DNA of 64,000 bases, from contig NZ_BBOX01000048.1 of the NCBI RefSeq assembly GCF_001553455.1, positions 1 to 64,000 of the forward strand. Reading direction: 5' to 3'. This document shows positions 1 through 64,000 of the stretch, piece after piece. This DNA is from Streptomyces hygroscopicus subsp. hygroscopicus (GTDB lineage: Bacteria; Actinomycetota; Actinomycetes; Streptomycetales; Streptomycetaceae). Every line of letters starts with the position of its first letter. The first letter of the stretch is position 1. Both the position numbers and the translations under genes were made by a program. The notes beneath the pieces were generated by a model. That model saw nothing but the letters and a program-made list of their open reading frames with translations. It had not been told where the DNA came from and did not search any database.

Positions 1-4
1 GGGC

Positions 5-454
5 TCAGCGGCGCCGGTGCACCAGCCGCCCCGCCACCACCGTGGCCAGGCACGCGCCGTCCGCGTCGAAGACGGCCAGATCCGCGCGGCCCGCCGGGGC
101 GAGGACGGGCGGACGCGGCCGGTCCAGGACGGCGATGCCGCCCCGGTGGGCGGCCGCGCGCAGCTCGGGGTCGCCGAGGTGCCGCGCGAGCACGGCGGTG
201 GCGCCCCGCCGCAGCAGGGCGTGGATCCGCTCCCGCGGGCTCGGCGCGTCCGGCACCGGGCCCTCGTGGACGCGGGCCGGGCCGAGCTCCCCGGGCCACT
301 CCCGCACCCGGGCCCGCGGATAGACCCGCCGCAGCTCGTCCAGGGGCCCGATGGCCGCGATGCGGTCGCCGTCGACCGCGACGGCGGCGTCGTGCAGCGG
401 CGCCGCGTCATCGGGGGCGGACCGGACGACGGGCGCCGCGTGGAGCGTGAGCAT
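5..454 (-). CDS. Amidohydrolase-type composite (imidazolonepropionase-like) domain protein
   Basis: The 149-residue protein begins like the N-terminal beta-sandwich strand of amidohydrolases (LTLHAAPVV, then AAVAVDGDRIAAIGPLDEL) and ends like the C-terminal strand of the same sandwich (GRADLAVFDADGACLATVVAGR). The metal-binding TIM barrel that normally lies between them is missing, so no HxH motif or other catalytic ligand is present. Its ATG overlaps the mqnC stop codon as ATGA, so the two are translationally coupled. Aminofutalosine deaminases are amidohydrolases, so a barrel-less relative beside mqnC may be a non-catalytic remnant or partner; that is inference. The gene is complete in the window, with its stop at the very edge. 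Confidence 0.75.
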   Translation of the reverse strand: MLTLHAAPVVRSAPDDAAPLHDAAVAVDGDRIAAIGPLDELRRVYPRARVREWPGELGPARVHEGPVPDAPSPRERIHALLRRGATAVLARHLGDPELRAAAHRGGIAVLDRPRPPVLAPAGRADLAVFDADGACLATVVAGRLVHRRR

Positions 455-1653
455 CAGGACGCCTGGATCACCGTCAGCTCGGGGTGGGCCGTGCCCCCGT
501 CGATCGCCGTCGAGGACAGGTGCGAGACGACCTGGTCGTCGACCGGATCGTTCGCCGGATCGTCGTGCACCACCAGGTGCTCGTACGTCGTCGCGCGCTG
601 CGCCGGGACCCGGCCGGCCGCGCGGATGAGGTGGAGGAGTTCCATCCGGTTGGAGCGGTGGCGGGCGCCCGCCGAGGAGACCACGTTCTCCTCCAGCATC
701 ACCGAGCCGAGGTCGTCCGCCCCGTAGTGCAGCGCCAGCTGGCCGGCCTCCTTGCCCACGGTCAGCCAGGAGCCCTGGATGTGGGCGACGTTGTCCAGGA
801 AGAGCCGGGCGATGGCGATCATCCGCAGGTACTCGAAGACGGTCGCCTGGGTGCGGCCCTTCAGGTGGTTGTTCTCGGGCTGGTAGGTGTACGGGATGAA
901 GGCGCGGAAACCACCCGTACGGTCCTGCACGTCCCGGATCATGCGGAGGTGCTCGATCCGCTCGGCGTTGGTCTCCCCGGTGCCCATCAGCATGGTGGTG
1001 GTGGACTCCACGCCCAGGTTGTGGGCGGTCTCCATGATCTCCAGCCAGCGCTCACCGGACTCCTTGAGGGGCGCGATGGCCTTGCGCGGCCGCTCGGGCA
1101 GCAGTTCGGCGCCCGCGCCCGCGAAGGAGTCCAGCCCGGCCGCGTGGATCCGGCGGATGGCCTCCTCGGCCGAGACGCCCGAGATCCGCGCCATGTGCTC
1201 GACCTCGGACGCCCCCAGCGAGTGGATCACCAGCTGCGGGAACGCCTTCTTGATGGCCGAGAAGTGCTTCTCGTAGTACTCCACGCCGTAGTCCGGGTGG
1301 TGGCCGCCCTGGAACATGATCTGCGTGCCGCCGAGTTCGACGGTCTCCGCACAGCGCCGCAGGATGTCGTCGAGGTCGCGGGTCCACCCCTTCGCGGTGT
1401 CCTTCGGCGGGGCGTAGAAGGCACAGAACTTGCAGGCCGTCACGCAGACGTTGGTGTAGTTGATGTTCCGTTCGATGATGTACGTCGCGATGTGCTCGGT
1501 GCCCGCGTAACGACGGCGCCGGGCGGCGTCGGCCGCGGCGCCCAGCGCGTGCAGCGGAGCCGAACGGTAAAGGTCGAGCGCCTCCTGGGGGGTGATCCGG
1601 CCCCCGCCTGCGGCGCGGTCGAGGACTGCCTGCACCTCTGCGTTTGCGGTCAC
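454..1653 (-). CDS. mqnC: Cyclic dehypoxanthinyl futalosine synthase MqnC
   Basis: This radical SAM enzyme cyclises dehypoxanthinyl futalosine to the cyclic form in the futalosine route to menaquinone. The 399-residue length fits the family. The cluster motif C-x3-C-x2-C is at C70, C74 and C77, within NYTNVCVTACKFC. MqnC-typical stretches GGTQIMFQGGHHPD, FAGAGAELLPERPRK and FIPYTYQPENN separate it from its paralogue MqnE, also in this window. The start is a GTG with AAAGG about 10 bases upstream. A 149-residue amidohydrolase-like gene overlaps its end by four bases, and a kinase gene lies upstream after about 107 bases. Confidence 0.95.
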   Translation of the reverse strand: MTANAEVQAVLDRAAGGGRITPQEALDLYRSAPLHALGAAADAARRRRYAGTEHIATYIIERNINYTNVCVTACKFCAFYAPPKDTAKGWTRDLDDILRRCAETVELGGTQIMFQGGHHPDYGVEYYEKHFSAIKKAFPQLVIHSLGASEVEHMARISGVSAEEAIRRIHAAGLDSFAGAGAELLPERPRKAIAPLKESGERWLEIMETAHNLGVESTTTMLMGTGETNAERIEHLRMIRDVQDRTGGFRAFIPYTYQPENNHLKGRTQATVFEYLRMIAIARLFLDNVAHIQGSWLTVGKEAGQLALHYGADDLGSVMLEENVVSSAGARHRSNRMELLHLIRAAGRVPAQRATTYEHLVVHDDPANDPVDDQVVSHLSSTAIDGGTAHPELTVIQAS

Positions 1654-1760
1654 CGGGACGTACCTTTCCGGAGGTTTACGGGTGGACCGACCCAGCGTAC
1701 GTCAGCGCCTGCGGGCCCGTACGAGCACGTGTGCCGTACCGGCGTCCCCCGCCGCCGCAC

Positions 1761-3491
1761 TCATCCGAGCTTGCGCAGGGTGCCCGTGGGGTCGCCCGCC
1801 TGTTTGTCCTTCGCCCGGTAGCTGATCTCCCGGTCGGAGGTGAGGGTGAACCGCTCGTCGGTCGAGGCGTCGCTGCACCCCTGCTGGGGCTCGGAGCCCT
1901 TGAGGCGGGCGTCGAGGTGCAGCTGTTTCGGGGTCGCCGAGACCAGCTTCCAGGCGCTGTCGCAGCGCAGCACCGACAGCTTGACCCGGCCGCTGGCGAC
2001 GTCCTGCCCGATCCGGCCCTGCCGGAAGGTGATGGTCAGAGTGCCCACGGGGATGCCCGAGTCGGAGGTCAGCTCGCCCTGCCAGGTGCCGAGGAACGCC
2101 TTGGGCACGGCGCCCTCCCCGCCGCCGGCGCCGTCCCCTCCCTGCCCCGGGTTCGCCGCCGAGGCGGGCGGGCTCTTCGCGGCGCTGTGGTCGTCCTCAC
2201 CGCCGCCGGCGCCGGGCAGCAGGTGGAAGGCCACGGCGGCGGTCGTCGCGGCGGCCAGCGCCCCCGCGACCGACAGCACCAGCGTGCAGCTCAGCGCCCT
2301 GGGGCGCTTCTTACCGCCGACGGCGGCGGAGAGCGCGACACCGCGGCCGCCCGGTTCCGGCGCCGAGGGGAGCGGATGGCCGGGCGGATGGCCGGGCGGC
2401 CGGTCCTGCGCGGGCTGGGCCTTCGCGTACGACGGCCGGTCCTCCGCTGGCAGCGCGTTCGCGTACGACGGGTCGGGCGGGCCGAAGGCGCCCAGTACGG
2501 GCGGGGCGGGGGCGGGCGGCGGCGTCGGGAGGTCCCCGGCGGACGGCCCGGCGGCGGGCGGCTCCGCGTCACCCCGCGGAGCCACGGCCTCCGCCTCCAG
2601 ATCGAGCAGCTCCACCACCTGCCGGCCCACCCGTTCGACCAGCGCCCCCGGCAGCCAGCCCGGCCGTGCGAGCGCCGAGGCGCCGTCATCCGGGGCCAGC
2701 CGCCGTACGATCCGCTCGGGGGTGGGGCGGTCGGCCGGGCTCTTGGCCAGGCACGCGGCGACCAGATCGCGCAGCTCCCCGGTCAGCTCAGGGCCGAACC
2801 GGGGCTCGTCGTGCACCACCTTGTAGAGCAACGCGGCCGAGCTGTCGCCCGGGAACGGCGCCTTGCCGGTCGCCGCGTACGCCAGCACCGCGCCGAGCGA
2901 GAAGACGTCGGCCGGGCCGGCCACGTCCCCGCCCAGGATCTGCTCGGGCGACATATAGCCGGGCGAACCGATGGAGGCACCGGTCGAGGTCAGCGACACG
3001 GTGCCCTCGGTGGCCCGGGCGATACCGAAGTCGATCAGACGCGGCCCGTCGAGCGCGAGCAGCACATTGGACGGTTTGACGTCACGGTGGACCAGACCGA
3101 GCGCGTGCACCGCGGCCAGCGCCTCCGCCAGGCCCGCGCCCAGGGCCCGTACCGACGCCTCGGGCAACGGCCCCTCGTCGGACACCGCCTGACTGAGCGG
3201 CGGGCCCGCCACATAGCCGGTGGCCACCCATGGGATGCGCGCCTCCGGGTCGGCGTCCAGCACCGGTGCGGTGAAGGCACCGCCGACCCGGCGCGCGGCG
3301 TCGACCTCGCGCCGGAAGCGGGCGCGGAACTCCTCGTCCAGCGCGAACTGGGCGTGCACGACCTTGACCGCCACCGTGCGACCGCCGGCGCTGCGCCCCA
3401 CATAGACCCGGCCCATGCCACCCGAACCGAGCCGTCCGAGCAGCCGGTACGCGCCGATGACCTGCGGGTCGTCCGCTCCCAGCGGATCCAT
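1761..3491 (-). CDS. Transmembrane serine/threonine protein kinase (PknB/Hanks type)
   Basis: A 576-residue receptor-like kinase. The kinase domain covers about residues 10-275: glycine loop GSGGMGRVY, VAVKVV lysine, catalytic HRDVKPSNVLL, DFGIAR and SPGYMSPEQ. A Pro/Ala-rich linker with short repeats around DRPSYAKAQPAQDRP follows, then one membrane segment (about 405-435) and an extracellular C-terminal part of about 130 residues. The ATG at 3491 has GGGGGAGG upstream. The kinase would face the cytoplasm and the tail the cell surface. The same gene sits between mqnA and mqnC here; its substrate is not evident. Confidence 0.9.
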   Translation of the reverse strand: MDPLGADDPQVIGAYRLLGRLGSGGMGRVYVGRSAGGRTVAVKVVHAQFALDEEFRARFRREVDAARRVGGAFTAPVLDADPEARIPWVATGYVAGPPLSQAVSDEGPLPEASVRALGAGLAEALAAVHALGLVHRDVKPSNVLLALDGPRLIDFGIARATEGTVSLTSTGASIGSPGYMSPEQILGGDVAGPADVFSLGAVLAYAATGKAPFPGDSSAALLYKVVHDEPRFGPELTGELRDLVAACLAKSPADRPTPERIVRRLAPDDGASALARPGWLPGALVERVGRQVVELLDLEAEAVAPRGDAEPPAAGPSAGDLPTPPPAPAPPVLGAFGPPDPSYANALPAEDRPSYAKAQPAQDRPPGHPPGHPLPSAPEPGGRGVALSAAVGGKKRPRALSCTLVLSVAGALAAATTAAVAFHLLPGAGGGEDDHSAAKSPPASAANPGQGGDGAGGGEGAVPKAFLGTWQGELTSDSGIPVGTLTITFRQGRIGQDVASGRVKLSVLRCDSAWKLVSATPKQLHLDARLKGSEPQQGCSDASTDERFTLTSDREISYRAKDKQAGDPTGTLRKLG

Positions 3492-3573
3492 CGCGTCTGC
3501 CTCCCCCTCCGTGCGCCGGTCCAGCTTAGGCGGTGCCCCCACCACCCACTGAAGGCCCGCGCGCCGGGGGAGG

Positions 3574-4548
<975 letters not shown>

Positions 4549-4654
4549 TCACTGACCACCGGCCGCTCGACCTGCGGCCTTATCCACCCCAAGTGCTCGG
4601 GAAACCCCTCGTTTTCGTGATCTTCGGCTCTTTCCCAGCGCACACGGAGCGTGC

Positions 4655-4787
4655 TACGCTCGCCGCAAGTTGCAGTTTGGTTTCCTTGCAGTACAGAGCC
4701 TGCGGAGCATGTAACCGCAGGCTTTTGTAGTTTTCAGACTTCTTGCAGGTTCTGGAGCAGGGCAACCCTTTGGCCCAAGGAGGGCTT
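4655..4787 (+). promoter_or_regulatory. Cold-shock gene promoter and long leader
   Basis: A plausible -10 element TACGCT (4655-4660) precedes a leader of roughly 120 bases before the cold-shock ATG. The leader is unusually A/T-rich for this chromosome and holds the hairpin listed separately. AAGGAGGG at 4778-4785 is a strong ribosome site. The -35 (TTTCCC at 4631) is weak, so the transcription start is uncertain. Confidence 0.4.
4698..4734 (+). terminator. Terminator-like hairpin inside the cold-shock leader
   Basis: A perfect 8-bp stem (GCCTGCGG at 4698-4705 with CCGCAGGC at 4715-4722) has a 9-base loop and is followed by TTTTGTAGTTTT. It looks like an intrinsic terminator but lies before the coding region, so it may be an attenuator or a temperature-sensitive RNA element. 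Confidence 0.6.
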
Positions 4788-4991
4788 ATGGCTACCGGAA
4801 CCGTCAAGTGGTTCAACGCCGAGAAGGGCTTCGGCTTCATCGCCCAGGACGGCGGCGGCCCCGATGTCTTCGTTCACTACTCCGCGATCAACGCGACCGG
4901 CTTCCGTTCTCTTGAGGAGAACCAGGCCGTGACCTTCGACGTCACCCAGGGCCCGAAGGGCCCGCAGGCGGAGAACGTCAGCGCGGTCTGA
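4788..4991 (+). CDS. Cold-shock protein (CspA family)
   Basis: A 67-residue single cold-shock domain, the usual length. It carries both nucleic-acid-binding motifs, KGFGFI and DVFVHY, and starts [14 protein letters not shown]. The protein would bind single-stranded RNA or DNA in the cytoplasm and act as an RNA chaperone. The ATG at 4788 is fixed by AAGGAGGG just upstream. It is a single-gene unit: it has its own long leader and a strong hairpin after the stop. From memory, S. coelicolor has a cold-shock gene in the same place next to mqnA. Confidence 0.96.
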
Positions 4992-5011
4992 TCCAGCAGC
5001 AGCACCACCCA

Positions 5012-5051
5012 AGGAGCCCTGCTCCCCGCCCGCCGGGGAAGCGGGGCTCCT
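5012..5051 (+). terminator. Terminator after the cold-shock gene
   Basis: AGGAGCCC (5012-5019) pairs with GGGCTCCT (5044-5051). The interior can pair further (TCCCC with GGGGA). TGCCTTTC follows. Confidence 0.75.
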
Positions 5052-5116
5052 GCCTTTCGCCCCCCACGCCGGGAAGTTCCTCCCCGCCCCCACGCGCCGT
5101 AAGGCGCTCACGGTCC

Positions 5117-5500
5117 GTGGGCGATCGGCGACGCGCCGCTGACTGGCCCGGTCCGCCGACCGCGACCCGCGCACGGCGCATCGTCCACCGCTCGACCACC
5201 CCCACCGGCCGCCCCGACGTCGTCTCCGCCACGGTCATCGTCCGCGACGACGGCACACCGGACGCCCGGCCGCTCATCACCTGGGGCATCGGCGCCGGCG
5301 GCCTCGCCGACGGCTGCGCGGGTCCGGCCGGTTCCCCCGGGGCACCGCGACCGAGGCCCCGCGGAGCGGCCTGGCGCTGCGCCGCGGCTGGGCTGTCGCC
5401 GTCACCGACTACGAGGGCTGGGCACCCCGGACGACCACCTCTACGGCCGACCGGTCCGAACCCGGCTGACGGACGAACCGGCCTGGGGCAACCACCCCTG
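5117..5500 (+). pseudogene. Decayed secretory lipase (LIP family) fragment
   Basis: Three successive plus-strand frames read as parts of one lipase of the secreted LIP type. Frame one (about 5117-5330) gives ARRIVHRSTTPTGRPDVV, then SATVIV and RPLITWGIGAGGLAD. A second frame (about 5355-5430) gives LALRRGWAVAVTDYEG. A third (about 5415-5480) gives LGTPDDHLYGRP. In intact relatives these follow in one frame, with a longer stretch between the first two. The amino end, the catalytic serine region and the C-terminal half are absent, so this is a remnant with frameshifts and deletions. Family recognition is from memory of the conserved pattern. Confidence 0.6.
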
Positions 5501-5628
5501 ACCACCACACCGGCCCGCGCGTCACCGTTCCCCGAACACCACACCAATCCGCGCGTCACCGTTCCCCGAACACCACACCAGCCCGCGCGTCACCGTTCCC
5601 CGAACACCACACCAATCCGCGCGTCACC
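5500..5628 (-). repeat. 34-bp tandem repeat that includes the TetR stop codon
   Basis: The unit begins at 5517, 5551, 5585 and 5619 on the plus strand (core GCGCGTCACCGTTCCCCGAA), with an exact 34-bp period and a degenerate copy upstream. The TGA stop of the neighbouring TetR gene (5624-5626) lies in the last copy, so each copy repeats the TGA. Since 34 is not a multiple of three, the copied stops fall in successive frames. Confidence 0.85.
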
Positions 5629-6328
5629 CGGTCCGCTCGGGCGGCCACCGCTCCCCCCGCAGGAGGTTCCCCAGCCCGGCCCAGGCGAAGTTCATCAGGG
5701 TGGCCGCGGCCTCCTTGGCCGAGGGCCCGCCCGCCTTCCTGTCCCCCGCCCAGTCCGCGAGCGACTCGGCGGCGCCCACCAGCGCATGCGCGAGCCCGGA
5801 CACCTCGGTGTCCGCGAGGCCCCGGGCCCGCGGTACCCCGCCCGCGCGCTCCCGCGCCGCCGCCCCTATCAGCTGCTTCACGAACTCCACGATCTCCGCC
5901 CGCATCGCGGCCACTTCGAGCGCGTAGGGCTGACCGCGCGTACGCGCCTGCGTGTGCAACAGCCGCCAGCCGTCGGGATGTTCGGCCGTATGCGCGAAGA
6001 AGCCGCTCAGCCCGCTCCACAACTGCCGGTCCGCGGGCGCGTCCCGCTCCACGGCGGCCCGCACCGCGGTCACCAGCGCCGCGGCCTCCCGCCGTATGCA
6101 CGCCGTGAACAGCTCTTCCTTGGAGTGGAGATAGAGATAGACCAGCGGTTTGGAGACCCCGGCCAGTTCGGCGATGTCGTCCATCGAGGCATTCTGATAG
6201 CCGCTGCGCGCGAAGGCCCGCACCCCCGCGTCCAGCATCTGCTGCTCCCGCACCGCCCGTGGTACGCGCTTGCTCCTCGTCGCCCCGCCCACGCAGGCCG
6301 CCCCCTTCGATCGTGCCCCCGCACACAT
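5624..6328 (-). CDS. TetR/AcrR-family transcriptional regulator
   Basis: A 234-residue one-domain-plus-sensor repressor. The N-terminal helix-turn-helix reads ASMDDIAELAGVSKPLVYLY at about residues 47-66, followed by HSKEELFTACIRR. The C-terminal half is the variable ligand domain and shows no recognisable ligand family. It is divergent from a secreted esterase gene, with 129 bases between the two starts, so the esterase is the likely target together with itself. The ATG at 6328 gives a basic leader of about 20 residues; an internal start is possible. Its 3' end lies in a 34-bp tandem repeat. Confidence 0.88.
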   Translation of the reverse strand: MCAGARSKGAACVGGATRSKRVPRAVREQQMLDAGVRAFARSGYQNASMDDIAELAGVSKPLVYLYLHSKEELFTACIRREAAALVTAVRAAVERDAPADRQLWSGLSGFFAHTAEHPDGWRLLHTQARTRGQPYALEVAAMRAEIVEFVKQLIGAAARERAGGVPRARGLADTEVSGLAHALVGAAESLADWAGDRKAGGPSAKEAAATLMNFAWAGLGNLLRGERWPPERTG

Positions 6329-6457
6329 ATCGCGGCAAGCCTACGTGGAGCCACCGACGCCGCCCTTGCCACGGCCGCCCGCCGCCGTCAAAGTTTCAAC
6401 TGAGTACGCACCGCGCCCCGTTCAGCTCCGTCACGCAGCCGCGAAGGAGAACGAACG

Positions 6458-7474
6458 ATGCCGAACCGCCGCCGAGCCGTCGCCGCGCTGACCGCGCTCG
6501 CCGCCGCGCCGCTCCTCCCCCTCCCCGCGGAAGCCCGTGCCGCGGGAACCGGCTCCTCCGCGGGCCGCTCCCCGGAAGCCCTTTCCGGCTCCCGGACGCC
6601 CGCCCACGCGCGCCTCGTCGCCGCGGACCGCGTCAGCGAACGCGTCCTCGACCTGACGATCGACTCCCCCGCCCTGGGCCGCGAGGGACACGCCCGCGTC
6701 CTCCTCCCCACCGGCTACGACCGGCGGCCCCACCGCCGCTGGCCCGTCCTCTACCTCCTCCACGGCTGCTGCGACCCGGGCCCCGGCTGGGAGGCGTGGA
6801 CCCTCAACACCGACGTCGAGGGCATCACCGCCGACACCCCGGCCCTGATCGTCTCTCCCGAGGGCGGCCCCGTCGGCTTCTACTCCGACTGGTGGAACGG
6901 TGGCCGCTACGGCCCGCCCGCCTGGGAAACCTTTCACCTGGCCGAACTGCGCCCGCTGCTGGAGCGCGCCTTACGGGCCAACGGCCGCCGTGCGATCGCC
7001 GGTCTGTCCATGGGCGGCTTCGGCGCCCTCTCCTACGCCGCCCGCCACCCCCGTCTCTTCCGCGCGGCGGCGTCCTTCAGCGGGGTCGTCCACACCACCC
7101 TCGACCCGGCCGGGGTCCAGGGCATCCTCACGGGCGGCGGCGCCGACCCGACGGCCCTCTGGGGAGACCCGGCCGCCCAGTCCCCGCTCTGGGACGCCCA
7201 CAACCCGTACGCCCTCATCCCCCGGCTCCCCCGCGGCTACCCGGTCTACCTCGCCTGCGGCAACGGCGCTCCCGGCCCCCTCGATCCCCCGAGCCGCCCC
7301 GAGGACACCCTGGAACGCGGCCTCGGCGAGATGGCCGGGCGCTACGCACGCCGCGCCCGCGGCCACGGCCTGGCCGTCACCGCCCACCTCTACGGCCCCG
7401 GCACCCACACCTGGCCCTACTGGGAGCGCGAGCTGACCCGCGCCCTCCCCCTGCTCACCGCCCCGCTCATCTGA
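6458..7474 (+). CDS. Secreted esterase, antigen 85 / esterase D fold, with a TTA codon
   Basis: A 338-residue alpha/beta hydrolase with an N-terminal signal peptide (MPNRRRAVAALTAL, cleavage near ARA). Core motifs are LYLLHGCCD (oxyanion hole), the nucleophile elbow GLSMGG with its serine, and a late histidine in GTHTWPYW. The family includes mycolyltransferase-like esterases; the substrate here is unknown. The ATG is set by GAAGGAG eight bases upstream. Codon 172 (6971-6973) is TTA, the leucine codon read by the bldA tRNA. I found no other in-frame TTA codon in the genes I scanned by eye. A divergent TetR gene lies next door. Confidence 0.88.
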   Translation: MPNRRRAVAALTALAAAPLLPLPAEARAAGTGSSAGRSPEALSGSRTPAHARLVAADRVSERVLDLTIDSPALGREGHARVLLPTGYDRRPHRRWPVLYLLHGCCDPGPGWEAWTLNTDVEGITADTPALIVSPEGGPVGFYSDWWNGGRYGPPAWETFHLAELRPLLERALRANGRRAIAGLSMGGFGALSYAARHPRLFRAAASFSGVVHTTLDPAGVQGILTGGGADPTALWGDPAAQSPLWDAHNPYALIPRLPRGYPVYLACGNGAPGPLDPPSRPEDTLERGLGEMAGRYARRARGHGLAVTAHLYGPGTHTWPYWERELTRALPLLTAPLI

Positions 7475-7504
7475 CCCGCCGAGGTTTGCTACGGTCGGGA
7501 GGAA

Positions 7505-7547
7505 CCCGACGAGACGCGCCGTACCGGGACCCGCAAAGACGACGCAC
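7505..7547 (+). ncRNA. Guanidine-III (ykkC-III) riboswitch
   Basis: The 43 bases match the class III guanidine aptamer as I remember it: a CCCG/CGGG stem (7505-7508 with 7525-7528), a loop containing ACGAG and GCGCCGTAC, and a 3' AAGACGACGC strand able to pair back with GCGCCGT as a pseudoknot (one mismatch). It ends 32 bases before the ATG of an SMR exporter and just ahead of its ribosome site CGGAGG. This is the position expected for guanidine-induced translation or anti-termination. Confidence 0.85.
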
Positions 7548-7579
7548 CCCGTAACGAGAGACTTCACGGAGGTGCCGTC

Positions 7580-7900
7580 ATGGCATGGGTCCTGCTGGTC
7601 ACGGCCGGGCTGTTCGAAATCTGCTGGTCGATCGGCATGAAGCTGAGCGACGGCTTCACCCGGCTGTGGCCCGGCGTGGTCACCGTCGCCGGTCTGATCG
7701 TGAGCATGGGGCTGCTGAGCGTGGCGGTGAAGAGCCTGCCCATCGGCACGGCCTACGGCGTCTGGGTCGGCATCGGCGCGGTCGGCACCGCGCTGCTGGG
7801 CATGCTCCTCTTCCACGAACCGGTCACCCCGGCCCGGATCTTCTTCCTGCTCCTGCTGGTGGTGGCCATCGTGGGCCTGGAGGCCACGGCGGGCGAGTGA
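7580..7900 (+). CDS. gdx: SMR-family guanidinium exporter (Gdx/SugE)
   Basis: A 106-residue protein with four predicted membrane helices. The essential membrane glutamate is in MAWVLLVTAGLFEICWSIGM, and the SugE/Gdx signature AYGVWVGIGAVGTALLGM is present. Gdx proteins exchange guanidinium for protons and dimerise in an antiparallel way. The guanidine-III aptamer directly upstream supports guanidinium rather than drugs as substrate. The ATG at 7580 follows CGGAGG at 7567-7572. The gene stands alone and is followed by a strong hairpin shared with the convergent symporter gene. Confidence 0.93.
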   Translation: MAWVLLVTAGLFEICWSIGMKLSDGFTRLWPGVVTVAGLIVSMGLLSVAVKSLPIGTAYGVWVGIGAVGTALLGMLLFHEPVTPARIFFLLLLVVAIVGLEATAGE

Positions 7901-7907
7901 ACGACGA

Positions 7908-7940
7908 GTGCCCCCGGACCTCGGGCAGGTCCGGGGGCAC
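7908..7940. terminator. Bidirectional terminator between gdx and the symporter gene
   Basis: Perfect 14-bp arms (GTGCCCCCGGACCT at 7908-7921 and its complement at 7927-7940) with a 5-base loop lie between two convergent genes. Confidence 0.85.
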
Positions 7941-7957
7941 GCTCGCCGTCAGGGACG

Positions 7958-9283
7958 TTACGCGGCGGCCAGCTGGTGCTCCGGCTTCTCGCGGTCGTCC
8001 AGCGGGGAGGCGCTGGCGTGGGCGTAGGCGTCGTGGTCGAGGATCTTCTCGCGGGCCGAGACGATCACCGGGATCAGCGACTGACCGGCCACGTTGGTGG
8101 CAGTCCTCATCATGTCCAGGACCGGGTCGATGGCCATCAGCAGGCCGACGCCCTCCAGGGGCAGGCCCAGGGTGGAGAGGGTCAGGGTCAGCATGACCGT
8201 GGCGCCCGTGAGGCCGGCGGTGGCGGCGGAGCCGATGACCGAGACGAAGGCGATCAGGAGGTAGTCGCCGAAGCCGAGGTGGACGTCGAAGATCTGGGCG
8301 ATGAAGATCGCGGCGATCGCCGGGTAGATCGAGGCGCAGCCGTCCATCTTCGTCGTCGAGCCGAAGGGCACCGCGAAGGAGGCGTACTCCTTGGGGACGC
8401 CGAGGCGCTCGGTGACCTTCTGGGTCAGCGGCATGGTGCCGACCGAGGAGCGGGAGACGAAGGCGAGCTGGATGGCGGGCCAGGCGCCCTTGAAGAAGCT
8501 CAGGGGGTTGACCTTGGCGACCGTCGCGAGCAGCAGCGGGTAGACGCCGAACATCACCAGCGCGCAGCCGATGTAGATGTCGGCGGTGAAGGTCGCGTAC
8601 TTGCCGATCAGGTTCCAGCCGTAGTCGGCGATGGCGGTGCCGATCAGGCCGAGGGTGCCCAGCGGGGCGAGGCGGATGACCCACCACAGGGCCTTCTGGA
8701 GCAGTTCGAGCACCGACTGGCTCAGGGTGAGGATCGGCTTGGCCTTCTCGCCGAGCTGGAGGGCGGCGACACCCGCGACGGCGGCGAGGAAGACGATCTG
8801 CAGGACGTTCAGCTCGGTGAACGGCGTGATGACGTCGGTCGGCACGATGCCGGTGAGGAAGTCCAGCCAGGAGCCCGCGTGGTCCGGCTTGGCGCCGTCC
8901 TTGGGGGTCAGATCGGTGCCGGCGCCGGGGTTGGTGATCAGGCCGATCGCGAGGCCGATGGCGACGGCTATGAGCGAGGTGGCCATGAACCACAGCAGGG
9001 TGCGGGTCGCCAGCCGGGCGGCGTTGTTGACGTTCCGCAGATTGGTGATCGAGATCAGGATCGCGAAGAACACCAGCGGGGCGACGGCGAGCTTCAGCAG
9101 CTGGACGAAGATCGATCCGATCTTGTCGAGCGTGGTGACCAGCCAGCCGACATCACCGCTGCGGGCGATCCAGCCCAGGACCACACCGAGGACCAGACCC
9201 AGCAGGATCTGCGCCCAGAACGGCACCTTGGGCAGACGGAAGGACGACGGCCCCTGGGGGGACGCCTTGAGGGCGGACGACAA
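7958..9283 (-). CDS. Dicarboxylate/amino-acid:cation symporter (DAACS family)
   Basis: An integral membrane transporter of about 441 residues with the DAACS fold. Family motifs include FVSRSSVGTMPLT (serine-rich hairpin), the second re-entrant region PFGSTTKMDGCASIYP, and GLPLEGVGLLMAIDPVLDM with the conserved MAxDxxxDM-type segment. The family takes up C4-dicarboxylates, glutamate or cystine with Na+ or H+. The minus-strand start is uncertain: TTG at 9283 has GGAG eight bases upstream, whereas GTG at 9292 has GGAG almost touching it. A Cys/His leader peptide ORF upstream suggests control by cysteine supply and therefore possibly a TcyP-like cystine carrier. Confidence 0.88.
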   Translation of the reverse strand: MSSALKASPQGPSSFRLPKVPFWAQILLGLVLGVVLGWIARSGDVGWLVTTLDKIGSIFVQLLKLAVAPLVFFAILISITNLRNVNNAARLATRTLLWFMATSLIAVAIGLAIGLITNPGAGTDLTPKDGAKPDHAGSWLDFLTGIVPTDVITPFTELNVLQIVFLAAVAGVAALQLGEKAKPILTLSQSVLELLQKALWWVIRLAPLGTLGLIGTAIADYGWNLIGKYATFTADIYIGCALVMFGVYPLLLATVAKVNPLSFFKGAWPAIQLAFVSRSSVGTMPLTQKVTERLGVPKEYASFAVPFGSTTKMDGCASIYPAIAAIFIAQIFDVHLGFGDYLLIAFVSVIGSAATAGLTGATVMLTLTLSTLGLPLEGVGLLMAIDPVLDMMRTATNVAGQSLIPVIVSAREKILDHDAYAHASASPLDDREKPEHQLAAA

Positions 9284-9364
9284 CGGACACACTCCGGGGA
9301 GGTATGAGGGCGGGAGAAAGCCAGGAGTCCGTACGGGATCTCCGGCCGCTGTGCGTGAGGTGGA

Positions 9365-9469
9365 TCAGCGGCGACGACAGGCCGCGGACAGGCAGCGGCA
9401 AAGATCGATGTGCAGGCGCGCCACGAGCGGAACGCTCGCTGAGATGAGGGGCGCGGCTGCTGTCTTCAT
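9365..9469 (-). CDS. Putative Cys/His leader peptide upstream of the symporter
   Basis: A 34-residue ORF beginning MKTAAAPLISASVPLVARLH and ending HIDLCRCLSAACRRR. The C-terminal R-x-HIDLCR...SAAC pattern is that of the short actinobacterial leader peptides found upstream of sulphur and other transport or metabolic genes. It ends 82 bases before the symporter start on the same strand. Clustered Cys and Arg codons near the end suit ribosome stalling under cysteine limitation. Recognition is by pattern from memory. Confidence 0.7.
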   Translation of the reverse strand: MKTAAAPLISASVPLVARLHIDLCRCLSAACRRR

Positions 9470-9498
9470 GACAAGTACGTTAACACCGCCGCTTTGAG

Positions 9499-9523
9499 GA
9501 ACCCAAAGAAAATCTTTGGGTTC
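9499..9523. promoter_or_regulatory. 25-bp palindrome in the leader-peptide promoter region
   Basis: GAACCCAAAGA (9499-9509) and TCTTTGGGTTC (9513-9523) are perfect 11-bp arms around AAA. It sits about 30 bases upstream of the leader-peptide ATG on the minus strand, the place for an operator or an early RNA hairpin. No known regulator site is assigned. Confidence 0.65.
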
Positions 9524-9542
9524 TGAGGGACGGAAACGCATC

Positions 9543-9582
9543 AACGCCCCTTGTGACAGCGGAAGCTGACACAAGGGGCGTT
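9543..9582 (-). terminator. Terminator downstream of the DUF4229 gene
   Basis: AACGCCCCTTGT (9543-9554) pairs perfectly with ACAAGGGGCGTT (9571-9582). The interior continues as CAGC-GGAA-GCTG with a single A-A mismatch. It isolates the symporter unit from the gene upstream. Confidence 0.8.
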
Positions 9583-9628
9583 GTGAAACGTGCCGGGGTG
9601 TGTGAGGAGGGTTACAGTCCCGCGCCGG

Positions 9629-9919
9629 TCAGACGACGCCGTCCTCCTGGCTCTGGTTCGCCGCCAGCCGCTCCTTGGCGCGGTCCACCTTCTCGGCGAC
9701 CTGGACGGCCATGGCCTCCCGCGGCCTGCGCAGCATCACCCAGCTGAGCGGCGCGGAGACGACCAGCGCGAGCAGCGCCACCCAGAAGAGGTTGGAGTCG
9801 CCGAGACCGGAGGGCAGCACCCGGAAGTAGACCAGGGCCCAGATGGCCAGGAACGAACCGACGAAGATTCCCAGGCGCATGAGGGTGTAGCGGAACGTGG
9901 CACTCGGCGTGAAGGACAC
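9629..9919 (-). CDS. DUF4229-type small membrane protein
   Basis: About 96 residues with two predicted membrane helices (LMRLGIFVGSFLAIWALVYF and LFWVALLALVVSAPLSWVML) and then a charged tail containing RRPREAMAVQVAEKVDRAKE. This arrangement is typical of actinobacterial DUF4229 proteins, whose function is unknown. GTG at 9919 is preferred because AGAGGA lies seven bases upstream; a longer ORF reaching 10018 lacks a ribosome site. It follows the GNAT gene by about 95 bases. Confidence 0.75.
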   Translation of the reverse strand: MSFTPSATFRYTLMRLGIFVGSFLAIWALVYFRVLPSGLGDSNLFWVALLALVVSAPLSWVMLRRPREAMAVQVAEKVDRAKERLAANQSQEDGVV

Positions 9920-10014
9920 GGCTCGTCCTCTTTCTGCGGGGAGTTGCTGGGAGAACTGCTGGGTGTTTTGGCTGGGAGAACCTGTCCTTCCAGTGAACCA
10001 TGCCCGGTTTTCGA

Positions 10015-10557
10015 TCAATTAAGGGGCAGCCACATGGTGACGTCGTCGCGGAAGTCGTCGTCCGCGACCCTGATCGCGTCGGGCACCCGCCCGACCTCCT
10101 TGTAGCCGCACGCCGCGTAGAAACGGTCCGCCCCGGTGCCGCCGCGGCAGGTGAGCCGGATCCCCCGGATGCCGTCCATACCGCGGGCGGCGTCCTCGGC
10201 TGCGGCCATGAGGGCACGGCCGTGTCCCTTGCCCTGGTGGGAGGGGTGCACCATCACGGTGTAGAGCCAGCACCAGTGGCGCATCAGCCGGTGGGTGTTG
10301 AAGGTGAAGAAGGCGGTGGCGGCCACGGCACCGTCCTCGTCGCGGCCGATCAGCAGGCGGGTCCGGCCCTCGGTCATCGCGGCGAGGTGCTTGAGCAGAT
10401 CGGGCCGTATGTCGTCCTTGGCCACGGGCGGTACGAAGCCGACGGCGCCGCCCGCGTTCGAGACGTCGGCCCACAGGGCGCAGATGGAATCGAGCAGCTC
10501 GGGGGTGGTCTCGGGGTCGAGTTCGAAGCGCAGGGGCATGGGGCCGACGATACCCAT
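10015..10557 (-). CDS. GNAT-family N-acetyltransferase
   Basis: A 180-residue acyltransferase with the acetyl-CoA loop VHPSHQGKGHGRALM (Q/R-x-x-G-x-G/A form) at about residues 115-130 and the typical C-terminal GADRFYAACGYKEVGR. The acceptor substrate cannot be inferred. ATG at 10557 is used; ATG at 10539 is an alternative, and neither has a clear ribosome site. Longer upstream ORF sequence falls into a degenerate repeat and is unlikely to be coding. Confidence 0.8.
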   Translation of the reverse strand: MGIVGPMPLRFELDPETTPELLDSICALWADVSNAGGAVGFVPPVAKDDIRPDLLKHLAAMTEGRTRLLIGRDEDGAVAATAFFTFNTHRLMRHWCWLYTVMVHPSHQGKGHGRALMAAAEDAARGMDGIRGIRLTCRGGTGADRFYAACGYKEVGRVPDAIRVADDDFRDDVTMWLPLN

Positions 10558-10579
10558 GGGGCTCGCCACGGCAGCGCAC

Positions 10580-10760
10580 GGGCCCTCGGCGCCGTCCTTA
10601 CGGTGCGCACGGGTCGTTCGCACCGCTCTTATGGCCCGCACGGGGCGGCGGCACCGCCTTTACGGCCCGCACCGGGCGTTCGCGCCGTCCTTACGGTGCG
10701 GACCGGGCGTTCCGCATCGCCCTTACGGTGCGTACCGCGGTGGCGCCGCCCTTGCGGACC
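10580..10760. repeat. Degenerate ~31-bp tandem repeats between udgX and the GNAT gene
   Basis: About five imperfect units, each with a core like CCTTACGGTGCG followed by ACCGGGCGTTCGC and spaced about 31 bases apart. They fill the space between the end of udgX and the start of the GNAT gene. No coding potential is evident. Confidence 0.65.
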
Positions 10761-10809
10761 CGAACCCGCCGTCCCGCACCGCGTCCCGCCGCCCGTGCGT
10801 GCGGGAGGC

Positions 10810-11469
10810 TCAGCCGAGGACCTCCGCCGCGACCCTCAGATCCGCCACCAGGCCCTCGTACACCGCCTCCCGGTCATCGGCGCGCAGCACCGCGGAGGGG
10901 TGGATCGTGGGGACGACCAGCCCGCCGTGCGCCGGTCCCGACGCATCGCTCTCCAGCCGCGTCCCGCGCTCCTTGGTCACCCGGAACGACGAGCCCAGCA
11001 GCGCCTTGCCCGCCGTGGCGCCGAGCGCCACGATCACCTCGGGGTCGATCAGCTCCACCTCGGCCTCGAGCCACGGCCCGCAGGCGGAGATCTCGCGCAG
11101 GCTGGGCGGCTTGTGGATGCGCCGCTTGCCGCGCTCGGGGACGTGGGTGAACTTGAAGTGCTTGACGGCGTTGGTGACGTACGTCTCGTCCGGGTCGATC
11201 CCGGCCTCGTCCAGGGCGCGGTCGAGGACCTTGCCCGCCGGGCCCACGAAGGGCTTGCCCTGCCGGTCCTCCTGGTCGCCGGGCTGCTCGCCGACGAGCA
11301 TGACCCGGGCGCCCGGGTCACCGGCGCCGAAGACCGTGCGGGTGGCATCGCGGTGCAGCGGGCAGCCGCGGCACCCGGCGGCCGCTTTCCGGAGCGCGCC
11401 CAGATCGGCGCCCTCCGGAACGAAGGGGGCGGCGGTGTACGCGTCCTCGGGGCTCTTCGTACCGGCCAT
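10810..11469 (-). CDS. udgX: Uracil-DNA glycosylase UdgX
   Basis: A 219-residue member of the uracil-DNA glycosylase superfamily. Motif A reads GEQPGDQED and motif B HPSAVLR. The UdgX hallmark loop KRRIH is present, whose histidine (H119) forms a covalent bond with the abasic sugar after uracil excision in characterised UdgX. Cluster cysteines are visible at C33, C36 and C130; the fourth expected position shows KHFKF, with no Cys. The protein would act in DNA repair. It lies between mqnE and the GNAT gene, all on the minus strand. Confidence 0.9.
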   Translation of the reverse strand: MAGTKSPEDAYTAAPFVPEGADLGALRKAAAGCRGCPLHRDATRTVFGAGDPGARVMLVGEQPGDQEDRQGKPFVGPAGKVLDRALDEAGIDPDETYVTNAVKHFKFTHVPERGKRRIHKPPSLREISACGPWLEAEVELIDPEVIVALGATAGKALLGSSFRVTKERGTRLESDASGPAHGGLVVPTIHPSAVLRADDREAVYEGLVADLRVAAEVLG

Positions 11470-11532
11470 GGCCCCCGGGTGCCCCGCCCGGCGGCCGTTA
11501 GTCAGCGGCCGCCGGGCGGTGAGCGCGAGGGG

Positions 11533-12711
11533 TCATACGCGCATCGGCTGCGGGGTCTCGCGCCGGGCCGGGTCCGGGCCCTCGTACTCGCGGATGATCT
11601 CGTAGCGGGTGTTCCGCTCCACCGGCCGGAAGCCGGCGTCCCGGATCAGCTCGAGCAGGTCGTCCCGGGTGAGCTTGTTGGGCGTCCCGTAGTTGTCGGC
11701 GTCGTGGGTGATCTTGTACTCGACGACCGAGCCGTCCATGTCGTCCGCGCCGTGGTTGAGCGCGAGCTGCGCGGTCCGCACGCCGTGCATCACCCAGAAG
11801 ACCTTCACATGCGGCACGTTGTCGAACAGCAGCCGGGAGACCGCGAAGGTCTTCAGCGCCTCCGCGCCGGTCGCCATGGTGGTGCGGGCCTGGAGCCGGT
11901 TGCGGATCTTGCCGTCCTTCATGTCCACGAAGTCGTGCTGGTACCGCAGGGGGATGAAGACCTGGAAGCCGCCGGTCTCGTCCTGGAGCTCACGCAGGCG
12001 CAGCACGTGGTCCACCCGGTGGCGGGGCTCCTCGATATGCCCGTAGAGCATCGTGCACGGGGTCTTGAGCCCCTTCTCGTGCGCGAGGCGGTGGATGCGC
12101 GACCAGTCCTCCCAGTGGGTGTCGTGGTCGACGATGTGCTGCCGGACCTCCCAGTCGAAGATCTCGGCGCCGCCGCCGGTCAGCGACTCCAGTCCGGCGT
12201 CGATCAGCTCGTCGAGGATCTCCGAGGCCGGCATTCCGGAGATCTTCTCGAAGTGGTGGATCTCGGTGGCGGTGAACGCCTTCAGCGAGACCTGCGGGAG
12301 GGCCTCCTTGAGCGCCTTGAGCGACCGCGGGTAGTAGCGCCAGGGAAGCGTGGGGTGCAGGCCGTTGACGATGTGCAGCTCGGTGAGGTTCTCGTTCTCC
12401 ATCGCCTTGGCGAGGCGGACGGCCTCCTCGATGCGCATCGTGTACGCGTCCTTCTCGCCGGGCTTGCGCTGGAAGGAGCAGTACGCACAGGACGCGGTGC
12501 ACACGTTCGTCATGTTGAGGTGACGGTTGACGTTGAAGTGCACGACGTCGCCGTTCTTGCGGGTGCGCACCTCGTGGGCGAGGCCGCCCAGCCAGGCCAG
12601 GTCGTCGGACTCGTAGAGGGCGACGCCGTCCTCCCGGGAGAGCCGCTCACCGGCGCGGACCTTCTCTTCCAACTCCCTCTTGAAACCGGCGTCGTGTGTG
12701 GTCGCCGTCAC
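11533..12711 (-). CDS. mqnE: Aminofutalosine synthase MqnE
   Basis: This radical SAM enzyme joins 3-[(1-carboxyvinyl)oxy]benzoate to SAM's adenosyl group to make 6-amino-6-deoxyfutalosine. The 392-residue protein has cluster cysteines C71, C75 and C78 in NMTNVCTASCAYCSF. MqnE-type motifs are HIVNGLHPTLPWRYYP and GGGAEIFDWEVR. GTG at 12711 is chosen because GGGAGG lies eight bases upstream; the longer open frame upstream reads out of frame through the Lrp gene. An Lrp-family gene starts 44 bases upstream of it on the same strand. Confidence 0.95.
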   Translation of the reverse strand: MTATTHDAGFKRELEEKVRAGERLSREDGVALYESDDLAWLGGLAHEVRTRKNGDVVHFNVNRHLNMTNVCTASCAYCSFQRKPGEKDAYTMRIEEAVRLAKAMENENLTELHIVNGLHPTLPWRYYPRSLKALKEALPQVSLKAFTATEIHHFEKISGMPASEILDELIDAGLESLTGGGAEIFDWEVRQHIVDHDTHWEDWSRIHRLAHEKGLKTPCTMLYGHIEEPRHRVDHVLRLRELQDETGGFQVFIPLRYQHDFVDMKDGKIRNRLQARTTMATGAEALKTFAVSRLLFDNVPHVKVFWVMHGVRTAQLALNHGADDMDGSVVEYKITHDADNYGTPNKLTRDDLLELIRDAGFRPVERNTRYEIIREYEGPDPARRETPQPMRV

Positions 12712-12755
12712 GCGGTCGCCTCCCATACGTCTGCTGATGTCAGCCTTCGCCGAGA

Positions 12756-13223
12756 CTACGCCTCGATGTCCTCGGGAAGTTCGCCGACCCGGTTCTCCCA
12801 CTTCGTGGAGAGCACGATGGTGGTACGGGTGCGGGAGACGCCCTTGGTGCCGGAGAGCCGGCGGATGGTGCGCTCCAGGCCGTCCACGTCGGAGGCGCGG
12901 ACCTTGAGCATGTAGGAGTCGTCGCCCGCGATGAACCAGCAGTCCTCGATCTCGGCGAGGCCGCGCAGCCGGTGGGCCACGTCCTCGTGGTCGGTGGCGT
13001 CCGAGAGCTGGATGCCGATCAGGGCGGTGACCCCGAGTCCGAGTGAGGCGGCGTCGACGGTCGCGCGATAGCCGGTGATCACCCCGGCGGCCTCCAGGCG
13101 GTTGATCCGGTCCGTGACGCTGGGCCCGGAGAGGCCGACGAGCCTGCCGAGTTCCGCGTACGAGGCCCGGCCGTTCTCCCGCAGGGCCTGGATGAGCTGC
13201 CTGTCCACCGCGTCCATAAGCAC
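12756..13223 (-). CDS. Lrp/AsnC-family transcriptional regulator
   Basis: A 155-residue regulator with an N-terminal helix-turn-helix (ASYAELGRLVGLSGPSVTDR at about 20-39) and a C-terminal ACT-like RAM effector domain (IEDCWFIAGDDSYMLKVRAS). Such proteins form octamers that sense amino acids. GTG at 13223 has GGAAGG five bases upstream; ATG at 13217 is the alternative. It lies 44 bases ahead of mqnE on the same strand, so it could be co-transcribed with or regulate that gene. Confidence 0.92.
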   Translation of the reverse strand: MLMDAVDRQLIQALRENGRASYAELGRLVGLSGPSVTDRINRLEAAGVITGYRATVDAASLGLGVTALIGIQLSDATDHEDVAHRLRGLAEIEDCWFIAGDDSYMLKVRASDVDGLERTIRRLSGTKGVSRTRTTIVLSTKWENRVGELPEDIEA

Positions 13224-13344
13224 GTACGCCTTCCATTATCCAGAGTTTGACCGAGACTACATGTAGAATCTAAGGCAACAGGGCCACAAGTCCTGCAAAT
13301 CTTTCAGGCGATCGACCTGTTTCCCTCAGGAGATGAGACTCACC

Positions 13345-13509
13345 GTGTACACGATCGAAGGTCTCGAGGCCCGCATGCTCGAGCTGCGGGACCTGGCCAG
13401 CCGCTCGCGTGCAGTCCGTACCACCGACCGGCCCGCCTCCCGTACGGCCCGCCGCGCGGCCGTCGTCGCGGCCCGCGCCGCACGCGCCAGGCGGCGCTGG
13501 ACCCGCTAG
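13345..13509 (+). CDS. Small arginine-rich protein (54 residues)
   Basis: The ORF runs from GTG 13345 (alternative ATG 13333) to TAG 13509. It begins MYTIEGLEARMLELRDLASR, an amphipathic stretch, then becomes extremely Ala/Arg-rich ([20 protein letters not shown]) and ends WTR. AGGAG at 13328-13332 lies 12 bases before the GTG and abuts the ATG. It is divergent from the Lrp gene. I do not recognise a family; the basic tail could bind nucleic acid. The strand and start are supported by GC-rich third positions and the ribosome site only. Confidence 0.6.
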   Translation: MYTIEGLEARMLELRDLASRSRAVRTTDRPASRTARRAAVVAARAARARRRWTR

Positions 13510-13715
13510 GGCCCGCTCGCAACGAGGGCGCCCTGCTCCCGACGGCCGGCACGGCCGCCCGCCGCGCTGCCGCATCGCCCGAGGACGCCCCGTACGGGGG
13601 CGACGCTCCGCCTCGCGATCGACCGCACCGGACTCCCCCGGCTACCGCTGGGAGGTGCCCCCCGTTCGCGGCAGGGTGCCCCCTGTGACCACAGCCCCTG
13701 GTCCGGCCACAGGCC

Positions 13716-14501
13716 CTAGGCCGTTCCCCGGTCCCGGTCCCCACCGAGTTCCCCCTCCCACCGGCGGTACAGCTTGTGCGGCACCCCCGCCGCGTCCAGC
13801 GCCCGCCCCGCGACGAAGTCCACCAGATCCTGGATGTGCGTCGCCCCCGCGTAGAACGCCGGCGAGGCGGGCAGTACCACCGCGCCCGCCTCGTCCAGCG
13901 TCACCAGATGCCGCAGCGTCTGCCCGTTCAGCGGGGTCTCACGCACCGCGACCACGAGCCTGCGCCGTTCCTTGAGCGTGACGCTCGCGGCCCGCTGGAG
14001 CAGATCCTTCGACAGCCCGAGCGCCACCCCGGCCACACACGCGGTGCTCGCCGGGACGATCAGCATCCCCTTGGTCGGATACGAACCGGAGGACGGCCCG
14101 GCCGCCAGGTCCCCGGCCGCCCAGTGGGTAACGTCCGCGACCCCGGAGGGCACCTCGAACGCGTCCGGCGTGCCGTCCGCACCGCGCGAGAGCCAGCGGC
14201 GCAGATCGTCGCGCCAGTGGGCGTCCCGGAACGCGATCCCCGTCTCGTCCAGCAGCGTCAGCCGGGACGCCCGGCTGACCACCAGGTCGACGGCCTCCCC
14301 CGCCGCCAGCAGCGCGCGCAGCACCGCGGCGGCGTACGGCGTCCCGGACGCGCCGGACACACCGACCACCCAGGGACGGCGCCGGCTCACTTCTTCGTGC
14401 GGCCCGTAAGGCTCATGCGGCCAGTAGGGCTCGTGCTGCCCATAAGGCTCGTGCTGCCCATCAGATTCGTGCTGCCCGTAAGGCTCGTGCGGCGGCTCCA
14501 C
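13716..14501 (-). CDS. mqnM: Flavin prenyltransferase, UbiX type (MqnM)
   Basis: It makes prenylated FMN, the cofactor of the UbiD-type decarboxylase MqnL. The Rossmann-like core begins RRRPWVVGVSGASGTPYAAA and includes VPASTACVAGVALGLS and VAVRETPLN. At 261 residues it is about 38 longer than usual. The extra N-terminus consists of His/Pro/Tyr-rich repeats such as HEPYGQ, and a GTG at 14387 just before the core could be the true start. It is the last gene of mqnL-mqnP-mqnM, 24 bases after mqnP. Confidence 0.9.
   Translation of the reverse strand: MEPPHEPYGQHESDGQHEPYGQHEPYWPHEPYGPHEEVSRRRPWVVGVSGASGTPYAAAVLRALLAAGEAVDLVVSRASRLTLLDETGIAFRDAHWRDDLRRWLSRGADGTPDAFEVPSGVADVTHWAAGDLAAGPSSGSYPTKGMLIVPASTACVAGVALGLSKDLLQRAASVTLKERRRLVVAVRETPLNGQTLRHLVTLDEAGAVVLPASPAFYAGATHIQDLVDFVAGRALDAAGVPHKLYRRWEGELGGDRDRGTA
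14396..14487 (-). repeat. 18-bp repeats encoding HEPYGQ-like hexapeptides in mqnM
   Basis: Five imperfect 18-bp copies (CTCGTGCTGCCCATAAGG on the plus strand) lie between the annotated GTG and the conserved UbiX core. They read as HEPYGQ, HESDGQ, HEPYGQ, HEPYWP and HEPYGP. The period keeps the reading frame. Confidence 0.75.
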
Positions 14502-14525
14502 ACCACCGAGCCTATCCGGCGGGTC

Positions 14526-15449
14526 TCACCGGCCGAGGCCCCGCACCACGAGGTCCAGCAGCGCACAGCAGAAGAGGGCGATCCCGATGAAGCCGTTGAC
14601 CGTGAAGAAGGCACGGTTCAGCCGGGACAGGTCGCCGGGCCGCACGATCGTGTGCTCGTACGCGAACGCCGCGGCGACGATCAGCAGCCCCACCCAGAAG
14701 AACGCTCCGGCGTCCGTGGCCAGCGCGTACCAGACCAGCAGGGCCGTGGTGACCACATGGCAGACCCGCGCCCCGTACAGCGCGCCCGCGATGCCGAAGC
14801 GGGCCGGCACCGACCGCACCCCGTGCGCCCGGTCGGCCGCCACGTCCTGGCAGGCGTAGATCAGGTCGAAGCCGCCGATCCAGACGCCGATCGCCAGCCC
14901 GAGGATCACCGCGTCCCACGACCACTCCCCGGTGACCCCGATCCAGGCGCCGATCGGGCCGATGGCCTGTGCCAGGCCCAGGATGGCGTGCGGATAGTCG
15001 GTGAACCGCTTGCCGTACGGATAGACCACCATCGGCACCACCGCGACCGGCGCCAGCGCCAGGCACAGCGGCCCCAGCAGCCCGGCCGCGCCCAGGAAGA
15101 CGGCGAGCGCGATGAGCGCGCCGGTCCACGCGGTGCGCACCGACATCGCGCCGGTGACCAGCTCACGGCCGGCGGTGCGCGGATTGCGGGCGTCGATCTC
15201 ACGGTCGATGATCCGGTTGCAGGCCATCGCGAAGGTGCGCAGGCCCACCATGGCGACCGTGATCAGCAGCAGTCGCGTCCAGTGGACGGTGCCGTCCCAC
15301 AGCTGCATCGCGGTCAGGGCCGCGGTGTAGGCGAAGGGCAGGGCGAAGACCGAGTGCTCGATCATCACCAGCCGCAGAAACGCGCGGACCCGGCCGGGCG
15401 GCGCGGGTTCGGGGCCGAAGAGATCGGAGGTCGCGGAATCGGCGCTCAC
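14526..15449 (-). CDS. mqnP: UbiA-type prenyltransferase of menaquinone synthesis (MqnP)
   Basis: A 307-residue membrane prenyltransferase that adds the polyprenyl chain to the 6-naphthoate-derived ring. Both aspartate-rich diphosphate-binding motifs are visible: NRIIDREIDARN (about residues 73-84) and YACQDVAADRAHG (about 194-206). Eight or nine hydrophobic segments follow the family pattern. The GTG start at 15449 overlaps the mqnL stop codon as GTGA, so the two are translationally coupled. Confidence 0.92.
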   Translation of the reverse strand: MSADSATSDLFGPEPAPPGRVRAFLRLVMIEHSVFALPFAYTAALTAMQLWDGTVHWTRLLLITVAMVGLRTFAMACNRIIDREIDARNPRTAGRELVTGAMSVRTAWTGALIALAVFLGAAGLLGPLCLALAPVAVVPMVVYPYGKRFTDYPHAILGLAQAIGPIGAWIGVTGEWSWDAVILGLAIGVWIGGFDLIYACQDVAADRAHGVRSVPARFGIAGALYGARVCHVVTTALLVWYALATDAGAFFWVGLLIVAAAFAYEHTIVRPGDLSRLNRAFFTVNGFIGIALFCCALLDLVVRGLGR

Positions 15450-16897
15450 AGCCCGTACTCCTTCCATCGCTTTGTCACCCGATCGGCGGTCTCCGGGTCG
15501 GACATGACCATGCGTGGCCATCCGCCGTCGCGCGCATAGCCCTCCTCGGGCCACTTCGCGGTGGCGTCGATACCCGCCTTACCGCCCCAGAACTGCTGGT
15601 ACGAGGCGTGGTCGAGGTGGTCGACGGGGCCTTCGACGACGGTCAGGTCGCGGGCGTAGTCGGTGTTCCCCAGGGCGCGCCAGGAGACCTCGTGCAGATC
15701 GTGCACATCGCAGTCGGCGTCGACCACGACGATGAGCTTGGTGAGCGACATCATGTGGGCACCCCAGATGGCGTGCATCACCTTCTGCGCGTGCTTGGGG
15801 TACTTCTTGTCGATCGAGACGATCGCACAGTTGTGGAAACCGCCGGACTCGGGGAGGTGGTAGTCCACGATGTCGGGGATGATGATCTTGAGCAGCGGGA
15901 GGAAGAACCGCTCGGTCGCCCTCCCCAGCGGCCCGTCCTCGGTCGGCGGACGCCCCACCACGATCGACTGGAGCAGCGGCCGCCGCCGCATGGTCACACA
16001 GTCGATGGTGAGGGCCGGGAACGGCTCCTGGGGCGTGTAGAAGCCCGTGTGGTCGCCGAACGGCCCCTCCGGCAGCATCTCGCCCGGCTCCAGCCAGCCC
16101 TCGATGACGACCTCGGCGGCCGCCGGGACCTGGAGCGGCACCGTCTTGCAGTCGACCATCTCGACCCGCCGGCCCTGGAGGAACCCCGCGAAGAGGTATT
16201 CGTCGATGTCGCCGGGCAGCGGCGCGGTCGCCGCGTAGGTCACGGCGGGCGGCGCGCCGAAGGCGATCGCCACCGGCAGCTTCTCCCCGCGCCGGGCGGC
16301 CACTTGGTAGTGGTTGCGGCTGTCCTTGTGGATCTGCCAGTGCATGCCGATGGTGCGGCGGTCGTGGCGCTGGAGGCGGTACAGGCCGAGGTTGCGCACC
16401 CCGGTCTCGGGATGCTTGGTGTGGGTGAGGCCGAGGTTGAAGAACGACCCGCCGTCCTCGGGCCAGGTGAACAGCGCCGGAAGCTCGTCCAGATCGACGT
16501 CGTCGCCGGTGCGGACCACCTCCTGGACGGGCGCTTCCTTCACCTTCCTCGGCGGCACGTGGGCCACCGAGCCGAGCTTCCCGAACGCCTCGCGCAGCCC
16601 GCCGAGCCCCTGCGGCAGCTCGGGCTTGACCAGCCCGCCGATCTTCTCGCCGAGCTCGTCGTACGAGCTGAGGCCGAGGGCCTTGAGGAGCCGGCGGTCG
16701 GTGCCGAAGACGTTCATGGCCAGCGGCATCGCCGAGCCCTTGACGTTCTCGAAGAGCAGCGCGGGCCCGCCCGCCTTGTTGACCCTGTCGACGATCTCCC
16801 CGACCTCCAGGTACGGATCGACTTCGGCCCTGACCCGCTTGAGGTCGCCTTCCCTGTCGAGCGCCCGCAGAAAGGAACGAAGATCGTCATAAGCCAT
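15446..16897 (-). CDS. mqnL: UbiD-family decarboxylase of menaquinone synthesis (MqnL)
   Basis: A 483-residue prFMN-dependent decarboxylase acting late in the futalosine route. UbiD features include the [14 protein letters not shown] region, the [20 protein letters not shown] region with the conserved Glu residues, and GDHTGFYTP. It heads the coupled set mqnL-mqnP-mqnM, which supplies the decarboxylase, prenyltransferase and flavin cofactor enzyme together. It is divergent from a small PLDc_N membrane gene, with 89 bases between the starts. Confidence 0.93.
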
Positions 16898-16986
16898 ACG
16901 ACCCAGTATCCGGTACGCACTACCCTGGTCCCGTAACTGGGGCCCGAGCCACCGGCCCCGAACACCACACGCAGGGGGATGGCCTC

Positions 16987-17466
16987 ATGCTCCGGGTGCT
17001 GATGATCCTCGTGCCGCTGGCACTGAGCATCTATGCGTTCATCGACTGCATCACCACCGACGAGCAGGACGTGCGCTATATCCCCAAGCCCATCTGGGCG
17101 ATTCTGGTCCTGCTGTTCCCCGTCGTGGGCTCCGTCTCCTGGCTGATCGCGGGCCGTAAGCGGGCCGTCCCCGGAAACGGTGGGTGGGGCGGGAGCCGGG
17201 GCGCGGCCGTCGGCGGCTGGGTCGCGCCGGACGACAACCCCGAGTTCCTCAAGTCCCTGAACGACAAGGGCCGTAAGGACGACGGGGACGGGACGGCCGA
17301 CACGCCCGGCGACCGCGCTCCGGACCGCGACGAGGAGCGCCTGAAGGACTGGGAGGCGGACCTCCGCCGCCGCGAGGAGGAGCTGCGCCGCAAGGGCGAG
17401 GGGCCCGGCTCGGGTTCCGGTTCCGGCTCCGGACCCGAGGACACTCCGCCGCCGGCCGCGCCCTGA
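16987..17466 (+). CDS. PLDc_N-domain small membrane protein
   Basis: A 159-residue protein. The N-terminal PLDc_N-type unit has two membrane helices: [20 protein letters not shown] and [29 protein letters not shown] border and a long charged tail follow ([20 protein letters not shown], probably helical), ending in Gly/Ser repeats. No phospholipase catalytic motif is present. The ATG at 16987 follows AGGGGG. The function of this actinobacterial family is unknown. It is divergent from mqnL and convergent with ccsB. Confidence 0.8.
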
Positions 17467-17543
17467 AGAGGCCACCGGCCGCGTCCGGAAAGAAGCGCCG
17501 ACCGCGCGCCGAAAGGGGCGCCGGACCGCCGGTGCCCGCCCGT

Positions 17544-17593
17544 ACCACAACGGCCGGTTCGTATGACGTGTCATACGAACCGGCCGTTGTGGT
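17544..17593. terminator. 50-bp near-perfect palindrome between convergent genes
   Basis: Arms of 24 bases (17544-17567 and 17570-17593) are perfectly complementary and separated only by GT. It lies between the end of the PLDc_N gene and the end of ccsB. It probably terminates transcription in both directions; as DNA it could form a cruciform. Confidence 0.8.
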
Positions 17594-17601
17594 GTTCGGT
17601 G

Positions 17602-18696
17602 TCAGACCCCGGCGTAGGAGTGCTTGCCGGTGATGAAGATGTTGACGCCGTAGTAGTTGAACAGGTAGCAGGCGAAGGCGATCAGCGCGAGGTAGGCGGC
17701 CTTGCGGCCCTTCCACCCCGCGGTGGCGCGGGCGTGCAGGTAGCAGGCGTAGGCGACCCAGGTGATGAAGGACCAGACCTCCTTGGGGTCCCAGCCCCAG
17801 TAGCGGCCCCAGGCAGCCTCGGCCCAGATCGCGCCCGCGATGATCGTGAAGGTCCACAGCGGGAAGACCGTGGCGTTGATGCGGTACGCGAACTTGTCCA
17901 GCGACGCCGCCGACGGCACCCGCGCCAGCACGGACTTGACGGCCTGGCGGTACTGCTTGCCCTCCGGGTTCTCCAGCTGTGCCTCGTAGCGGTCGCGGAA
18001 GAGGTAGAGCAGCGTGGAGACGGCTCCGATGTAGAGCGCGGCGCCGGAGATGATCGCGCAGCTGACGTGGATCCACAGCCAGTACGAGTGCAGGGCCGGA
18101 ACCAACTGGTCGCTGGCGGTGTACAAGACAGAGACGGCGAGACCGAGGTCGAGGAGGACCGTGGTGACGAGGGGCAGCCCGATCCAGCGCACATTCTTCT
18201 TCAGCACCAGCAGGACGAGGTACGTGGCGACCGCGACCATGGCGAAGGTCGTGGAGAACTCATACATGTTGCCCCACGGGGCCCGCCGCACGGACAGCGC
18301 GCGGAAGAGGACGCCCACGGCATGAAAGAGGAAGGCCAGTACGGTCAGGCCCACCGCGATCCGGCCGTACACATCGCCCTGTTCGGTGCCGCCCGCGGCG
18401 CCCGGACCGTCCGGGACGTCACGGCTGCCCGCCGCGGAGCGCGTGACGATCTTCGGGCGCTCCAGTACGGCGGTGGCGCCGCGCTGCCCGCCGGCCTGCA
18501 CGGTCACCGTGGCACGCTGGGCGGCCTCGGCGCCGGAGGTGATCGCGGCGGCGGTGCGGCCGACGGCGCTGCGGCTGCCGAACACCCACTCGGCGATATG
18601 CGCCAGGAAGGCGAGGGTGTAGACCGCCATCGCCGAGTAGATCAGCACGTTGCTGTAATGAGCCAGGTTCTCGTTGACTTCGGCGGCGAGGTTCAC
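17602..18696 (-). CDS. ccsB: Cytochrome c biogenesis protein CcsB (CcsA/CcmC-like haem handler)
   Basis: A 364-residue multi-spanning protein of the System II haem-lyase complex that delivers haem to apocytochrome c outside the membrane. The tryptophan-rich WWD-type motif is WGRYWGWDPKEVWSFITW, with conserved histidines around AFLFHAVGVLFR and WLWIHVSCAI. The first helix begins with HYSNVLIYSAMAVY. The GTG at 18696 overlaps the resB stop as GTGA. Last gene of resA-ccdA-resB-ccsB on the minus strand. Confidence 0.93.
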   Translation of the reverse strand: MNLAAEVNENLAHYSNVLIYSAMAVYTLAFLAHIAEWVFGSRSAVGRTAAAITSGAEAAQRATVTVQAGGQRGATAVLERPKIVTRSAAGSRDVPDGPGAAGGTEQGDVYGRIAVGLTVLAFLFHAVGVLFRALSVRRAPWGNMYEFSTTFAMVAVATYLVLLVLKKNVRWIGLPLVTTVLLDLGLAVSVLYTASDQLVPALHSYWLWIHVSCAIISGAALYIGAVSTLLYLFRDRYEAQLENPEGKQYRQAVKSVLARVPSAASLDKFAYRINATVFPLWTFTIIAGAIWAEAAWGRYWGWDPKEVWSFITWVAYACYLHARATAGWKGRKAAYLALIAFACYLFNYYGVNIFITGKHSYAGV

Positions 18697-20594
18697 GCGC
18701 GCGCTCCTTCGGCAGGATCTGCGGGATCTGCGGTGTCGGATGCGGATTCCGGGGTGGGGTCCTTGGCGGGTCCCTCCTCGGATCCCCTGACGGAGTTCTC
18801 CTCGGAGTTCCCGACGGAGTTCTCCGCGGATTCCTTGGTGGAGTCCTGGGTGGAGTCCGTCGTGGATTCCGGGCCGGGCTCCGGGTCGGGTTCCGCGTCC
18901 GGGGCCGGGGGTGCGTCCGCCTGCAGACGGACGGCCAGGTCGGCGAGTTCTTCGGGGAGCTTGGCGTACTCGGTGCGGCCGAGCCCCGCCATCTCGACGA
19001 CGGTGGTGCCGTCCGCGCCCGTCACCGCGCGCACCCACACCCGGCGGCGCTGGATGAACAGGGAGCCGGCCAGGCCCACCAGGGCGGCGACGGCGCCGAT
19101 GAGGGCGCCCTGGTCACCCGGCTTGTGCGAGATCTGGAAGCTGGCCCACTCCTTGACGCCGTCGAACGACAGGGTTCCGGCGCCGTTCGGCAGTTTCATG
19201 GTGTCGCCGACCGCGAGCGCCCGGGCGAACTTGGTCTTGCCGTCGGACTCCATGAACTGCTTCATCCGCGACTTGTCCAGCTGGTACACGCTCTGCGGCG
19301 TACCGCCGTCGACGCCGAGGCTGCCGTGGTAGGCGGTCAGGACCAGCGTCGGGTTGTCCAGCGCCGGGAAGACGGAGAACATGCCGTGGCTGCGCACCCA
19401 GGTCGGCAGGAACTGCCCCTGGAAGCCGATTTGGTCCTTTTTGCCGTTCTTGTCCCGGTAGTCCGGAACCTTGATGACCACGCTCTCGGTGAGGTTGGCC
19501 CCGTCGATCGGCAGCCCGACCACCGGCCCCTGGTATGTGACGTCGCCCTTGCCGTCCCGGATGGTGACGACCGGCGAGTAACCGTGGTTCAGCAGGTAGA
19601 CCTTGTAGCCCGAGATCTCCAGCGGCTCGTTCACCTTGATGGAGGTCTTGCGGGCCGCGCCGTCCGCGCCCTCCCAGTAGGTGATGTCGGCGCGGAAGGT
19701 GCGCGGGGTGCGCATCTGCGGACCGTTGCGTTCATAGGTCGCGGTGAAGCGGTCCAGCTGGAAGCCGAAGGGGGCGAGATCGTCGCTGTTGAACAGCTGC
19801 CCGGTCTTGATGTCGTCGTACTGGGTGCGGCTGTTGGAGAAGCCGCCGCCCTCGGTGATCAGGCTGGTGCCCTCGGTCTTCCACAGCTGCCCGGCGGCGA
19901 AGGACACCAGCAGCACGATCAGCGCGATGTGGAAGAGCAGATTGCCCACCTCGCGCAGATAGCCCTTCTCCGCGGCCACCGCGTCGCCCGAGGCGTGGAC
20001 CCGGAAGCGGCGCCGCTTCATGATCTTCTGAGCGGCCAGCAGCACCTGCTCCGGCTCGGCCTCGCTGCGCCAGGTGGTGTACGCGGGAAGCCGGGTGAGC
20101 CGGCGGGGCGCGGCCGGCGGGCGGCCACGCAGCTGGCCGATGAACTGCCAGGTCCGCGGCACGATGCAGCCGATGAGGGAGATGAACAGCAGAAGATAGA
20201 CCGCCGAGAACCACACCGAGCTGTAGACGTGGAACAGCTGGAGCTTCTCGTAGATCGGCGTGAGCGTGGGGTGCCGGTTCTGGAAGTCCTGCACCTTGAG
20301 CTGGTCGATGCTGGTCTGCGGGACCAGGGAGCCGGGGATCGTGGCGAGGGAGAGCAGCAGGAGCAGCAGCAGCGCGACCCGCATCGAGGTCAGCTGCCGC
20401 CAGAACCACCGGGCCCAGCCGAGCGGCCCCAGCGAGGGGACGTTGATCTCCTCGGCCGGGGCGGTGGACAGCTGCGACCCCGCGACGCCGAGCTCGCGCT
20501 CCTCGCCGGCCGCGCCGCTGTCGGGCGCGGTGCCGCCCTCGGGCGGCGTACCGGCCTCCTTGCCGGCCGCGGTGTCGGTATCGGTGGTGGACAT
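18693..20594 (-). CDS. resB: Cytochrome c biogenesis protein ResB
   Basis: A 633-residue ResB/Ccs1 protein, the partner of CcsB in System II. It has a cluster of three N-terminal membrane helices (the first near MRVALLLLLLLSLATIPGSL), a large extracytoplasmic domain, and a last helix near ALIGAVAALVGLAGSLFIQR. The N-terminal 65 residues are acidic and low in complexity. The C-terminal tail is a run of Glu/Ser/Asp/Pro repeats from about residue 565. It follows ccdA by three bases and overlaps ccsB by four. Confidence 0.92.
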   Translation of the reverse strand: MSTTDTDTAAGKEAGTPPEGGTAPDSGAAGEERELGVAGSQLSTAPAEEINVPSLGPLGWARWFWRQLTSMRVALLLLLLLSLATIPGSLVPQTSIDQLKVQDFQNRHPTLTPIYEKLQLFHVYSSVWFSAVYLLLFISLIGCIVPRTWQFIGQLRGRPPAAPRRLTRLPAYTTWRSEAEPEQVLLAAQKIMKRRRFRVHASGDAVAAEKGYLREVGNLLFHIALIVLLVSFAAGQLWKTEGTSLITEGGGFSNSRTQYDDIKTGQLFNSDDLAPFGFQLDRFTATYERNGPQMRTPRTFRADITYWEGADGAARKTSIKVNEPLEISGYKVYLLNHGYSPVVTIRDGKGDVTYQGPVVGLPIDGANLTESVVIKVPDYRDKNGKKDQIGFQGQFLPTWVRSHGMFSVFPALDNPTLVLTAYHGSLGVDGGTPQSVYQLDKSRMKQFMESDGKTKFARALAVGDTMKLPNGAGTLSFDGVKEWASFQISHKPGDQGALIGAVAALVGLAGSLFIQRRRVWVRAVTGADGTTVVEMAGLGRTEYAKLPEELADLAVRLQADAPPAPDAEPDPEPGPESTTDSTQDSTKESAENSVGNSEENSVRGSEEGPAKDPTPESASDTADPADPAEGARA

Positions 20595-20597
20595 CGA

Positions 20598-21371
20598 TCA
20601 GATCCCAACGTTGAAGCCCTGAGCCCAGGTCTGCATGGAGCCCATCATGGTGTCCCAGACACCTGTGAGCAGCAGCACCCCCAGGACGACGAGCATGCCG
20701 CCCCCGGCTCGCATCACCCACAGGTAGTGCCGCTTGACCCAGCCGAAGGCACCGAGCGCCCGGCGGTAGGCCACCGCGACCACCACGAACGGCAGCCCGA
20801 GCCCCACGCAGTACGCGGCGGTGAGCAGGGCCCCGCGCCCCGCGCTCGCCTCATTGAACGCCAGGGCGTTGACGGCGGTGAGCGTCGGCCCCAGACACGG
20901 CGTCCAGCCGACGCCGAACAGGGCACCCAGCACCGGCGCCCCCGCGAGCCCCAGCGTGGGCTTGATGTGGAAGCGGAACTCCCGCTGTCCGAACCCCTTG
21001 AGCAGTCCCATGAAGGCGAGGCCCATCACGACCGTGACGACCCCGAGGAGCTTGGAGATGGTCTCCTTGTGTTCCTGCAGCGTCCAGCCGAAGTTGCCGA
21101 AGAGCGCGCCCCCGGAGACGAAGACCGCGGTGAAGCCGAGCACGAAGAGCGAGGCGCCCGCGACCATCCGGCCGCGCTTGGCCTCGGCCAGATCCGTGCC
21201 CGTGACCCCGGTCACATACGACATATAGCCGGGCACCAGCGGCAGCACACACGGGGAGAAGAAGGAGACCAGCCCGCCGAGCAGGGCGACCGGAAGCGCC
21301 AGCAGCAGCGCCCCGGTCAGGACGGTCTGGTTGGGGTCGGTGGAGCCGGCCAGGGTGCTCACGGAGGTCAC
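20598..21371 (-). CDS. ccdA: Thiol-disulphide electron carrier CcdA
   Basis: A 257-residue six-helix DsbD-type membrane protein that passes reducing electrons from cytoplasmic thioredoxin to ResA. The paired cysteine motifs are SFFSPCVLPLVPGYMSYV and GVGWTPCLGPTLTAV. It overlaps resA by four bases and is followed three bases later by resB, so it belongs to the four-gene cytochrome c maturation operon. Confidence 0.94.
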   Translation of the reverse strand: MTSVSTLAGSTDPNQTVLTGALLLALPVALLGGLVSFFSPCVLPLVPGYMSYVTGVTGTDLAEAKRGRMVAGASLFVLGFTAVFVSGGALFGNFGWTLQEHKETISKLLGVVTVVMGLAFMGLLKGFGQREFRFHIKPTLGLAGAPVLGALFGVGWTPCLGPTLTAVNALAFNEASAGRGALLTAAYCVGLGLPFVVVAVAYRRALGAFGWVKRHYLWVMRAGGGMLVVLGVLLLTGVWDTMMGSMQTWAQGFNVGI

Positions 21372-21985
21372 TTCTCCGCGATCAGCGGCTCGAGCATCGC
21401 GCGCAGGCGCTCCTCGCTGAGCGGCGTCAGGGCGCGGGCCGCGATCCTGCCCTCGCGGTCCAGGACGATCGTCGAGGGGATGGCCTGCGGGTTGAGACTG
21501 CCCTTGGGGAAGCGCAGCATGAGCTTCCCGATCGGGTCGTACAGGCTCGGGTAGCCGACGTTGTATTCCTTCTCGAACTTCAGAGCGGGGGCGGGGTTGT
21601 CGTCACGGGTGTTGATCCCGATGAACTGCACACCCTTGGCCTTGGTGTCCTTGGCGACCTTGGCGAGGTTCGGCGCCTCGGCCCGGCAGGGGGCGCACCA
21701 CGAGCCCCAGACGTTCAGGACCACGATCTTGCCCTTGTAGTCCGCCACGTCCAGCGGCTTGCCCTCCAGGGTCTTCCCCGAGAGCTGGGGGACGTCCTTG
21801 CGGCCGCCCTCGGGCACGGTGTCCACGCCGCCCTTGCCCTGGACGAACTTGGTGTCGGCGGAGCCGCCCGAGGCGCCGCCCCCACTGCAAGCGGTCAGGG
21901 ACAACGCGGCAACCGCAGCCCCGATGGCCAGCACGGTTGCGCGACGACGGGTCGCGAGGCCCCGAGGGGCACGGCAGGCACTCAT
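21368..21985 (-). CDS. resA: Thioredoxin-like lipoprotein ResA
   Basis: A 205-residue lipoprotein of the TlpA/ResA type that reduces the haem-binding cysteines of apocytochrome c on the outer face of the membrane. The signal peptide ends in a lipobox (ALSLTACSGGG, about Cys33). The redox motif is WGSWCAPCRAEAPN. The typical ResA insertion VQFIGINTRDDN is present. First gene of the operon; the 260 bases before it hold only degenerate GC-rich repeats and the promoter. Confidence 0.94.
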   Translation of the reverse strand: MSACRAPRGLATRRRATVLAIGAAVAALSLTACSGGGASGGSADTKFVQGKGGVDTVPEGGRKDVPQLSGKTLEGKPLDVADYKGKIVVLNVWGSWCAPCRAEAPNLAKVAKDTKAKGVQFIGINTRDDNPAPALKFEKEYNVGYPSLYDPIGKLMLRFPKGSLNPQAIPSTIVLDREGRIAARALTPLSEERLRAMLEPLIAEK

Positions 21986-22029
21986 GTGAAAAGTTTCGCA
22001 TGGGCCTTTTGGGGATCTTCGCCACCCCC

Positions 22030-22245
22030 CTCCGGGCCTCCGGCCGGCCCCGCGGACCGTACGGCCCGCACCGCCCGGGGCTCACCGCACACCACCTGCG
22101 GCGCCGCCCGTACGACCGCTCCGCTCCCGCCGCCGCCCGCACGACCGCTCCCGGACCGCTCCCGCCGCCGCCCGGACCACGCCGCCCGCACCACCGCTCC
22201 CGGCGCCATTCCCGGCGCCGCCCGCGCGCCGTGCGGGTCCGGCCG
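22030..22245. repeat. Degenerate GC-rich repeat region upstream of resA
   Basis: The gap between the deacetylase stop and resA contains imperfect units resembling CCGCCGCCCGCACGACCGCT, repeated four or five times at about 27-31 base intervals. No coding potential is evident. Confidence 0.5.
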
Positions 22246-23430
22246 TCAGCGGCTGTTCGGACTCCACGCCTGGCCCACGCCGAGCCCGCGCAGATCGGCC
22301 AGGACCGCGGGGTCCTGCGCGTCCAGCCAGTCGGTGAACTGCTTGAAGGAGACCAGCCGGACGTCCTTCCGCTTCTCGTCGGCCATGTGCTTGAGCGCCT
22401 CTTCGACGGCATCCATGTAGATTCCGCCGTTCCACTGCTCGAAGTGGTTTCCGATGAAGAGCGGGGCGCGATTGGTCTCGTACGCCCGCTGGAAACCGGC
22501 TATGTACGCGTCGGTGGCCTGCTTGCGCCAGCCCGGGTAGTTCGCGGGCGGGGCATTGGTGGAATTCCGCGACTGGTTCGCCAGCATGTTGTAGTCCATC
22601 GAGAGCACCTCGAAGGAGTGTCCGGGAAAGGGAATCTGCTGCAGCGGGAAGTCCCACACCCCCTGCTGCTTCGACGGCCACACCTGGCGCCCGCCCGGCG
22701 AGCTGGCGTCATAGCGCCACCCGAGCTCCCGGGCGGTCGGCAGCAAATTCGTCTGGCCCTTCAGGCACGGGGTGCGGCCGCCGATCAGCTCTTTGCGGTA
22801 GTCGAAAGGCAGCGGCTCCACATCGGTGAAGCGGGTGTTCGTCCGCCACTGTGTGACGAAGGACACGGCCTGTTCGATCTCGGACTTCCACTGGGCGGGC
22901 GTCCAGTACTCCACGGAACCGCTTCCGGAGCAGAAGTGGCCATTGAAATGGGTGCCGATCTCATGGCCCTCGAGCCACGCCTGGCGCACGTTACGCAGCG
23001 TCTCCTTGATGTGCTCATCGGTGAGGTAACCGATGTCGGAGGCGCCCACCGGGTTGTTCGGCGGCCGGTACAGCGACTTCTTCGACTCCGGCAGGCAGTA
23101 GATACCGGAGAGGAAGAACGTCATGGTCGCACCGTGGTCTCTGGCCAGTTTGCGGAATCGCGGGAAGAGACCGTTGCCGACCTCTCCCGCGCCGTCCCAG
23201 GAAAAGACCACGAACTGCGGCGGCTTCTGGCCCCGTTCCAGCCGCTCCGGCTCCGGGGCCTTCGGCTGCCGGGCACCGTGCGAAGTGGAGCCGTCACCGA
23301 TCGGCTTCGCCTGAGTCGTCTTCGCCGGTTTCGGCGTGCCGGATCCGGAGGAGGAACAGCCGGCTACGGTCAGTGACGCCGCCGCTCCCATACCGAGACC
23401 GAGGATCCCCCTCCGGCTGACCTCACGCAT
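22246..23430 (-). CDS. Tat-exported lipoprotein, polysaccharide deacetylase-like
   Basis: A 394-residue protein with a twin-arginine signal and lipobox: SRRGILGLGMGAAASLTVAG followed by CSSSGSG. The body has a NodB-type barrel: VVFSWDGAGEVGN supplies the first aspartate region, MTFFLSGIYCLP follows, and GHEIGTHFNGHF the His-x-x-x-His metal site. The distal motifs are not typical, so the substrate is unclear (cell-wall sugar or another carbohydrate amide). ATG at 23430 is chosen because it opens the Tat signal; the longer frame adds non-signal sequence. It lies between resA and the phosphatase gene. Confidence 0.82.
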   Translation of the reverse strand: MREVSRRGILGLGMGAAASLTVAGCSSSGSGTPKPAKTTQAKPIGDGSTSHGARQPKAPEPERLERGQKPPQFVVFSWDGAGEVGNGLFPRFRKLARDHGATMTFFLSGIYCLPESKKSLYRPPNNPVGASDIGYLTDEHIKETLRNVRQAWLEGHEIGTHFNGHFCSGSGSVEYWTPAQWKSEIEQAVSFVTQWRTNTRFTDVEPLPFDYRKELIGGRTPCLKGQTNLLPTARELGWRYDASSPGGRQVWPSKQQGVWDFPLQQIPFPGHSFEVLSMDYNMLANQSRNSTNAPPANYPGWRKQATDAYIAGFQRAYETNRAPLFIGNHFEQWNGGIYMDAVEEALKHMADEKRKDVRLVSFKQFTDWLDAQDPAVLADLRGLGVGQAWSPNSR

Positions 23431-23598
23431 AACGCCCTCAATTCGCACTCGCCGTTCTGATTGCCCGGGGTGTCCGGACAACCCTGGAGATGGCGAGGCG
23501 AATAGCGGGGTTCCGAAAAAACGCGGTCAATTACACGCCCGAGACAAATGTCTCCGCCGCGCACGCGGACCGCGGCCGTGGCCCGGTCATGGGACCGG

Positions 23599-24297
23599 TC
23601 ATGCCCCGTAGCCCTTGGCGGCCCCCTTTACCGGCTTGGCGCCCGCGAGCAGATGGGCCGGGACCAGATCGCGGGCAGGTTCGCTGTAGCCCACCGACAC
23701 GATCCGGTCACCGCGGTAGGTGAAGCTGGTGAGGCTGGCCAGCGTGCACTGCCGCTTGCGCGGGTCGTGCCACAGCCGCCGCCGCTCCACGAAACTGCGC
23801 ACGATCCAGATGGGCAGCTGATGGCTGACGCACACCGCCTCGTGCCCGCGTGCGGTGTCCCGCGCCCGGCCCAGCGCCGCCATCATCCGCACCACCTGGT
23901 CGACATAGGGCTCACCCCAGGACGGGCGGAAGGGGTTGGTGAGATGACGCCAGTTGGCCGGTTTGCGCAGCGCGCCGTCGCCGACGCCGAAGGTCTTGCC
24001 CTGGAAGACGTTCGCCGCCTCGATCAGCCGCTCGTCCGAGGCCACGTCCAGGCCGTGCGCCTTGGCGATCGGCGCCGCCGTCTCCTGCGCCCGCTCCAGC
24101 GGGGAGGCGACCACATGGGTGATGTCACGGTCGGCGAGGTGCTCGGCGACCCGGTCGGCCATCTTCCGCCCCAGGTCCGAGAGGTGGTAGCCGGGCAGCC
24201 TGCCGTACAGCACACCCTCCGGGTTGTGCACCTCGCCGTGGCGCATCACATGGACGACGGTGATGTCGTTCTCGCTCTGTGTCATGTCACCCATCAT
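23599..24297 (-). CDS. Histidine phosphatase family protein
   Basis: A 232-residue phosphoglycerate-mutase-like phosphatase. The phosphohistidine motif is [18 protein letters not shown], the second conserved element [13 protein letters not shown], and the late histidine lies in [10 protein letters not shown]. The substrate is unknown. The first ATG overlaps the hemL stop as ATGA; ATG at 24285 is an alternative start. Coupling to hemL is also seen in other streptomycetes as I recall, but gives no function. Confidence 0.9.
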
Positions 24298-25610
24298 TCA
24301 GTGGCCTCGGCGGCGGCCCGCGCCGCCCCCGGCAGCGCCGCCGCCACCCGCTCCAGCGCCCGCTCGTCGTGCGCCGTGGAGACGAACCACGCCTCGAAGG
24401 CGGACGGCGGGAGGTAGACGCCCTGCGACAGCATCGAGTGGAAGAAGGCGGTGAAGCGGAACGCCTCCTGCGCCTTGGCCTTCTCGTAGTCGGTGACCTC
24501 GTCGCCGGTGAAGAAGACCGAGAACATACTTCCCGCGGCCTGCACCCGGTGCTCCACGCCCTCCTTGGAGAGCGCCTCCGTCACCATCGCCCGCAGCCGC
24601 TCGGAGACCGCGTCGAGTTGTCCGTACGCCGCGTCGTCCAGCAGCCGCAGCTGCGCGACGCCCGCGGCCGTCGCGACCGGGTTCCCGGACAGCGTGCCCG
24701 CCTGGTAGACCGGCCCGGCCGGGGCCAGCCGCTCCATGACCTCCGCGCGCCCGCCGAAGGCCGCGGCCGGGAAGCCGCCGCCCATGACCTTGCCGAAGGT
24801 CATCAGGTCCGGCTCCACACCGTCCAGCCCGTACCACCCGGCCCTGGAGACCCGGAAGCCGGTCATGACCTCGTCGGAGATGTACAGCGCGCCGTGGTCG
24901 GCGCACAGCTGCTTCAGGCCCGCGTTGAACCCGGGCAGCGGCGGCACCACGCCCATGTTGCCCGGCGACGCCTCGGTGATCACACAGGCGATCTCCCCGG
25001 GGTGCGCGACGAAGGCCGCCCGGACCGCCTCCAGGTCGTTGTACGGCAGCACCAGGGTCTCCCCCGCCTGCGCTCCGGTCACCCCCGGAGTGTCCGGCAG
25101 CCCGAAGGTCGCCACCCCGGACCCGGCCGCGGCCAGCAGGGCGTCCACATGCCCGTGGTAACAACCGGCGAACTTGATCACCTTCGAGCGGCCGGTGAAC
25201 CCGCGGGCCAGCCGGATCGCCGACATCGTCGCCTCGGTGCCGGACGACACCAGGCGCACCTGCTCGACGGGGGCGACCCGCGCCACGATCTCCTCGGCGA
25301 GCTCGACCTCGCCCTCACCCGGCGTGCCGAACGACGTACCGCGGGCGACGGCGGCCTGCACGGCCGCGGTGACCTCGGGGTGGGAGTGACCGAGGATCAT
25401 CGGCCCCCATGAACACACGAGGTCCACATACTCACGTCCGTCGGCATCGGTGAGGTACGGACCATCACCGGACACCATGAACCGGGGCGTACCCCCCACG
25501 GCGCGGAACGCCCGCACCGGAGAGTTCACGCCTCCGGGCGTCACGGCGGCCGCGCGATCGAAAAGCGTCTGCGAAACTGGGGCTGCGTACGAATAGCTCA
25601 CGCAAGCCAT
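24294..25610 (-). CDS. hemL: Glutamate-1-semialdehyde 2,1-aminomutase HemL
   Basis: A PLP enzyme that converts glutamate-1-semialdehyde to 5-aminolevulinate, the step after HemA in the C5 haem route. The 438-residue length is standard. Signatures are [12 protein letters not shown] near the start, [12 protein letters not shown], and the PLP lysine in [20 protein letters not shown] at 25601 may be the true start, since the first three codons are dispensable. Physically separate here from the rex-hem operon at 53-59 kb. Confidence 0.95.
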
Positions 25611-25840
25611 GTTGTCAGAGGCCGACGGAGTCCTGCGGCCGGGCGTTTCACAGCCCGCGCGCGGGGGAGGTCTCTCTCACAGAGATCGGGTTGCGCGGTA
25701 ATGGCCGCGAGTGGTCGGGTGGAGATATGCATCGCGGTGGCGAACTGGGTGAAGGGACTGACGACCGAGGCCCCGAGCGTTCCCGGTCCGGACGCCATCG
25801 GCGGGACGAGGCGGGCAGAGCAGGCAGGAGCGGGGGCCGT

Positions 25841-26275
25841 ATGGGGGTGACCTACAAGTACTTCGGCGCGCCTGATGGCGCCACCGCGGCCAGGGTCCCC
25901 ATCTCGATGCGCCCCGAGGAGCTGGGCGGCGACGAACTCGGCCACGGCATGTTCACGAAGATCAAGCCGGAGACGGTCGCGGCGATGGTCCTCACCGGCA
26001 TCGAGGGCGTTCCGCTCCACAAGGTCCCGCCGCTCGAACTGGTCGTGCTCCACCCCGACTACGCCGTCGTCAAACTTCCGATGACCGCCGTCGATCCGCT
26101 GCGCGGCGTGGGCGAGGAGGCGGTGGGCGCCGCGGCCTTCATCTGGTCCACGGTCCCCGACCGCGGCGGCCCGCGGGACGCGTTCACGGTCTATCAGCTG
26201 CTGCACGAATGGCAGGACTTCAGCCACCGGCTGCATGAGGCGGGGCACCAGCCGTACTGTCTGGTGTGGCCCTGA
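25841..26275 (+). CDS. Unrecognised small protein
   Basis: A 144-residue soluble protein beginning MGVTYKYFGAPDGATAARVP and ending QPYCLVWP. No signal peptide, membrane segment or motif is evident. The middle (ELVVLHPDYAVVKLPMTAVD) has a beta-strand-like pattern. I do not recognise the family. ATG at 25841 follows AGGAGCGGGGG; the longer frame upstream overlaps non-coding sequence next to hemL. Its stop codon is the first of a series repeated in tandem downstream. Confidence 0.65.
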   Translation: MGVTYKYFGAPDGATAARVPISMRPEELGGDELGHGMFTKIKPETVAAMVLTGIEGVPLHKVPPLELVVLHPDYAVVKLPMTAVDPLRGVGEEAVGAAAFIWSTVPDRGGPRDAFTVYQLLHEWQDFSHRLHEAGHQPYCLVWP

Positions 26276-26384
26276 AGGCGGCATCGTCTCAGGTGGTCCT
26301 GAAGGCCGCGACGTCTCAGGTGGTCCTTGAGCCCGCACGTCTCAAGTGGTCCTGATCCCACACGTCTCAGGTGGTCCTGCACCG
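26267..26384 (+). repeat. ~27-bp tandem repeats that begin with the stop codon of the gene upstream
   Basis: The unit TGGTCCTGA...CGTCTCAGG occurs four to five times. TGA copies lie at 26273 (the real stop), 26300, 26328 and 26353; spacings are 27, 28 and 25. Each unit also holds a small inverted repeat TCAGG-TGGT-CCTGA. The array lies between convergent genes. Confidence 0.8.
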
Positions 26385-26520
26385 CTCACGCGGTTCCGGG
26401 TCCGCGTCCCCTCGTACAGCCCGCATGCAGCCCGAAACCGCGCCGCTCGGGCGATGTGCCGGGCCCCTGGCGGGCGTTGCCGGGCGGGGATCTTGCCACC
26501 GGCCGGTCCGCGGGCGGGGC

Positions 26521-27057
26521 CTACCGCCCGGACGCCGCCCGCAGCAGCCGGAGTTGGCCGATCTCGGCGGCGTTCTTCATCAGCTCGGCGTTCACCCAGG
26601 CCGCCATGTGCGCGACGGTGTGCTCGGGATCCCGGTCCCAGGGGAACGGCGCGATCCCGTTCAGGTCCTCCTCGGTGAACCGCTCCAGCACGGCCACCCA
26701 CTCCCCCCGCAGACCGCGCAGCCACTCGATGGCCGCCTTGCCGTCGCCGGGCCAGGTGATCTCGGTCCGCTCACGTGGCCTCCGACCCCGCGCGTGGTCG
26801 ATGGTCACGCTCCACCACCAGCCGATATGCCAACTCAGCCATCCGATGGTGGGAACGGGCACGGGATCGGGCTCGGTCTCCGCCCAGTCCGGCGCCCACG
26901 CACCGTCGGCGCCCTGACGCACCGTCCAGGAGTGGGTCGCGGGCTCCCACAGGAAGTCCTCGGGTTCCAGCCGCTCCAGGTGGTACTCGAAAAGCGACCA
27001 CGTCAGGTCGAACTGCCAGCGCAGCAAGGCGGGTCGGGAGGTCGTCGGTCTCGTCAT
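26521..27057 (-). CDS. DinB-superfamily protein
   Basis: A 178-residue four-helix-bundle protein of the DinB/YfiT type. It starts [20 protein letters not shown], with the metal-ligand histidines plausibly in [10 protein letters not shown] and [13 protein letters not shown]. In actinobacteria many DinB-fold proteins use mycothiol as co-substrate; that is family knowledge and not shown here. ATG at 27057 is used, with CAGGG nine bases upstream. Convergent with the unknown gene before it and divergent from ynfA. Confidence 0.82.
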
Positions 27058-27168
27058 CGGGAGACCCTGGCACACGGCCGGACGTCCGCAAAGGGATTAT
27101 CGGCCGAGGCGGGGCCCGACAGCCGGGCGCCAGGCCCGCCGGCCGGAAGCCGGTCGTACCCTTCCCCC

Positions 27169-27501
27169 ATGCTCACCGCACGTTCCATCGCTCTGTTCGC
27201 CGTGGCCGCCCTCCTGGAGATCGGAGGTGCCTGGCTCGTCTGGCAGGGCGTGCGTGAGCACAGGGGGTGGGCCTGGATCGGCGCCGGGATCGTCGCCCTG
27301 GGCGCCTACGGCTTCGTGGCCACGCTCCAGCCGGATGCGGAGTTCGGCCGCATCCTCGCGGCGTACGGCGGCGTTTTCGTCGCCGGATCGCTCGCCTGGG
27401 GCATGGTCGCCGACGGCTACCGGCCAGACCGCTTCGATGTCATCGGAGCGCTGATCTGCCTGGCCGGTGTCGCCGTGATCATGTACATGCCTAGGCGGTA
27501 A
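27169..27501 (+). CDS. YnfA-family small membrane protein
   Basis: A 110-residue UPF0060/YnfA protein with four membrane helices. Family motifs are [36 protein letters not shown] and [13 protein letters not shown], ending [19 protein letters not shown]. It resembles SMR proteins in length and topology but its transport activity is not established. Its last 11 bases overlap the end of the convergent PepSY gene, so the two transcripts overlap at their 3' ends. Confidence 0.9.
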
Positions 27502-28915
27502 GCGCCGGCCGGCCGTAGCCGCCCTTGCCCTCACGCTCGCCGTGGTTGCCCTGCTGGGCTTCCTTACGCTGCTTGCCCTGCTTGCCGTGGTCGTCGTCCT
27601 GTTCCTGCTCCGTACCGAGGACGCAACCGGTGTCCGGGTCGATGTAGACCTCGGTGATGGTGTGGTCGCACTCGACCTCCACGACCCACACCTTCTTGGG
27701 CTCCTGCTGGTGCGAGTTCTTGCGCTGGTCGTCCTTGCGCTGCTTGCCCTGCTGCTGGCCGTCGTGGCGCTGCTGGTCCTTGTCCTCCTGCTTGCGGTCG
27801 TCCTGGTGCTTGCCCTTGTGCTGCTGGTCGTCCTCGGGGCAGTCCTCCAGCTCGGCGCTGACGGCCTTGCCGCCGACCTCGCACTCGGCGATCTGGATCG
27901 CCTCGCCGATCGTCACCGGGGCGTTCCGCTTCTGGTCCTGGTGCTGGTTCTGCTGGTTCTTGTTCTGGTGCTGGTTCTTGTTCTGGTGCTCGTTCTGGTG
28001 CTGGTGCTGGTTCTGCTGGTGGTGCTCGTTCTGGTGCTGGTTCTGGTGCTGGTTCTGCTGGTGGTTCTCGTTCTGGTGCTCGTTCTGCTTCTGCTCCTGG
28101 CCGTGGTGTGCCTGGTCGTCCTGGTGCGCGGGAGCGGCGACGGGCCGCGCGGCGCTGCGGTCCTGGGACTCCTCACCGGACTGGGCCGCCTTGAACGGCT
28201 GGGCCACCTGCTCGACCTGCGCCATCGCGCGCTTCACCAGGTAGCTGTGCCCGTACTTCACGTAGCTGGAGTAGCTGCCGCCACCGTCCTGGCGCCCGTG
28301 GTGACCGTTGTCCTCCTGGTTTCCGGCGGCTTCCTGGCGCTCATTGTCGTCATGACGGCTGTTCTCGTCGTGGTTGCCGTTCTCCTTGTGGCCGCTGTTC
28401 TCGTCGTAGCGGCTGTTGGAGTCCTTGTTCCCGTTCTCGCCGTGGCCGCCGTTCTCCTCATGGCGGTTGTTCTCGTCATGCCGGTTGTTCTCGCCGTGGT
28501 GGCCGTTCTCGTCATGCCGGTTGTTCTCGCCGTGGTGGCCGTTCTCGTCATGGCGGTTGTTCTCGTCATGGCGGTTGTTCTCGCCGTGGTGGCCGTTCTC
28601 CTCATGGCGGTTGTTCTCGTCGTGACGGTTGTTCTCGTCATGGCGGTTGTTCTGGTCGTGACGGTTGTTGGAGTCCTTGTTGCCGTTCTCGCCGTGGTGG
28701 CCGTTCTCGTGCTGCGCCTTGTTGTCACCGTGCGCCCGGTTCTCGTGGCACGGGTGGTTCGGCGCCGTGTTCGGGCCGGGGGTGCTGCTCGTGGCCCATG
28801 CGGCTCCCGGAGCACCGGTGACCAGGGCCGCCGCCGCGATGGCGCCCGCTGAGGCCACGCCCCAACGCCGGAATGAACGACGAGAGCGCTGAAGGAATCT
28901 GTTCTGCTGGGTCAT
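27491..28915 (-). CDS. Secreted His/Asn/Gln-repeat protein with a split PepSY domain
   Basis: A 474-residue exported protein. Signal region: [15 protein letters not shown] then a hydrophobic run to AWA (about residue 42). Residues 83-160 are hexapeptide repeats ([12 protein letters not shown]); residues about 198-260 are a non-repetitive linker; residues 274-330 are His/Gln/Asn repeats (QNQHQNEHQ). A PepSY domain follows ([20 protein letters not shown], ..., [23 protein letters not shown]). It is interrupted at about 362-405 by a Lys/Gln/Asp/His-rich insertion and carries four Cys. High His content suggests metal binding; that is inference. No operon partner on its strand. Confidence 0.8.
27926..28096 (-). 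repeat. Coding repeats: His/Gln/Asn tract
   Basis: Short repeats of NQH and NEHQ codons (GTTCTGGTGCTG on the plus strand) encode residues 274-330 of the PepSY protein. Confidence 0.8.
28436..28669 (-). repeat. 18-bp coding repeats: [12 protein letters not shown] hexapeptides
   Basis: About thirteen 18-bp units (TTCTCGTCATGGCGGTTG and TTCTCGCCGTGGTGGCCG types on the plus strand) encode residues 83-160 of the PepSY protein. Two alternating unit types are mixed, as expected from repeated local duplication. Confidence 0.88.
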
Positions 28916-29114
28916 TACCTGAATTCACTCCTTGGGCATGGGTGCTCCAACTACCGGCGCCGCGCCGGACGCAGTGCACCCTTCCCCGAGGCCAAGAGCC
29001 CGTAGCGGATTCCCATCTTCAGTCCCCCGGTCGGACGTAAATCAGGCCGTCATATCCTGCATATGGATCACGCGCACGCACCACCGTTTGCGCGACGTCG
29101 TCACAGGAGGGCCG

Positions 29115-29870
29115 ATGTCCACCCGTACCGCAGTCATCACGGGCGCGAGCAGCGGGATCGGAGCCGCGACCGCGCGCCGTCTGGCGGCCGCCGGATTCCG
29201 CGTCGTCCTCGCCGCCCGCCGTAAGGATCGCGTGGAAGCGCTTGCCGCCGAGCTGACCGAGGCGGGGCACGAGGCCGAGGCGTACGTCCTGGACGTCACC
29301 GACCGCGCCGCCGTGGAGTCCTTCGCCGCCGGTCTCGACCGCTGCGACGTCCTGGTGAACAACGCGGGCGGCGCGATCGGCACCGAGACCGTCGCCACCG
29401 CCGACCCGGCCGACTGGCGGGCGATGTACGAGGTCAACGTCGTGGGCGTGCTCCAGGTGACCCAGGCGCTGCTGCCCGCCCTCACCGCCTCCGGCGACGG
29501 CACGATCGTCGTGCTGTCCTCCACGGCGGGCCATGTGGCGTACGAGGGCGGCGGCGGTTACGTGGCCGCAAAGCACGGCGCCCACGCCATCGCGGCCACG
29601 CTGCGTCTGGAGCTGTGCGGTGAGCCGGTGCGGGTGATCGAGATCGCGCCGGGCATGGTCAGGACGGACGAGTTCGCGGTGAACCGCTACCGCGGCGACG
29701 AGGCCCGGGCCGCGGCCGTCTACGAGGGCGTGGCCGAGCCGCTGACCGCCGACGACGTGGCCGACACGGTCGAGTGGGCGGTCACCCGGCCCTCGCACGT
29801 GAACATCGACATGATGGTCATCCGTCCGCGCGCCCAGGCCGCCCAGCACAAGGTCCACCGCGAGCGCTGA
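29115..29870 (+). CDS. Short-chain dehydrogenase/reductase (YdfG-like)
   Basis: A 251-residue classical SDR. The cofactor loop is TGASSGIGAATARR, the NNAG motif NNAGGAIG, and the catalytic pair is in GGYVAAKHGA (Y-x-x-x-K). AARRKDR after strand two fits NADPH. The C-terminal pattern IDMMVIRPRAQAAQHKVHR resembles serine 3-dehydrogenase/YdfG proteins. ATG at 29115 follows AGGAGGG. The ferredoxin gene begins 217 bases downstream on the same strand, so an operon is possible but not required. Confidence 0.9.
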   Translation: MSTRTAVITGASSGIGAATARRLAAAGFRVVLAARRKDRVEALAAELTEAGHEAEAYVLDVTDRAAVESFAAGLDRCDVLVNNAGGAIGTETVATADPADWRAMYEVNVVGVLQVTQALLPALTASGDGTIVVLSSTAGHVAYEGGGGYVAAKHGAHAIAATLRLELCGEPVRVIEIAPGMVRTDEFAVNRYRGDEARAAAVYEGVAEPLTADDVADTVEWAVTRPSHVNIDMMVIRPRAQAAQHKVHRER

Positions 29871-30087
29871 GCCCGTCCCCGCCCCCGCCCCGCCCCGTCT
29901 CTGCCGAAAACCGCCCCAGCCCCCGCCCCCGTCCTCCGCGGCTCCCCGTAGCCCCGGCCGTAACGCGGTCACAAGGCCCGCCGTCCACCCGTCCGGCCCA
30001 GTGCGTGTGCGCCGTCCCGGGGGCGCTCCGATGCTGGGAGCGGCGGTCACTTCGCGGTGGCACCTCACGGTGGAGCGGAGGCGGGTC

Positions 30088-30324
30088 ATGAGGGTTGTCG
30101 TCGATCTCAACCGGTGCCAGGGCTATGCGCAGTGCGCCTTCCTCGCACCCGATGTGTTCGCGATGCACGGTGAGGAAGCGCTGCTGTACGACGCGCGGCC
30201 GGACGACACGCGGCGCGTGGACGTCCTGCGGGCGGTGGCGGCGTGCCCGGTCAGGGCCATCGCCGTGGAGGGCGCAGGCGGGAAGCGGGCGGCGGACCGG
30301 GTGGGTGTCCCCGATGGCGCTTGA
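30088..30324 (+). CDS. Ferredoxin ([3Fe-4S] type) for P450
   Basis: A 78-residue ferredoxin with cysteines C9 and C15 in RCQGYAQCAFLAPDVF and the last ligand in AACPVRAI. The C-x5-C...C-P spacing, with no Cys at the third position of the first group, fits the 3Fe-4S ferredoxins that feed cytochrome P450. ATG at 30088 follows GGAGG. It overlaps the ferredoxin reductase gene by 11 bases, and a P450 gene follows, giving a complete electron chain. Confidence 0.9.
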   Translation: MRVVVDLNRCQGYAQCAFLAPDVFAMHGEEALLYDARPDDTRRVDVLRAVAACPVRAIAVEGAGGKRAADRVGVPDGA

Positions 30325-31702
30325 CGGCTCCCTGGAGCGGCTCAGACGCGAGGGTCACATCGTCGTCGTGGGGGCTTCCCTGGCGGGGCTGCGGGCCGCC
30401 GAGACGCTTCGGGAGGAGGGCTTCACCGGCACGCTCACCCTGATCGGTGACGAGCCCTACGAGCCGTACGACCGCCCGCCGCTGTCCAAGCAGGTCCTGC
30501 TCGGCCGGGTGCCGGTCGACCATACGGCCCTGCCCCGGCGCCTCGCGATCGACGCACGGTGGCGGTTGGGCGTCGCCGCGACCGGGCTGGACATGGCGGC
30601 CAAACGGGTGGCCCTCGCCGATGGCACATCGGTGGAGTACGACCGGCTGCTGATCGCCACCGGTGTGCGCTCCCGTCCGTGGCCGAATGAGCTGGAGGCC
30701 GGACTGGACGGCGTCTTCACGCTGCGGACCAGGGACGACGCCGCCCGCTTGGTCCACCGGCTGAGGGCCGGGCCCCGCCGGGTGCTGGTGATCGGCGCCG
30801 GATTCACCGGCTCGGAGATCGCCTCCGTCTGCCGCGAGCGGGAGCTGCCCGTCACGGTCGCCGAACGCGGTCCGGCGCCCCTGGTGGGCGCCCTGGGCGG
30901 GGTGATCGGCGAGGTGGCGGCCGAGTTGCAGCATGAGCACGGCGTCGATCTGCGCTGCGGGGTGATGGTCACCGGGCTCGAGGGCGACGGTGCGGGCAGG
31001 CTGCGGCGGGCCCACTTCTCCGACGGCGACGCGCTGGAGGCGGAGGTGGCCGTCGTCGCTCTGGGGGCGACGCGCAACACCGAATGGCTCGCGGGGTCCG
31101 GACTGGCCGCGGGGCCGCGCGGGATCGCCTGCGACGCGGGGTGCCGGGCCTTCGACATACGGGGGATCGTCGCCGACGATGTCTTCGTCGCGGGGGACGT
31201 GGCCCGCTCCCCGCATCCGCTGTTCGGCTACCAGTTCCTGTCGCTGGAGCACTGGGGCAACGCGGTCGCGCAGGCCGAGGTCGCGGCGCACAACATGATC
31301 AGCCCCGGTGAGCGGCGCCGCCCGCATCTGTGGACGCCGTACTTCTGGTCGGCCCAGTTCGGCGTCAACATCAAGTCCGTCGGGGTCCCCAACATGGCCG
31401 ACCAGGTCATCGTCAGCCAGGGTTCACTGGGCGAACACCGCTTCACCGCGGCCTACGGCTACCAGGGCCGCGTCATCGCCGCCGTCACCTTCGACCAGGC
31501 CAAATGGCTGGAGTTCTACCAGCGGCAGATCGAACAGGCCGCGCCCTTCCCCCCGCCGTTCACCGCCGTCGACCGGCGGCCCGAAGGCATGCGGCCGGTG
31601 CCTGCCGGTTTCCCCGACCCCTCAGTGCCCACCCATGGCCCCGAGGTCACCGTCAGCGGCCACTCCCCGACCGACCAGCGCGTCACGTTCACCCCTGCCT
31701 GA
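30314..31702 (+). CDS. NAD(P)H:ferredoxin reductase (FAD, P450 type)
   Basis: A 462-residue pyridine-nucleotide-disulphide oxidoreductase. The FAD dinucleotide fold starts VVVGASLAGLRAAETL, followed by PYDRPPLSKQVL. The NAD(P)H fold is VLVIGAGFTGSEIAS, and the second FAD motif DDVFVAGDVAR. It would pass electrons from NAD(P)H to the ferredoxin encoded directly upstream. The last 60 residues are extra and Pro-rich. The ATG lies inside the ferredoxin gene; the stop codon opens a 19-bp repeat array. Confidence 0.92.
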   Translation: MALDGSLERLRREGHIVVVGASLAGLRAAETLREEGFTGTLTLIGDEPYEPYDRPPLSKQVLLGRVPVDHTALPRRLAIDARWRLGVAATGLDMAAKRVALADGTSVEYDRLLIATGVRSRPWPNELEAGLDGVFTLRTRDDAARLVHRLRAGPRRVLVIGAGFTGSEIASVCRERELPVTVAERGPAPLVGALGGVIGEVAAELQHEHGVDLRCGVMVTGLEGDGAGRLRRAHFSDGDALEAEVAVVALGATRNTEWLAGSGLAAGPRGIACDAGCRAFDIRGIVADDVFVAGDVARSPHPLFGYQFLSLEHWGNAVAQAEVAAHNMISPGERRRPHLWTPYFWSAQFGVNIKSVGVPNMADQVIVSQGSLGEHRFTAAYGYQGRVIAAVTFDQAKWLEFYQRQIEQAAPFPPPFTAVDRRPEGMRPVPAGFPDPSVPTHGPEVTVSGHSPTDQRVTFTPA

Positions 31703-31835
31703 CGCGGGCACCACCGCCTGATGCGGGCACCCCGGCCTGACACAGCCACCACCGCCTGACGCGGGCGCCACCGCCTGACGCCGACACCCGCAGCACCCGC
31801 GGCACCCGCGGCACCCGCGGCACCCGGAAGGACTC
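31697..31835 (+). repeat. 19-bp stop-codon repeats, then 9-bp repeats
   Basis: GCCTGA, the last codon and stop of the reductase gene, recurs at 31697, 31716, 31735, 31754 and 31773 with an exact 19-bp period (CGCGGGCACCACC between). A second array of GGCACCCGC 9-mers follows to about 31835, ending at the ribosome site GGAAGG of the P450 gene. Confidence 0.9.
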
Positions 31836-31839
31836 CACC

Positions 31840-33078
31840 ATGACGTCGGTCTCGCTCCTGGGACAGATCCTCGACCACGCCAACCGCGCCGACCCGTACC
31901 CGCTGTACGCCGAGCTCCGCAGGACCCCCGTGGTGCGTGACGAGTTCGGCCCGTACCTGGTCAGCACCTACTGGGAGATCCACAGCCTGCTCCACGACCC
32001 CAGGGTCAGCTCCGACGTCCGCCATCTCGCCCCCGAGGCGAGAACCACCGTCAGCACCGACGACCCCGACCTGCCGCCGAGCTTCATCAGACTCGACCCG
32101 CCCGACCACGACCGGCTGCGCCGGCTGATCATGCGGACGTACGGCCCTCCGCACACCCCCCGGCGCGTCTACGACCTGCGCGGCGAGATCTCCTCAATCG
32201 TCTCCGACCTCATCGACCGCTTCCAGGGGCGGGACCGGATCGACCTGGTCGAGGACTTCTCCTACCCCTTCCCGGTCACCGTGATCTGCCGTCTGCTCGG
32301 CGTCCCGCACGAGGACGAGCAGCGCTTCCACGGCTGGGCCGACACCGTGGCCACCGCCATCGAGCCGCCCGTCGGCACGCCCGAGGAGCGGCAGGCCCAC
32401 CGGGAGGCCGTCCGGGAGGCCCGGCATCAGCTCGCCGCCTATCTCTCCGGCCTGATCGACCAGCGCCGCCGGGCGCCCAGGGACGACATGATCTCCGGCC
32501 TGGCCACCGACCGCGGAGCCGACGAGAGCCCGATGTCCCTGCCCGAGATGCTCAGCAACCTCACCCTGCTGCTCATCGCCGGCCATGAGACCACCGTCAA
32601 CATCATCAGCAACGGAATGCTCACCCTGCTGCGCCACCTCGACGCCCTCGAGCGGCTGCGCGCGGACCCCGACCTGATCTTCCCGCTCGTGGAGGAGCTG
32701 CTGCGCTTCGAGCCGCCCGTACAGCTGCTGCCCGAGCGCACCACGCTCGACGACATCGAGATCGCCGGTACCACCATCCCCAAGGGCGCCTCCCTGTGGC
32801 TCGTCCCGGCCTCCGGGAACCGGGACCCCCAGCGCTTCCCCGAGCCCGACCGGTTCCGCCCCGACCGCCCGGACAACCAGCACTTCGGCTTCGGCAGCGG
32901 CATCCACAACTGCATCGGCGCGCCCCTCGCCCGGCTGGAGGCGCAGGCCGCCCTGACCGAACTCGTCCGCCGGCTGGACAACCCGCGCCTCGTCGAGGAC
33001 CCGCCCCCTTACCGCCGCAACGCCGTCCTCAGAGGCCCCCGGCACCTGGCCATCGCCTACGACGGCCTCAAGCGATAA
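31840..33078 (+). CDS. Cytochrome P450
   Basis: A 412-residue soluble bacterial P450. The haem-thiolate motif is FGFGSGIHNCIGAPLAR (Cys358). The oxygen-activating I helix is LLIAGHETTVN, the E-x-x-R pair lies in VEELLRFEPPV, and a RFPEPDRFRPDR segment precedes the haem loop. The substrate is unknown. ATG at 31840 has GGAAGG 8 bases upstream. With the ferredoxin and reductase genes before it, it forms a self-contained class I monooxygenase set. Confidence 0.95.
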   Translation: MTSVSLLGQILDHANRADPYPLYAELRRTPVVRDEFGPYLVSTYWEIHSLLHDPRVSSDVRHLAPEARTTVSTDDPDLPPSFIRLDPPDHDRLRRLIMRTYGPPHTPRRVYDLRGEISSIVSDLIDRFQGRDRIDLVEDFSYPFPVTVICRLLGVPHEDEQRFHGWADTVATAIEPPVGTPEERQAHREAVREARHQLAAYLSGLIDQRRRAPRDDMISGLATDRGADESPMSLPEMLSNLTLLLIAGHETTVNIISNGMLTLLRHLDALERLRADPDLIFPLVEELLRFEPPVQLLPERTTLDDIEIAGTTIPKGASLWLVPASGNRDPQRFPEPDRFRPDRPDNQHFGFGSGIHNCIGAPLARLEAQAALTELVRRLDNPRLVEDPPPYRRNAVLRGPRHLAIAYDGLKR

Positions 33079-33082
33079 AACT

Positions 33083-33178
33083 CGCGTCCGATGAGAGCCG
33101 TGTCCGACAAGGGCCATGTCCGATGAGGGCCATGTCCGACAAGGCCCGCGTCGGACAACGCCCGCGTCCGACAAGGCC
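33083..33178. repeat. Six 16-bp tandem repeats between P450 and rtcB
   Basis: Six consecutive units of exactly 16 bp (consensus CGTGTCCGACAAGGCC, alternating CGATGAG and CGACAAG forms) start five bases after the P450 stop. They end eight bases before the rtcB stop. The two genes are convergent. Confidence 0.92.
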
Positions 33179-33186
33179 CGGGTGTC

Positions 33187-34380
33187 TCAGCCCTTCACGC
33201 AGACCACCTGCTTGAGCCTCGCCACCACCTCGACGAGGTCCCGCTGCTGGTCGATGACCTTCTCGATCGGCTTGTACGCCCCCGGGATCTCGTCCACGAC
33301 GCCGGAGCCCTTACGGCACTCCACGCCCCGCGTCTGTTCCTCCAGGTCCCGGGTCGTGAAGCGCTTCTTCGCCGCGTTACGGCTCATCTTCCGGCCCGCG
33401 CCGTGCGAGGCGGAGTTGAACGACGCCTCGTTCCCCAGACCGCGCACGATGTAGGACCCCGTGCCCATCGAGCCCGGGATGATCCCGTAGTCCCCGCTTC
33501 CGGCGCGGATGGCGCCCTTACGGGTCACGAGAAGGTCCATGCCCTCGTAGCGCTCCTCGGCGACGTAGTTGTGGTGGCAGGAGATCACCGGCTCAAAGAC
33601 CGGGCGGGCCTTCGTGAACTCCTTGCGCACGATGTCCTGGAGGAGCGCCATCATGATCGCGCGGTTGTACTTCGCGTACTCCTGTGCCCAGAAGAGATCG
33701 TGCCGGTACGCCGCCATCTGCGGGGTGTCCGCGATGAACACGGCCAGGTCGCGGTCGACCAGATTCTGGTTGTGCGGCAGCTTCCGGGCCTCGCCGATGT
33801 GGTACTCGGCCAGCTCCTTGCCGATGTTGCGGGAGCCGGAGTGCAGCATCAGCCAGACCGAACCCTCGTCGTCCAGGCAGAGCTCGATGAAGTGGTTACC
33901 GGATCCGAGCGAACCCATCTGCTTGACGGCCCGCTCCTGGCGGAACCTGACCGCTTCGGCCACTCCCCCGAACCGGTTCCAGAAGTCGTCCCACCCCGCC
34001 GTCGGGAACGCGTGCAGCCGCCCCGGGTCCACCGGGTCGTCGTGCATCCCGCGCCCCACCGGGATCGCCCGCTCGATCCGGGACCGCAGCCGGGAGAGGT
34101 CCCCCGGAAGGTCGTCGGCGGTCAGCGAGGTCTTGACCGCCGACATCCCGCAGCCGATGTCCACACCGACCGCCGCCGGGCACACCGCGCCCGCCATCGC
34201 GATCACCGAGCCGACCGTGGCACCCTTCCCGTAGTGCACGTCCGGCATCACGGCAAGCCCCTTGATCCAGGGCAGTGTGGCCACGTTCCGCAGCTGCTGC
34301 ATGGCCACGCCCTCGACCGTCGAGGGGTCGGTCCACATCCGGATCGGCACCTGGGCCCCGGGCACCTCGACATACGACAT
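33187..34380 (-). CDS. rtcB: RNA ligase RtcB
   Basis: A 397-residue GTP- and Mn2+-dependent RNA ligase that joins 2',3'-cyclic phosphate (or 3'-phosphate) ends to 5'-OH ends. Metal and guanylate motifs are present: GVDIGCGMSAV, GSGNHFIEL, HSGSRNIG, SCHHNYV, and the guanylated histidine in SASHGAGRKMSR. No archease or RNA cyclase gene lies next to it. ATG at 34380 is selected at the start of the conserved MSYVEVPGAQVPI; the longer frame adds unrelated residues. Confidence 0.95.
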   Translation of the reverse strand: MSYVEVPGAQVPIRMWTDPSTVEGVAMQQLRNVATLPWIKGLAVMPDVHYGKGATVGSVIAMAGAVCPAAVGVDIGCGMSAVKTSLTADDLPGDLSRLRSRIERAIPVGRGMHDDPVDPGRLHAFPTAGWDDFWNRFGGVAEAVRFRQERAVKQMGSLGSGNHFIELCLDDEGSVWLMLHSGSRNIGKELAEYHIGEARKLPHNQNLVDRDLAVFIADTPQMAAYRHDLFWAQEYAKYNRAIMMALLQDIVRKEFTKARPVFEPVISCHHNYVAEERYEGMDLLVTRKGAIRAGSGDYGIIPGSMGTGSYIVRGLGNEASFNSASHGAGRKMSRNAAKKRFTTRDLEEQTRGVECRKGSGVVDEIPGAYKPIEKVIDQQRDLVEVVARLKQVVCVKG

Positions 34381-34543
34381 GACGTACTCATTCCCCCGTA
34401 AAAGACAGAAAACGCAAAAACCGGGCCAATGCCCCATAGGCGGCGGGTGCCCGGCAGGCACGGCAGTGCGTGCGGTAGACATTGTCTCCAGCCACCGCCT
34501 GCGGGCGGCAAGCAGTTTTCCGTCGCTCGAAGGGACACGGACA

Positions 34544-35491
34544 GTGCAGCCAGCGCAGCGAAGGGCCTACGGACGGCGGGCCACCCCGGCCGTCGCCGCG
34601 CTCATCACCGTGCTCGCCGCCGCGGGACTCGGCGGATGCACCGGCTCCGACGCGAAGCCCGGCACGGACGACGGCGCCTCCGGCGACTCCGGGACGGCCG
34701 TGTCGGCCGAGCCCGGCCGGTACCGCACCCTGCCCGAGGCGTGCGGCGCGGTCGGCCGCAAAACCCTCCAGACCCTGCTGCCCGGCGCCGAGCAGGACGA
34801 CAGGGTGTACGACGGCCAGGCCGCCGTGACCTACGACATAGACCGGCGGGACGGTTGCCGCTGGAAGCTGGAGACCGCGAGCGGCACGCGCTATCTGACG
34901 ATCGACTTCCAGCGCGTGGTCTCGTACGACCCCTCGGTCAGCGACGACGACCGGGCCCAGGCGGCCTACGAGAAGAAGGCCGCCGCCGCCCACATCCCGG
35001 CCGCCACGGGCTCCCCCTCGGCCTCCTCCAGCGCACGGACCAAAGGCGGCGCGTCCGGCGGCAGCGGCTCCTCCTCCCCCTCCGGCTCGGGTTCCGCCGC
35101 GGCGGGTGAGACCGGCAAGGGCGACAAGGGCAGCAAGGACAACAAGAGCGGCAAGAACGACACAGGGGACAAAGGCGACAAGAAGTCCGGAACCCCGTCA
35201 ACGGATGCCGGTGCGAGCGGTGGAAGTGACCAAACCGACACCGCCCCGCAGGACACCGCCCCGCGACGGCTGGACGATCTCGGCGACGACGCCTTTCTCG
35301 ACGACCAACTGATCACCAAGGACTCGGGGATCCACCGTGACATCACCCTCGTGTTCCGGTCCTCGAATGTGATTGCCACCATTGAGTACGACCAGTGGAC
35401 GACCGACACGAAGCGCATTCCCAGCAGCCAGGAACTCCAGGAAAACGCCCAGGACTTGGCCGATGAGCTGACCGGTCGCCTCAACGAATAG
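34544..35491 (+). CDS. Secreted lipoprotein, DUF3558-like, with a Gly/Ser/Lys linker
   Basis: A 315-residue lipoprotein. The signal ends ITVLAAAGLGGCTGS (lipobox LGGC). A DUF3558-like fold seems split into two parts: PEACGAVGRKTLQTLLPG with DGCRWKLETASGTRYL, and a C-terminal strand pair TLVFRSSNVIATIEYDQW. A low-complexity linker of about 75 residues (GKGDKGSKDNKSGKND and similar) joins them. Start GTG 34544 has AAGGGA upstream. The gene after it encodes a related shorter lipoprotein, so the pair looks like a duplication. Function unknown. Confidence 0.8.
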   Translation: MQPAQRRAYGRRATPAVAALITVLAAAGLGGCTGSDAKPGTDDGASGDSGTAVSAEPGRYRTLPEACGAVGRKTLQTLLPGAEQDDRVYDGQAAVTYDIDRRDGCRWKLETASGTRYLTIDFQRVVSYDPSVSDDDRAQAAYEKKAAAAHIPAATGSPSASSSARTKGGASGGSGSSSPSGSGSAAAGETGKGDKGSKDNKSGKNDTGDKGDKKSGTPSTDAGASGGSDQTDTAPQDTAPRRLDDLGDDAFLDDQLITKDSGIHRDITLVFRSSNVIATIEYDQWTTDTKRIPSSQELQENAQDLADELTGRLNE

Positions 35492-35637
35492 CGGGTCCTC
35501 GCCGCGCCCCGCGAGCCCTTGCTCCATAACCCGCGGAGACCTCGGAAATTGGGACGCCCGCGCGTCGGCCGCGTACCGTGCCGACTAATGACGCGGGCGG
35601 CACGTCCGCCCATCGACAGAGAATGAGCGAAGGACCC

Positions 35638-36342
35638 ATGCACCGTTCAGCCCCGCGACTCGCCCGAATACTCGCCTGCGCGACCGTACCGGTGGTGCTC
35701 GTCGCCGGCTGCTCCTCCGGTTCGGACAACAAGGACAAGAAGGACGCGGAGGGGTCGGCGAGACCCACCTCGTCCAGTCCCTCACCCACCATCGCGGCCG
35801 CGAAGTTCGGCAAGCTCCCCGATGTGTGCTCCACGCTCTCCGGGAAGACGATCGACTCGCTCGTCCCCAAGGCGCAGTCCAAGAAGGGCAAGGCCCTTCC
35901 CTCGGCCGACACCAACTCGTCCGCCAGCTGCCTGTGGAGCGGCCTCGACGGGTTCAAGTACCGCTCGCTGACCGTCTCCCTCAAGCTGTTCCACTCCGAC
36001 CCGCAGCTCGGCTCCGGCGACCGGCGCGCCGGGGAGTACGCCGCCCAGCAGGCGAGCAAGGCCGCCACCGCCGGCAAGGTGACCGACCCCAAGACCGAGA
36101 AGGTCACGGGCATCGGTGACGAGGCGACCACGGTCAGCACCAAGGAGAAGAAGGACGGCGACGACTTCCGCGACCAGACGGTCGTGGCCCGCACCGCCAA
36201 CGTCGTCATCACCCTCGAATACGACGGCGCCGGCTATGAGACCGCCAAGACCCCGGACGCCGCCGCGCTGCTCAAGGACGCCAAGTCCGCCGCCAAGGAG
36301 GTCGTCGGCTCCGTCGAGAAGGGCGCCAAGAGCGGCGCCTGA
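35638..36342 (+). CDS. Secreted lipoprotein, DUF3558 family
   Basis: A 234-residue lipoprotein with signal ATVPVVLVAGCSSGS (lipobox VAGC). The mature part has the DUF3558 pattern: LPDVCSTLSGKTIDSLVP, then SCLWSGLDGFKYRSL with the second Cys, and RTANVVITLEYDGAGY at the end. The two mature cysteines probably form a disulphide. It parallels the previous lipoprotein (CxxL...TLxxLxP, C(R/L)W, NV(I)xTxEYD), indicating tandem duplication. ATG at 35638 has GAAGGA upstream. Confidence 0.85.
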   Translation: MHRSAPRLARILACATVPVVLVAGCSSGSDNKDKKDAEGSARPTSSSPSPTIAAAKFGKLPDVCSTLSGKTIDSLVPKAQSKKGKALPSADTNSSASCLWSGLDGFKYRSLTVSLKLFHSDPQLGSGDRRAGEYAAQQASKAATAGKVTDPKTEKVTGIGDEATTVSTKEKKDGDDFRDQTVVARTANVVITLEYDGAGYETAKTPDAAALLKDAKSAAKEVVGSVEKGAKSGA

Positions 36343-36429
36343 CCGCCCGACCGCCCCCTTCCCGCCCACGGCCCCCGATGTGTGTGCGACGCTGAGGCGG
36401 CTGTCGCCGAGGACGGGGAGGGGTCGCGG

Positions 36430-37920
36430 GTGGCCGCGATGCAACTGACACGGATGCACCGAATACTGGCCGGGGTGGTCGTCACCGGAGCGGTGGTGAT
36501 CGCCGGGATCGGCTTCGCCGGTTCCTACGCCGCGGTGCGCGATCTCGCCATCGACAAGGGGTTCGGCCGGTTCGCCAATGTCTTTCCGATCGGCATCGAC
36601 GCCGGGATCGTGGTCCTGCTCGCGCTGGACCTGCTGCTCACCTGGATCCGCATCCCCTTCCCGCTGCTGCGCCAGACCGCCTGGCTGCTGACCGCGGCCA
36701 CCATCGCCTTCAACGGCGCGGCCGCCTGGCCGGACCCGGTCGGCGTCGGGATGCACGCCGTGATCCCGATCCTCTTCGTCGTCTCCGTCGAGGCCGCCCG
36801 GCACGCCGTCGGCCGGATCGCCGACATCACCGCCGACCGGCACATGGAGTCGGTCCGCATCGCCCGCTGGCTGCTCGCGCCGGTGCCCACCTTCCGGCTG
36901 TGGCGCCGGATGAAGCTGTGGGAGCTGCGCAGTTACGAAGAGGTCATCAGGCTGGAGCAGGACCGGCTGGTCTACCAGGCCCGGCTGCGGGCCCGCTACG
37001 GGCGGTCCTGGCGCCGCAAGGCGCCCGTGGAATCCCTGATGCCGCTGCGGCTGGCGCGGTACGGGGTGCCGCTGGCGGACACCGCCCCGGCCGGGCTCGC
37101 GGCGGCCGGTCTGGAGCCGTCCGCGGTGTCGCCGGCCGCGCTCCCCTCGGGCCGGAAGGACACCGCGGACGAGACCGGGCAGAAGGGCGCTTCCGCGGGG
37201 GCGCCGGCGGGCGCGTACGGCACGCCCGGGGCTCTGGCCGGTGTGGGCGGGACCGGCCCCGCCGCCGGGCCGCAGCAGCCCCAGGCGCAGGAGCTGCCGC
37301 TGTCACTGCCGCTGCCGGTGTACCAGCAGCCGGCCGGGCAGGCCCATGACGGCCGGACCGCCGTGCCCGTCGACCCGGCCGCCGGCCACCCCGCGCCGGA
37401 CGCGGAGCAGGCGCCGCCGGCCCCGCGTCCGGACGAGCGGGCCCCGGACCAGGCGGTGCGGCCCGAGCAGCTCCAGCAACCCCAGCCCGAACAACCCCAG
37501 CAGCCCCAGCAGCCCGGGCCCCAGCCTCAGCAACTCCAGCAGCCCGAGCCCCAGCAGCCCCAGCTGACCGTGCCAGTCGGGCCCGGCGGCCGGGTGCGGC
37601 CGCTCGGCGGTGAGCGCGTGGGGAGCCAGCAGGGCGTGTACGTCCCCGAGCAGCGCGAGCCGGAGCGGTACGCGTACCAGGAGCGGCCGGAGCAGCCGCT
37701 GAACCAGCTGCCGGACGACGTCCCGCGGGAGGAGGTCTACTACGCCACCTTCCGGCAGTTCCTCGCCGACCACAGCCGGTTCCCCTCGGCGTACCAGTTC
37801 GGGCAGCGGCTGCGCGAGGCGTACGGCGTGAGTGACCTCAGCAACAGCGAGCTGGCCGCGTACGTCGACGACTTCAAGGAGCGCGTCCGCCTGGAGCGGG
37901 AGGCGGAGACCATCCCGTAA
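36430..37920 (+). CDS. DUF2637 (SpdB-like) membrane protein
   Basis: A 496-residue protein. The N-terminal DUF2637 domain has four membrane helices (ILAGVVVTGAVVIAGIGFAG, FPIGIDAGIVVLLALDLLLTW and two more). A short basic region RLWRRMKLWELRSYEE follows. A long Pro/Gln-rich linker (repeats of QPQQ) leads to a C-terminal helical domain FRQFLADHSRFPSAYQFGQR. DUF2637 is shared with plasmid spread proteins of Streptomyces; this copy is chromosomal and alone. GTG at 36430 is favoured by GGGGAGGGG six bases upstream. Confidence 0.85.
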   Translation: MAAMQLTRMHRILAGVVVTGAVVIAGIGFAGSYAAVRDLAIDKGFGRFANVFPIGIDAGIVVLLALDLLLTWIRIPFPLLRQTAWLLTAATIAFNGAAAWPDPVGVGMHAVIPILFVVSVEAARHAVGRIADITADRHMESVRIARWLLAPVPTFRLWRRMKLWELRSYEEVIRLEQDRLVYQARLRARYGRSWRRKAPVESLMPLRLARYGVPLADTAPAGLAAAGLEPSAVSPAALPSGRKDTADETGQKGASAGAPAGAYGTPGALAGVGGTGPAAGPQQPQAQELPLSLPLPVYQQPAGQAHDGRTAVPVDPAAGHPAPDAEQAPPAPRPDERAPDQAVRPEQLQQPQPEQPQQPQQPGPQPQQLQQPEPQQPQLTVPVGPGGRVRPLGGERVGSQQGVYVPEQREPERYAYQERPEQPLNQLPDDVPREEVYYATFRQFLADHSRFPSAYQFGQRLREAYGVSDLSNSELAAYVDDFKERVRLEREAETIP

Positions 37921-37960
37921 GGAGCGGCGGACAGATTCCGCCCGGCGACCGGGGGCGGGA

Positions 37961-37995
37961 CGCCGGGCGGCGGCCGGGAGGCCACCCGCCCGGCG
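37961..37995. terminator. Hairpin between the DUF2637 gene and lysS
   Basis: CGCCGGGCGG (37961-37970) pairs with CCGCCCGGCG (37986-37995) between convergent genes. Confidence 0.6.
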
Positions 37996-38010
37996 CCCGG
38001 GAGCCCGGGG

Positions 38011-39735
38011 TCAGGCCGCGAGCAGCTTGCGCACCCGGTCCGCCCCCACCGCCAGCAGCAGCGTGGGCAGCCGCGGACCGGTGTCCCGCCCGACCAGCAG
38101 GGTGTAGAGCAGCGCGAAGAACGACCGCTGGGCGACCTTCAGCTCCGGCGTCGGCTTGGCGTCCGGCGACAGCCCCGCCTGGATCTTGGGCACCCCGTAG
38201 ACCAGCGTGGTGAGTCCGTCCAGCGACCAGTGGTCGTCCAGGCCGTCGAGCAGCAGCCGCAGCGACTCCCGCTCGGTCTCGCTCAGCGCGGCCAGCCGCT
38301 CGGTGTCCGGCTCGTCCCGGACCCGGGTGCGCTGGTCGGCCGGGACCTGGGTGGTGATCCAGCGCTCGGCCTTGTCGAGCCGGGGCCGGGTCTCCTCCAG
38401 GGACTTCACCGGGTTGTCCGGGTCGAGTTCGCTGAGGATGCGCAGCGTCTGCTCGTCATGGCCGGTGGTGATGTCCACCACCGAGGCCAGCATGCGGTAC
38501 GGCAGCGGGCGCGGGGTGCGCGGCAGCTCGCCGGCGGCGGTGCGGGTCGCGCGGCTGTAGGCAGCCGCGTCCCCGGGCTGGGCCGTGGACTCGGTGATCT
38601 TCCGCTCCAGCGCGTCCCACTCGTCGTAGGTCCGCTGGATCTCCTGGTCGAAGGCGATCTTGAAGGACTGGTTGGGCCGGCGGCGGGCGTACAGCCAGCG
38701 CAGCAGCGGCGCCTCCATGATCTCCAGGGCGTCGGCCGGAGTGGGCACACCGCCCTTGGAGGACGACATCTTGGCCATGCCGCTGATGCCCACGAAGGCG
38801 TACATCGGGCCGATGGGCTGCTCCCCGCCGAAGACCTCACGGACGATCTGGCCGCCGACCACGAAGGACGAGCCCGGCGAGGAGTGGTCGACGCCCGAGG
38901 GCTCGAAGACGACGCCCTCGTACGCCCAGCGCATCGGCCAGTCGACCTTCCAGACCAGCTTGCCGCGGTTGTGCTCGCTGAGCAGGACGGTCTCGCCGTG
39001 GCCGCACACGCATGCGTAGGTCAGCGCGGTGGTCTCGTCGTCGTACGCGGTCACCGTGGTGAGATCGCGCTCGCAGACCGAGCAGTAGGGCTTGTACGGG
39101 TAGTAGCCCGCGGCGCCCGCGCTGCCGTCGTCCTCGGCGGCCGCGCCCGAGCCCTCGGCGGCGGCCAGCTCGGCCTCGTCGACCGGCTTCTGCTGCTGCT
39201 TGGCGGGCTTCTTCGCGCCCGGCTTGTCCTTGGTGCGGTACCGGTCCAGGACGGCGTCGATCTCCCGGCGGTGGCGCATCGCGTGCAGGATCTGCTCGCG
39301 GTACGCGCCCGAGGTGTACTTCTCCGTCTGGCTGATGCCGTGGAACTCGATGCCCAGCTGGCGCAGCGCCTCGATCATCGGCGCCTTGAAGTGCTCCGCC
39401 CAGTTCGCGTGACCGGAGCCGGGCGGGGCGGGGACCGAGGTCAGCGGCTTGCCGATGTGCTCGGACCAGGACGGGTCGATCCCGGCCGGGACCTTGCGAT
39501 ACCGGTCGTAGTCGTCCCAGGACAGGATGTGGACGCATGGGTATCCGCGGCGCCGGATCTCGTCGGCGACCAGGTGCGGGGTCATGACCTCGCGCAGATT
39601 GCCGAGGTGGATCGGGCCGGACGGGCTGAGGCCCGAGGCGCAGACGATCGGTTTGCCGGGGGCGCGACGCTCCGCCTCGGCAATGACCTCGTCGGCGAAT
39701 CGGGAGACCCAGTCGGTCTCGGTGCTCTGAGCCAC
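38011..39735 (-). CDS. lysS: Lysyl-tRNA synthetase, class I
   Basis: A 574-residue class I LysRS, the archaeal-type enzyme unrelated to class II LysS. The HIGH-equivalent is [12 protein letters not shown], and the KMSKS-equivalent AKMSSSKGG. Zinc-type cysteines are in CSVCERDL and [12 protein letters not shown] at 39735 is preferred because AAGGAAGG lies upstream; ATG at 39762 is an alternative. It is divergent from argS, the same arrangement I recall from S. coelicolor, so a shared intergenic region of about 170 bases controls two aminoacyl-tRNA synthetases. Confidence 0.93.
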
Positions 39736-39906
39736 GGTCGGCACTTCCTTCCTTGCGGTCATGGCACGCCCATTGTCCCAGACGGAAGGGGCCCCTCCGG
39801 AGTTACCCACAGGCCCCCCGGTTGTCCACAGGCCGGGAAAAGCGTTGGACCCGCCGTGAAATACTGGGTTTGCCCATACCACCACTATCGGAATGGCACC
39901 TCATCC

Positions 39907-41694
39907 ATGGCTTCGGTCCCTTCCCTCGCCGCTACGGTCCACCAGCGCGTCGCCGACGCCCTCTCGGCCGCCCTGCCGGAGGCGGGCTCCGCCGACCCGC
40001 TGCTGCGACGAAGCGACCGGGCCGACTTCCAGGCCAACGGGATGCTGGCGCTGGCCAAGAAGCTCAAGGGAAACCCCCGGGAGCTGGCCTCCAAGGTCGT
40101 GGCGCACCTTCCGGTCGCCGCCACCTCGGCCGACCCCGACCCGGTGATCGCGGACATCGAGGTCTCCGGCCCCGGCTTCCTCAACATCTCGATCGCCGAC
40201 TCCGCGATCACCGCGACCCTCGCCGCCCGCGCCGCCGACGAGCGCCTCGGCGTGCCGTACGCGGAGGCGCCCGGCACCACGGTGATCGACTACGCCCAGC
40301 CGAACGTGGCCAAGGAGATGCACGTCGGCCATCTGCGCTCGGCGGTGATCGGCGACGCGGTGGTGCGGATCCTGGAGTTCGCGGGCGAGAAGGTGATCCG
40401 GCGCCACCACATCGGCGACTGGGGCACCCAGTTCGGCATGCTCATCCAGTACCTGATCGAGCACCCGCACGAGCTGGACCACAAGGACGCCGCCTCCGGC
40501 CAGGAGGCCATGTCCAATCTGAACCGGCTCTACAAGGCGGCGCGGGCGCTCTTCGACTCCGACCCGGAGTTCAAGGAGCGGTCCCGGCGGCGGGTGGTGG
40601 ACCTTCAGGCGGGCGACGAGGAGACCATCGCCCTGTGGCGGAAGTTCGTGGACGAGTCGAAGATCTACTTCTACTCGGTCTTCGACAAGCTCGACATCGA
40701 GATCCGCGACCCCGATGTGGTCGGCGAGTCGGGTTACAACGACATGCTGGCCGAGACCTGCCGGCTGCTGGAGGAGTCCGGCGTCGCCGTGCGCTCCGAG
40801 GGTGCCCTGTGCGTCTTCTTCGACGACATCAAGGGCCCCGAGGGCAATCCGGTGCCGCTGATCGTCCAGAAGTCCGACGGCGGCTTCGGCTACGCGGCCA
40901 CCGACCTGTCCGCGATCCGCGACCGGGTGCGGAACCTGAAGGCCGACACCCTGCTGTACGTGGTGGACGCCCGTCAGTCGCTGCACTTCAAGATGGTCTT
41001 CGAGACGGCCCGCCGGATCGGCTGGCTGGGTGACCGGGTGCACGCCGTCCAGCTCGCCTTCGGCACGGTCCTGGGCAAGGACGGCAAGCCGTTCAAGACC
41101 CGCGAGGGCGAGACCGTCCGGCTGGAGGACCTGCTGGACGAGGCGACCGAGCGGGCGGCGGCCGTGGTCCGCGAGAAGAGCGAGAAGCTCGGCCTCACCG
41201 AGGAGGAGATCCTCGAGCGCGGTGCCCAGGTCGGCATCGGCGCGGTGAAGTACGCCGACCTGTCCACCTCCGCGTCGCGTGACTACAAGTTCGACCTCGA
41301 CCAGATGGTCTCGCTCAACGGCGACACCTCGGTCTATCTGCAGTACGCGTACGCCCGGATCCAGTCGATCCTGCGCCGCGCCGAGGAGGGTCAGCGGCCG
41401 CTGGCCCACCCCGAGCTGCCGCTGGCCCCGGCCGAGCGGGCGCTGGGCCTGCACCTCGACCAGTTCGGGGAGACGCTGCGCGATGTGGCCGCGGGGTTCG
41501 AGCCGCACAAGCTGGCCGGGTATCTGTACCAGCTGGCCTCGCTCTACACGACCTTCTACGACCAGTGCCCGGTCCTGAAGGCGGAGGGCGGCCCGGCCCA
41601 GGTGGAGAACCGCCTCTTCCTGTGCGACATCACGGCGCGGACGCTGCGGCAGGGCATGACCCTGCTGGGCATCCGCACCCCCGAGCGCCTCTGA
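39907..41694 (+). CDS. argS: Arginyl-tRNA synthetase
   Basis: A 595-residue class I ArgRS. It has the N-terminal additional domain, the HIGH motif in [14 protein letters not shown], the KMSK-loop equivalent [16 protein letters not shown] (degenerate, as is usual for ArgRS), and a C-terminal DALR anticodon domain ([16 protein letters not shown]). ATG at 39907 is set by the start of homology; no strong ribosome site is visible. A much longer open frame upstream runs antisense to lysS and is not coding. It ends at a 24-bp palindromic terminator. Confidence 0.95.
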
Positions 41695-41702
41695 CGCGAC
41701 CG

Positions 41703-41752
41703 AACGCGGAAGCGCCCCGCCCCCGGTGCCGGGGGCGGGGCGCTTCCGCGTT
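41703..41752. terminator. 50-bp near-perfect palindrome after argS
   Basis: Arms of 24 bases (41703-41726 and 41729-41752) are perfectly complementary with only TG between. The architecture is the same as at 17544-17593 but the sequence is unrelated. It lies between convergent argS and the peptidase gene. Confidence 0.85.
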
Positions 41753-41784
41753 CCCCCCGGAGTCCACCGGGCAGCGCCGGACCG

Positions 41785-41890
41785 CACGGCTCAGGGCAGC
41801 TCCGGGCCACAGCGCTCAGGGCGGCGCCGGGCCGCGGCGCTCAGAGGCGGGGCAGCATCTCAGGGGCAGCGCCTCAGGGGCAGCGCAGAT
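41785..41890 (-). repeat. Tandem repeats carrying copies of the peptidase stop codon
   Basis: Reading on the minus strand, the end of the peptidase gene (CGCTGCCCCTGA) is repeated with variation downstream. TGA copies begin at plus-strand TCA positions 41874 (real stop), 41860, 41841, 41816 and 41791, spaced 14, 19, 25 and 25. Confidence 0.8.
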
Positions 41891-43376
41891 CGCGCTTCGG
41901 CAGTTCGCCGGTCAGCAGGAAGTCCGTCACCCGCCGGTCCGCGCAGTCGCTGCCGTGGTTCACCCGGTAGGCCGCGCCGTGCCCCATCGCGTCCACGCTG
42001 ACCATCCGGGCCCGGTCTCGATAGGCGCGCCGCAGCTCGAGCGCCCCGCGGTACGGGGTGGCCACATCGCGCGTGTTCTGCACCAGCAGGACGTTCGACG
42101 GGCCCTGACCGGTGATCCGCACCGGCTTGTCCCGCGGCTTGTCGTGCCAGAACGCACAGGTGGTGACGTTCACCGGCATCCCAGCGGTCAGCGGGTGGCT
42201 CGTACGGCTGGCGGCGACGTCCCGCGCGTAGGCGGTCAGGGAGGTGGGCCACTCCACGTCGTTGCAGATGGTCGCGAGGGACACGGCCGCGATGTCCTGG
42301 GTGGGGTCGGCCGGTGCCGCGTCGGGCACCTTGCCGGCGTCCGCGTCGACGATCAGCTTGGCCAGGTCCTCGAAGGTGTCCGGGGAGTACAGGGCGCTCA
42401 GCATGCTCTGGCGGAGCACATTGCCGTTCAGCTCGGGCGGGTTGGCGCCGGGCCACGGCAGCGGGTTCGCGTCCAGCCGGGCGGCGAGGGCCAGGACCCG
42501 GCGGCGCACCCCGTCGGGGGTCCCGGCGAGCCGGACGGGGCTGCCGGGGGCGGAGGCCCAGGCGGCGAAGTCGGGGAAGGTGTCCTCGACGCCGACGGCG
42601 TAGTTGGCGAGCCAGCCGCGCTCCACCCGCTCCGGGTCCGGGTCGTCGTTGCTGTCCAGCACCCAGCGGTCGGTGTGCTCGGGGAACATCTGGGCGTAGA
42701 CGGAGCCCACGTACGTCCCGTAGGAGACGCCCCACGCGGACAGCTTCCGCTCGCCGAGCGCCCGGCGGATGCTGTCGATGTCCCGTGCCTCGTTGACGGT
42801 GCTGAGGGTGCGCAGCAGGTCACCGCCGTTGCGGGCGCAGGTGTCGGCGATGCGGCGGCCGGTGGTGACGTTCTCCGTGATGTCCCCGCCGGGGGCGGGC
42901 CAGGGCCGGGAGGCGAGCAGCGACAGATCGGCGGGGGCCAGATCGCATCCGGCGTGCGTGGACCGCCCCAGACCGCGCGGATCGAAGCTGACGATGTCGT
43001 ACGCGTCCCGCACCGACCGCGGCAGCCGCTTGCCGAGCGTGGTGGGCCGGTCCAGGCCCGGCGACCCCGGGCCGCCCGGGATCAGCAGCAGCGTGCCCCG
43101 GCGGGCCCGCGGCCGCTCGCTGGGGACGCGGGAGACCGCGAGGGAGATCCGCTCGCCGCCGGGATCGCGGTAGTCCAGCGGCACCTTCAGCGTGGCGCAT
43201 TCCTGACGGGGGTCGAGTCCGGTGCCCTCGCAGGCCCCCCAGCCGAGCGCGGTGGCGGTCGGGCCGGTCTGCCGCCGCGGGGTCGCGTCCGCGGCGGACA
43301 TGGTGCTGCCCAGGAGGGAGGCGGTGGCGGCGGTGGCGAGGGCCAGGACGGCGGTTCTGCCGGTCGTCAGTCTCAT
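41874..43376 (-). CDS. Secreted S33 peptidase (tripeptidyl aminopeptidase-like)
   Basis: A 500-residue secreted alpha/beta hydrolase of the SlpD/SlpE and TAP type. Signal peptide: MRLTTGRTAVLALATAATAS..., cleaved near ADA. The oxyanion region is LLIPGGPGSPGL, the nucleophile GVSYGTYVG, the aspartate lies in VQNTRDVATPY and the histidine in MGHGAAYR. Family members release N-terminal tripeptides from proteins outside the cell. The C-terminal TAP-like domain is present (TTCAFWH, CADRRVTDFLL). ATG at 43376 begins the signal; longer open frames are not coding. Confidence 0.92.
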   Translation of the reverse strand: MRLTTGRTAVLALATAATASLLGSTMSAADATPRRQTGPTATALGWGACEGTGLDPRQECATLKVPLDYRDPGGERISLAVSRVPSERPRARRGTLLLIPGGPGSPGLDRPTTLGKRLPRSVRDAYDIVSFDPRGLGRSTHAGCDLAPADLSLLASRPWPAPGGDITENVTTGRRIADTCARNGGDLLRTLSTVNEARDIDSIRRALGERKLSAWGVSYGTYVGSVYAQMFPEHTDRWVLDSNDDPDPERVERGWLANYAVGVEDTFPDFAAWASAPGSPVRLAGTPDGVRRRVLALAARLDANPLPWPGANPPELNGNVLRQSMLSALYSPDTFEDLAKLIVDADAGKVPDAAPADPTQDIAAVSLATICNDVEWPTSLTAYARDVAASRTSHPLTAGMPVNVTTCAFWHDKPRDKPVRITGQGPSNVLLVQNTRDVATPYRGALELRRAYRDRARMVSVDAMGHGAAYRVNHGSDCADRRVTDFLLTGELPKRDLRCP

Positions 43377-43595
43377 GGCCGCAAGCCTCGTGGAACCGGT
43401 CGTCCGTTCCCATCCGGGCAACCGGCCGCCCGGCCCGGGGGATAACCCCCCAGGGGGATCGTCAGGCGTACCGTCGCGCACGTAGCATTCAGGACAGATT
43501 TCCCGGACCGGGACAACCTCTCGCCGTCCCAGCCCGTCCAACTCCGTGCACCTTCGTACATCACCTTTCATCGACGGACCATTGGGGGCTTGACC

Positions 43596-44207
43596 ATGCG
43601 ACGGTGGCGGACCGCACTCGCGGCAATGGCGCTCGCGGGCGGCGCGTTGGCGGCGACGGCGGGAACGGCGGGGGCGGTGGTCCCGGCCGCGGCCGGAGCC
43701 CGGGCCGGGACCGCCGGGGCCGGGGCCACGGCCTGCGAGACCGGCTGGGGCAGCGGCGAGAAGACGGCCCGGCCGGCCGGCCACACACCGCTGACGAACG
43801 TCAGGACCGGCCGGCACGCGTGCTTCGACCGCATCGTGTTCGATGTGCGGGGCGCCACGGCGGCCGGTCCCATCGGGTACCGCGTGGGCTACGTGAACGC
43901 CCTGCACCAGGACGGTTCGGGCGAGGAGATCCCGGTCGGCGGCGGGGCGATCCTGGAGATCCGCGTGGCCGCGCCGAGCTATGACCCGGGGTCCGGTGCG
44001 GAGTCGTATCCGGGGCGGGCGCGCAAGCCGCTGCCGGGGGTGGACCTCACCGGCTACCAGACCTTCCGGGACACCCGCTTCGGCGCCAGCTTCGAGGGCG
44101 ATACGCAGGTCGGCCTCGGGGTGCGGGCACGGCTGCCGTTCCGGGTCCTCCAGACGGACGGGCATGTCGTGGTGGACGTGGCGCACTCCTGGACCGCGCT
44201 GCGCTGA
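43596..44207 (+). CDS. Secreted AMIN-like domain protein
   Basis: A 203-residue exported protein with a signal peptide (RRWRTALAAMALAGGALAAT, cleavage near GAVVPA). One AMIN-like beta domain follows: GRHACFDRIVFDVRG, GYRVGYVN and HVVVDVAH. A cysteine in ACETGW and one in HACFD may pair. AMIN-like domains bind cell-wall or surface components; the ligand here is unknown. ATG at 43596 is used, with a TTG six bases earlier as an alternative. Single gene, ending at a hairpin. Confidence 0.82.
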   Translation: MRRWRTALAAMALAGGALAATAGTAGAVVPAAAGARAGTAGAGATACETGWGSGEKTARPAGHTPLTNVRTGRHACFDRIVFDVRGATAAGPIGYRVGYVNALHQDGSGEEIPVGGGAILEIRVAAPSYDPGSGAESYPGRARKPLPGVDLTGYQTFRDTRFGASFEGDTQVGLGVRARLPFRVLQTDGHVVVDVAHSWTALR

Positions 44208-44225
44208 GCCGCCCAGAACCGCGAC

Positions 44226-44269
44226 GGGGCCTGTCCCGCGACCTGGACGGTCGGTGCGGGACAGGCCCC
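44226..44269. terminator. Hairpin between the AMIN-like and carboxypeptidase genes
   Basis: GGGGCCTGTCCCGC (44226-44239) is perfectly complementary to GCGGGACAGGCCCC (44256-44269), with a 16-base loop, between convergent genes. Confidence 0.85.
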
Positions 44270-44293
44270 ATGACATGCCGTGAGCCCGTAGGG

Positions 44294-45175
44294 CTACCTG
44301 CTGAAGCCGTAGTTCAGCAGCTTCTTCGCGTCCGCGGTGCGGTTGTCCACCGAGGAGGAGGCGAGGACGGTGCCGATGACCGTCTTGCCGTTCCGGGTGG
44401 CGGCGAAGACCAGGCAGTACTTGGCCTCCGGGCCCGAACCGGTCTTGACGCCGATGGTGCCCGAGTAGCTGCCCAGCAGGTTGTTGGTGTTGGTCCACGA
44501 CATGTAGCGGTAACCGCCGTTCTTCGTGGTCACCTTCTGCTTCGTCGACTTCGTCTTCACGACCGTGCGGAAGGTGGAGTACTTCATCGCGCTGCTGGCG
44601 AGCTTGGTCAGATCGCGCGGTGTCGAGTAGTTCGCGCCGTGCCCGATGCCGTCGAACGAGTCGAAGTGGGTGTTCGTCAGCCCGAGCGACTTGGCGGTGC
44701 TGTTCATCTTGCCGATGAACGACTTCACCCGAGCGGCCCGGGTGGAGCCGGTGCCGAACTTGTCCGCCAGCGCGTACGCCGCGTCACAGCCGGACGGGAG
44801 CATCAGCCCGTACAGCAGCTGGCGGACGGTGACCTTGTCGCCGACGATCAGCTTGGCGGAGGAGGCCCAGTTGTTGTCGACGATGTAGTCGCTGTACGCC
44901 TTCTGGACCGTGACCTTGGCGTCCAGGTTGAGGTTCGGCTGCGCGAGCACCACCCGAGCGGTCATGATCTTGGTGGTGGAGCCGGTGGAACGGCGGGTGT
45001 CCGCGGCCTTGGTGAACAGGCTCTTGCCCGTGCCGTTGTTCATCACGAACCCGCCCTTGGCGACGATCGCGGGAGTAGCGGTCGTCGCGGCCTGCGCGGA
45101 GGCGGTGAACGCCCCCGCCGTCAGCACGGCTCCAGCGGTGACCGTGACCGCGGATACGCGACAAAGACCCTTCAT
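44294..45175 (-). CDS. D-alanyl-D-alanine carboxypeptidase (S11 family)
   Basis: A 293-residue exported penicillin-binding protein of low mass. Signal peptide: MKGLCRVSAVTVTAGAVLTA up to AQA. Catalytic motifs: SxxK in GSTTKIM, KTG in GVKTGSG. The SxN box reads LMLPSGCDAA, with Cys where Asn is usual. It would trim D-Ala from peptidoglycan stem peptides. It lacks the C-terminal amphipathic anchor of DacA. ATG at 45175 is chosen at the signal; the longer frame adds no signal-like sequence. Confidence 0.9.
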   Translation of the reverse strand: MKGLCRVSAVTVTAGAVLTAGAFTASAQAATTATPAIVAKGGFVMNNGTGKSLFTKAADTRRSTGSTTKIMTARVVLAQPNLNLDAKVTVQKAYSDYIVDNNWASSAKLIVGDKVTVRQLLYGLMLPSGCDAAYALADKFGTGSTRAARVKSFIGKMNSTAKSLGLTNTHFDSFDGIGHGANYSTPRDLTKLASSAMKYSTFRTVVKTKSTKQKVTTKNGGYRYMSWTNTNNLLGSYSGTIGVKTGSGPEAKYCLVFAATRNGKTVIGTVLASSSVDNRTADAKKLLNYGFSR

Positions 45176-45388
45176 GCCGGTTTTCAACGTCAATATCTCC
45201 AAATGCCCCTGGCCTGCGACCACATAACAGGGCCGCTCCCTGATGAGACGCACGAGAGGGCCCGATGGATGTGCCTTCTGTGAAGACTTCCAGGAAATTC
45301 CCTTGGGCGCACGGACGGCGACGACGCGGTGCCGGACGCCTCCGTCGGGGCCGTCACTCCCCGCGCCCGGCCCCGCCCCGGCGCACGC

Positions 45389-46597
45389 TCACCGCAGCTG
45401 GGCGTCCACCGCGGCCGGGTCGAAGAGGGCGTCGGCCACCATATGGGCGGCGCCCGTGACGCCCGCGCGGGTGGCCAGCGGGGAGAGGACGACCCGCAGA
45501 TCCCGGGTGGCCAGGGGCAGCGAACGGCGGTAGGTGACCTCCCTGATGCCGGCGATCAGGTGTTCCTGGGCATGGGCGAGGCCGCCGCCCACCACCAGGA
45601 TCGAGGGGTTGAGCAGGCTGACCGCGTCGGCGACGCCCTGGCCGAGCAGGCGCCCGGCGTGGCGCAGCAGCCGTACGGCGTCGCCGTTGCCGGAGCGGAC
45701 CAGGTTCACCACGTCGTCGGTGGTGGCCACCTCGTGCCCGGCGGCGGTGAGGTCGCGCACCAGCGCCCAGCCGCCGGTCAGCGCCTCCAGACAGCCGGAG
45801 TTGCCGCAGCGGCACAGGGGCGCGTCCGGGGAGGTCTCGTCGAGCCCGGGGGCGGGGATGTGGCCGATGTCACCGGCCGCGCCCTGGGAGCCGTGGTGGA
45901 GCCGGCCGCCGAGGACGAGACCGGAGCCGATTCCGGTGCCCGCCTTGACGAAGAGCAGGTGCGGGACGTCGGGCCAGTTGACCCGGTGCTCGCCGAGCGC
46001 CATGAGGTTGGTGTCCTTGTCGGCCAGCACCAGGCAGTCGTAGGTGTCGCGGAAGAAGTCCGGCACCGTGTAGCCGTCCCAGCCGGTCATGATGGGCGGG
46101 CTGACCACCCGGCCGGTGCCCGCCTCGACCGGGCCCGGCACCCCGACGCCGATCCCGCGCACCCGGCCGGCGGACTCGCCCGCCTCCTTCAGCAGCCGCT
46201 GGAAGTCGGCGGCCACCTGGCCGAGCACCACCTCCGGGCCCTCGGCCACGCCGAGGTCGCGGCGGTGCGAGGCGCGGACGTCACAGGCCATGTCGGCGAG
46301 CGCGGTGTGCACATGGCTGCCGCCGATGTCGGCGACCAGCAGCACCCCCGAGTCGGGGCGCAGCCGGAAGGAGCCGGCGGGGCGGCCGCCGGTGGAGTCG
46401 GCCGCGCCGGAGACCTCCAGATAGCCCGCCTCGCTCAGCGCCTCCAGCCGGGTGGCCATGGTGGACCGGGAGAGGCCGGTGGCCGCCATCAGCTGGGCCC
46501 GGGTGGTCGCCCGGCCGCCGCGGATGAGCGCCAGTACCGCCCCCGGGCCCGTGGGATGCGCCTGTGCTGGCTGACCTGCCGAGACCGCCTCCGTCAC
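45389..46597 (-). CDS. ROK-family transcriptional regulator/sugar kinase-like
   Basis: A 402-residue ROK repressor. The N-terminal winged helix includes TTRAQLMAATGLSRSTMATR (about residues 30-49). The ROK kinase-like body starts LLVADIGGSHVHTALADM, and the zinc motif is CRCGNSGCLEA. GTG at 46597 has GGAGGA nine bases upstream. It is divergent from the epimerase gene, with 170 bases between the starts, and is the likely sugar-sensing regulator of the epimerase-kinase-symporter set. In-frame sequence to 46723 upstream is unlikely to be coding. Confidence 0.92.
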   Translation of the reverse strand: MTEAVSAGQPAQAHPTGPGAVLALIRGGRATTRAQLMAATGLSRSTMATRLEALSEAGYLEVSGAADSTGGRPAGSFRLRPDSGVLLVADIGGSHVHTALADMACDVRASHRRDLGVAEGPEVVLGQVAADFQRLLKEAGESAGRVRGIGVGVPGPVEAGTGRVVSPPIMTGWDGYTVPDFFRDTYDCLVLADKDTNLMALGEHRVNWPDVPHLLFVKAGTGIGSGLVLGGRLHHGSQGAAGDIGHIPAPGLDETSPDAPLCRCGNSGCLEALTGGWALVRDLTAAGHEVATTDDVVNLVRSGNGDAVRLLRHAGRLLGQGVADAVSLLNPSILVVGGGLAHAQEHLIAGIREVTYRRSLPLATRDLRVVLSPLATRAGVTGAAHMVADALFDPAAVDAQLR

Positions 46598-46767
46598 TGG
46601 CCCCTGTCCTCCGCTGCTCACGCTCTGTTCGGTACCGCGTACACCGTACCTCCCTTTACGACCGATCCCAAGAAAACTTATGTATTGCCTCCGCGCAAAA
46701 GATGCGTAACATCGAGCACGCAATGACGCAGAGCGCGCCCGAAGGGCAGGCAGCAGAAGGGATCGTC

Positions 46768-47634
46768 ATGAACGACCTCGGAGTGCACGCACTCGTGTGG
46801 ACCGGCGACTGGACGCCCGAAGGCGCCCGGACCGCCGCCGCGCGCAGCCGCGCGGCCGGGTACGACCTGGTCGAGATCTCCCTCCACGACCCCGGGATCG
46901 TCGATGTGAAGGCCACCCGCGAGGTGCTCGCCGAGTACGGCCTCGGCGTCGCCTGCTCCCGCGGCCTCGCCTTCGACTCCGACGTCTCCTCCGACGACCC
47001 CGAGACCGCCGCCCGCGGCGAGGCGCTGCTGCGCCAGGCCCTGCACATCACCCACGACCTGGGCGGCGACTACTTCGGCGGGGTGCTCTACAGCGCGCTC
47101 GGCAAGTACGGCCACCCGCCGACCCCCAAGGGCCGTGAGCACGCCGTCCAGGCCGTGCGCAGGCTGGCCGCCGAGGCCGACGGGCTCGGGGTGACCCTCG
47201 GCCTGGAGGTCGTCAACCGCTACGAGTCCAACCTGGTCAACACCGCCCAGCAGGGCCTGGAGCTGATCGACGAGATCGGCGCGGCCAATGTGGTGGTCCA
47301 CCTGGACACGTACCACATGAACATCGAGGAGCAGGACTTCTCCCGCCCGGTCCGGGCCTGCGGCGACCGCCTCGGATACGTCCACATCGGCGAGTCCAAC
47401 CGCGGCTACCTCGGCTCCGGCACCGTGGACTTCCCCGCCTTCTTCCACGCCCTCGCGGACATCGGCTACCAGGGACCGATCACCTTCGAGTCCTTCTCCT
47501 CCGCCGTCGTCGCCCCCGGCCTCTCCCACGACCTCGCCGTCTGGCGCGATCTGTGGTCCGACGGCGCCGACCTCGCCGCGCACGCCCGCTCGTACATCGC
47601 CGACCAGCTCAAGGCCGCCCACGCGACGGTCTGA
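46768..47634 (+). CDS. Sugar epimerase/isomerase (D-tagatose 3-epimerase-like TIM barrel)
   Basis: A 288-residue TIM-barrel protein of the AP endonuclease 2 superfamily. Metal-ligand regions fit ketose 3-epimerases: LEVVNRYESN (Glu), VVVHLDTYHMNIEE (Asp and His), YVHIGESNRGYLGSG and ITFESFSS (Glu). Such enzymes epimerise ketoses at C3. ATG at 46768 has AGAAGGGA upstream; ATG at 46723 is an alternative with a weaker site. First gene of the catabolic run, opposite the ROK regulator. Confidence 0.9.
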   Translation: MNDLGVHALVWTGDWTPEGARTAAARSRAAGYDLVEISLHDPGIVDVKATREVLAEYGLGVACSRGLAFDSDVSSDDPETAARGEALLRQALHITHDLGGDYFGGVLYSALGKYGHPPTPKGREHAVQAVRRLAAEADGLGVTLGLEVVNRYESNLVNTAQQGLELIDEIGAANVVVHLDTYHMNIEEQDFSRPVRACGDRLGYVHIGESNRGYLGSGTVDFPAFFHALADIGYQGPITFESFSSAVVAPGLSHDLAVWRDLWSDGADLAAHARSYIADQLKAAHATV

Positions 47635-47731
47635 GCACCCACCCGGCCCGGCCGCCCCACACCGGCCGACCGCTCGTCCCCCCTGAGCACTCCATCCCGT
47701 AAACTCCCCGAAACCGCCGAAAGCGCCCGCT

Positions 47732-48352
47732 ATGACTCCCCAGCAACTCCTTGAGCGCGCTCAGCGCCTGGCCGACGCAGACGGCCGCCGCCTGCTCGGT
47801 ATCGCCGGACCGCCCGGGGCCGGCAAGACCACCCTGGCCGAGTACCTGGTCGACGCCCTCGGCGCCGACCGGGCCGTCCTGGTGCCGATGGACGGCTTCC
47901 ACCTCGCCGACGTCGAACTGCGGCGGCTCGGTCTGACCGGCCGCAAGGGCGCACCGGAGACCTTCGACCCGTACGGCTACACCGCGCTGCTGCGGCGGCT
48001 GCGGGCGCCGCGGCCCGGGGAGACGGTGTACGCGCCGGGATTCGACCGCGAGCTCGAGCAGCCGGTCGCGGGCACCATCCCGGTACCGCCGGAGATCCCG
48101 CTGGTGATCACCGAGGGGAACTACCTGCTGCTCGACGAGGCGCCCTGGCTCCCGGTCCGCGAGCTGCTGGACGAGAGCTGGTGGGTCGACCTGGACACCG
48201 AGGAGCGGGTGCGCCGGCTCATCGACCGCCATGAGCGGTTCGGCAAGCCGCGGGACGAGGCCGAGCGCTTCGTCCTCACCTCCGACGAGGCCAACGCCCG
48301 TCTGGTCGCCCCCGGGCGGACGGCCGCCGACTTCGTGGTGAGGGGCGGCTGA
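47732..48352 (+). CDS. P-loop nucleoside/sugar kinase (uridine kinase-like)
   Basis: A 206-residue P-loop kinase. Walker A is GIAGPPGAGKTTLAEYL, followed by the uridine-kinase/pantothenate-kinase-type MDGFHLAD (acceptor-site Asp). LVITEGNYLLLDEAPW carries the Walker B region and WVDLDTEERVRRLIDRH the lid. The family name implies nucleosides, but neighbours (sugar epimerase, SSS symporter, ROK regulator) point to a sugar substrate; that is inference. Its TGA overlaps the symporter ATG by one base, so the two are coupled. Confidence 0.85.
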   Translation: MTPQQLLERAQRLADADGRRLLGIAGPPGAGKTTLAEYLVDALGADRAVLVPMDGFHLADVELRRLGLTGRKGAPETFDPYGYTALLRRLRAPRPGETVYAPGFDRELEQPVAGTIPVPPEIPLVITEGNYLLLDEAPWLPVRELLDESWWVDLDTEERVRRLIDRHERFGKPRDEAERFVLTSDEANARLVAPGRTAADFVVRGG

Positions 48353-50031
48353 TGACCGGCACCCTGAACCTGGGAGCCGTCGACTGGTTCCTGCTCGCCG
48401 TCTACTTCGGCGCGATCATCGCCATCGGCATCACCACCAAGCGGGCCGTCCACACCACCGGTGACTTCTTCCTGGCCGGGCGCTCGATGCCCGCCTGGAT
48501 CACCGGCCTGGCCTTCATATCCGCCAACCTCGGCGCCCTGGAGATCATCGGCGGCGCGGCCAACGGCGCCCAGTACGGCGCCGCCGCGGTGCACTTCTAC
48601 TGGCTCGGGGCCATCCCCGCGATGGTCTTCCTCGGCGTCGTGATGATGCCGTTCTACTACTCGACGCGGGTGCACAGCGTCTCGGAGTATCTGCGCCGCC
48701 GCTTCAACAACCAGACGCACCTGCTCAACAGCGTCGTCTTCGCGGTCGCCCAGATGCTCCTGGCGGGCGTCAACCTCTTCGCGCTCGCCCTGATCGTCAA
48801 GCTGCTGATCGGCTGGCCGCTGTGGCTGTCCATCCTGCTGTCGGCGGTCTTCGTCCTCGCGTACATCACCCTGGGCGGGCTCGCGGGAGCGATCTACGGC
48901 GAGGTGCTGCAGTTCTTCGTCATCCTCGCCGGGCTGATCCCGATCGTCGTCATCGGACTGCACTACGTGGGCGGCTTCAGCGGTCTCAGGGAGGCCGTGC
49001 AGGACCCCAGCCTGCTGCACACCTGGCAGGGGACCGCACCGGGCCACTGGACCAATCCGCTCGGCGACTGGATCGGCCTGGCGATGGGCGAGGGCTTCGT
49101 CCTCGCCTTCGGCTACTGGACCACCAACTTCGCCGAGGTCCAGCGGTCCCTGGCCGCCAAGGACCTCAACGCGGCCCGCCGCACCCCGCTGATCGCCGCC
49201 TTCCCCAAGATGGCGCTCCCGCTGTTCACCGTGGTCCCCGGCATGATCGCGCTGGTCATCATCCCCAAGCTGGGGCAGCCCGGCGGGCCCACGTACAACG
49301 ACGTCATCCCGGAGATGATGCAGCGCTTCCTGCCGAACGGCGTGCTCGGCATCGCGCTCACCGGCCTGCTCGCCGCCTTCATGGCGGGCATGGCGGCCAA
49401 CATATCCGGCTTCAACACGGTCTTCACCTACGACATCTGGAAGCCGTACGTGGTCAGGGGGCGCGACGACCGCTACTACCTCAAGGCCGGGCGCTACGCC
49501 ACGGTCGCGGGCATCGCGGTGAGCGTCGCCGCCGCGTTCGTCGCCTCCGAGTACAACAACATCCAGAACTACATCCAGCTGCTGTTCTCGTTCTTCAACT
49601 CGCCGCTGTTCGCGACCTTCCTGCTGGCGATGTTCTGGAAGCGGGTCACCCCGTGGGCGGGCTTCTGGGGCATGCTGTCCGGCACCGTCGCGGCGGCCAC
49701 CGCCCACCTCTCCGCCTACCACATCGGCTGGTTCTACCCCGGCGGCCAGGTCGGCCCGCACGACACCATCAACGCCCAGATGGCCAACTTCTACGGGGCG
49801 CTCTTCGCCTTCGTCGTGGACGTGCTCGTCACCGTCGCGGTCACCTTCGTCACCAAGCCCAAGCCGGTCGCCGAACTGGCCGGCCTGGTCTGGGGCCTGC
49901 CCGACCCCGACTCGCCGGACGCCCACGAGGCGACCGTGCGGCAGCCCTGGTGGAAGTCCCCGGTGGTGCTGGGATGCATCATCCTGGCACTGACGGCGGG
50001 CCTGAGCGTCTGGCTGGTGGTGGCCGTATGA
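48352..50031 (+). CDS. Sodium:solute symporter (SSS family)
   Basis: A 559-residue symporter with about 14 membrane helices. Typical SSS stretches are AVYFGAIIAIGITTKRAVHT, DFFLAGRSMPAWITGLAFIS, SEYLRRRFNN and GEGFVLAFGYWTTNFAEVQR. The pattern resembles sugar carriers of the SGLT/vSGLT branch. It would import the substrate of the neighbouring kinase and epimerase. It is coupled to the kinase gene (TGATG) and is followed directly by a small membrane-protein gene. Confidence 0.93.
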   Translation: MTGTLNLGAVDWFLLAVYFGAIIAIGITTKRAVHTTGDFFLAGRSMPAWITGLAFISANLGALEIIGGAANGAQYGAAAVHFYWLGAIPAMVFLGVVMMPFYYSTRVHSVSEYLRRRFNNQTHLLNSVVFAVAQMLLAGVNLFALALIVKLLIGWPLWLSILLSAVFVLAYITLGGLAGAIYGEVLQFFVILAGLIPIVVIGLHYVGGFSGLREAVQDPSLLHTWQGTAPGHWTNPLGDWIGLAMGEGFVLAFGYWTTNFAEVQRSLAAKDLNAARRTPLIAAFPKMALPLFTVVPGMIALVIIPKLGQPGGPTYNDVIPEMMQRFLPNGVLGIALTGLLAAFMAGMAANISGFNTVFTYDIWKPYVVRGRDDRYYLKAGRYATVAGIAVSVAAAFVASEYNNIQNYIQLLFSFFNSPLFATFLLAMFWKRVTPWAGFWGMLSGTVAAATAHLSAYHIGWFYPGGQVGPHDTINAQMANFYGALFAFVVDVLVTVAVTFVTKPKPVAELAGLVWGLPDPDSPDAHEATVRQPWWKSPVVLGCIILALTAGLSVWLVVAV

Positions 50032-50045
50032 AGAAGGAGAGCCCC

Positions 50046-50267
50046 ATGACCCCGGGAAAGACCTTTGACGTGCGATGGCTGATCGCCGGGCTGCTCGGCC
50101 TCTACGGCGCGGTGCTGACCGTCCTCGGCCTCACCGACAGCGCCGCCGAGGTGGCCAAGGCGGACGGCATCCGCATCAACCTGTGGATCGGCCTCGGCCT
50201 GCTGGCCGTCGCCACCGCCTTCGCGGCCTGGGCCAAGCTGGCCCCGCAGGGGCGCGACGGGAGCTGA
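50046..50267 (+). CDS. Small membrane protein, likely partner of the SSS symporter
   Basis: A 73-residue protein with two membrane helices (WLIAGLLGLYGAVLTVLGL and INLWIGLGLLAVATAFAAW) joined by a short loop DSAAEVAKADGIR. ATG at 50046 is chosen because AAGGAGAG lies just upstream; ATG at 50028 overlaps the symporter stop. Several SSS carriers have tiny two-helix partners encoded next to them, which suggests an accessory subunit. I do not recognise a named family. Confidence 0.75.
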   Translation: MTPGKTFDVRWLIAGLLGLYGAVLTVLGLTDSAAEVAKADGIRINLWIGLGLLAVATAFAAWAKLAPQGRDGS

Positions 50268-50281
50268 ACCGGCGTTTTGCG

Positions 50282-50315
50282 CGGCGGCCCCTGCCCGGTC
50301 GGGCAGGGGCCGCCG
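50282..50315. terminator. Palindromic terminator after the symporter operon
   Basis: Perfect 16-bp arms (50282-50297 and 50300-50315) with GT between. Convergent TetR gene beyond. Confidence 0.85.
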
Positions 50316-50468
50316 TACGTCAGCGGCGCATGGTCCGCGCGCCGGTCCCGGTGCCGGTATAGCCGGCCGAGCGGGGTGGGCGGCCGGAGGGCTGCCGCCA
50401 CCGCGTCATGGTCGGCGCGGTCCGCCACCGGGTGACCCGACCGATCCCCCGGCCGGCGACGGCCGCGG

Positions 50469-51068
50469 TCACGCCCGCAATGCCTCGATCGCGGTGTCGA
50501 TCGCGGCCAGGGCCGCGGTCCTGTCGAGATCTGCCCTCGACACGAGCGAGAGGCCCTGGACGAGGTAGAGCAGGAGCTGGGCCTGGGCCTCCGGGCGGGC
50601 GTCGTCGGTGACCTCTCCGGCGGCCTGGGCGCGGCGGAGTGCGTCGGTGACGATGTCGGTGAACCGGCGATAGGAGCGGGTGACGATCTCCGTGGCTTCG
50701 CTGTCGTGGGGGACGAGTTCGGCGGTCGTGTTGCCGACCAGGCAGCCGTGCGGCACGCCCACGTCGGAGATCAGCTCGTCCAGGCGTACCGGATGGGTCA
50801 GGATCTCGCGAAGCGCCGGCAGGAGCGGGCTGGTGTCGAGTGCGGCGGTCAGGTGCCGCTCGTACACGTCCCAGTAGAGCCGGACGGCGTCGAGGTAGAA
50901 GCGGCGCTTGTCGCCGAAGGTCCCGTAGAGGCTGCCGCGTTCGACGGCCAGCGCGTCGACCAGGTCCTGGATCGATGTCGCCCCGTATCCCCGGGACCAG
51001 AACAGCTCCAGTGCGCGCGCCAGCGTCTGGTCCTTGTCGAATCCACGGGGGCGTCCGGTTCGTGCCAC
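50469..51068 (-). CDS. TetR-family transcriptional regulator
   Basis: A 199-residue TetR protein. The helix-turn-helix is ATSIQDLVDALAVERGSLYG, followed by TFGDKRRFYLDAV. The C-terminal part has the tetracycline-repressor-like C-terminal fold (PHGCLVGNTTAEL), common among regulators of reactive-aldehyde or quinone-responsive SDR genes. GTG at 51068 opens RTGRPRGFD; an upstream ATG at 51104 is the alternative. Divergent from an SDR pair with a clear operator between. Confidence 0.92.
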   Translation of the reverse strand: MARTGRPRGFDKDQTLARALELFWSRGYGATSIQDLVDALAVERGSLYGTFGDKRRFYLDAVRLYWDVYERHLTAALDTSPLLPALREILTHPVRLDELISDVGVPHGCLVGNTTAELVPHDSEATEIVTRSYRRFTDIVTDALRRAQAAGEVTDDARPEAQAQLLLYLVQGLSLVSRADLDRTAALAAIDTAIEALRA

Positions 51069-51083
51069 CTGCCCGACGCTACA

Positions 51084-51116
51084 ACTTCTTGACAGGTCGT
51101 TCAAGAAGTCATAGCT
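51084..51116 (+). promoter_or_regulatory. TetR operator overlapping a consensus promoter
   Basis: ACTTCTTGA (51084-51092) and TCAAGAAGT (51101-51109) are perfect 9-bp arms eight bases apart. TTGACA (51089-51094) and ATAGCT (51111-51116) form a 16-base-spaced promoter for the SDR genes. The operator covers the -35 and most of the spacer, so binding should block transcription. Confidence 0.8.
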
Positions 51117-51186
51117 TCCATCACATCACTTTTTGAACGGCCGCACAGAAGTCGGCGGCCATGTGTCGGGCACGAAGGGCGACGCC

Positions 51187-51936
51187 ATGGAGTTCGCGGG
51201 AAAGACAGCACTCATCACCGGATCCGGCGCGATCGGGGGACTCGGGCACGCGACGGCCAGGGTCCTGGCCTCGCAGGGAGCCGACCTGATCATCACCGGC
51301 ACCGATCCGGAGCGCGGCGCCCAGGTCGTGGAGGACCTCCGCGCGGCCGGTGGCGAGTCCACCGGGACGGCGCGTTTCGTCGCGGCCGATGTGGCCGACC
51401 CGGCGGCCGTGCGCCGGCTGGCCGACGACGCCGGAGCCGTGGACATATTGATCAACAATGCGAGCCTCATGACGCTCGCCCCGACCACCGAGCAGGACAT
51501 CGCGACGTACGACGCCGCCTTCGCGGTCAATGTGCGTGCGCCGTTCCTGCTCACCGCGCTGCTCGCGACGAAAATGGCCGCGGGCGGCGGCGGCAGCATC
51601 GTCAACGTCAGCTCTACCGCGGCCGGCCTCGGCATGCCGGGAATGGCTGTTTACGGCGCCACCAAGGCGGCGATCGAATCGTTGACCCGCACCTGGGCGG
51701 CAGAGTTCGCCGCGTCGAACGTGCGCGTCAACGCTGTCGCTCCGGGCCCGATGCGCACTTCGAAGGTGGTCGCGGCGATGGGCCCGGACATGGGCGGCAT
51801 GGGCCTGACCACCGCGCTCAAGCGCACCTCCGACCCGGCCGAAGTGGCCCAGGTGATCGCTTTTCTCGCCAGCGACCGAGCCAGTTATATGACCGGGGCG
51901 ATCGTGGCCGCTGACGGTGGCCGGACCGCGATCTGA
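51187..51936 (+). CDS. Short-chain dehydrogenase/reductase
   Basis: A 249-residue classical SDR. The cofactor loop is GSGAIGGLGHATARVL (an atypical spacing with an inserted Ile-Gly), NNAS replaces NNAG, and the catalytic YGATK is present. The C-terminus ends TGAIVAADGGRTAI. ATG at 51187 has GAAGGG upstream. It is the first gene after the TetR operator; a second SDR follows 90 bases later. Substrate unknown. Confidence 0.9.
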   Translation: MEFAGKTALITGSGAIGGLGHATARVLASQGADLIITGTDPERGAQVVEDLRAAGGESTGTARFVAADVADPAAVRRLADDAGAVDILINNASLMTLAPTTEQDIATYDAAFAVNVRAPFLLTALLATKMAAGGGGSIVNVSSTAAGLGMPGMAVYGATKAAIESLTRTWAAEFAASNVRVNAVAPGPMRTSKVVAAMGPDMGGMGLTTALKRTSDPAEVAQVIAFLASDRASYMTGAIVAADGGRTAI

Positions 51937-52026
51937 GGCCGCCGGCCGAATACTGCCCCGTACCAACGGGGACAGCCGTCATTCGTCACACCACGCGCCG
52001 CGGCGCCACATAAGGAGAAAGAGTCC

Positions 52027-52776
52027 ATGGGTCGTCTTGACGGAAAGCACGCACTGATCACAGGAGGGACGAGCGGCATCGGCCTGGAGACGGCCCGTCA
52101 GTTCCTCGCCGAGGGAGCGTCTGTCGCGATCACCGGCCGCTCGCGGGAAAGACTGGACGAGGCCGCCCGGCAGCTGGCGGGTCCGCTGCTGACCATCGTC
52201 AGCGACGCCGGTGACGTACCCGGCCAGGCGGCGCTCGCATCGCGGCTGCGGGCGGAATGGCCCAAGCTCGACATTCTGATGAGCAACGCCGCCGACATCA
52301 CCCATCTCCCGATCGAGGAATGGACCGAGGAGGCATTCGACAGGCTCCTCGCGACCAATCTGAAATCGCCGTTCTTCTTGATCAGAGATCTGCTGCCGCT
52401 CTTCTCGCGGCAATCCTCGGTCATTCTCGTCGGTTCGGTTTCCGCCTTCATCGGACACGAGAACGCGACGGTCTACGGTGCGGCCAAGGCGGGCCTGCTG
52501 TCCTATACCCGCGGGCTGACCTATGAGCTGAAGGACCGGGGTATCCGTGTCAACGGTCTGAGCCCGGGTCCGACGTTCACCAATGCGTTCAAGCCGCTTG
52601 GTCCCGAGCGCCAGGCCGCCGTCTACGAGGAACTTCGGCGGACCGTGCCGCTCCATCGCATAGGGACCGCCACCGAAATGGCGAAGGCAGCCGTCTATCT
52701 CGCCTCGGACGAGTCCGCCTACACCGCCGGCACCGTGCTGCGCGTCGATGGCGGCATCGGGGAGCTTGCCTACTAG
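52027..52776 (+). CDS. Short-chain dehydrogenase/reductase
   Basis: A 249-residue SDR with TGGTSGIGLETARQF (cofactor loop), SNAAD in place of NNAG, VSAFIG around the serine, and YGAAK as the catalytic pair. The end is AGTVLRVDGGIGEL. Strong ribosome site AAGGAGAAAG upstream of ATG 52027. It probably forms one transcriptional unit with the SDR before it, under the TetR regulator. The substrate is unknown. Confidence 0.9.
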   Translation: MGRLDGKHALITGGTSGIGLETARQFLAEGASVAITGRSRERLDEAARQLAGPLLTIVSDAGDVPGQAALASRLRAEWPKLDILMSNAADITHLPIEEWTEEAFDRLLATNLKSPFFLIRDLLPLFSRQSSVILVGSVSAFIGHENATVYGAAKAGLLSYTRGLTYELKDRGIRVNGLSPGPTFTNAFKPLGPERQAAVYEELRRTVPLHRIGTATEMAKAAVYLASDESAYTAGTVLRVDGGIGELAY

Positions 52777-52800
52777 CCAGGGCCTGCCGTGCGACGCGGC

Positions 52801-52833
52801 CGGGCCGGATGCGCCTGGTGCGCGTCCGGCCCG
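52801..52833. terminator. Hairpin between the SDR pair and hemB
   Basis: CGGGCCGGATGCGC (52801-52814) pairs with GCGCGTCCGGCCCG (52820-52833), with one wobble, between convergent genes. Confidence 0.75.
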
Positions 52834-52857
52834 TTCCGTCCCTCTCAGGGGGAGGTG

Positions 52858-53862
52858 CTACTCCCCCCGGTTCAGCCGCTGCGCGACCTCCGTCGCCCAG
52901 TACGTGAGGATCATCCCCGCGCCCGCGCGCCGCACCGAGGTCAGCGCCTCCATGATCGCGCGGTCGCGGTCGATCCAGCCGTTGGCCGCGGCCGCCTCGA
53001 TCATCGCGTACTCGCCGGAGACCTGGTACGCCGCCACCGGCACGTCCACGGCGTCGGCGATCCGGCGCAGGATGTCCAGGTACGGCAGGCCCGGCTTGAC
53101 CATGACCATGTCCGCGCCCTCGGCCAGGTCCAGCCGCAGCTCGCGCAGGGACTCCCGGACGTTGGCCGGGTCCTGCTGGTACGTCTTGCGGTCGCCCTTG
53201 AGGGACGAGCCCACCGCCTCGCGGAACGGGCCGTAGAAGGCGGAGGCGTACTTCACGGTGTAGGCGAGGATCGACACGTCCTGGTGCCCGGCGGCGTCCA
53301 GCGCCTCGCGGATCACCCGGACCTGGCCGTCCATCATCCCGCTGGGGCCCACCGTGTGGACGCCCGCGTCGGCCTGGACGCGGGCCATCTCGGCGTACCG
53401 CTCCAGCGTGGCGTCGTTGTCCACCCGGCCCTCGGTGTCCAGCACCCCGCAGTGGCCGTGGTCGGTGTACTCGTCCAGGCACAGGTCGGACATGATCACC
53501 AGGTCGTCGCCGACCTCGTACCGCACGTCCCGGATGGCCACCTGGAGAATGCCGTCCGGGTCGGTGCCCGCCGTGCCGGTGGCGTCCTTCTTGGACTCCT
53601 CCGGAACGCCGTAGATCATGATCCCGCCGACGCCCGCCTCGACCGCTTCGGCCGCCGCCTTCCGCAGGCTGTGCCGGGTGTGCTGCACGACGCCCGGCAT
53701 GGCCTCCAGCGGCGCCGGCTTGGTGATGTCCTCCCGCAGGAAGACCGGCAGGATCAGCTCCGCCGGATGCAGCCGGGTCTCCGCGACCATCCGCCGCATC
53801 GCGGGCGTGGTGCGCAGCCGGCGCGGCCGTGCACCGGGGAAGTCGCCGTACGTGCTGGTCAA
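52858..53862 (-). CDS. hemB: Porphobilinogen synthase HemB
   Basis: A 334-residue enzyme that condenses two 5-aminolevulinates to porphobilinogen. The Schiff-base lysine is in [13 protein letters not shown], and the second active-site lysine in [14 protein letters not shown]. The metal loop [14 protein letters not shown] keeps two Cys but has Asp where zinc enzymes have the middle Cys. Its ATG overlaps the hemD stop by four bases. Last gene of rex-hemA-hemC-hemD-hemB. Confidence 0.95.
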
Positions 53863-55523
53863 GAGCGTGCCCTCCTACGTGATCCCGGCCGTCGCTCGCT
53901 CGGGCGGGTGACCGGCTCGCCGGCCTCGATCGCGGCCTGCCGCCGCGCCGCCCCGAAGTCCGCGAGCGCCTCGGCGAGCTTGAGCACCGAGGGCTCGGGC
54001 GACAGCACATCCACCCGCAGTCCGTGCTCCTCCGCGGTCTTCGCGGTGGCCGGGCCGATACAGGCGATGACAGTGACGTTGTGCGGCTTGCCCGCGATGC
54101 CGACGAGGTTCCGCACGGTGGACGACGAGGTGAACAGCACCGCGTCGAACCCGCCCCCCTTGATGGCCTCACGGGTCTCGGCCGGCGGCGGCGAGGCGCG
54201 CACGGTGCGGTAGGCGGTCACGTCGTCCACCTCCCAGCCCAGCTCGATCAGCCCGGCGACCAGGGTCTCGGTGGCGATGTCGGCACGCGGCAGGAACACG
54301 CGGTCGATCGGGTCGAAGACCGGGTCGTACGGCGGCCAGTCCTCCAGCAGCCCGGCCGCGGACTGCTCACCGCTGGGCACCAGATCCGGCTTCACCCCGA
54401 AGTCGATCAGGGACTTGGCGGTCTGCTCGCCCACCGCCGCGACCTTGATCCCGGCGAACGCGCGGGCATCGAGCCCGTACTCCTCGAACTTCTCCCGCAC
54501 CGCCTTGACCGCGTTGACCGAGGTGAAGGCGATCCACTCGTAGCGCCCGGTGACCAGCCCCTTGACCGCGCGCTCCATCTGCTGCGGGGTGCGCGGCGGC
54601 TCCACGGCGATGGTCGGCACCTCGCTGGGCACCGCGCCGTAACTGCGCAGCTGGTCCGAGAGCGAGGCGGCCTGCTCCTTGGTGCGCGGCACCAGGACCT
54701 TCCAGCCGAACAGCGGCTTGGACTCGAACCATGACAGCTGATCGCGCCGGCCGGCCTCGCTCTGCTCGCCGACCACGGCTATCACGGGCTGCGCGCCCTG
54801 CGGCGACGGCAGCACCTTCGCCGACTTCAGCACCTGGGCGATGGTCCCCAGCGTCGCGGTCCAGGTCCGCTGGCGGGTGGTGGTGCCGCCGACGGTGACG
54901 GTCAGCGGGGTGTCCGGCTTGCGGCCCGCGGCCACCAGCTCACCCGCGGCGGCGGCCACCGTCTCCAGGGTCGCGGAGACCACGGCGGTCGCGCCGGACG
55001 AGCCGACCTCGCTCCAGCAGCGCTCGTCGGCGGTCAGGGCGTCCACGAAACGCACGTCCGCGCTCTTGGCGTCCCGCAGCGGCACCCCCGCGTAGGCGGG
55101 CACGCCCACCGCGGCGGCCACACCCGGCACCACCTCGAAGACGATGCCCTCGGCGGCGCAGGCGAGCATCTCGTCGGCGGCGTAACCGTCGAGTCCGGGG
55201 TCGCCCGCGACCGCGCGGACGACCCGCTTGCCGCCGCGTGCGGCCGTCATGACAAGATTGGCGGTGTCCCGGAGTACCGGGACGGTGGCGGCGCCTGACG
55301 ACACATCAGTGTCCGCCTGCCGCGGTGTGCCCTGAGCGTCCGCGGCCACGCCCGGCCTGACGTGCTCGCGCACCACGTCGAGCACGTGCGGGTCGGCGAT
55401 CAGCACATCCGCGGCGGCCAGCGCCTCCACGGCTCGCAAGGTCAGCAGGCCCGGATCTCCTGGGCCCGCACCGAGGAAGGTGACGTGTCCGCAGCCGGGG
55501 TGGTTCGGGGCGTTGGGGTTCAA
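53859..55523 (-). CDS. hemD: Fused uroporphyrinogen methyltransferase-like / uroporphyrinogen-III synthase
   Basis: A 554-residue two-domain protein. Residues 1-245 have the SAM-methyltransferase (CobA/SUMT) fold, starting [20 protein letters not shown]. The catalytic-region motif that normally reads R-x-K-x-GDP-F is here [12 protein letters not shown], and [15 protein letters not shown] replaces the usual GVT-x-A form. Residues about 275-535 are HemD ([40 protein letters not shown]). The HemD half closes hydroxymethylbilane to uroporphyrinogen III. Overlaps hemC and hemB by four bases each. Confidence 0.92.
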
Positions 55524-56509
55524 AGTGCTCGCTCCCCCATAAGACCGGCCGCACCCTTGGCAAGCATCTCGGAGGCGAGTTCGCGACCGAGTTCCGCGGC
55601 CTCACTGGGTGATGCGGGTACGGGACCGGTGGTGGACAGCTGCACCAGCGTCGTGCCGTCGATGGTGCCGACGACGCCGCGCAGGCGCATTTCGGTGACA
55701 ACCTGACCGTCGGCCAACAGGTCGGCCAACGCACCCACGGGTGCGCTGCAGCCGGCCTCCAGGGCGGCGAGCAGGGATCGCTCGGCGGTCACGGCGACCC
55801 GGGTGTACGGGTCGTCGATCGCGGCGAGCCGGGCAGCGAGCGCCGCATTGGACGCGGCGCACTCCACCGCCAGGGCCCCCTGGCCGGGGGCGGGCAAAAC
55901 ATGGTCGACATCGAGCAGCTCGGTCGCCTCGCCGATCCGCCCGAGGCGGGTCAGCCCGGCGGCGGCGAGCACCACGGCGTCCAGCCGTCCGGACCGGACG
56001 TAGCCGATACGGGTGTCGACGTTGCCGCGTATCGGCACGGTGTCGATGTCGAGGCCGCAGGCGCGGGCCCAGGCGCGCAGCTGGGACGCGCGGCGCGGGG
56101 AGCCGGTGCCTATCCGGGCCCCCGGCGGAAGCCCGGCGAAGGTGAGCCCGTCCCGGGCGACCAGCGCGTCGCGCGGGTCCTCGCGGCGCGGGATCGCTGC
56201 GAGCCGCAGCCCCTCCGGCTCCGCGGTGGGAAGGTCCTTCAGCGAGTGCACGGCCAGATCGATCTGACCGCTCAGCAGCGCCTCGCGCAGCGCCGAGACG
56301 AAGACGCCGGTGCCGCCGATCCGCGCGAGGTGCTCCCGCGAGGTGTCGCCGTACGTGGTGATCTCGACCAGTTCGACGGGGCGCCCGGTGGCCTCCCGCA
56401 CCAGGTCCGCCACCAGGCCGGACTGGGCCATGGCCAGCGCGCTGCGGCGGGTGCCCAGACGCAGCGGCGGGGTGCCGCCGGAGGCGGCGGGTGAGGGGGT
56501 GGCGTTCAT
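55520..56509 (-). CDS. hemC: Hydroxymethylbilane synthase HemC
   Basis: A 329-residue porphobilinogen deaminase that polymerises four porphobilinogens. The dipyrromethane cofactor cysteine is C254 in ALEAGCSAPVGAL. Other signatures: LGTRRSALAMAQS, VHSLKDLPT, GTGSPRRASQL and LPAPGQGALAVE. It overlaps both hemA and hemD by four bases. Confidence 0.96.
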   Translation of the reverse strand: MNATPSPAASGGTPPLRLGTRRSALAMAQSGLVADLVREATGRPVELVEITTYGDTSREHLARIGGTGVFVSALREALLSGQIDLAVHSLKDLPTAEPEGLRLAAIPRREDPRDALVARDGLTFAGLPPGARIGTGSPRRASQLRAWARACGLDIDTVPIRGNVDTRIGYVRSGRLDAVVLAAAGLTRLGRIGEATELLDVDHVLPAPGQGALAVECAASNAALAARLAAIDDPYTRVAVTAERSLLAALEAGCSAPVGALADLLADGQVVTEMRLRGVVGTIDGTTLVQLSTTGPVPASPSEAAELGRELASEMLAKGAAGLMGERAL

Positions 56510-57978
56510 GCCCGGCCTCCCTTCGGGTCGTTCGGTTCGGCGGTGCGGGCCGAGCCGTCGGCACGGCTGACGGCGGCGACCGCCTGCGGGTCCAGGTCGA
56601 AGAGCTCGCGGAGCGCGTCCGCGTAACCGGCGCCTCCCGGAGTGCTCGCGAGTTCCTTGACCCGCACGGTGGGCGCGTGCAGCAGTTTGTCGACGACCCG
56701 GCGCACGGTCTGCGTGATCTCGGACCGCTGTTTGTCGTCCAGACCGGGAAGGCGCCCTTCGAGCCGGGCGATCTCGCTGGTGACGACGTCCGCCGCCATG
56801 GTACGCAGCGCGACCACCGTCGGCGTGATGTGCGCGGCCCGCTGGGCCGCCCCGAAGGCGGCCACCTCGGCGGAGACGATGGCCCGCACCTTGTCCACAT
56901 CGGCGGCCATCGCCCCGGCGGAGGTGCCCGCCGCGCCGGACGGCTCGGCGGCGGCCTCGGCGAGGGACTCGATGTCGACCAGGCGCAGCCCCTCGATCCG
57001 GTGCGCCGCCGCGTCTATGTCGCGCGGCATCGCCAGGTCCAGCAGCGAGACCTCCGGCCCCGGGGCGGACTCGGCCCCGGGCGGGCAGGCCGCGCGCTGG
57101 GCGAGGGCGGTGCGCAGTTCCTCAGCGGTCAGGACCAGGCCGGTCGCGCCCGTACAGGACACGACGATGTCGGCGTGCGGCAGCTCGGCGGCCACCCGGT
57201 CGCGCGGCACGGCGCGGGCCACCAGGCCCTCGTGCAACGTTTCCGCACCGGCCACGGTGATCGCGGCCGGGGTGGCCGCGTGCTGCTGGGCCAGGGACTC
57301 GGCCAGGCGCAGCGCCCGCTCCAACGTCCTGTTGGCGATCACCAGTTCTGCCACACCGGCGCGGGCGAGTGTCGCCGCGGCCAGCGAGGACATCGAACCG
57401 GCGCCGATCACCAGGGCGCGCTTGCCCCGGGCCCACTCCGCCACCGGCGCGTCCTGGGCCAGCTGTTCCAGGCCGAAGGTGACCAGCGACTGGCCCGCCC
57501 GGTCGATACCGGTCTCGCTGTGGGCCCGCTTGCCGACCCGCAGCGCCTGCTGGAAGAGATCGTTCAGCAGCCGCCCGGCGGTGTGCAGCTCCTGCCCCAG
57601 CGCGAGCGCGTCCTTGATCTGGCCGAGGATCTGGCCCTCGCCGACGACCATCGAGTCCAGCCCGCAGGCCACCGAGAAGAGGTGGTGGACGGCCCGGTCC
57701 TCGTAGTGCACATAGAGATACGGGGTGAGCTCGTCCAGTCCGACGCCGGTGTGCTGGGCGAGCAGCGTGGACAGCTCGGCGACCCCGGCGTGGAACTTGT
57801 CCACGTCGGCGTAGAGCTCGATGCGGTTGCAGGTGGCCAGCACCGCGGCCTCGGTGGCGGGCTCGGCGGCGAGGGTGTCCTGCACCAGCTTCACCTGCTC
57901 GTCCCCCACCAGGGCGGCGCGCTCCAGCACGCTCACGGGCGCGCTGCGGTGGCTCAGTCCGACGACGAGGAGACTCAT
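56506..57978 (-). CDS. hemA: Glutamyl-tRNA reductase HemA
   Basis: A 490-residue enzyme reducing glutamyl-tRNA to glutamate-1-semialdehyde, the first step of C5 haem synthesis. The nucleophilic cysteine is C50 in ATCNRIELY. The NADPH domain starts RALVIGAGSMSSLAAATLAR, and a C-terminal dimerisation helix follows. It starts inside the end of rex (four-base overlap), so its expression follows the redox regulator. Confidence 0.96.
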   Translation of the reverse strand: MSLLVVGLSHRSAPVSVLERAALVGDEQVKLVQDTLAAEPATEAAVLATCNRIELYADVDKFHAGVAELSTLLAQHTGVGLDELTPYLYVHYEDRAVHHLFSVACGLDSMVVGEGQILGQIKDALALGQELHTAGRLLNDLFQQALRVGKRAHSETGIDRAGQSLVTFGLEQLAQDAPVAEWARGKRALVIGAGSMSSLAAATLARAGVAELVIANRTLERALRLAESLAQQHAATPAAITVAGAETLHEGLVARAVPRDRVAAELPHADIVVSCTGATGLVLTAEELRTALAQRAACPPGAESAPGPEVSLLDLAMPRDIDAAAHRIEGLRLVDIESLAEAAAEPSGAAGTSAGAMAADVDKVRAIVSAEVAAFGAAQRAAHITPTVVALRTMAADVVTSEIARLEGRLPGLDDKQRSEITQTVRRVVDKLLHAPTVRVKELASTPGGAGYADALRELFDLDPQAVAAVSRADGSARTAEPNDPKGGRA

Positions 57979-58778
57979 GCCGGCATCACGGCGGGCACAT
58001 CCCCGTCAGGTCCTTGCCGGCCGCTGTCGGCGCCGGGGGCGCCGGAGGGCGCGCGATGGGGCGCCACGGGAGGCGGTGGAACGGCCCCCGCGGCCTCCTC
58101 CGGAGCGGCGATCTCCTCGCCCGCCTTGCGCTGCTCGTGGAAGGCGAGGATCTGCAGCTCGATCGAGAGGTCGACCTTGCGCACGTCCACCCCGTCCGGA
58201 ACGGACAGCACGGTCGGCGCGAAGTTGAGGATCGAGGTGATCCCGGCGGCGACGAGCCGGTCGCAGACCTGCTGGGCCGCGCCCGCCGGGGTGGCGATGA
58301 CGCCGATCGAGACGCCGTTGTCCGTGATGATCTTCTCGAGCTCGTCGGTGTGCTGCACCGGGATGCCCGCGACCGGCTTGCCGGCCATGGCGGGGTCGGC
58401 ATCGATCAGCGCGGCGACCCTGAAGCCACGGGAGGCGAAACCGCCGTAGTTGGCGAGCGCGGCGCCGAGGTTACCGATACCGACGATCACGACCGGCCAG
58501 TCCTGGGTGAGCCCGAGCTCCCGCGAGATCTGGTAGACGAGGTACTCCACGTCGTAGCCGACCCCGCGGGTGCCGTACGAACCCAGATAGGAGAAGTCCT
58601 TGCGCAGCTTGGCCGAATTGACGCCGGCCGCGGTTGCCAGCTCCTCGGAGGACACCGTGGGGACCGAGCGCTCGGAGAGCGCGGTCAGAGCACGCAGATA
58701 CAGCGGTAGCCGGGCGACGGTGGCCTCGGGGATCCCTCGGCTGCGGGTCGCCGGTCGGTGAGTTCGGCCAGTTGCCAC
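57975..58778 (-). CDS. rex: Redox-sensing repressor Rex
   Basis: A 267-residue Rex protein. The N-terminal winged helix (PLYLRALTALSE to AGVNSAKLRKDFSYLG) binds DNA, and the Rossmann domain (VVIVGIGNLGAALANY) senses the NADH/NAD+ ratio. A domain-swapped C-terminal helix is followed by a Pro/Ala tail. GTG at 58778 is fixed by AGGAG five bases upstream. In S. coelicolor rex heads the rex-hemACD operon and represses it when NAD+ is high; this layout is the same, with hemB added. Confidence 0.96.
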   Translation of the reverse strand: MATGRTHRPATRSRGIPEATVARLPLYLRALTALSERSVPTVSSEELATAAGVNSAKLRKDFSYLGSYGTRGVGYDVEYLVYQISRELGLTQDWPVVIVGIGNLGAALANYGGFASRGFRVAALIDADPAMAGKPVAGIPVQHTDELEKIITDNGVSIGVIATPAGAAQQVCDRLVAAGITSILNFAPTVLSVPDGVDVRKVDLSIELQILAFHEQRKAGEEIAAPEEAAGAVPPPPVAPHRAPSGAPGADSGRQGPDGDVPAVMPA

Positions 58779-58852
58779 GGTGCTCCTGCGGGTAGAGCGA
58801 GGCTGCGGGCGGCCGGGTGTCACATGACCGCCCCATCGACAGCAGGCTATGT

Positions 58853-58874
58853 CTTTGTGAACGCGTGCACAAAG
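58853..58874 (-). promoter_or_regulatory. Rex operator (ROP) in the rex-hem promoter
   Basis: CTTTGTGAACGCGTGCACAA and its flank form a palindrome with one mismatch, matching the ROP consensus TGTGAACNNNTTCACA. On the minus strand TTGTGC and TAGCCT, 17 bases apart, form a promoter with the operator between them. It lies about 75 bases upstream of the rex GTG, which fits autoregulation. A weaker CTTTG-CAAAG pair lies at about 58887-58902. Confidence 0.9.
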
Positions 58875-59096
58875 ATGGTGTCCGCTTTGTCCGAGCAAAG
58901 TGACCGGTGTCACGCGTCTTTTCGGGCCGGACGCGGAACCAGGAACCGCCTCACACCGTTCCCGGAAGGCGCATGCGCACCGCTGGGCCGCCCACGGGAG
59001 CACAGGCCCTCACTCCTCACCTTTTTACCCCCGGACAGCAACAAAACGCCCACGATCGTAATCGACCGGGACCCCGATCCCGAACTCCTCGAACCC

Positions 59097-59200
59097 CGGT
59101 TCCGGACCACCCAGGCACCCGTTCCGGACCCATGGCGGACCCACGGGCCCCCGTTCCGGACCCATGGGCCGACCCCATGGGCACCCGTTCCGGACTCCAC
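59097..59200. repeat. Irregular repeats of CCCGTTCCGGACCCATGG
   Basis: The rex-glutaredoxin gap (about 450 bases) contains the Rex operator and then four copies of GTTCCGGAC (starting about 59099, 59121, 59153 and 59187) at uneven spacing of 22-34 bases. Nothing else recognisable is present in this gap. Confidence 0.7.
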
Positions 59201-59230
59201 GGCACCGGCCGGGCCACCCCGGCGGGCACA

Positions 59231-59518
59231 ATGGCGGACATGAGCCCGTTGCTGCGCCGCACCCCGCGCAAGAAGCCCACCGAGCGCACGGTCACGCTGA
59301 TCGGCAAGCCCGACTGCCACCTCTGCGAGGACGCCGAGGCCGTGATCAAGCAGGTCTGCGACGAGTTGGGCACCCCCTGGGAGAAGAAGGACATCACCCA
59401 GGACGAGGAGCTGTACCGCGCCTACTGGGAGCAGATCCCGGTGGTGCTCGTCGACGGCGAACAGCACGACTTCTGGCGCGTGGACCCCAAGCGGCTGCGC
59501 ACCGCGCTCGGCGGCTGA
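59231..59518 (+). CDS. Glutaredoxin-like (DUF836) thiol protein
   Basis: A 95-residue thioredoxin-fold protein (92 if ATG 59240 is used). The redox motif is GKPDCHLCEDAEAV (C-x-x-C), and the cis-proline region WEQIPVVLVDGEQHDFW. Family members may reduce mixed disulphides with mycothiol or act as NrdH-like donors; none is shown. Divergent from rex across 450 bases. Its last codons and stop are part of a 36-37-bp tandem repeat. Confidence 0.88.
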   Translation: MADMSPLLRRTPRKKPTERTVTLIGKPDCHLCEDAEAVIKQVCDELGTPWEKKDITQDEELYRAYWEQIPVVLVDGEQHDFWRVDPKRLRTALGG

Positions 59519-59605
59519 TCCCGCAACGCGGCGCAGTGCCCCGGCCGGCGGCTGGCCCCGCCCCCAGCGCAGTGCCCCGGCCGGCGGCTGATCCCGCACC
59601 CGGCG
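59510..59605 (+). repeat. 36-37-bp tandem repeat spanning the glutaredoxin stop codon
   Basis: GGCGGCTGA at 59510 (the end of the gene) recurs as GGCGGCTGG at 59547 and GGCGGCTGA at 59583, with GCGCAGTGCCCCGGCC between. About 2.6 copies. Confidence 0.85.
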
Positions 59606-59687
59606 CGGCCTTCCTTTCGCACAACCTGAATCGGCCCGACACCCGGGCGTAACGGGATGCGCCCGGAGCGCTGGCTATGCTCCTTTC

Positions 59688-60611
59688 ATGGCCGCACTGG
59701 GATGGTTCACCCGACGCCGACGACCCGCCACCGAGCGGAGCGTCCTCGCCGGAGAGGCATCGGCCGAGGCCGCGCGCAAGACATCGGCCGAGGCCCCCGC
59801 ACCGCAGCCCCCGGCCGAACCGGAGTTCCCCGTCGTCGGGGACGAGCGGGCCGCCGCCTTCTTCGACCTGGACAACACGGTCATGCAGGGCGCCGCGCTC
59901 TTCCACTTCGGCCGCGGCCTCTACAAGCGGCACTTCTTCCGCAAGCGCGAGCTCGCCCGCTTCGCCTGGCAGCAGGCGTGGTTCCGGATGGCCGGTGTCG
60001 AGGACCCGGCCCATATGGAGGACGTGCGCAGCAGCGCCCTGTCCATCGTCAAGGGCCACCGGGTCGCCGAGCTGATGTCGATCGGCGAGGAGATCTACGA
60101 CGAGTACATGGCCGACCGCATCTGGCCCGGCACCCGCGCCCTCGCCCAGGCCCACCTGGACGCCGGGCAGCGGGTCTGGCTGGTGACCGCCGCGCCGGTC
60201 GAGACCGCGACGATCATCGCCCGGCGGCTCGGCCTGACCGGAGCGCTGGGGACGGTGGCCGAGTCCGTGGGAGGCGTATACACCGGCCGGCTGGTCGGCG
60301 AGCCGCTGCACGGCCCGGCCAAGGCGGAGGCCGTACGGGCGCTGGCGACGGCCGAGGGCCTGGACCTCTCCCGCTGCGCGGCCTACAGCGACTCCGCGAA
60401 CGACATCCCGATGCTCTCGATCGTGGGCCATCCCTACGCGGTGAACCCGGACACCCGGCTCCGCAAGCACGCCCGTGAGCACGGCTGGCGGCTGCGCGAC
60501 TACCGCACCGGCCGCAAGGCGGCCAAGATCGGCATCCCGGCGGCGGCCGGGGTGGGCGCGGTGGCGGGCGGTACGGCGGCCGCCGTGGCCCTGCACCGCC
60601 GACGCCGCTGA
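59688..60611 (+). CDS. HAD-superfamily hydrolase (HAD-IB, SerB-like)
   Basis: A 307-residue HAD phosphatase. The nucleophile loop is [16 protein letters not shown]. Motif II is in [12 protein letters not shown] and motif IV in [14 protein letters not shown]. It has a C1 cap of the PSP type. The N-terminal 45 residues are low-complexity, and the end has a glycine/alanine-rich hydrophobic stretch ([15 protein letters not shown]) that could anchor it. From memory the same gene lies between the glutaredoxin gene and bldN in other Streptomyces. Substrate unknown. Confidence 0.9.
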
Positions 60612-61171
60612 CGGCCGGACCGCGGCGGCCACCACCGCCCCGGCCGCCGGGCCGCGTGCCTCACCCTGCTGACCTCGCGCCGCGCCGTGCCCACCGGGAG
60701 CCTGCCCAGCCTGCCCAGCCCGAGCCCTGCCGACGGGCCCGCCGCGGGCGGCGCTGACCGCCTGCGCACGACCATGACCGAGGACGGTCAAGGCTGACCG
60801 CCGATCGCGCTACGTGACGGCGTACCCGCCGATACCCAGCGTCACCAACCGAACGCGACCGCCCTGTTTCAGTCATTCCGCACTTCCTACCCCACAGCGC
60901 CCTCGCCAGTCCCCTTACCGCCGCTTTGTCACAACACGCCACACAATCGCACAACCCACGAACGATTCCGGTCAATCTCCGGCTCACGTTCGATACTTGA
61001 TGTGTCATCAACCCATAACAGAGCGAACGGAAACGATGATTTGAGCAACTGGGTGTAGTGCTGCCTGTACGAAGCGTTATTCTCCTTAGACGCAAACCGG
61101 TACCCACGCGTCCCTACGGCGGGTGACGGTCCCGTACTGCACGTGATGGAAGCTCTGCCTCTGGGAGTCCC
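60612..61171 (+). promoter_or_regulatory. Long intergenic region upstream of bldN
   Basis: 560 bases without a convincing gene. The distal half (about 60800-61060) is distinctly AT-richer than its surroundings. The region must hold the bldN promoter, which in S. coelicolor is repressed by BldD and depends on AdpA; I cannot place either site with confidence. A pair of CGTGA/TGAC half-sites around 61118-61146 is a possible BldD box. Confidence 0.4.
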
Positions 61172-61978
61172 GTGTACCCACACGTCGGGGTTGACGCCTC
61201 GGGCCTGGCTACGCTGCGCGCAACGGTCCTCGACTGTCTGCGCGGCTTCGTCCCCACCGCGTATGCCGTCCCCGCCCTCGCCACCCCCCTGCCCGCCGGC
61301 CCAGCCGTCGGCACGGTCAACCACACCGGCCAGGCCGGCCCGTGCTACGCCCTGGCGGACGGCGGCGCCGCGGTCGGCAGACGCTCCCGCGGCTCCACCC
61401 CCACCGCCCGGCGCCCCGGCGCCGACAGCGACAGCCGCCGCATGATGGACCTCGTCGAGCGCGCCCAGTCCGGGGAGGCCGAGGCGTTCGGCAGGCTCTA
61501 CGACCAGTACGCCGACACGGTCTACCGCTACATCTACTACCGCGTGGGCGGCCGGGCCACGGCCGAGGACCTCACCAGCGAGACATTCCTCAGAGCCCTG
61601 CGCCGCATCGGCACCTTCACCTGGCAGGGCCGGGACTTCGGCGCCTGGCTGGTGACCATCGCCCGCAACCTGGTGGCCGACCACTTCAAATCCAGCCGCT
61701 TCCGGCTGGAGGTCACCACCGGCGAGATGCTGGACGCCAACGAGGTCGAGCGCAGCCCCGAGGACTCCGTCCTCGAATCGCTGTCCAACGCCGCGCTGCT
61801 GCAGGCGGTGCGAAAACTCAACCCGCAGCAGCAGGAGTGCGTGACGCTCCGCTTCCTCCAGGGGCTCTCGGTGGCCGAGACCGCCCGGGTCATGGGGAAG
61901 AACGAGGGCGCCATCAAAACCCTCCAGTACCGGGCCGTGCGCACCCTGGCCCGCCTTCTCCCGGACGACGCCCGCTGA
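61172..61978 (+). CDS. bldN: Developmental ECF sigma factor BldN (pro-protein)
   Basis: A 268-residue ECF sigma factor required for aerial hyphae. The first about 89 residues are the pro-sequence typical of BldN (MYPHVGVDASGLATLRATVL...), which is removed to give active sigma. Region 2 starts MMDLVERAQSGEAEAFGRLY and has YRYIYYRVGGRATAEDLTSE. Region 4 is LNPQQQECVTLRFLQGLSVA with AETARVMGKNEGAIKTLQYR. GTG at 61172 matches the known start. It is followed by its anti-sigma gene rsbN. Confidence 0.96.
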   Translation: MYPHVGVDASGLATLRATVLDCLRGFVPTAYAVPALATPLPAGPAVGTVNHTGQAGPCYALADGGAAVGRRSRGSTPTARRPGADSDSRRMMDLVERAQSGEAEAFGRLYDQYADTVYRYIYYRVGGRATAEDLTSETFLRALRRIGTFTWQGRDFGAWLVTIARNLVADHFKSSRFRLEVTTGEMLDANEVERSPEDSVLESLSNAALLQAVRKLNPQQQECVTLRFLQGLSVAETARVMGKNEGAIKTLQYRAVRTLARLLPDDAR

Positions 61979-62023
61979 CCGCCCGTAGCGCCCCGGGCAC
62001 GCCCCGCCCGCCGGTGGGGAGGG

Positions 62024-62052
62024 CGTAACCCGGGTACTGCGCCGCTCGTTGT
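62024..62052 (+). promoter_or_regulatory. Probable sigma-BldN promoter of rsbN
   Basis: CGTAAC (62024-62029), 17 bases, then CGTTGT (62047-62052) resembles the sigma-BldN consensus CGTAAC-N16-CGTTGA. It lies 130 bases upstream of rsbN and would create negative feedback on BldN. Confidence 0.65.
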
Positions 62053-62182
62053 GGGGGATGCAGGCGCCTTCTGGTCGTACCCTGCCCGTAGTCCACTCAC
62101 TCGATCGGGTGGACGCGCGCACGGCACGGAACCCTCGGGTGTCCTGGGGAGTCGACCGTCACGACGAGAGGAGGTGCCGCCT

Positions 62183-63427
62183 GTGATCGCGAACGTATCG
62201 GCACACCGGCGGGCGAACGCCTTCGCCAAGGCCCTTGAGGCCCTGGAGGCCCTGGAGAGCAACCACCAGGCCCCCCAGGACGAGACGCCGCACCAACAGC
62301 CAGGCTCCTCATCGGCGGAGAGCGCCGAGCGGAGACGGCTGCTGGCCCTGGCGAGCGGGCTGGGCGAGCTGCCGGCACCGACGTTGGACCCGGAGGTCCG
62401 CAGCACGCAGCGGGCGCAGCTGCTCGCCGCCATGGAGGCGGCGTTCGCCGAGGGCGCGACGCGCGTGCCCGAGCAGCGCCGCCGCACCGGCGGCGCCCAC
62501 CGGGCCAAACCCCCGGTGGCGAGACTGCGCCCCCGTTCCCGCTGGTCCAAGGGGCTTGCGGCCGGGGGGCTCACGGTCGGCGTCGCGGCGGGCGCCTTCG
62601 GTGGCGTCGCCGCGGCCAGCTCGGACGCGCTGCCGGGCGACACGCTCTACGGGTTCAAGCGCGGCATGGAGGACCTCAAGCTGGAGATGGCGGACGGCGA
62701 CGCCGACCGGGGCCGGATCTATCTGGACCAGGCTTCGACCCGGCTGAGCGAGGCGCGCCGTCTGATGGAGCGGGCCCGCACCGGCGATCTGGACCATGAC
62801 TCGCTGCGGGAGATCCGCCGGACCCTGGCCGGTATGCGCCATGACGCCTCCGAGGGCCACCGGCTGCTGCACCAGGTCTACGAGCGGGACGGTTCGCTCG
62901 GCCCGATCCAGCGGCTCTCCTCCTTCTCCCAGGCCCACCGCGACGGCTGGAGCCGGCTGCGTGAGCGGCTCCCGGTCCAGCTCATGGACGTCGGCGACGA
63001 GGTCAGCTCGGTCTTCGACGCCATAGACCAAGAGGTCGGCCCGCTGCGGGCGCTGCTGCCCGCCCTGAAGAGGGAGCGGCAGGGCCAGGTGGGCCACGAG
63101 CAGACCGGCCACGCCTCCCAGCGCTCCGGGGCGGCGGAACCGGGCGGCGGCCCGGCATCCGCCTCGGCCGCTCCGAGCGGCAGCCACACCGGCGAGGCCG
63201 CCACCCACCCCCACCCCTCGGCCTCGGCGGGCCCCCAGGACCAGGTCGGCGGTCTGGTCGGCGGGGCCGGAGATCTGCTGGACCCGCCGGTCGGCGGCGC
63301 GAGCCCCAGCCCGTCCACGGGCAAGGGCGACCCGAGCGGCAAGCCGCCCCAGCCTGATATCACCATCCCCCCGCTGCTGCCGGACCTCCTGCCGGGCCTG
63401 GGCATCGACGGCGACGACACGAGGTGA
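62183..63427 (+). CDS. rsbN: Anti-sigma factor RsbN
   Basis: A 414-residue membrane anti-sigma factor for BldN. The cytoplasmic N-terminal part (about 1-118) would bind the sigma factor. One membrane helix at about 121-145 (WSKGLAAGGLTVGVAAGAFG) is followed by a DUF5667 extracellular domain (ALPGDTLYGFKRGMEDLKLE, then HRDGWSRLRERL). A long Pro/Ser/Gly tail ends with LLPDLLPGLG. GTG at 62183 has GGAGGTG upstream. The tail is low-complexity and differs in length between species as I recall. Confidence 0.94.
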   Translation: MIANVSAHRRANAFAKALEALEALESNHQAPQDETPHQQPGSSSAESAERRRLLALASGLGELPAPTLDPEVRSTQRAQLLAAMEAAFAEGATRVPEQRRRTGGAHRAKPPVARLRPRSRWSKGLAAGGLTVGVAAGAFGGVAAASSDALPGDTLYGFKRGMEDLKLEMADGDADRGRIYLDQASTRLSEARRLMERARTGDLDHDSLREIRRTLAGMRHDASEGHRLLHQVYERDGSLGPIQRLSSFSQAHRDGWSRLRERLPVQLMDVGDEVSSVFDAIDQEVGPLRALLPALKRERQGQVGHEQTGHASQRSGAAEPGGGPASASAAPSGSHTGEAATHPHPSASAGPQDQVGGLVGGAGDLLDPPVGGASPSPSTGKGDPSGKPPQPDITIPPLLPDLLPGLGIDGDDTR

Positions 63428-63430
63428 CCG

Positions 63431-63480
63431 TGGTCCGGGGTGGGTGCGGTGCGGTTCCGCATGCCACCCACCCCGGACCA
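63431..63480. terminator. Terminator after rsbN; rest of gap featureless
   Basis: TGGTCCGGGGTGGGT (63431-63445) is complementary to ACCCACCCCGGACCA (63466-63480), with an inner TGCGG-TT-CCGCA hairpin. The remaining 276 bases to the next stop codon show nothing recognisable. Confidence 0.85.
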
Positions 63481-63756
63481 CCCGCCAGAAACCCCGCGGC
63501 GGCGACGCGGACCAGTCCCGGTGCCCCGGCCGACGAGGGCCACCCGGCTGGGCAACGGGCTCAGGAGAACCACCGCCACCGCACCAGCGGCCCTCGGAAG
63601 AACACCGACCGCCGCCGCACCAACGGCTCGGCCCCCGCCCCGGCCGTCCTCGCACCGCTCGGCACCGGCAGGCCCCCGGGCTCCGGCCGACCGTGCCGGA
63701 CTCGCGTCCATCAGGCCGGGTGACGGCCCGCTCGGCACCGGCTCAGCGGGATGGCC

Positions 63757-64000
63757 TCAGAAGAACACCGACCGCCGCCGCACCAGCAGCTTGTAGAGCG
63801 TGTGCTGGATCGTTTCGCGTACCTGGTCGGTCAGGTTGAACATCAGCATCGGATCGTCCGCCGCCTCCGGCGGATATCCATCGGTGGGGATGGGCTCGCC
63901 GAACTGGATCGTCCACTTCGTCGGCAGCGGCAGCGCGCCCAGCGGACCGAGCAGCGGGAAGGTCGGCGTGATCGGGAAGTACGGCAGGCCGAGCAGCCGG
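63757..64000 (-). CDS. Lysophospholipid acyltransferase (PlsC-like), C-terminal part
   Basis: Only the last 80 or so residues are in the window; the gene continues past the edge. The visible part reads LLGLPYFPITPTFPLLGPLG, then LPTKWTIQFGEPI, and ends QHTLYKLLVRRRSVFF. The PITP and F-x-x-P-I elements are those of PlsC-type 1-acylglycerol-phosphate acyltransferases. The catalytic HX4D lies outside. From memory, an acyltransferase gene follows rsbN in S. coelicolor. Confidence 0.8.
   Translation of the reverse strand, partial: RLLGLPYFPITPTFPLLGPLGALPLPTKWTIQFGEPIPTDGYPPEAADDPMLMFNLTDQVRETIQHTLYKLLVRRRSVFF

What the first reader, a model, noticed from the sequence alone, without database searches (positions are those of the whole stretch)
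5500..59605. Tandem repeats anchored on stop codons at five unrelated genes
Five genes are followed by short tandem repeats whose unit contains the gene's own stop codon: TetR (5624, period 34), the unknown protein (26273, about 27), ferredoxin reductase (31700, exactly 19), S33 peptidase (41874, 14-25) and glutaredoxin (59516, 36-37). The sequences are unrelated, so they do not come from one mobile element. Each looks as if the last codons, stop and early 3' flank were duplicated in place. Where the period is not a multiple of three (34, 19), the copied TGAs fall in successive frames, building an all-frame stop cassette. I know of no described element with this rule. It may be a slippage hot spot at gene ends, or selected for ribosome release or termination.
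Basis: seen in the sequence. Interest (0 to 1): 0.8.

Follow-up and report, generated by a model that had tools for sequence, protein, structure and literature searches.

The report
Gene-end tandem repeats that copy stops
Short repeats that copy the last bases of a gene, stop codon included, sit behind about one in sixteen of the gene ends examined in this Streptomyces and its relatives and often differ between species; they most likely arise by harmless local DNA slippage in the free space behind genes, not by a rule tied to the stop codon itself.

Summary
The five arrays are real. Intergenic arrays occur in 230 of 1480 regions against 12-14 in shuffles. The stop-codon rule holds only in part. 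In 2.9 Mb from the own genome, five relatives and outside samples, 108 of 515 non-coding arrays cover a stop against 48 expected from random non-coding placement; starts are avoided, 10 against 53. But repeatedness spreads over the whole 3' flank without a sharp peak at the stop, and of 134 arrays in the first 80 bases, 60 cover the stop against 52 expected. Copied stops are no better kept than neighbouring bases and periods show no frame preference: no sign of a selected stop cassette. A weak excess at stops remains where a same-strand gene follows. Relatives often carry different arrays at the same gene ends, and in one gene of two relatives the first stop is lost and an in-frame stop 18 bases on, in the next repeat unit, ends the protein. 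Best reading: slippage-driven turnover in unconstrained 3' flanks, tolerated across the stop because the first copy keeps the protein whole.

The parts
5496..5628 (.). array 1: about 3.9 copies of a 34-bp unit between the TetR stop (5624-5626, minus strand) and the end of a remnant convergent gene (TGA 5499-5501, plus strand, read by eye)
   Evidence: arrays of other periods (11, 44, 11, 16) in G071, G112, G400, G181 behind the same gene end (sequences for three of them)
5624..6328 (-). TetR-family regulator whose stop lies in array 1
   Evidence: Pfam PF00440, PF21943
   Evidence: none scored in G071, G400, G181, no orthologue read in G112
25691..26275 (+). unknown protein whose stop lies in array 2 (start codon uncertain)
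   Evidence: ORF, no Pfam match
26266..26379 (.). array 2: about 4.3 copies, period 25-27
   Evidence: stop-covering arrays of period 14-15 in G071, G400 and G181, none scored in G112
30095..31702 (+). ferredoxin-reductase-like flavoprotein whose stop lies in array 3 (start codon uncertain)
   Evidence: Pfam PF07992, PF14759
31690..31788 (.). array 3: period 19 (38); in L075 and G181 the homologous first stop is lost and an in-frame stop 18 bases on is used
31785..31826 (.). separate 9-bp array between array 3 and the ribosome-binding region of the P450 gene at 31840
41769..41886 (.). array 4: period 14 next to the stop and period 25 beyond it, between the stop and a long inverted repeat at about 41702-41753 (read by eye, not folded)
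   Evidence: of the relatives only G071 has a scored array here (period 20), and the sequences differ
41874..43376 (-). S33-like TAP-domain hydrolase whose stop lies in array 4 (start codon uncertain)
   Evidence: Pfam PF08386, PF00561
59177..59518 (+). glutaredoxin-like protein whose stop lies in array 5 (start codon uncertain)
   Evidence: Pfam PF05768, gene call
59509..59606 (.). array 5: about 2.7 copies of a 36-bp unit between the stop and a conserved block before the next gene
   Evidence: stop-covering arrays of period 23-24 in G071 and G400, none scored in G112 and G181
33083..33180 (.). example of an array of the same kind that nearly fills a convergent intergenic region without covering either stop (period 16)

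Best explanation
These arrays are short, often species-specific tandem duplications of the DNA around gene ends that likely arise by slippage between short direct repeats and would be tolerated across the stop codon because the first copy keeps the protein whole. Steps. (1) Shown: 3' flanks are rich in arrays, 5' flanks near the start are not, and the stop is the left edge of that zone. (2) Shown: orthologous gene ends in relatives often carry different periods. (3) Shown: exact two-copy duplications have longer shared ends than chance, as slippage between short direct repeats would leave; the polymerase event itself is inferred. (4) Inferred: a duplication that covers the last codons, the stop and some flank leaves the gene intact upstream, so selection ignores it; one that covers a ribosome site, a promoter or a terminator is removed. 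(5) Inferred: because the gene end is a conserved stretch next to free space, it keeps seeding new copies, so repeat units seem tied to the stop. (6) Seen at one gene in two relatives: an in-frame stop in the next unit ends the protein where the first stop is lost. Lack of MutS may let such loops persist (inferred).
For: Echo profile of 12-mers: excess near-copies downstream are about 0.01-0.02 inside the gene, rise between -16 and -8, and are 0.10-0.14 from -8 to +36 in the clade; in convergent clade regions the interior (0.06-0.19) is on the whole higher than the stop (0.07-0.09). The coding-side fall-off resembles uniform duplication (predicted 1.00, 0.91, 0.58, 0.34, 0.18 of plateau at -8, -12, -16, -20, -24; same-strand clade regions 0.80, 0.63, 0.37, 0.13, 0.16 of the value at the stop). 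Arrays within 80 bases of the stop cover it 60 of 134 times against 52.2 expected (sum over four groups). Starts avoided: 10 against 53. Copied stops 0.782 identity against 0.818 at other offsets; 120 of 194 copied triplets still a stop; periods 38/37/30 over the three frames, against 592 of 643 multiples of three for arrays wholly in genes. 45 of 114 exact two-copy duplications share 4 or more extra bases, about 3 expected. Different periods at orthologous ends in 40 of 84 pairs, and in 22 of 36 where at least one array covers the stop. MutS_V in 0 of 25 genomes, NucS in 25 of 25, own genome included in both; NucS does not correct indels (PMC8228993, abstract and passages seen).
Against: Array starts, counted directly, are about twice as dense within 20 bases of the stop (0.025-0.031 per 10 bases and end) as further in (mostly 0.01-0.02), without correction for the room an array needs. 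In same-strand clade regions the echo profile is highest at 0 to +20 (0.15-0.16) and declines to 0.07-0.14 beyond, so the plateau is not strictly flat. With the whole intergenic region as the allowed space, a 1.6-fold excess at stops remains for same-strand neighbours in the clade (40 against 25.4, z 3.7); with zones of 120 or 150 bases z is 1.7-2.5 in the clade and up to 2.2 outside. Promoter constraint further downstream may account for this but was not shown. Arrays recur at the same gene ends more often than independence gives (84 of 360 species pairs both carry one, about 50 expected by hand), which could mean local hot spots; 44 of those 84 pairs share the period, so part is inherited. 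Long shared ends may partly reflect decayed third copies. My draft had odds of 0.75 here; adding the and one search points lowered it slightly.
Confidence: 0.72

Rival explanations
1. Gene ends are true mutational hot spots: transcription ending, R-loops or replication collisions just behind the stop raise the local duplication rate, so arrays form there preferentially.
For: Residual excess at stops with same-strand neighbours (40 against 25.4 in the clade, 13 against 8.4 outside); array starts about twice as dense near the stop; recurrence at the same gene ends.
Against: No net excess in convergent regions, where two genes end (27 against 21.9 in the clade, 9 against 13.8 outside); broad profiles without a sharp peak; no clear excess within the first 80 bases (60 of 134 against 52.2).
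Confidence: 0.16
2. The arrays are selected as stop cassettes: copied stops in several frames catch readthrough or frameshifted ribosomes behind leaky TGA stops.
For: TGA is the stop at 1236 of 1649 gene ends examined; one gene in two relatives ends at an in-frame stop in the next unit.
Against: Copied stop triplets no better kept than neighbours (0.782 against 0.818), in-frame copies keep a stop in 47 of 83 and out-of-frame copies in 73 of 111, no frame preference of periods. A survey of eubacteria found no compelling evidence for selection of extra stops (PMC6764699, abstract read).
Confidence: 0.04
3. The arrays are structured 3' UTR elements or terminators, kept for RNA folding.
For: Units are G+C rich; some contain small inverted repeats, such as GGCCCTGAGGCC at the 26275 orthologue in G400.
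Against: Folding z-scores of 42 array-bearing same-strand ends (mean -1.20) do not differ clearly from 80 array-free ends (mean -0.64, p 0.13); period often differs between species; at array 4 a separate inverted repeat lies beyond the array (by eye).
Confidence: 0.05
4. The arrays come from a mobile or dispersed repeat inserted at gene borders, as described for MIRUs.
For: Position at gene ends.
Against: Consensus units of the five arrays are unrelated; array 1 matches only itself in the genome; units match their own gene's end.
Confidence: 0.01

Closest known systems
Mycobacterial interspersed repetitive units (MIRUs)
   Same: Short repeats in actinobacterial DNA at gene borders.
   Different: MIRUs are described as repetitive, apparently mobile sequences that insert at start codons, with an ORF in the unit coupled to the gene (one passage of PMC12548453 seen). 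Here units are unrelated, each resembles its own gene end, and starts are avoided.
Tandem repeats of Borg elements
   Same: Fast-evolving, recently formed, arising independently from local sequence, loci rarely conserved between close relatives (PMC9879509, abstract and passages seen).
   Different: Borg repeats are perfect and belong to archaeal extrachromosomal elements; here they are decayed, in bacterial genome contigs, concentrated in 3' flanks and often span stops.
TAACTGA direct repeats of Beggiatoaceae
   Same: Intergenic repeats that carry stop codons in all three frames and can overlap a gene's stop (PMC4679880, passages seen).
   Different: One fixed heptamer, mostly oriented toward start codons; here no fixed motif, and starts are avoided.
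Fail-safe additional or tandem stop codons
   Same: Extra stops behind the primary stop.
   Different: Reported as conserved in yeasts (PMC1088959, start of abstract in the listing) and without compelling evidence in eubacteria (PMC6764699, abstract); here the extra stops look like a by-product of duplication and are not preserved.
Bacterial minisatellites and VNTRs (recalled as a class)
   Same: Local tandem arrays in intergenic DNA that turn over quickly.
   Different: Distribution behind gene ends and different arrays at the same ends in sister species.

Membership tests
Intergenic minisatellite (locally formed tandem array) | head-to-tail copies beyond chance | tested here: met
   230 of 1480 intergenic regions against 12-14 in three shuffles
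Intergenic minisatellite (locally formed tandem array) | unit derived from local sequence, not dispersed | tested here: met
   array 1 matches only itself in its genome; units match own gene ends; the other four units not searched genome-wide
Intergenic minisatellite (locally formed tandem array) | rapid change in unit or copy number | tested here: met
   40 of 84 pairs of array-bearing orthologous ends differ in period, 44 share it; species level only, no strains compared
MIRU | one homologous dispersed family | tested here: not met
   consensus units unrelated; array 1 once in genome
MIRU | located at start codons | tested here: not met
   start overlap 10 of 515 arrays against 53 expected (start calls approximate)
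Selected stop cassette | copied stops conserved above neighbouring bases | tested here: not met
   0.782 against 0.818 over 194 copies; leaving the triplet out of the alignment biases slightly against it
Selected stop cassette | period bias that favours a frame | tested here: not met
   38/37/30 over period mod 3 in 105 arrays
Selected stop cassette | ribosome occupancy or readthrough over the array | not testable with these tools
   no ribosome profiling at hand
Terminator or 3' UTR structure | more stable fold than array-free ends | tested here: inconclusive
   mean z -1.20 (n 42) against -0.64 (n 80), p 0.13
Mutational hot spot at stops | excess of duplication at the stop over the rest of the 3' flank | tested here: inconclusive
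   no sharp peak in profiles, no net excess in convergent regions, but 1.6-fold in same-strand regions of the clade and denser array starts near the stop

The most novel reading that the evidence does not exclude
Tandem duplication across the stop is a standing engine of C-terminal evolution in Streptomyces: each duplication lays down spare stops behind the gene, some in frame, so the primary stop can be lost harmlessly and the protein grows or shrinks by one repeat unit, as happened at the reductase gene in S. niphimycinicus (L075) and G181, with the gene end constantly reseeding its own 3' flank.
Probability: 0.25. Interest if true: 0.6.

Novelty: new variant of a known kind. Interest (0 to 1): 0.4.

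Why it matters
It shows how a constrained edge can imitate a rule: repeats that seem tied to stop codons can follow from where duplication is tolerated. If general, 3' flanks of high-G+C actinobacteria are places of continual small duplication, useful as markers for telling close strains apart, a caution when repeats behind genes are read as regulatory, and a route by which gene ends move without a lethal readthrough step. Judged from titles and starts of abstracts, my searches listed no description of species-specific arrays re-forming at the same gene ends in Streptomyces; that is limited to the held open-access library.

Tried and rejected
Mobile element: rejected for array 1 and unlikely for the rest (unrelated units). 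Stop cassette under selection: rejected as the main explanation. Structured 3' UTR: not supported but not excluded. Random placement over all predicted non-coding DNA was too generous a null, because long stretches without a gene call and promoter regions dilute it, so it was replaced by placement within the same intergenic region and within fixed zones behind the stop. Clade-specific increase: stop-covering arrays at 78 of 851 ends in the clade against 27 of 798 outside, but 583 of the outside ends come from one orthologous region of 76 loci; in the 20-genome outside sample it is 10 of 166, so the increase is suggestive only. Further stop relays: one search listed 11 arrays that reach more than one period into the gene; they were not followed up. 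A genome-wide census was not possible; 720,792 of 9,462,753 bases of the own genome were used (727,611). Genes were called by my own codon-usage script: stops are good, starts approximate, some genes missed. The MutS and NucS searches covered 25 genomes that do not include G071, G112, G400 or G181.

Dropped rows: one search left out L032 (beyond the window on the same contig), which included in trimmed form, and the four named clade loci L072-L075. Searches used only intergenic regions of up to 400 bases (at least 110, at least 165, at least 40, the others at least 20 or as stated). One search skipped arrays that could not fit its null (12, 19 or 39 of 150 in same-strand clade regions and 8, 18 or 28 of 66 outside, by margin; 1 of 76 and 3 of 35 in convergent regions). 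One search read 73 of the 80 fetched reductase loci; 64 had a recognisable next start.
Full report
Observation. The tandem-repeat finder reports all five arrays at the stated places, and reading the sequence shows the stop codon of each gene inside the repeated stretch. The genes are a TetR regulator, a protein without a Pfam match, a ferredoxin-reductase-like flavoprotein (followed by a P450), a TAP-like S33-type hydrolase and a glutaredoxin-like protein. The window belongs to the Streptomyces violaceusniger neighbourhood: the reductase is 90-93% identical in S. rugosispiralis, S. samsunensis, S. endocoffeicus and S. niphimycinicus (the name of the clade is recalled).

The window is not special. 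It holds 14 non-coding arrays of score 50 or more, of which 6 cover a stop. In 727,611 bases of the own genome there are 210 arrays not wholly in genes: 172 inside intergenic space, 34 at a stop, 4 at a start. Over 1480 intergenic regions from own, clade and outside genomes, 230 hold an array of score 50 or more, against 12-14 in three dinucleotide shuffles. As a check on the gene calls, 592 of 643 arrays wholly inside genes have a period divisible by three.

Enrichment at stops. Against random placement over predicted non-coding DNA, 108 of 515 arrays cover a stop where 48.3 are expected, and 10 cover a start where 53.1 are expected (sums over eight groups, 2.94 Mb). I read the cause as the shape of the permitted space. 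For each position around the stop I counted how often the 12-mer there has a near-copy 8-60 bases further on, minus the same count with partners exchanged between genes (intergenic regions of 110 bases or more). In the clade the excess is about 0.01-0.02 inside genes, rises between -16 and -8, and is 0.10-0.14 from there to +36. In longer regions (165 bases or more) it is, for same-strand clade regions, 0.15-0.16 from 0 to +20 and 0.07-0.14 beyond; for convergent clade regions it is 0.07-0.09 at the stop and 0.06-0.19 inside. Outside the clade the values are about half. On the start side the clade excess is near zero at the start and reaches 0.04 by 36 bases upstream. If duplications fall uniformly and survive whenever the unit reaches past the stop, the coding-side excess should fall to 0.91, 0.58, 0.34 and 0.18 of the plateau at -12, -16, -20 and -24; the observed values in same-strand clade regions, 0.098, 0.058, 0.020 and 0.025 against 0.155 at the stop, follow that with a somewhat steeper fall. 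Against this reading, array starts counted directly are about twice as dense within 20 bases of the stop as further in (0.025-0.031 against mostly 0.01-0.02 per 10 bases and end), though that count does not allow for the room an array needs.

Conditional tests. Placing each array at random within its own intergenic region, with overhang up to one period allowed and 20 bases kept free before a following start, gives in same-strand regions 40 observed against 25.4 expected in the clade and 13 against 8.4 outside; in convergent regions it gives 27 against 21.9 and 9 against 13.8. Restricting to arrays within 80 bases of the stop gives 28/25.5, 17/14.8, 12/8.5 and 3/3.4 (clade same-strand, clade convergent, outside same-strand, outside convergent), in all 60 of 134 against 52.2. 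With zones of 120-150 bases the same-strand excess has z 1.7-2.5 in the clade and 0.6-2.2 outside, and convergent regions show none. I read the rest as promoter constraint further downstream, but a weak hot spot is not excluded.

No sign of selection on the copied stops. In 105 arrays whose first copy holds the gene's stop (of 1649 gene ends), 194 further copies were aligned without using the stop triplet: identity at the triplet is 0.782, elsewhere 0.818; 120 of 194 triplets are still stops; in-frame copies keep a stop in 47 of 83 and out-of-frame copies in 73 of 111; periods fall 38, 37 and 30 over the three residues mod 3. Leaving the triplet out of the alignment biases slightly against it. 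This agrees with a survey that found no compelling evidence for selection of extra stops in eubacteria (PMC6764699, abstract).

Relatives. Four relatives of 87-91% DNA identity over the reductase region (G071, G112, G400, G181) are largely collinear with the window, and many alignment breaks fall at arrays. At the 26275 gene end the unit is 27 in the window and 14-15 in G071, G400 and G181, with none scored in G112; at 31702 it is 38 (19), 19, 37 and 19 in the window, G071, G112 and G400, and none is scored in G181; at 23599 the window has none and the four relatives have 22, 14, 26 and 22. Many again carry the gene's own stop. At array 4 only G071 has a scored array, and at array 5 only G071 and G400. 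Over 44 gene ends, 84 of 360 species pairs both have an array, 100 have one and 176 none (about 50, 168 and 142 expected if independent, by hand; low score threshold, and convergent regions count twice). Of the 84, 44 share the period and 40 do not; of the 36 in which at least one array covers the stop, 14 share it and 22 do not. So some arrays are inherited and many are not. Behind the reductase gene the distance to the next recognised start is 64-150 bases in four clade species and 42.5 at the median in 60 others; several outside species have arrays of their own there (for example L076, L095, L101, L108). The clade's spacer appears to have grown by duplication (inferred).

A stop relay. In S. 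niphimycinicus (L075) and G181 the reductase's TGA reads GGA and the frame ends at a TGA 18 bases on, inside what matches the next repeat unit, adding six codons. I count this as one event. It shows that such a stop can serve, not that it is kept for that. It was the only clear case among the 44 gene ends compared; three other ends showed stop shifts of 1 to 6 bases that I do not tie to arrays.

Mechanism. Of 114 exact two-copy duplications, 45 share 4 or more extra bases at their ends, about 3 expected by chance, as slippage or recombination between short direct repeats would leave. MutS is not found in 25 of 25 genomes (own included; it is found in 11 of 14 control genomes) while NucS is present in 25 of 25, and NucS does not correct indels (PMC8228993, abstract and passages). 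That MutS-type repair would act on loops of 15-40 bases is not established, so this is background, not proof.

Verdict. The arrays are real, abundant and fast-changing. Their tie to stop codons is mostly the edge of the space in which duplication is tolerated. The different arrays at the same ends in sister species and the stop relay are the parts worth following.

Noticed in passing
window 5057-5501: The gene convergent to TetR looks like a remnant here: about 2.0 kb present in G071, G400 and G181 is missing at about 5057-5146, and about 0.6 kb more between 5459 and the TetR end in G071.
   Followed up: partly
window 14395-14493: An 18-bp array behind the gene ending at 14526 has the same period in all four relatives, so it looks inherited.
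   Followed up: partly
window 10574-10782: Large 31/62-bp array; three relatives have arrays of period 22-48 behind the neighbouring gene end at 10810.
   Followed up: no
window 28347-28710: In-gene array of 54/90-bp period in a repeat-rich protein; alignments to relatives break here.
   Followed up: no
L197 (G181) gene end: About 16 copies of the pentamer CCTGA running over a gene's stop.
   Followed up: no
L229 (G400) gene end: Ten-base repeats with TGA in each copy behind the stop of a gene ending in acidic codons.
   Followed up: no
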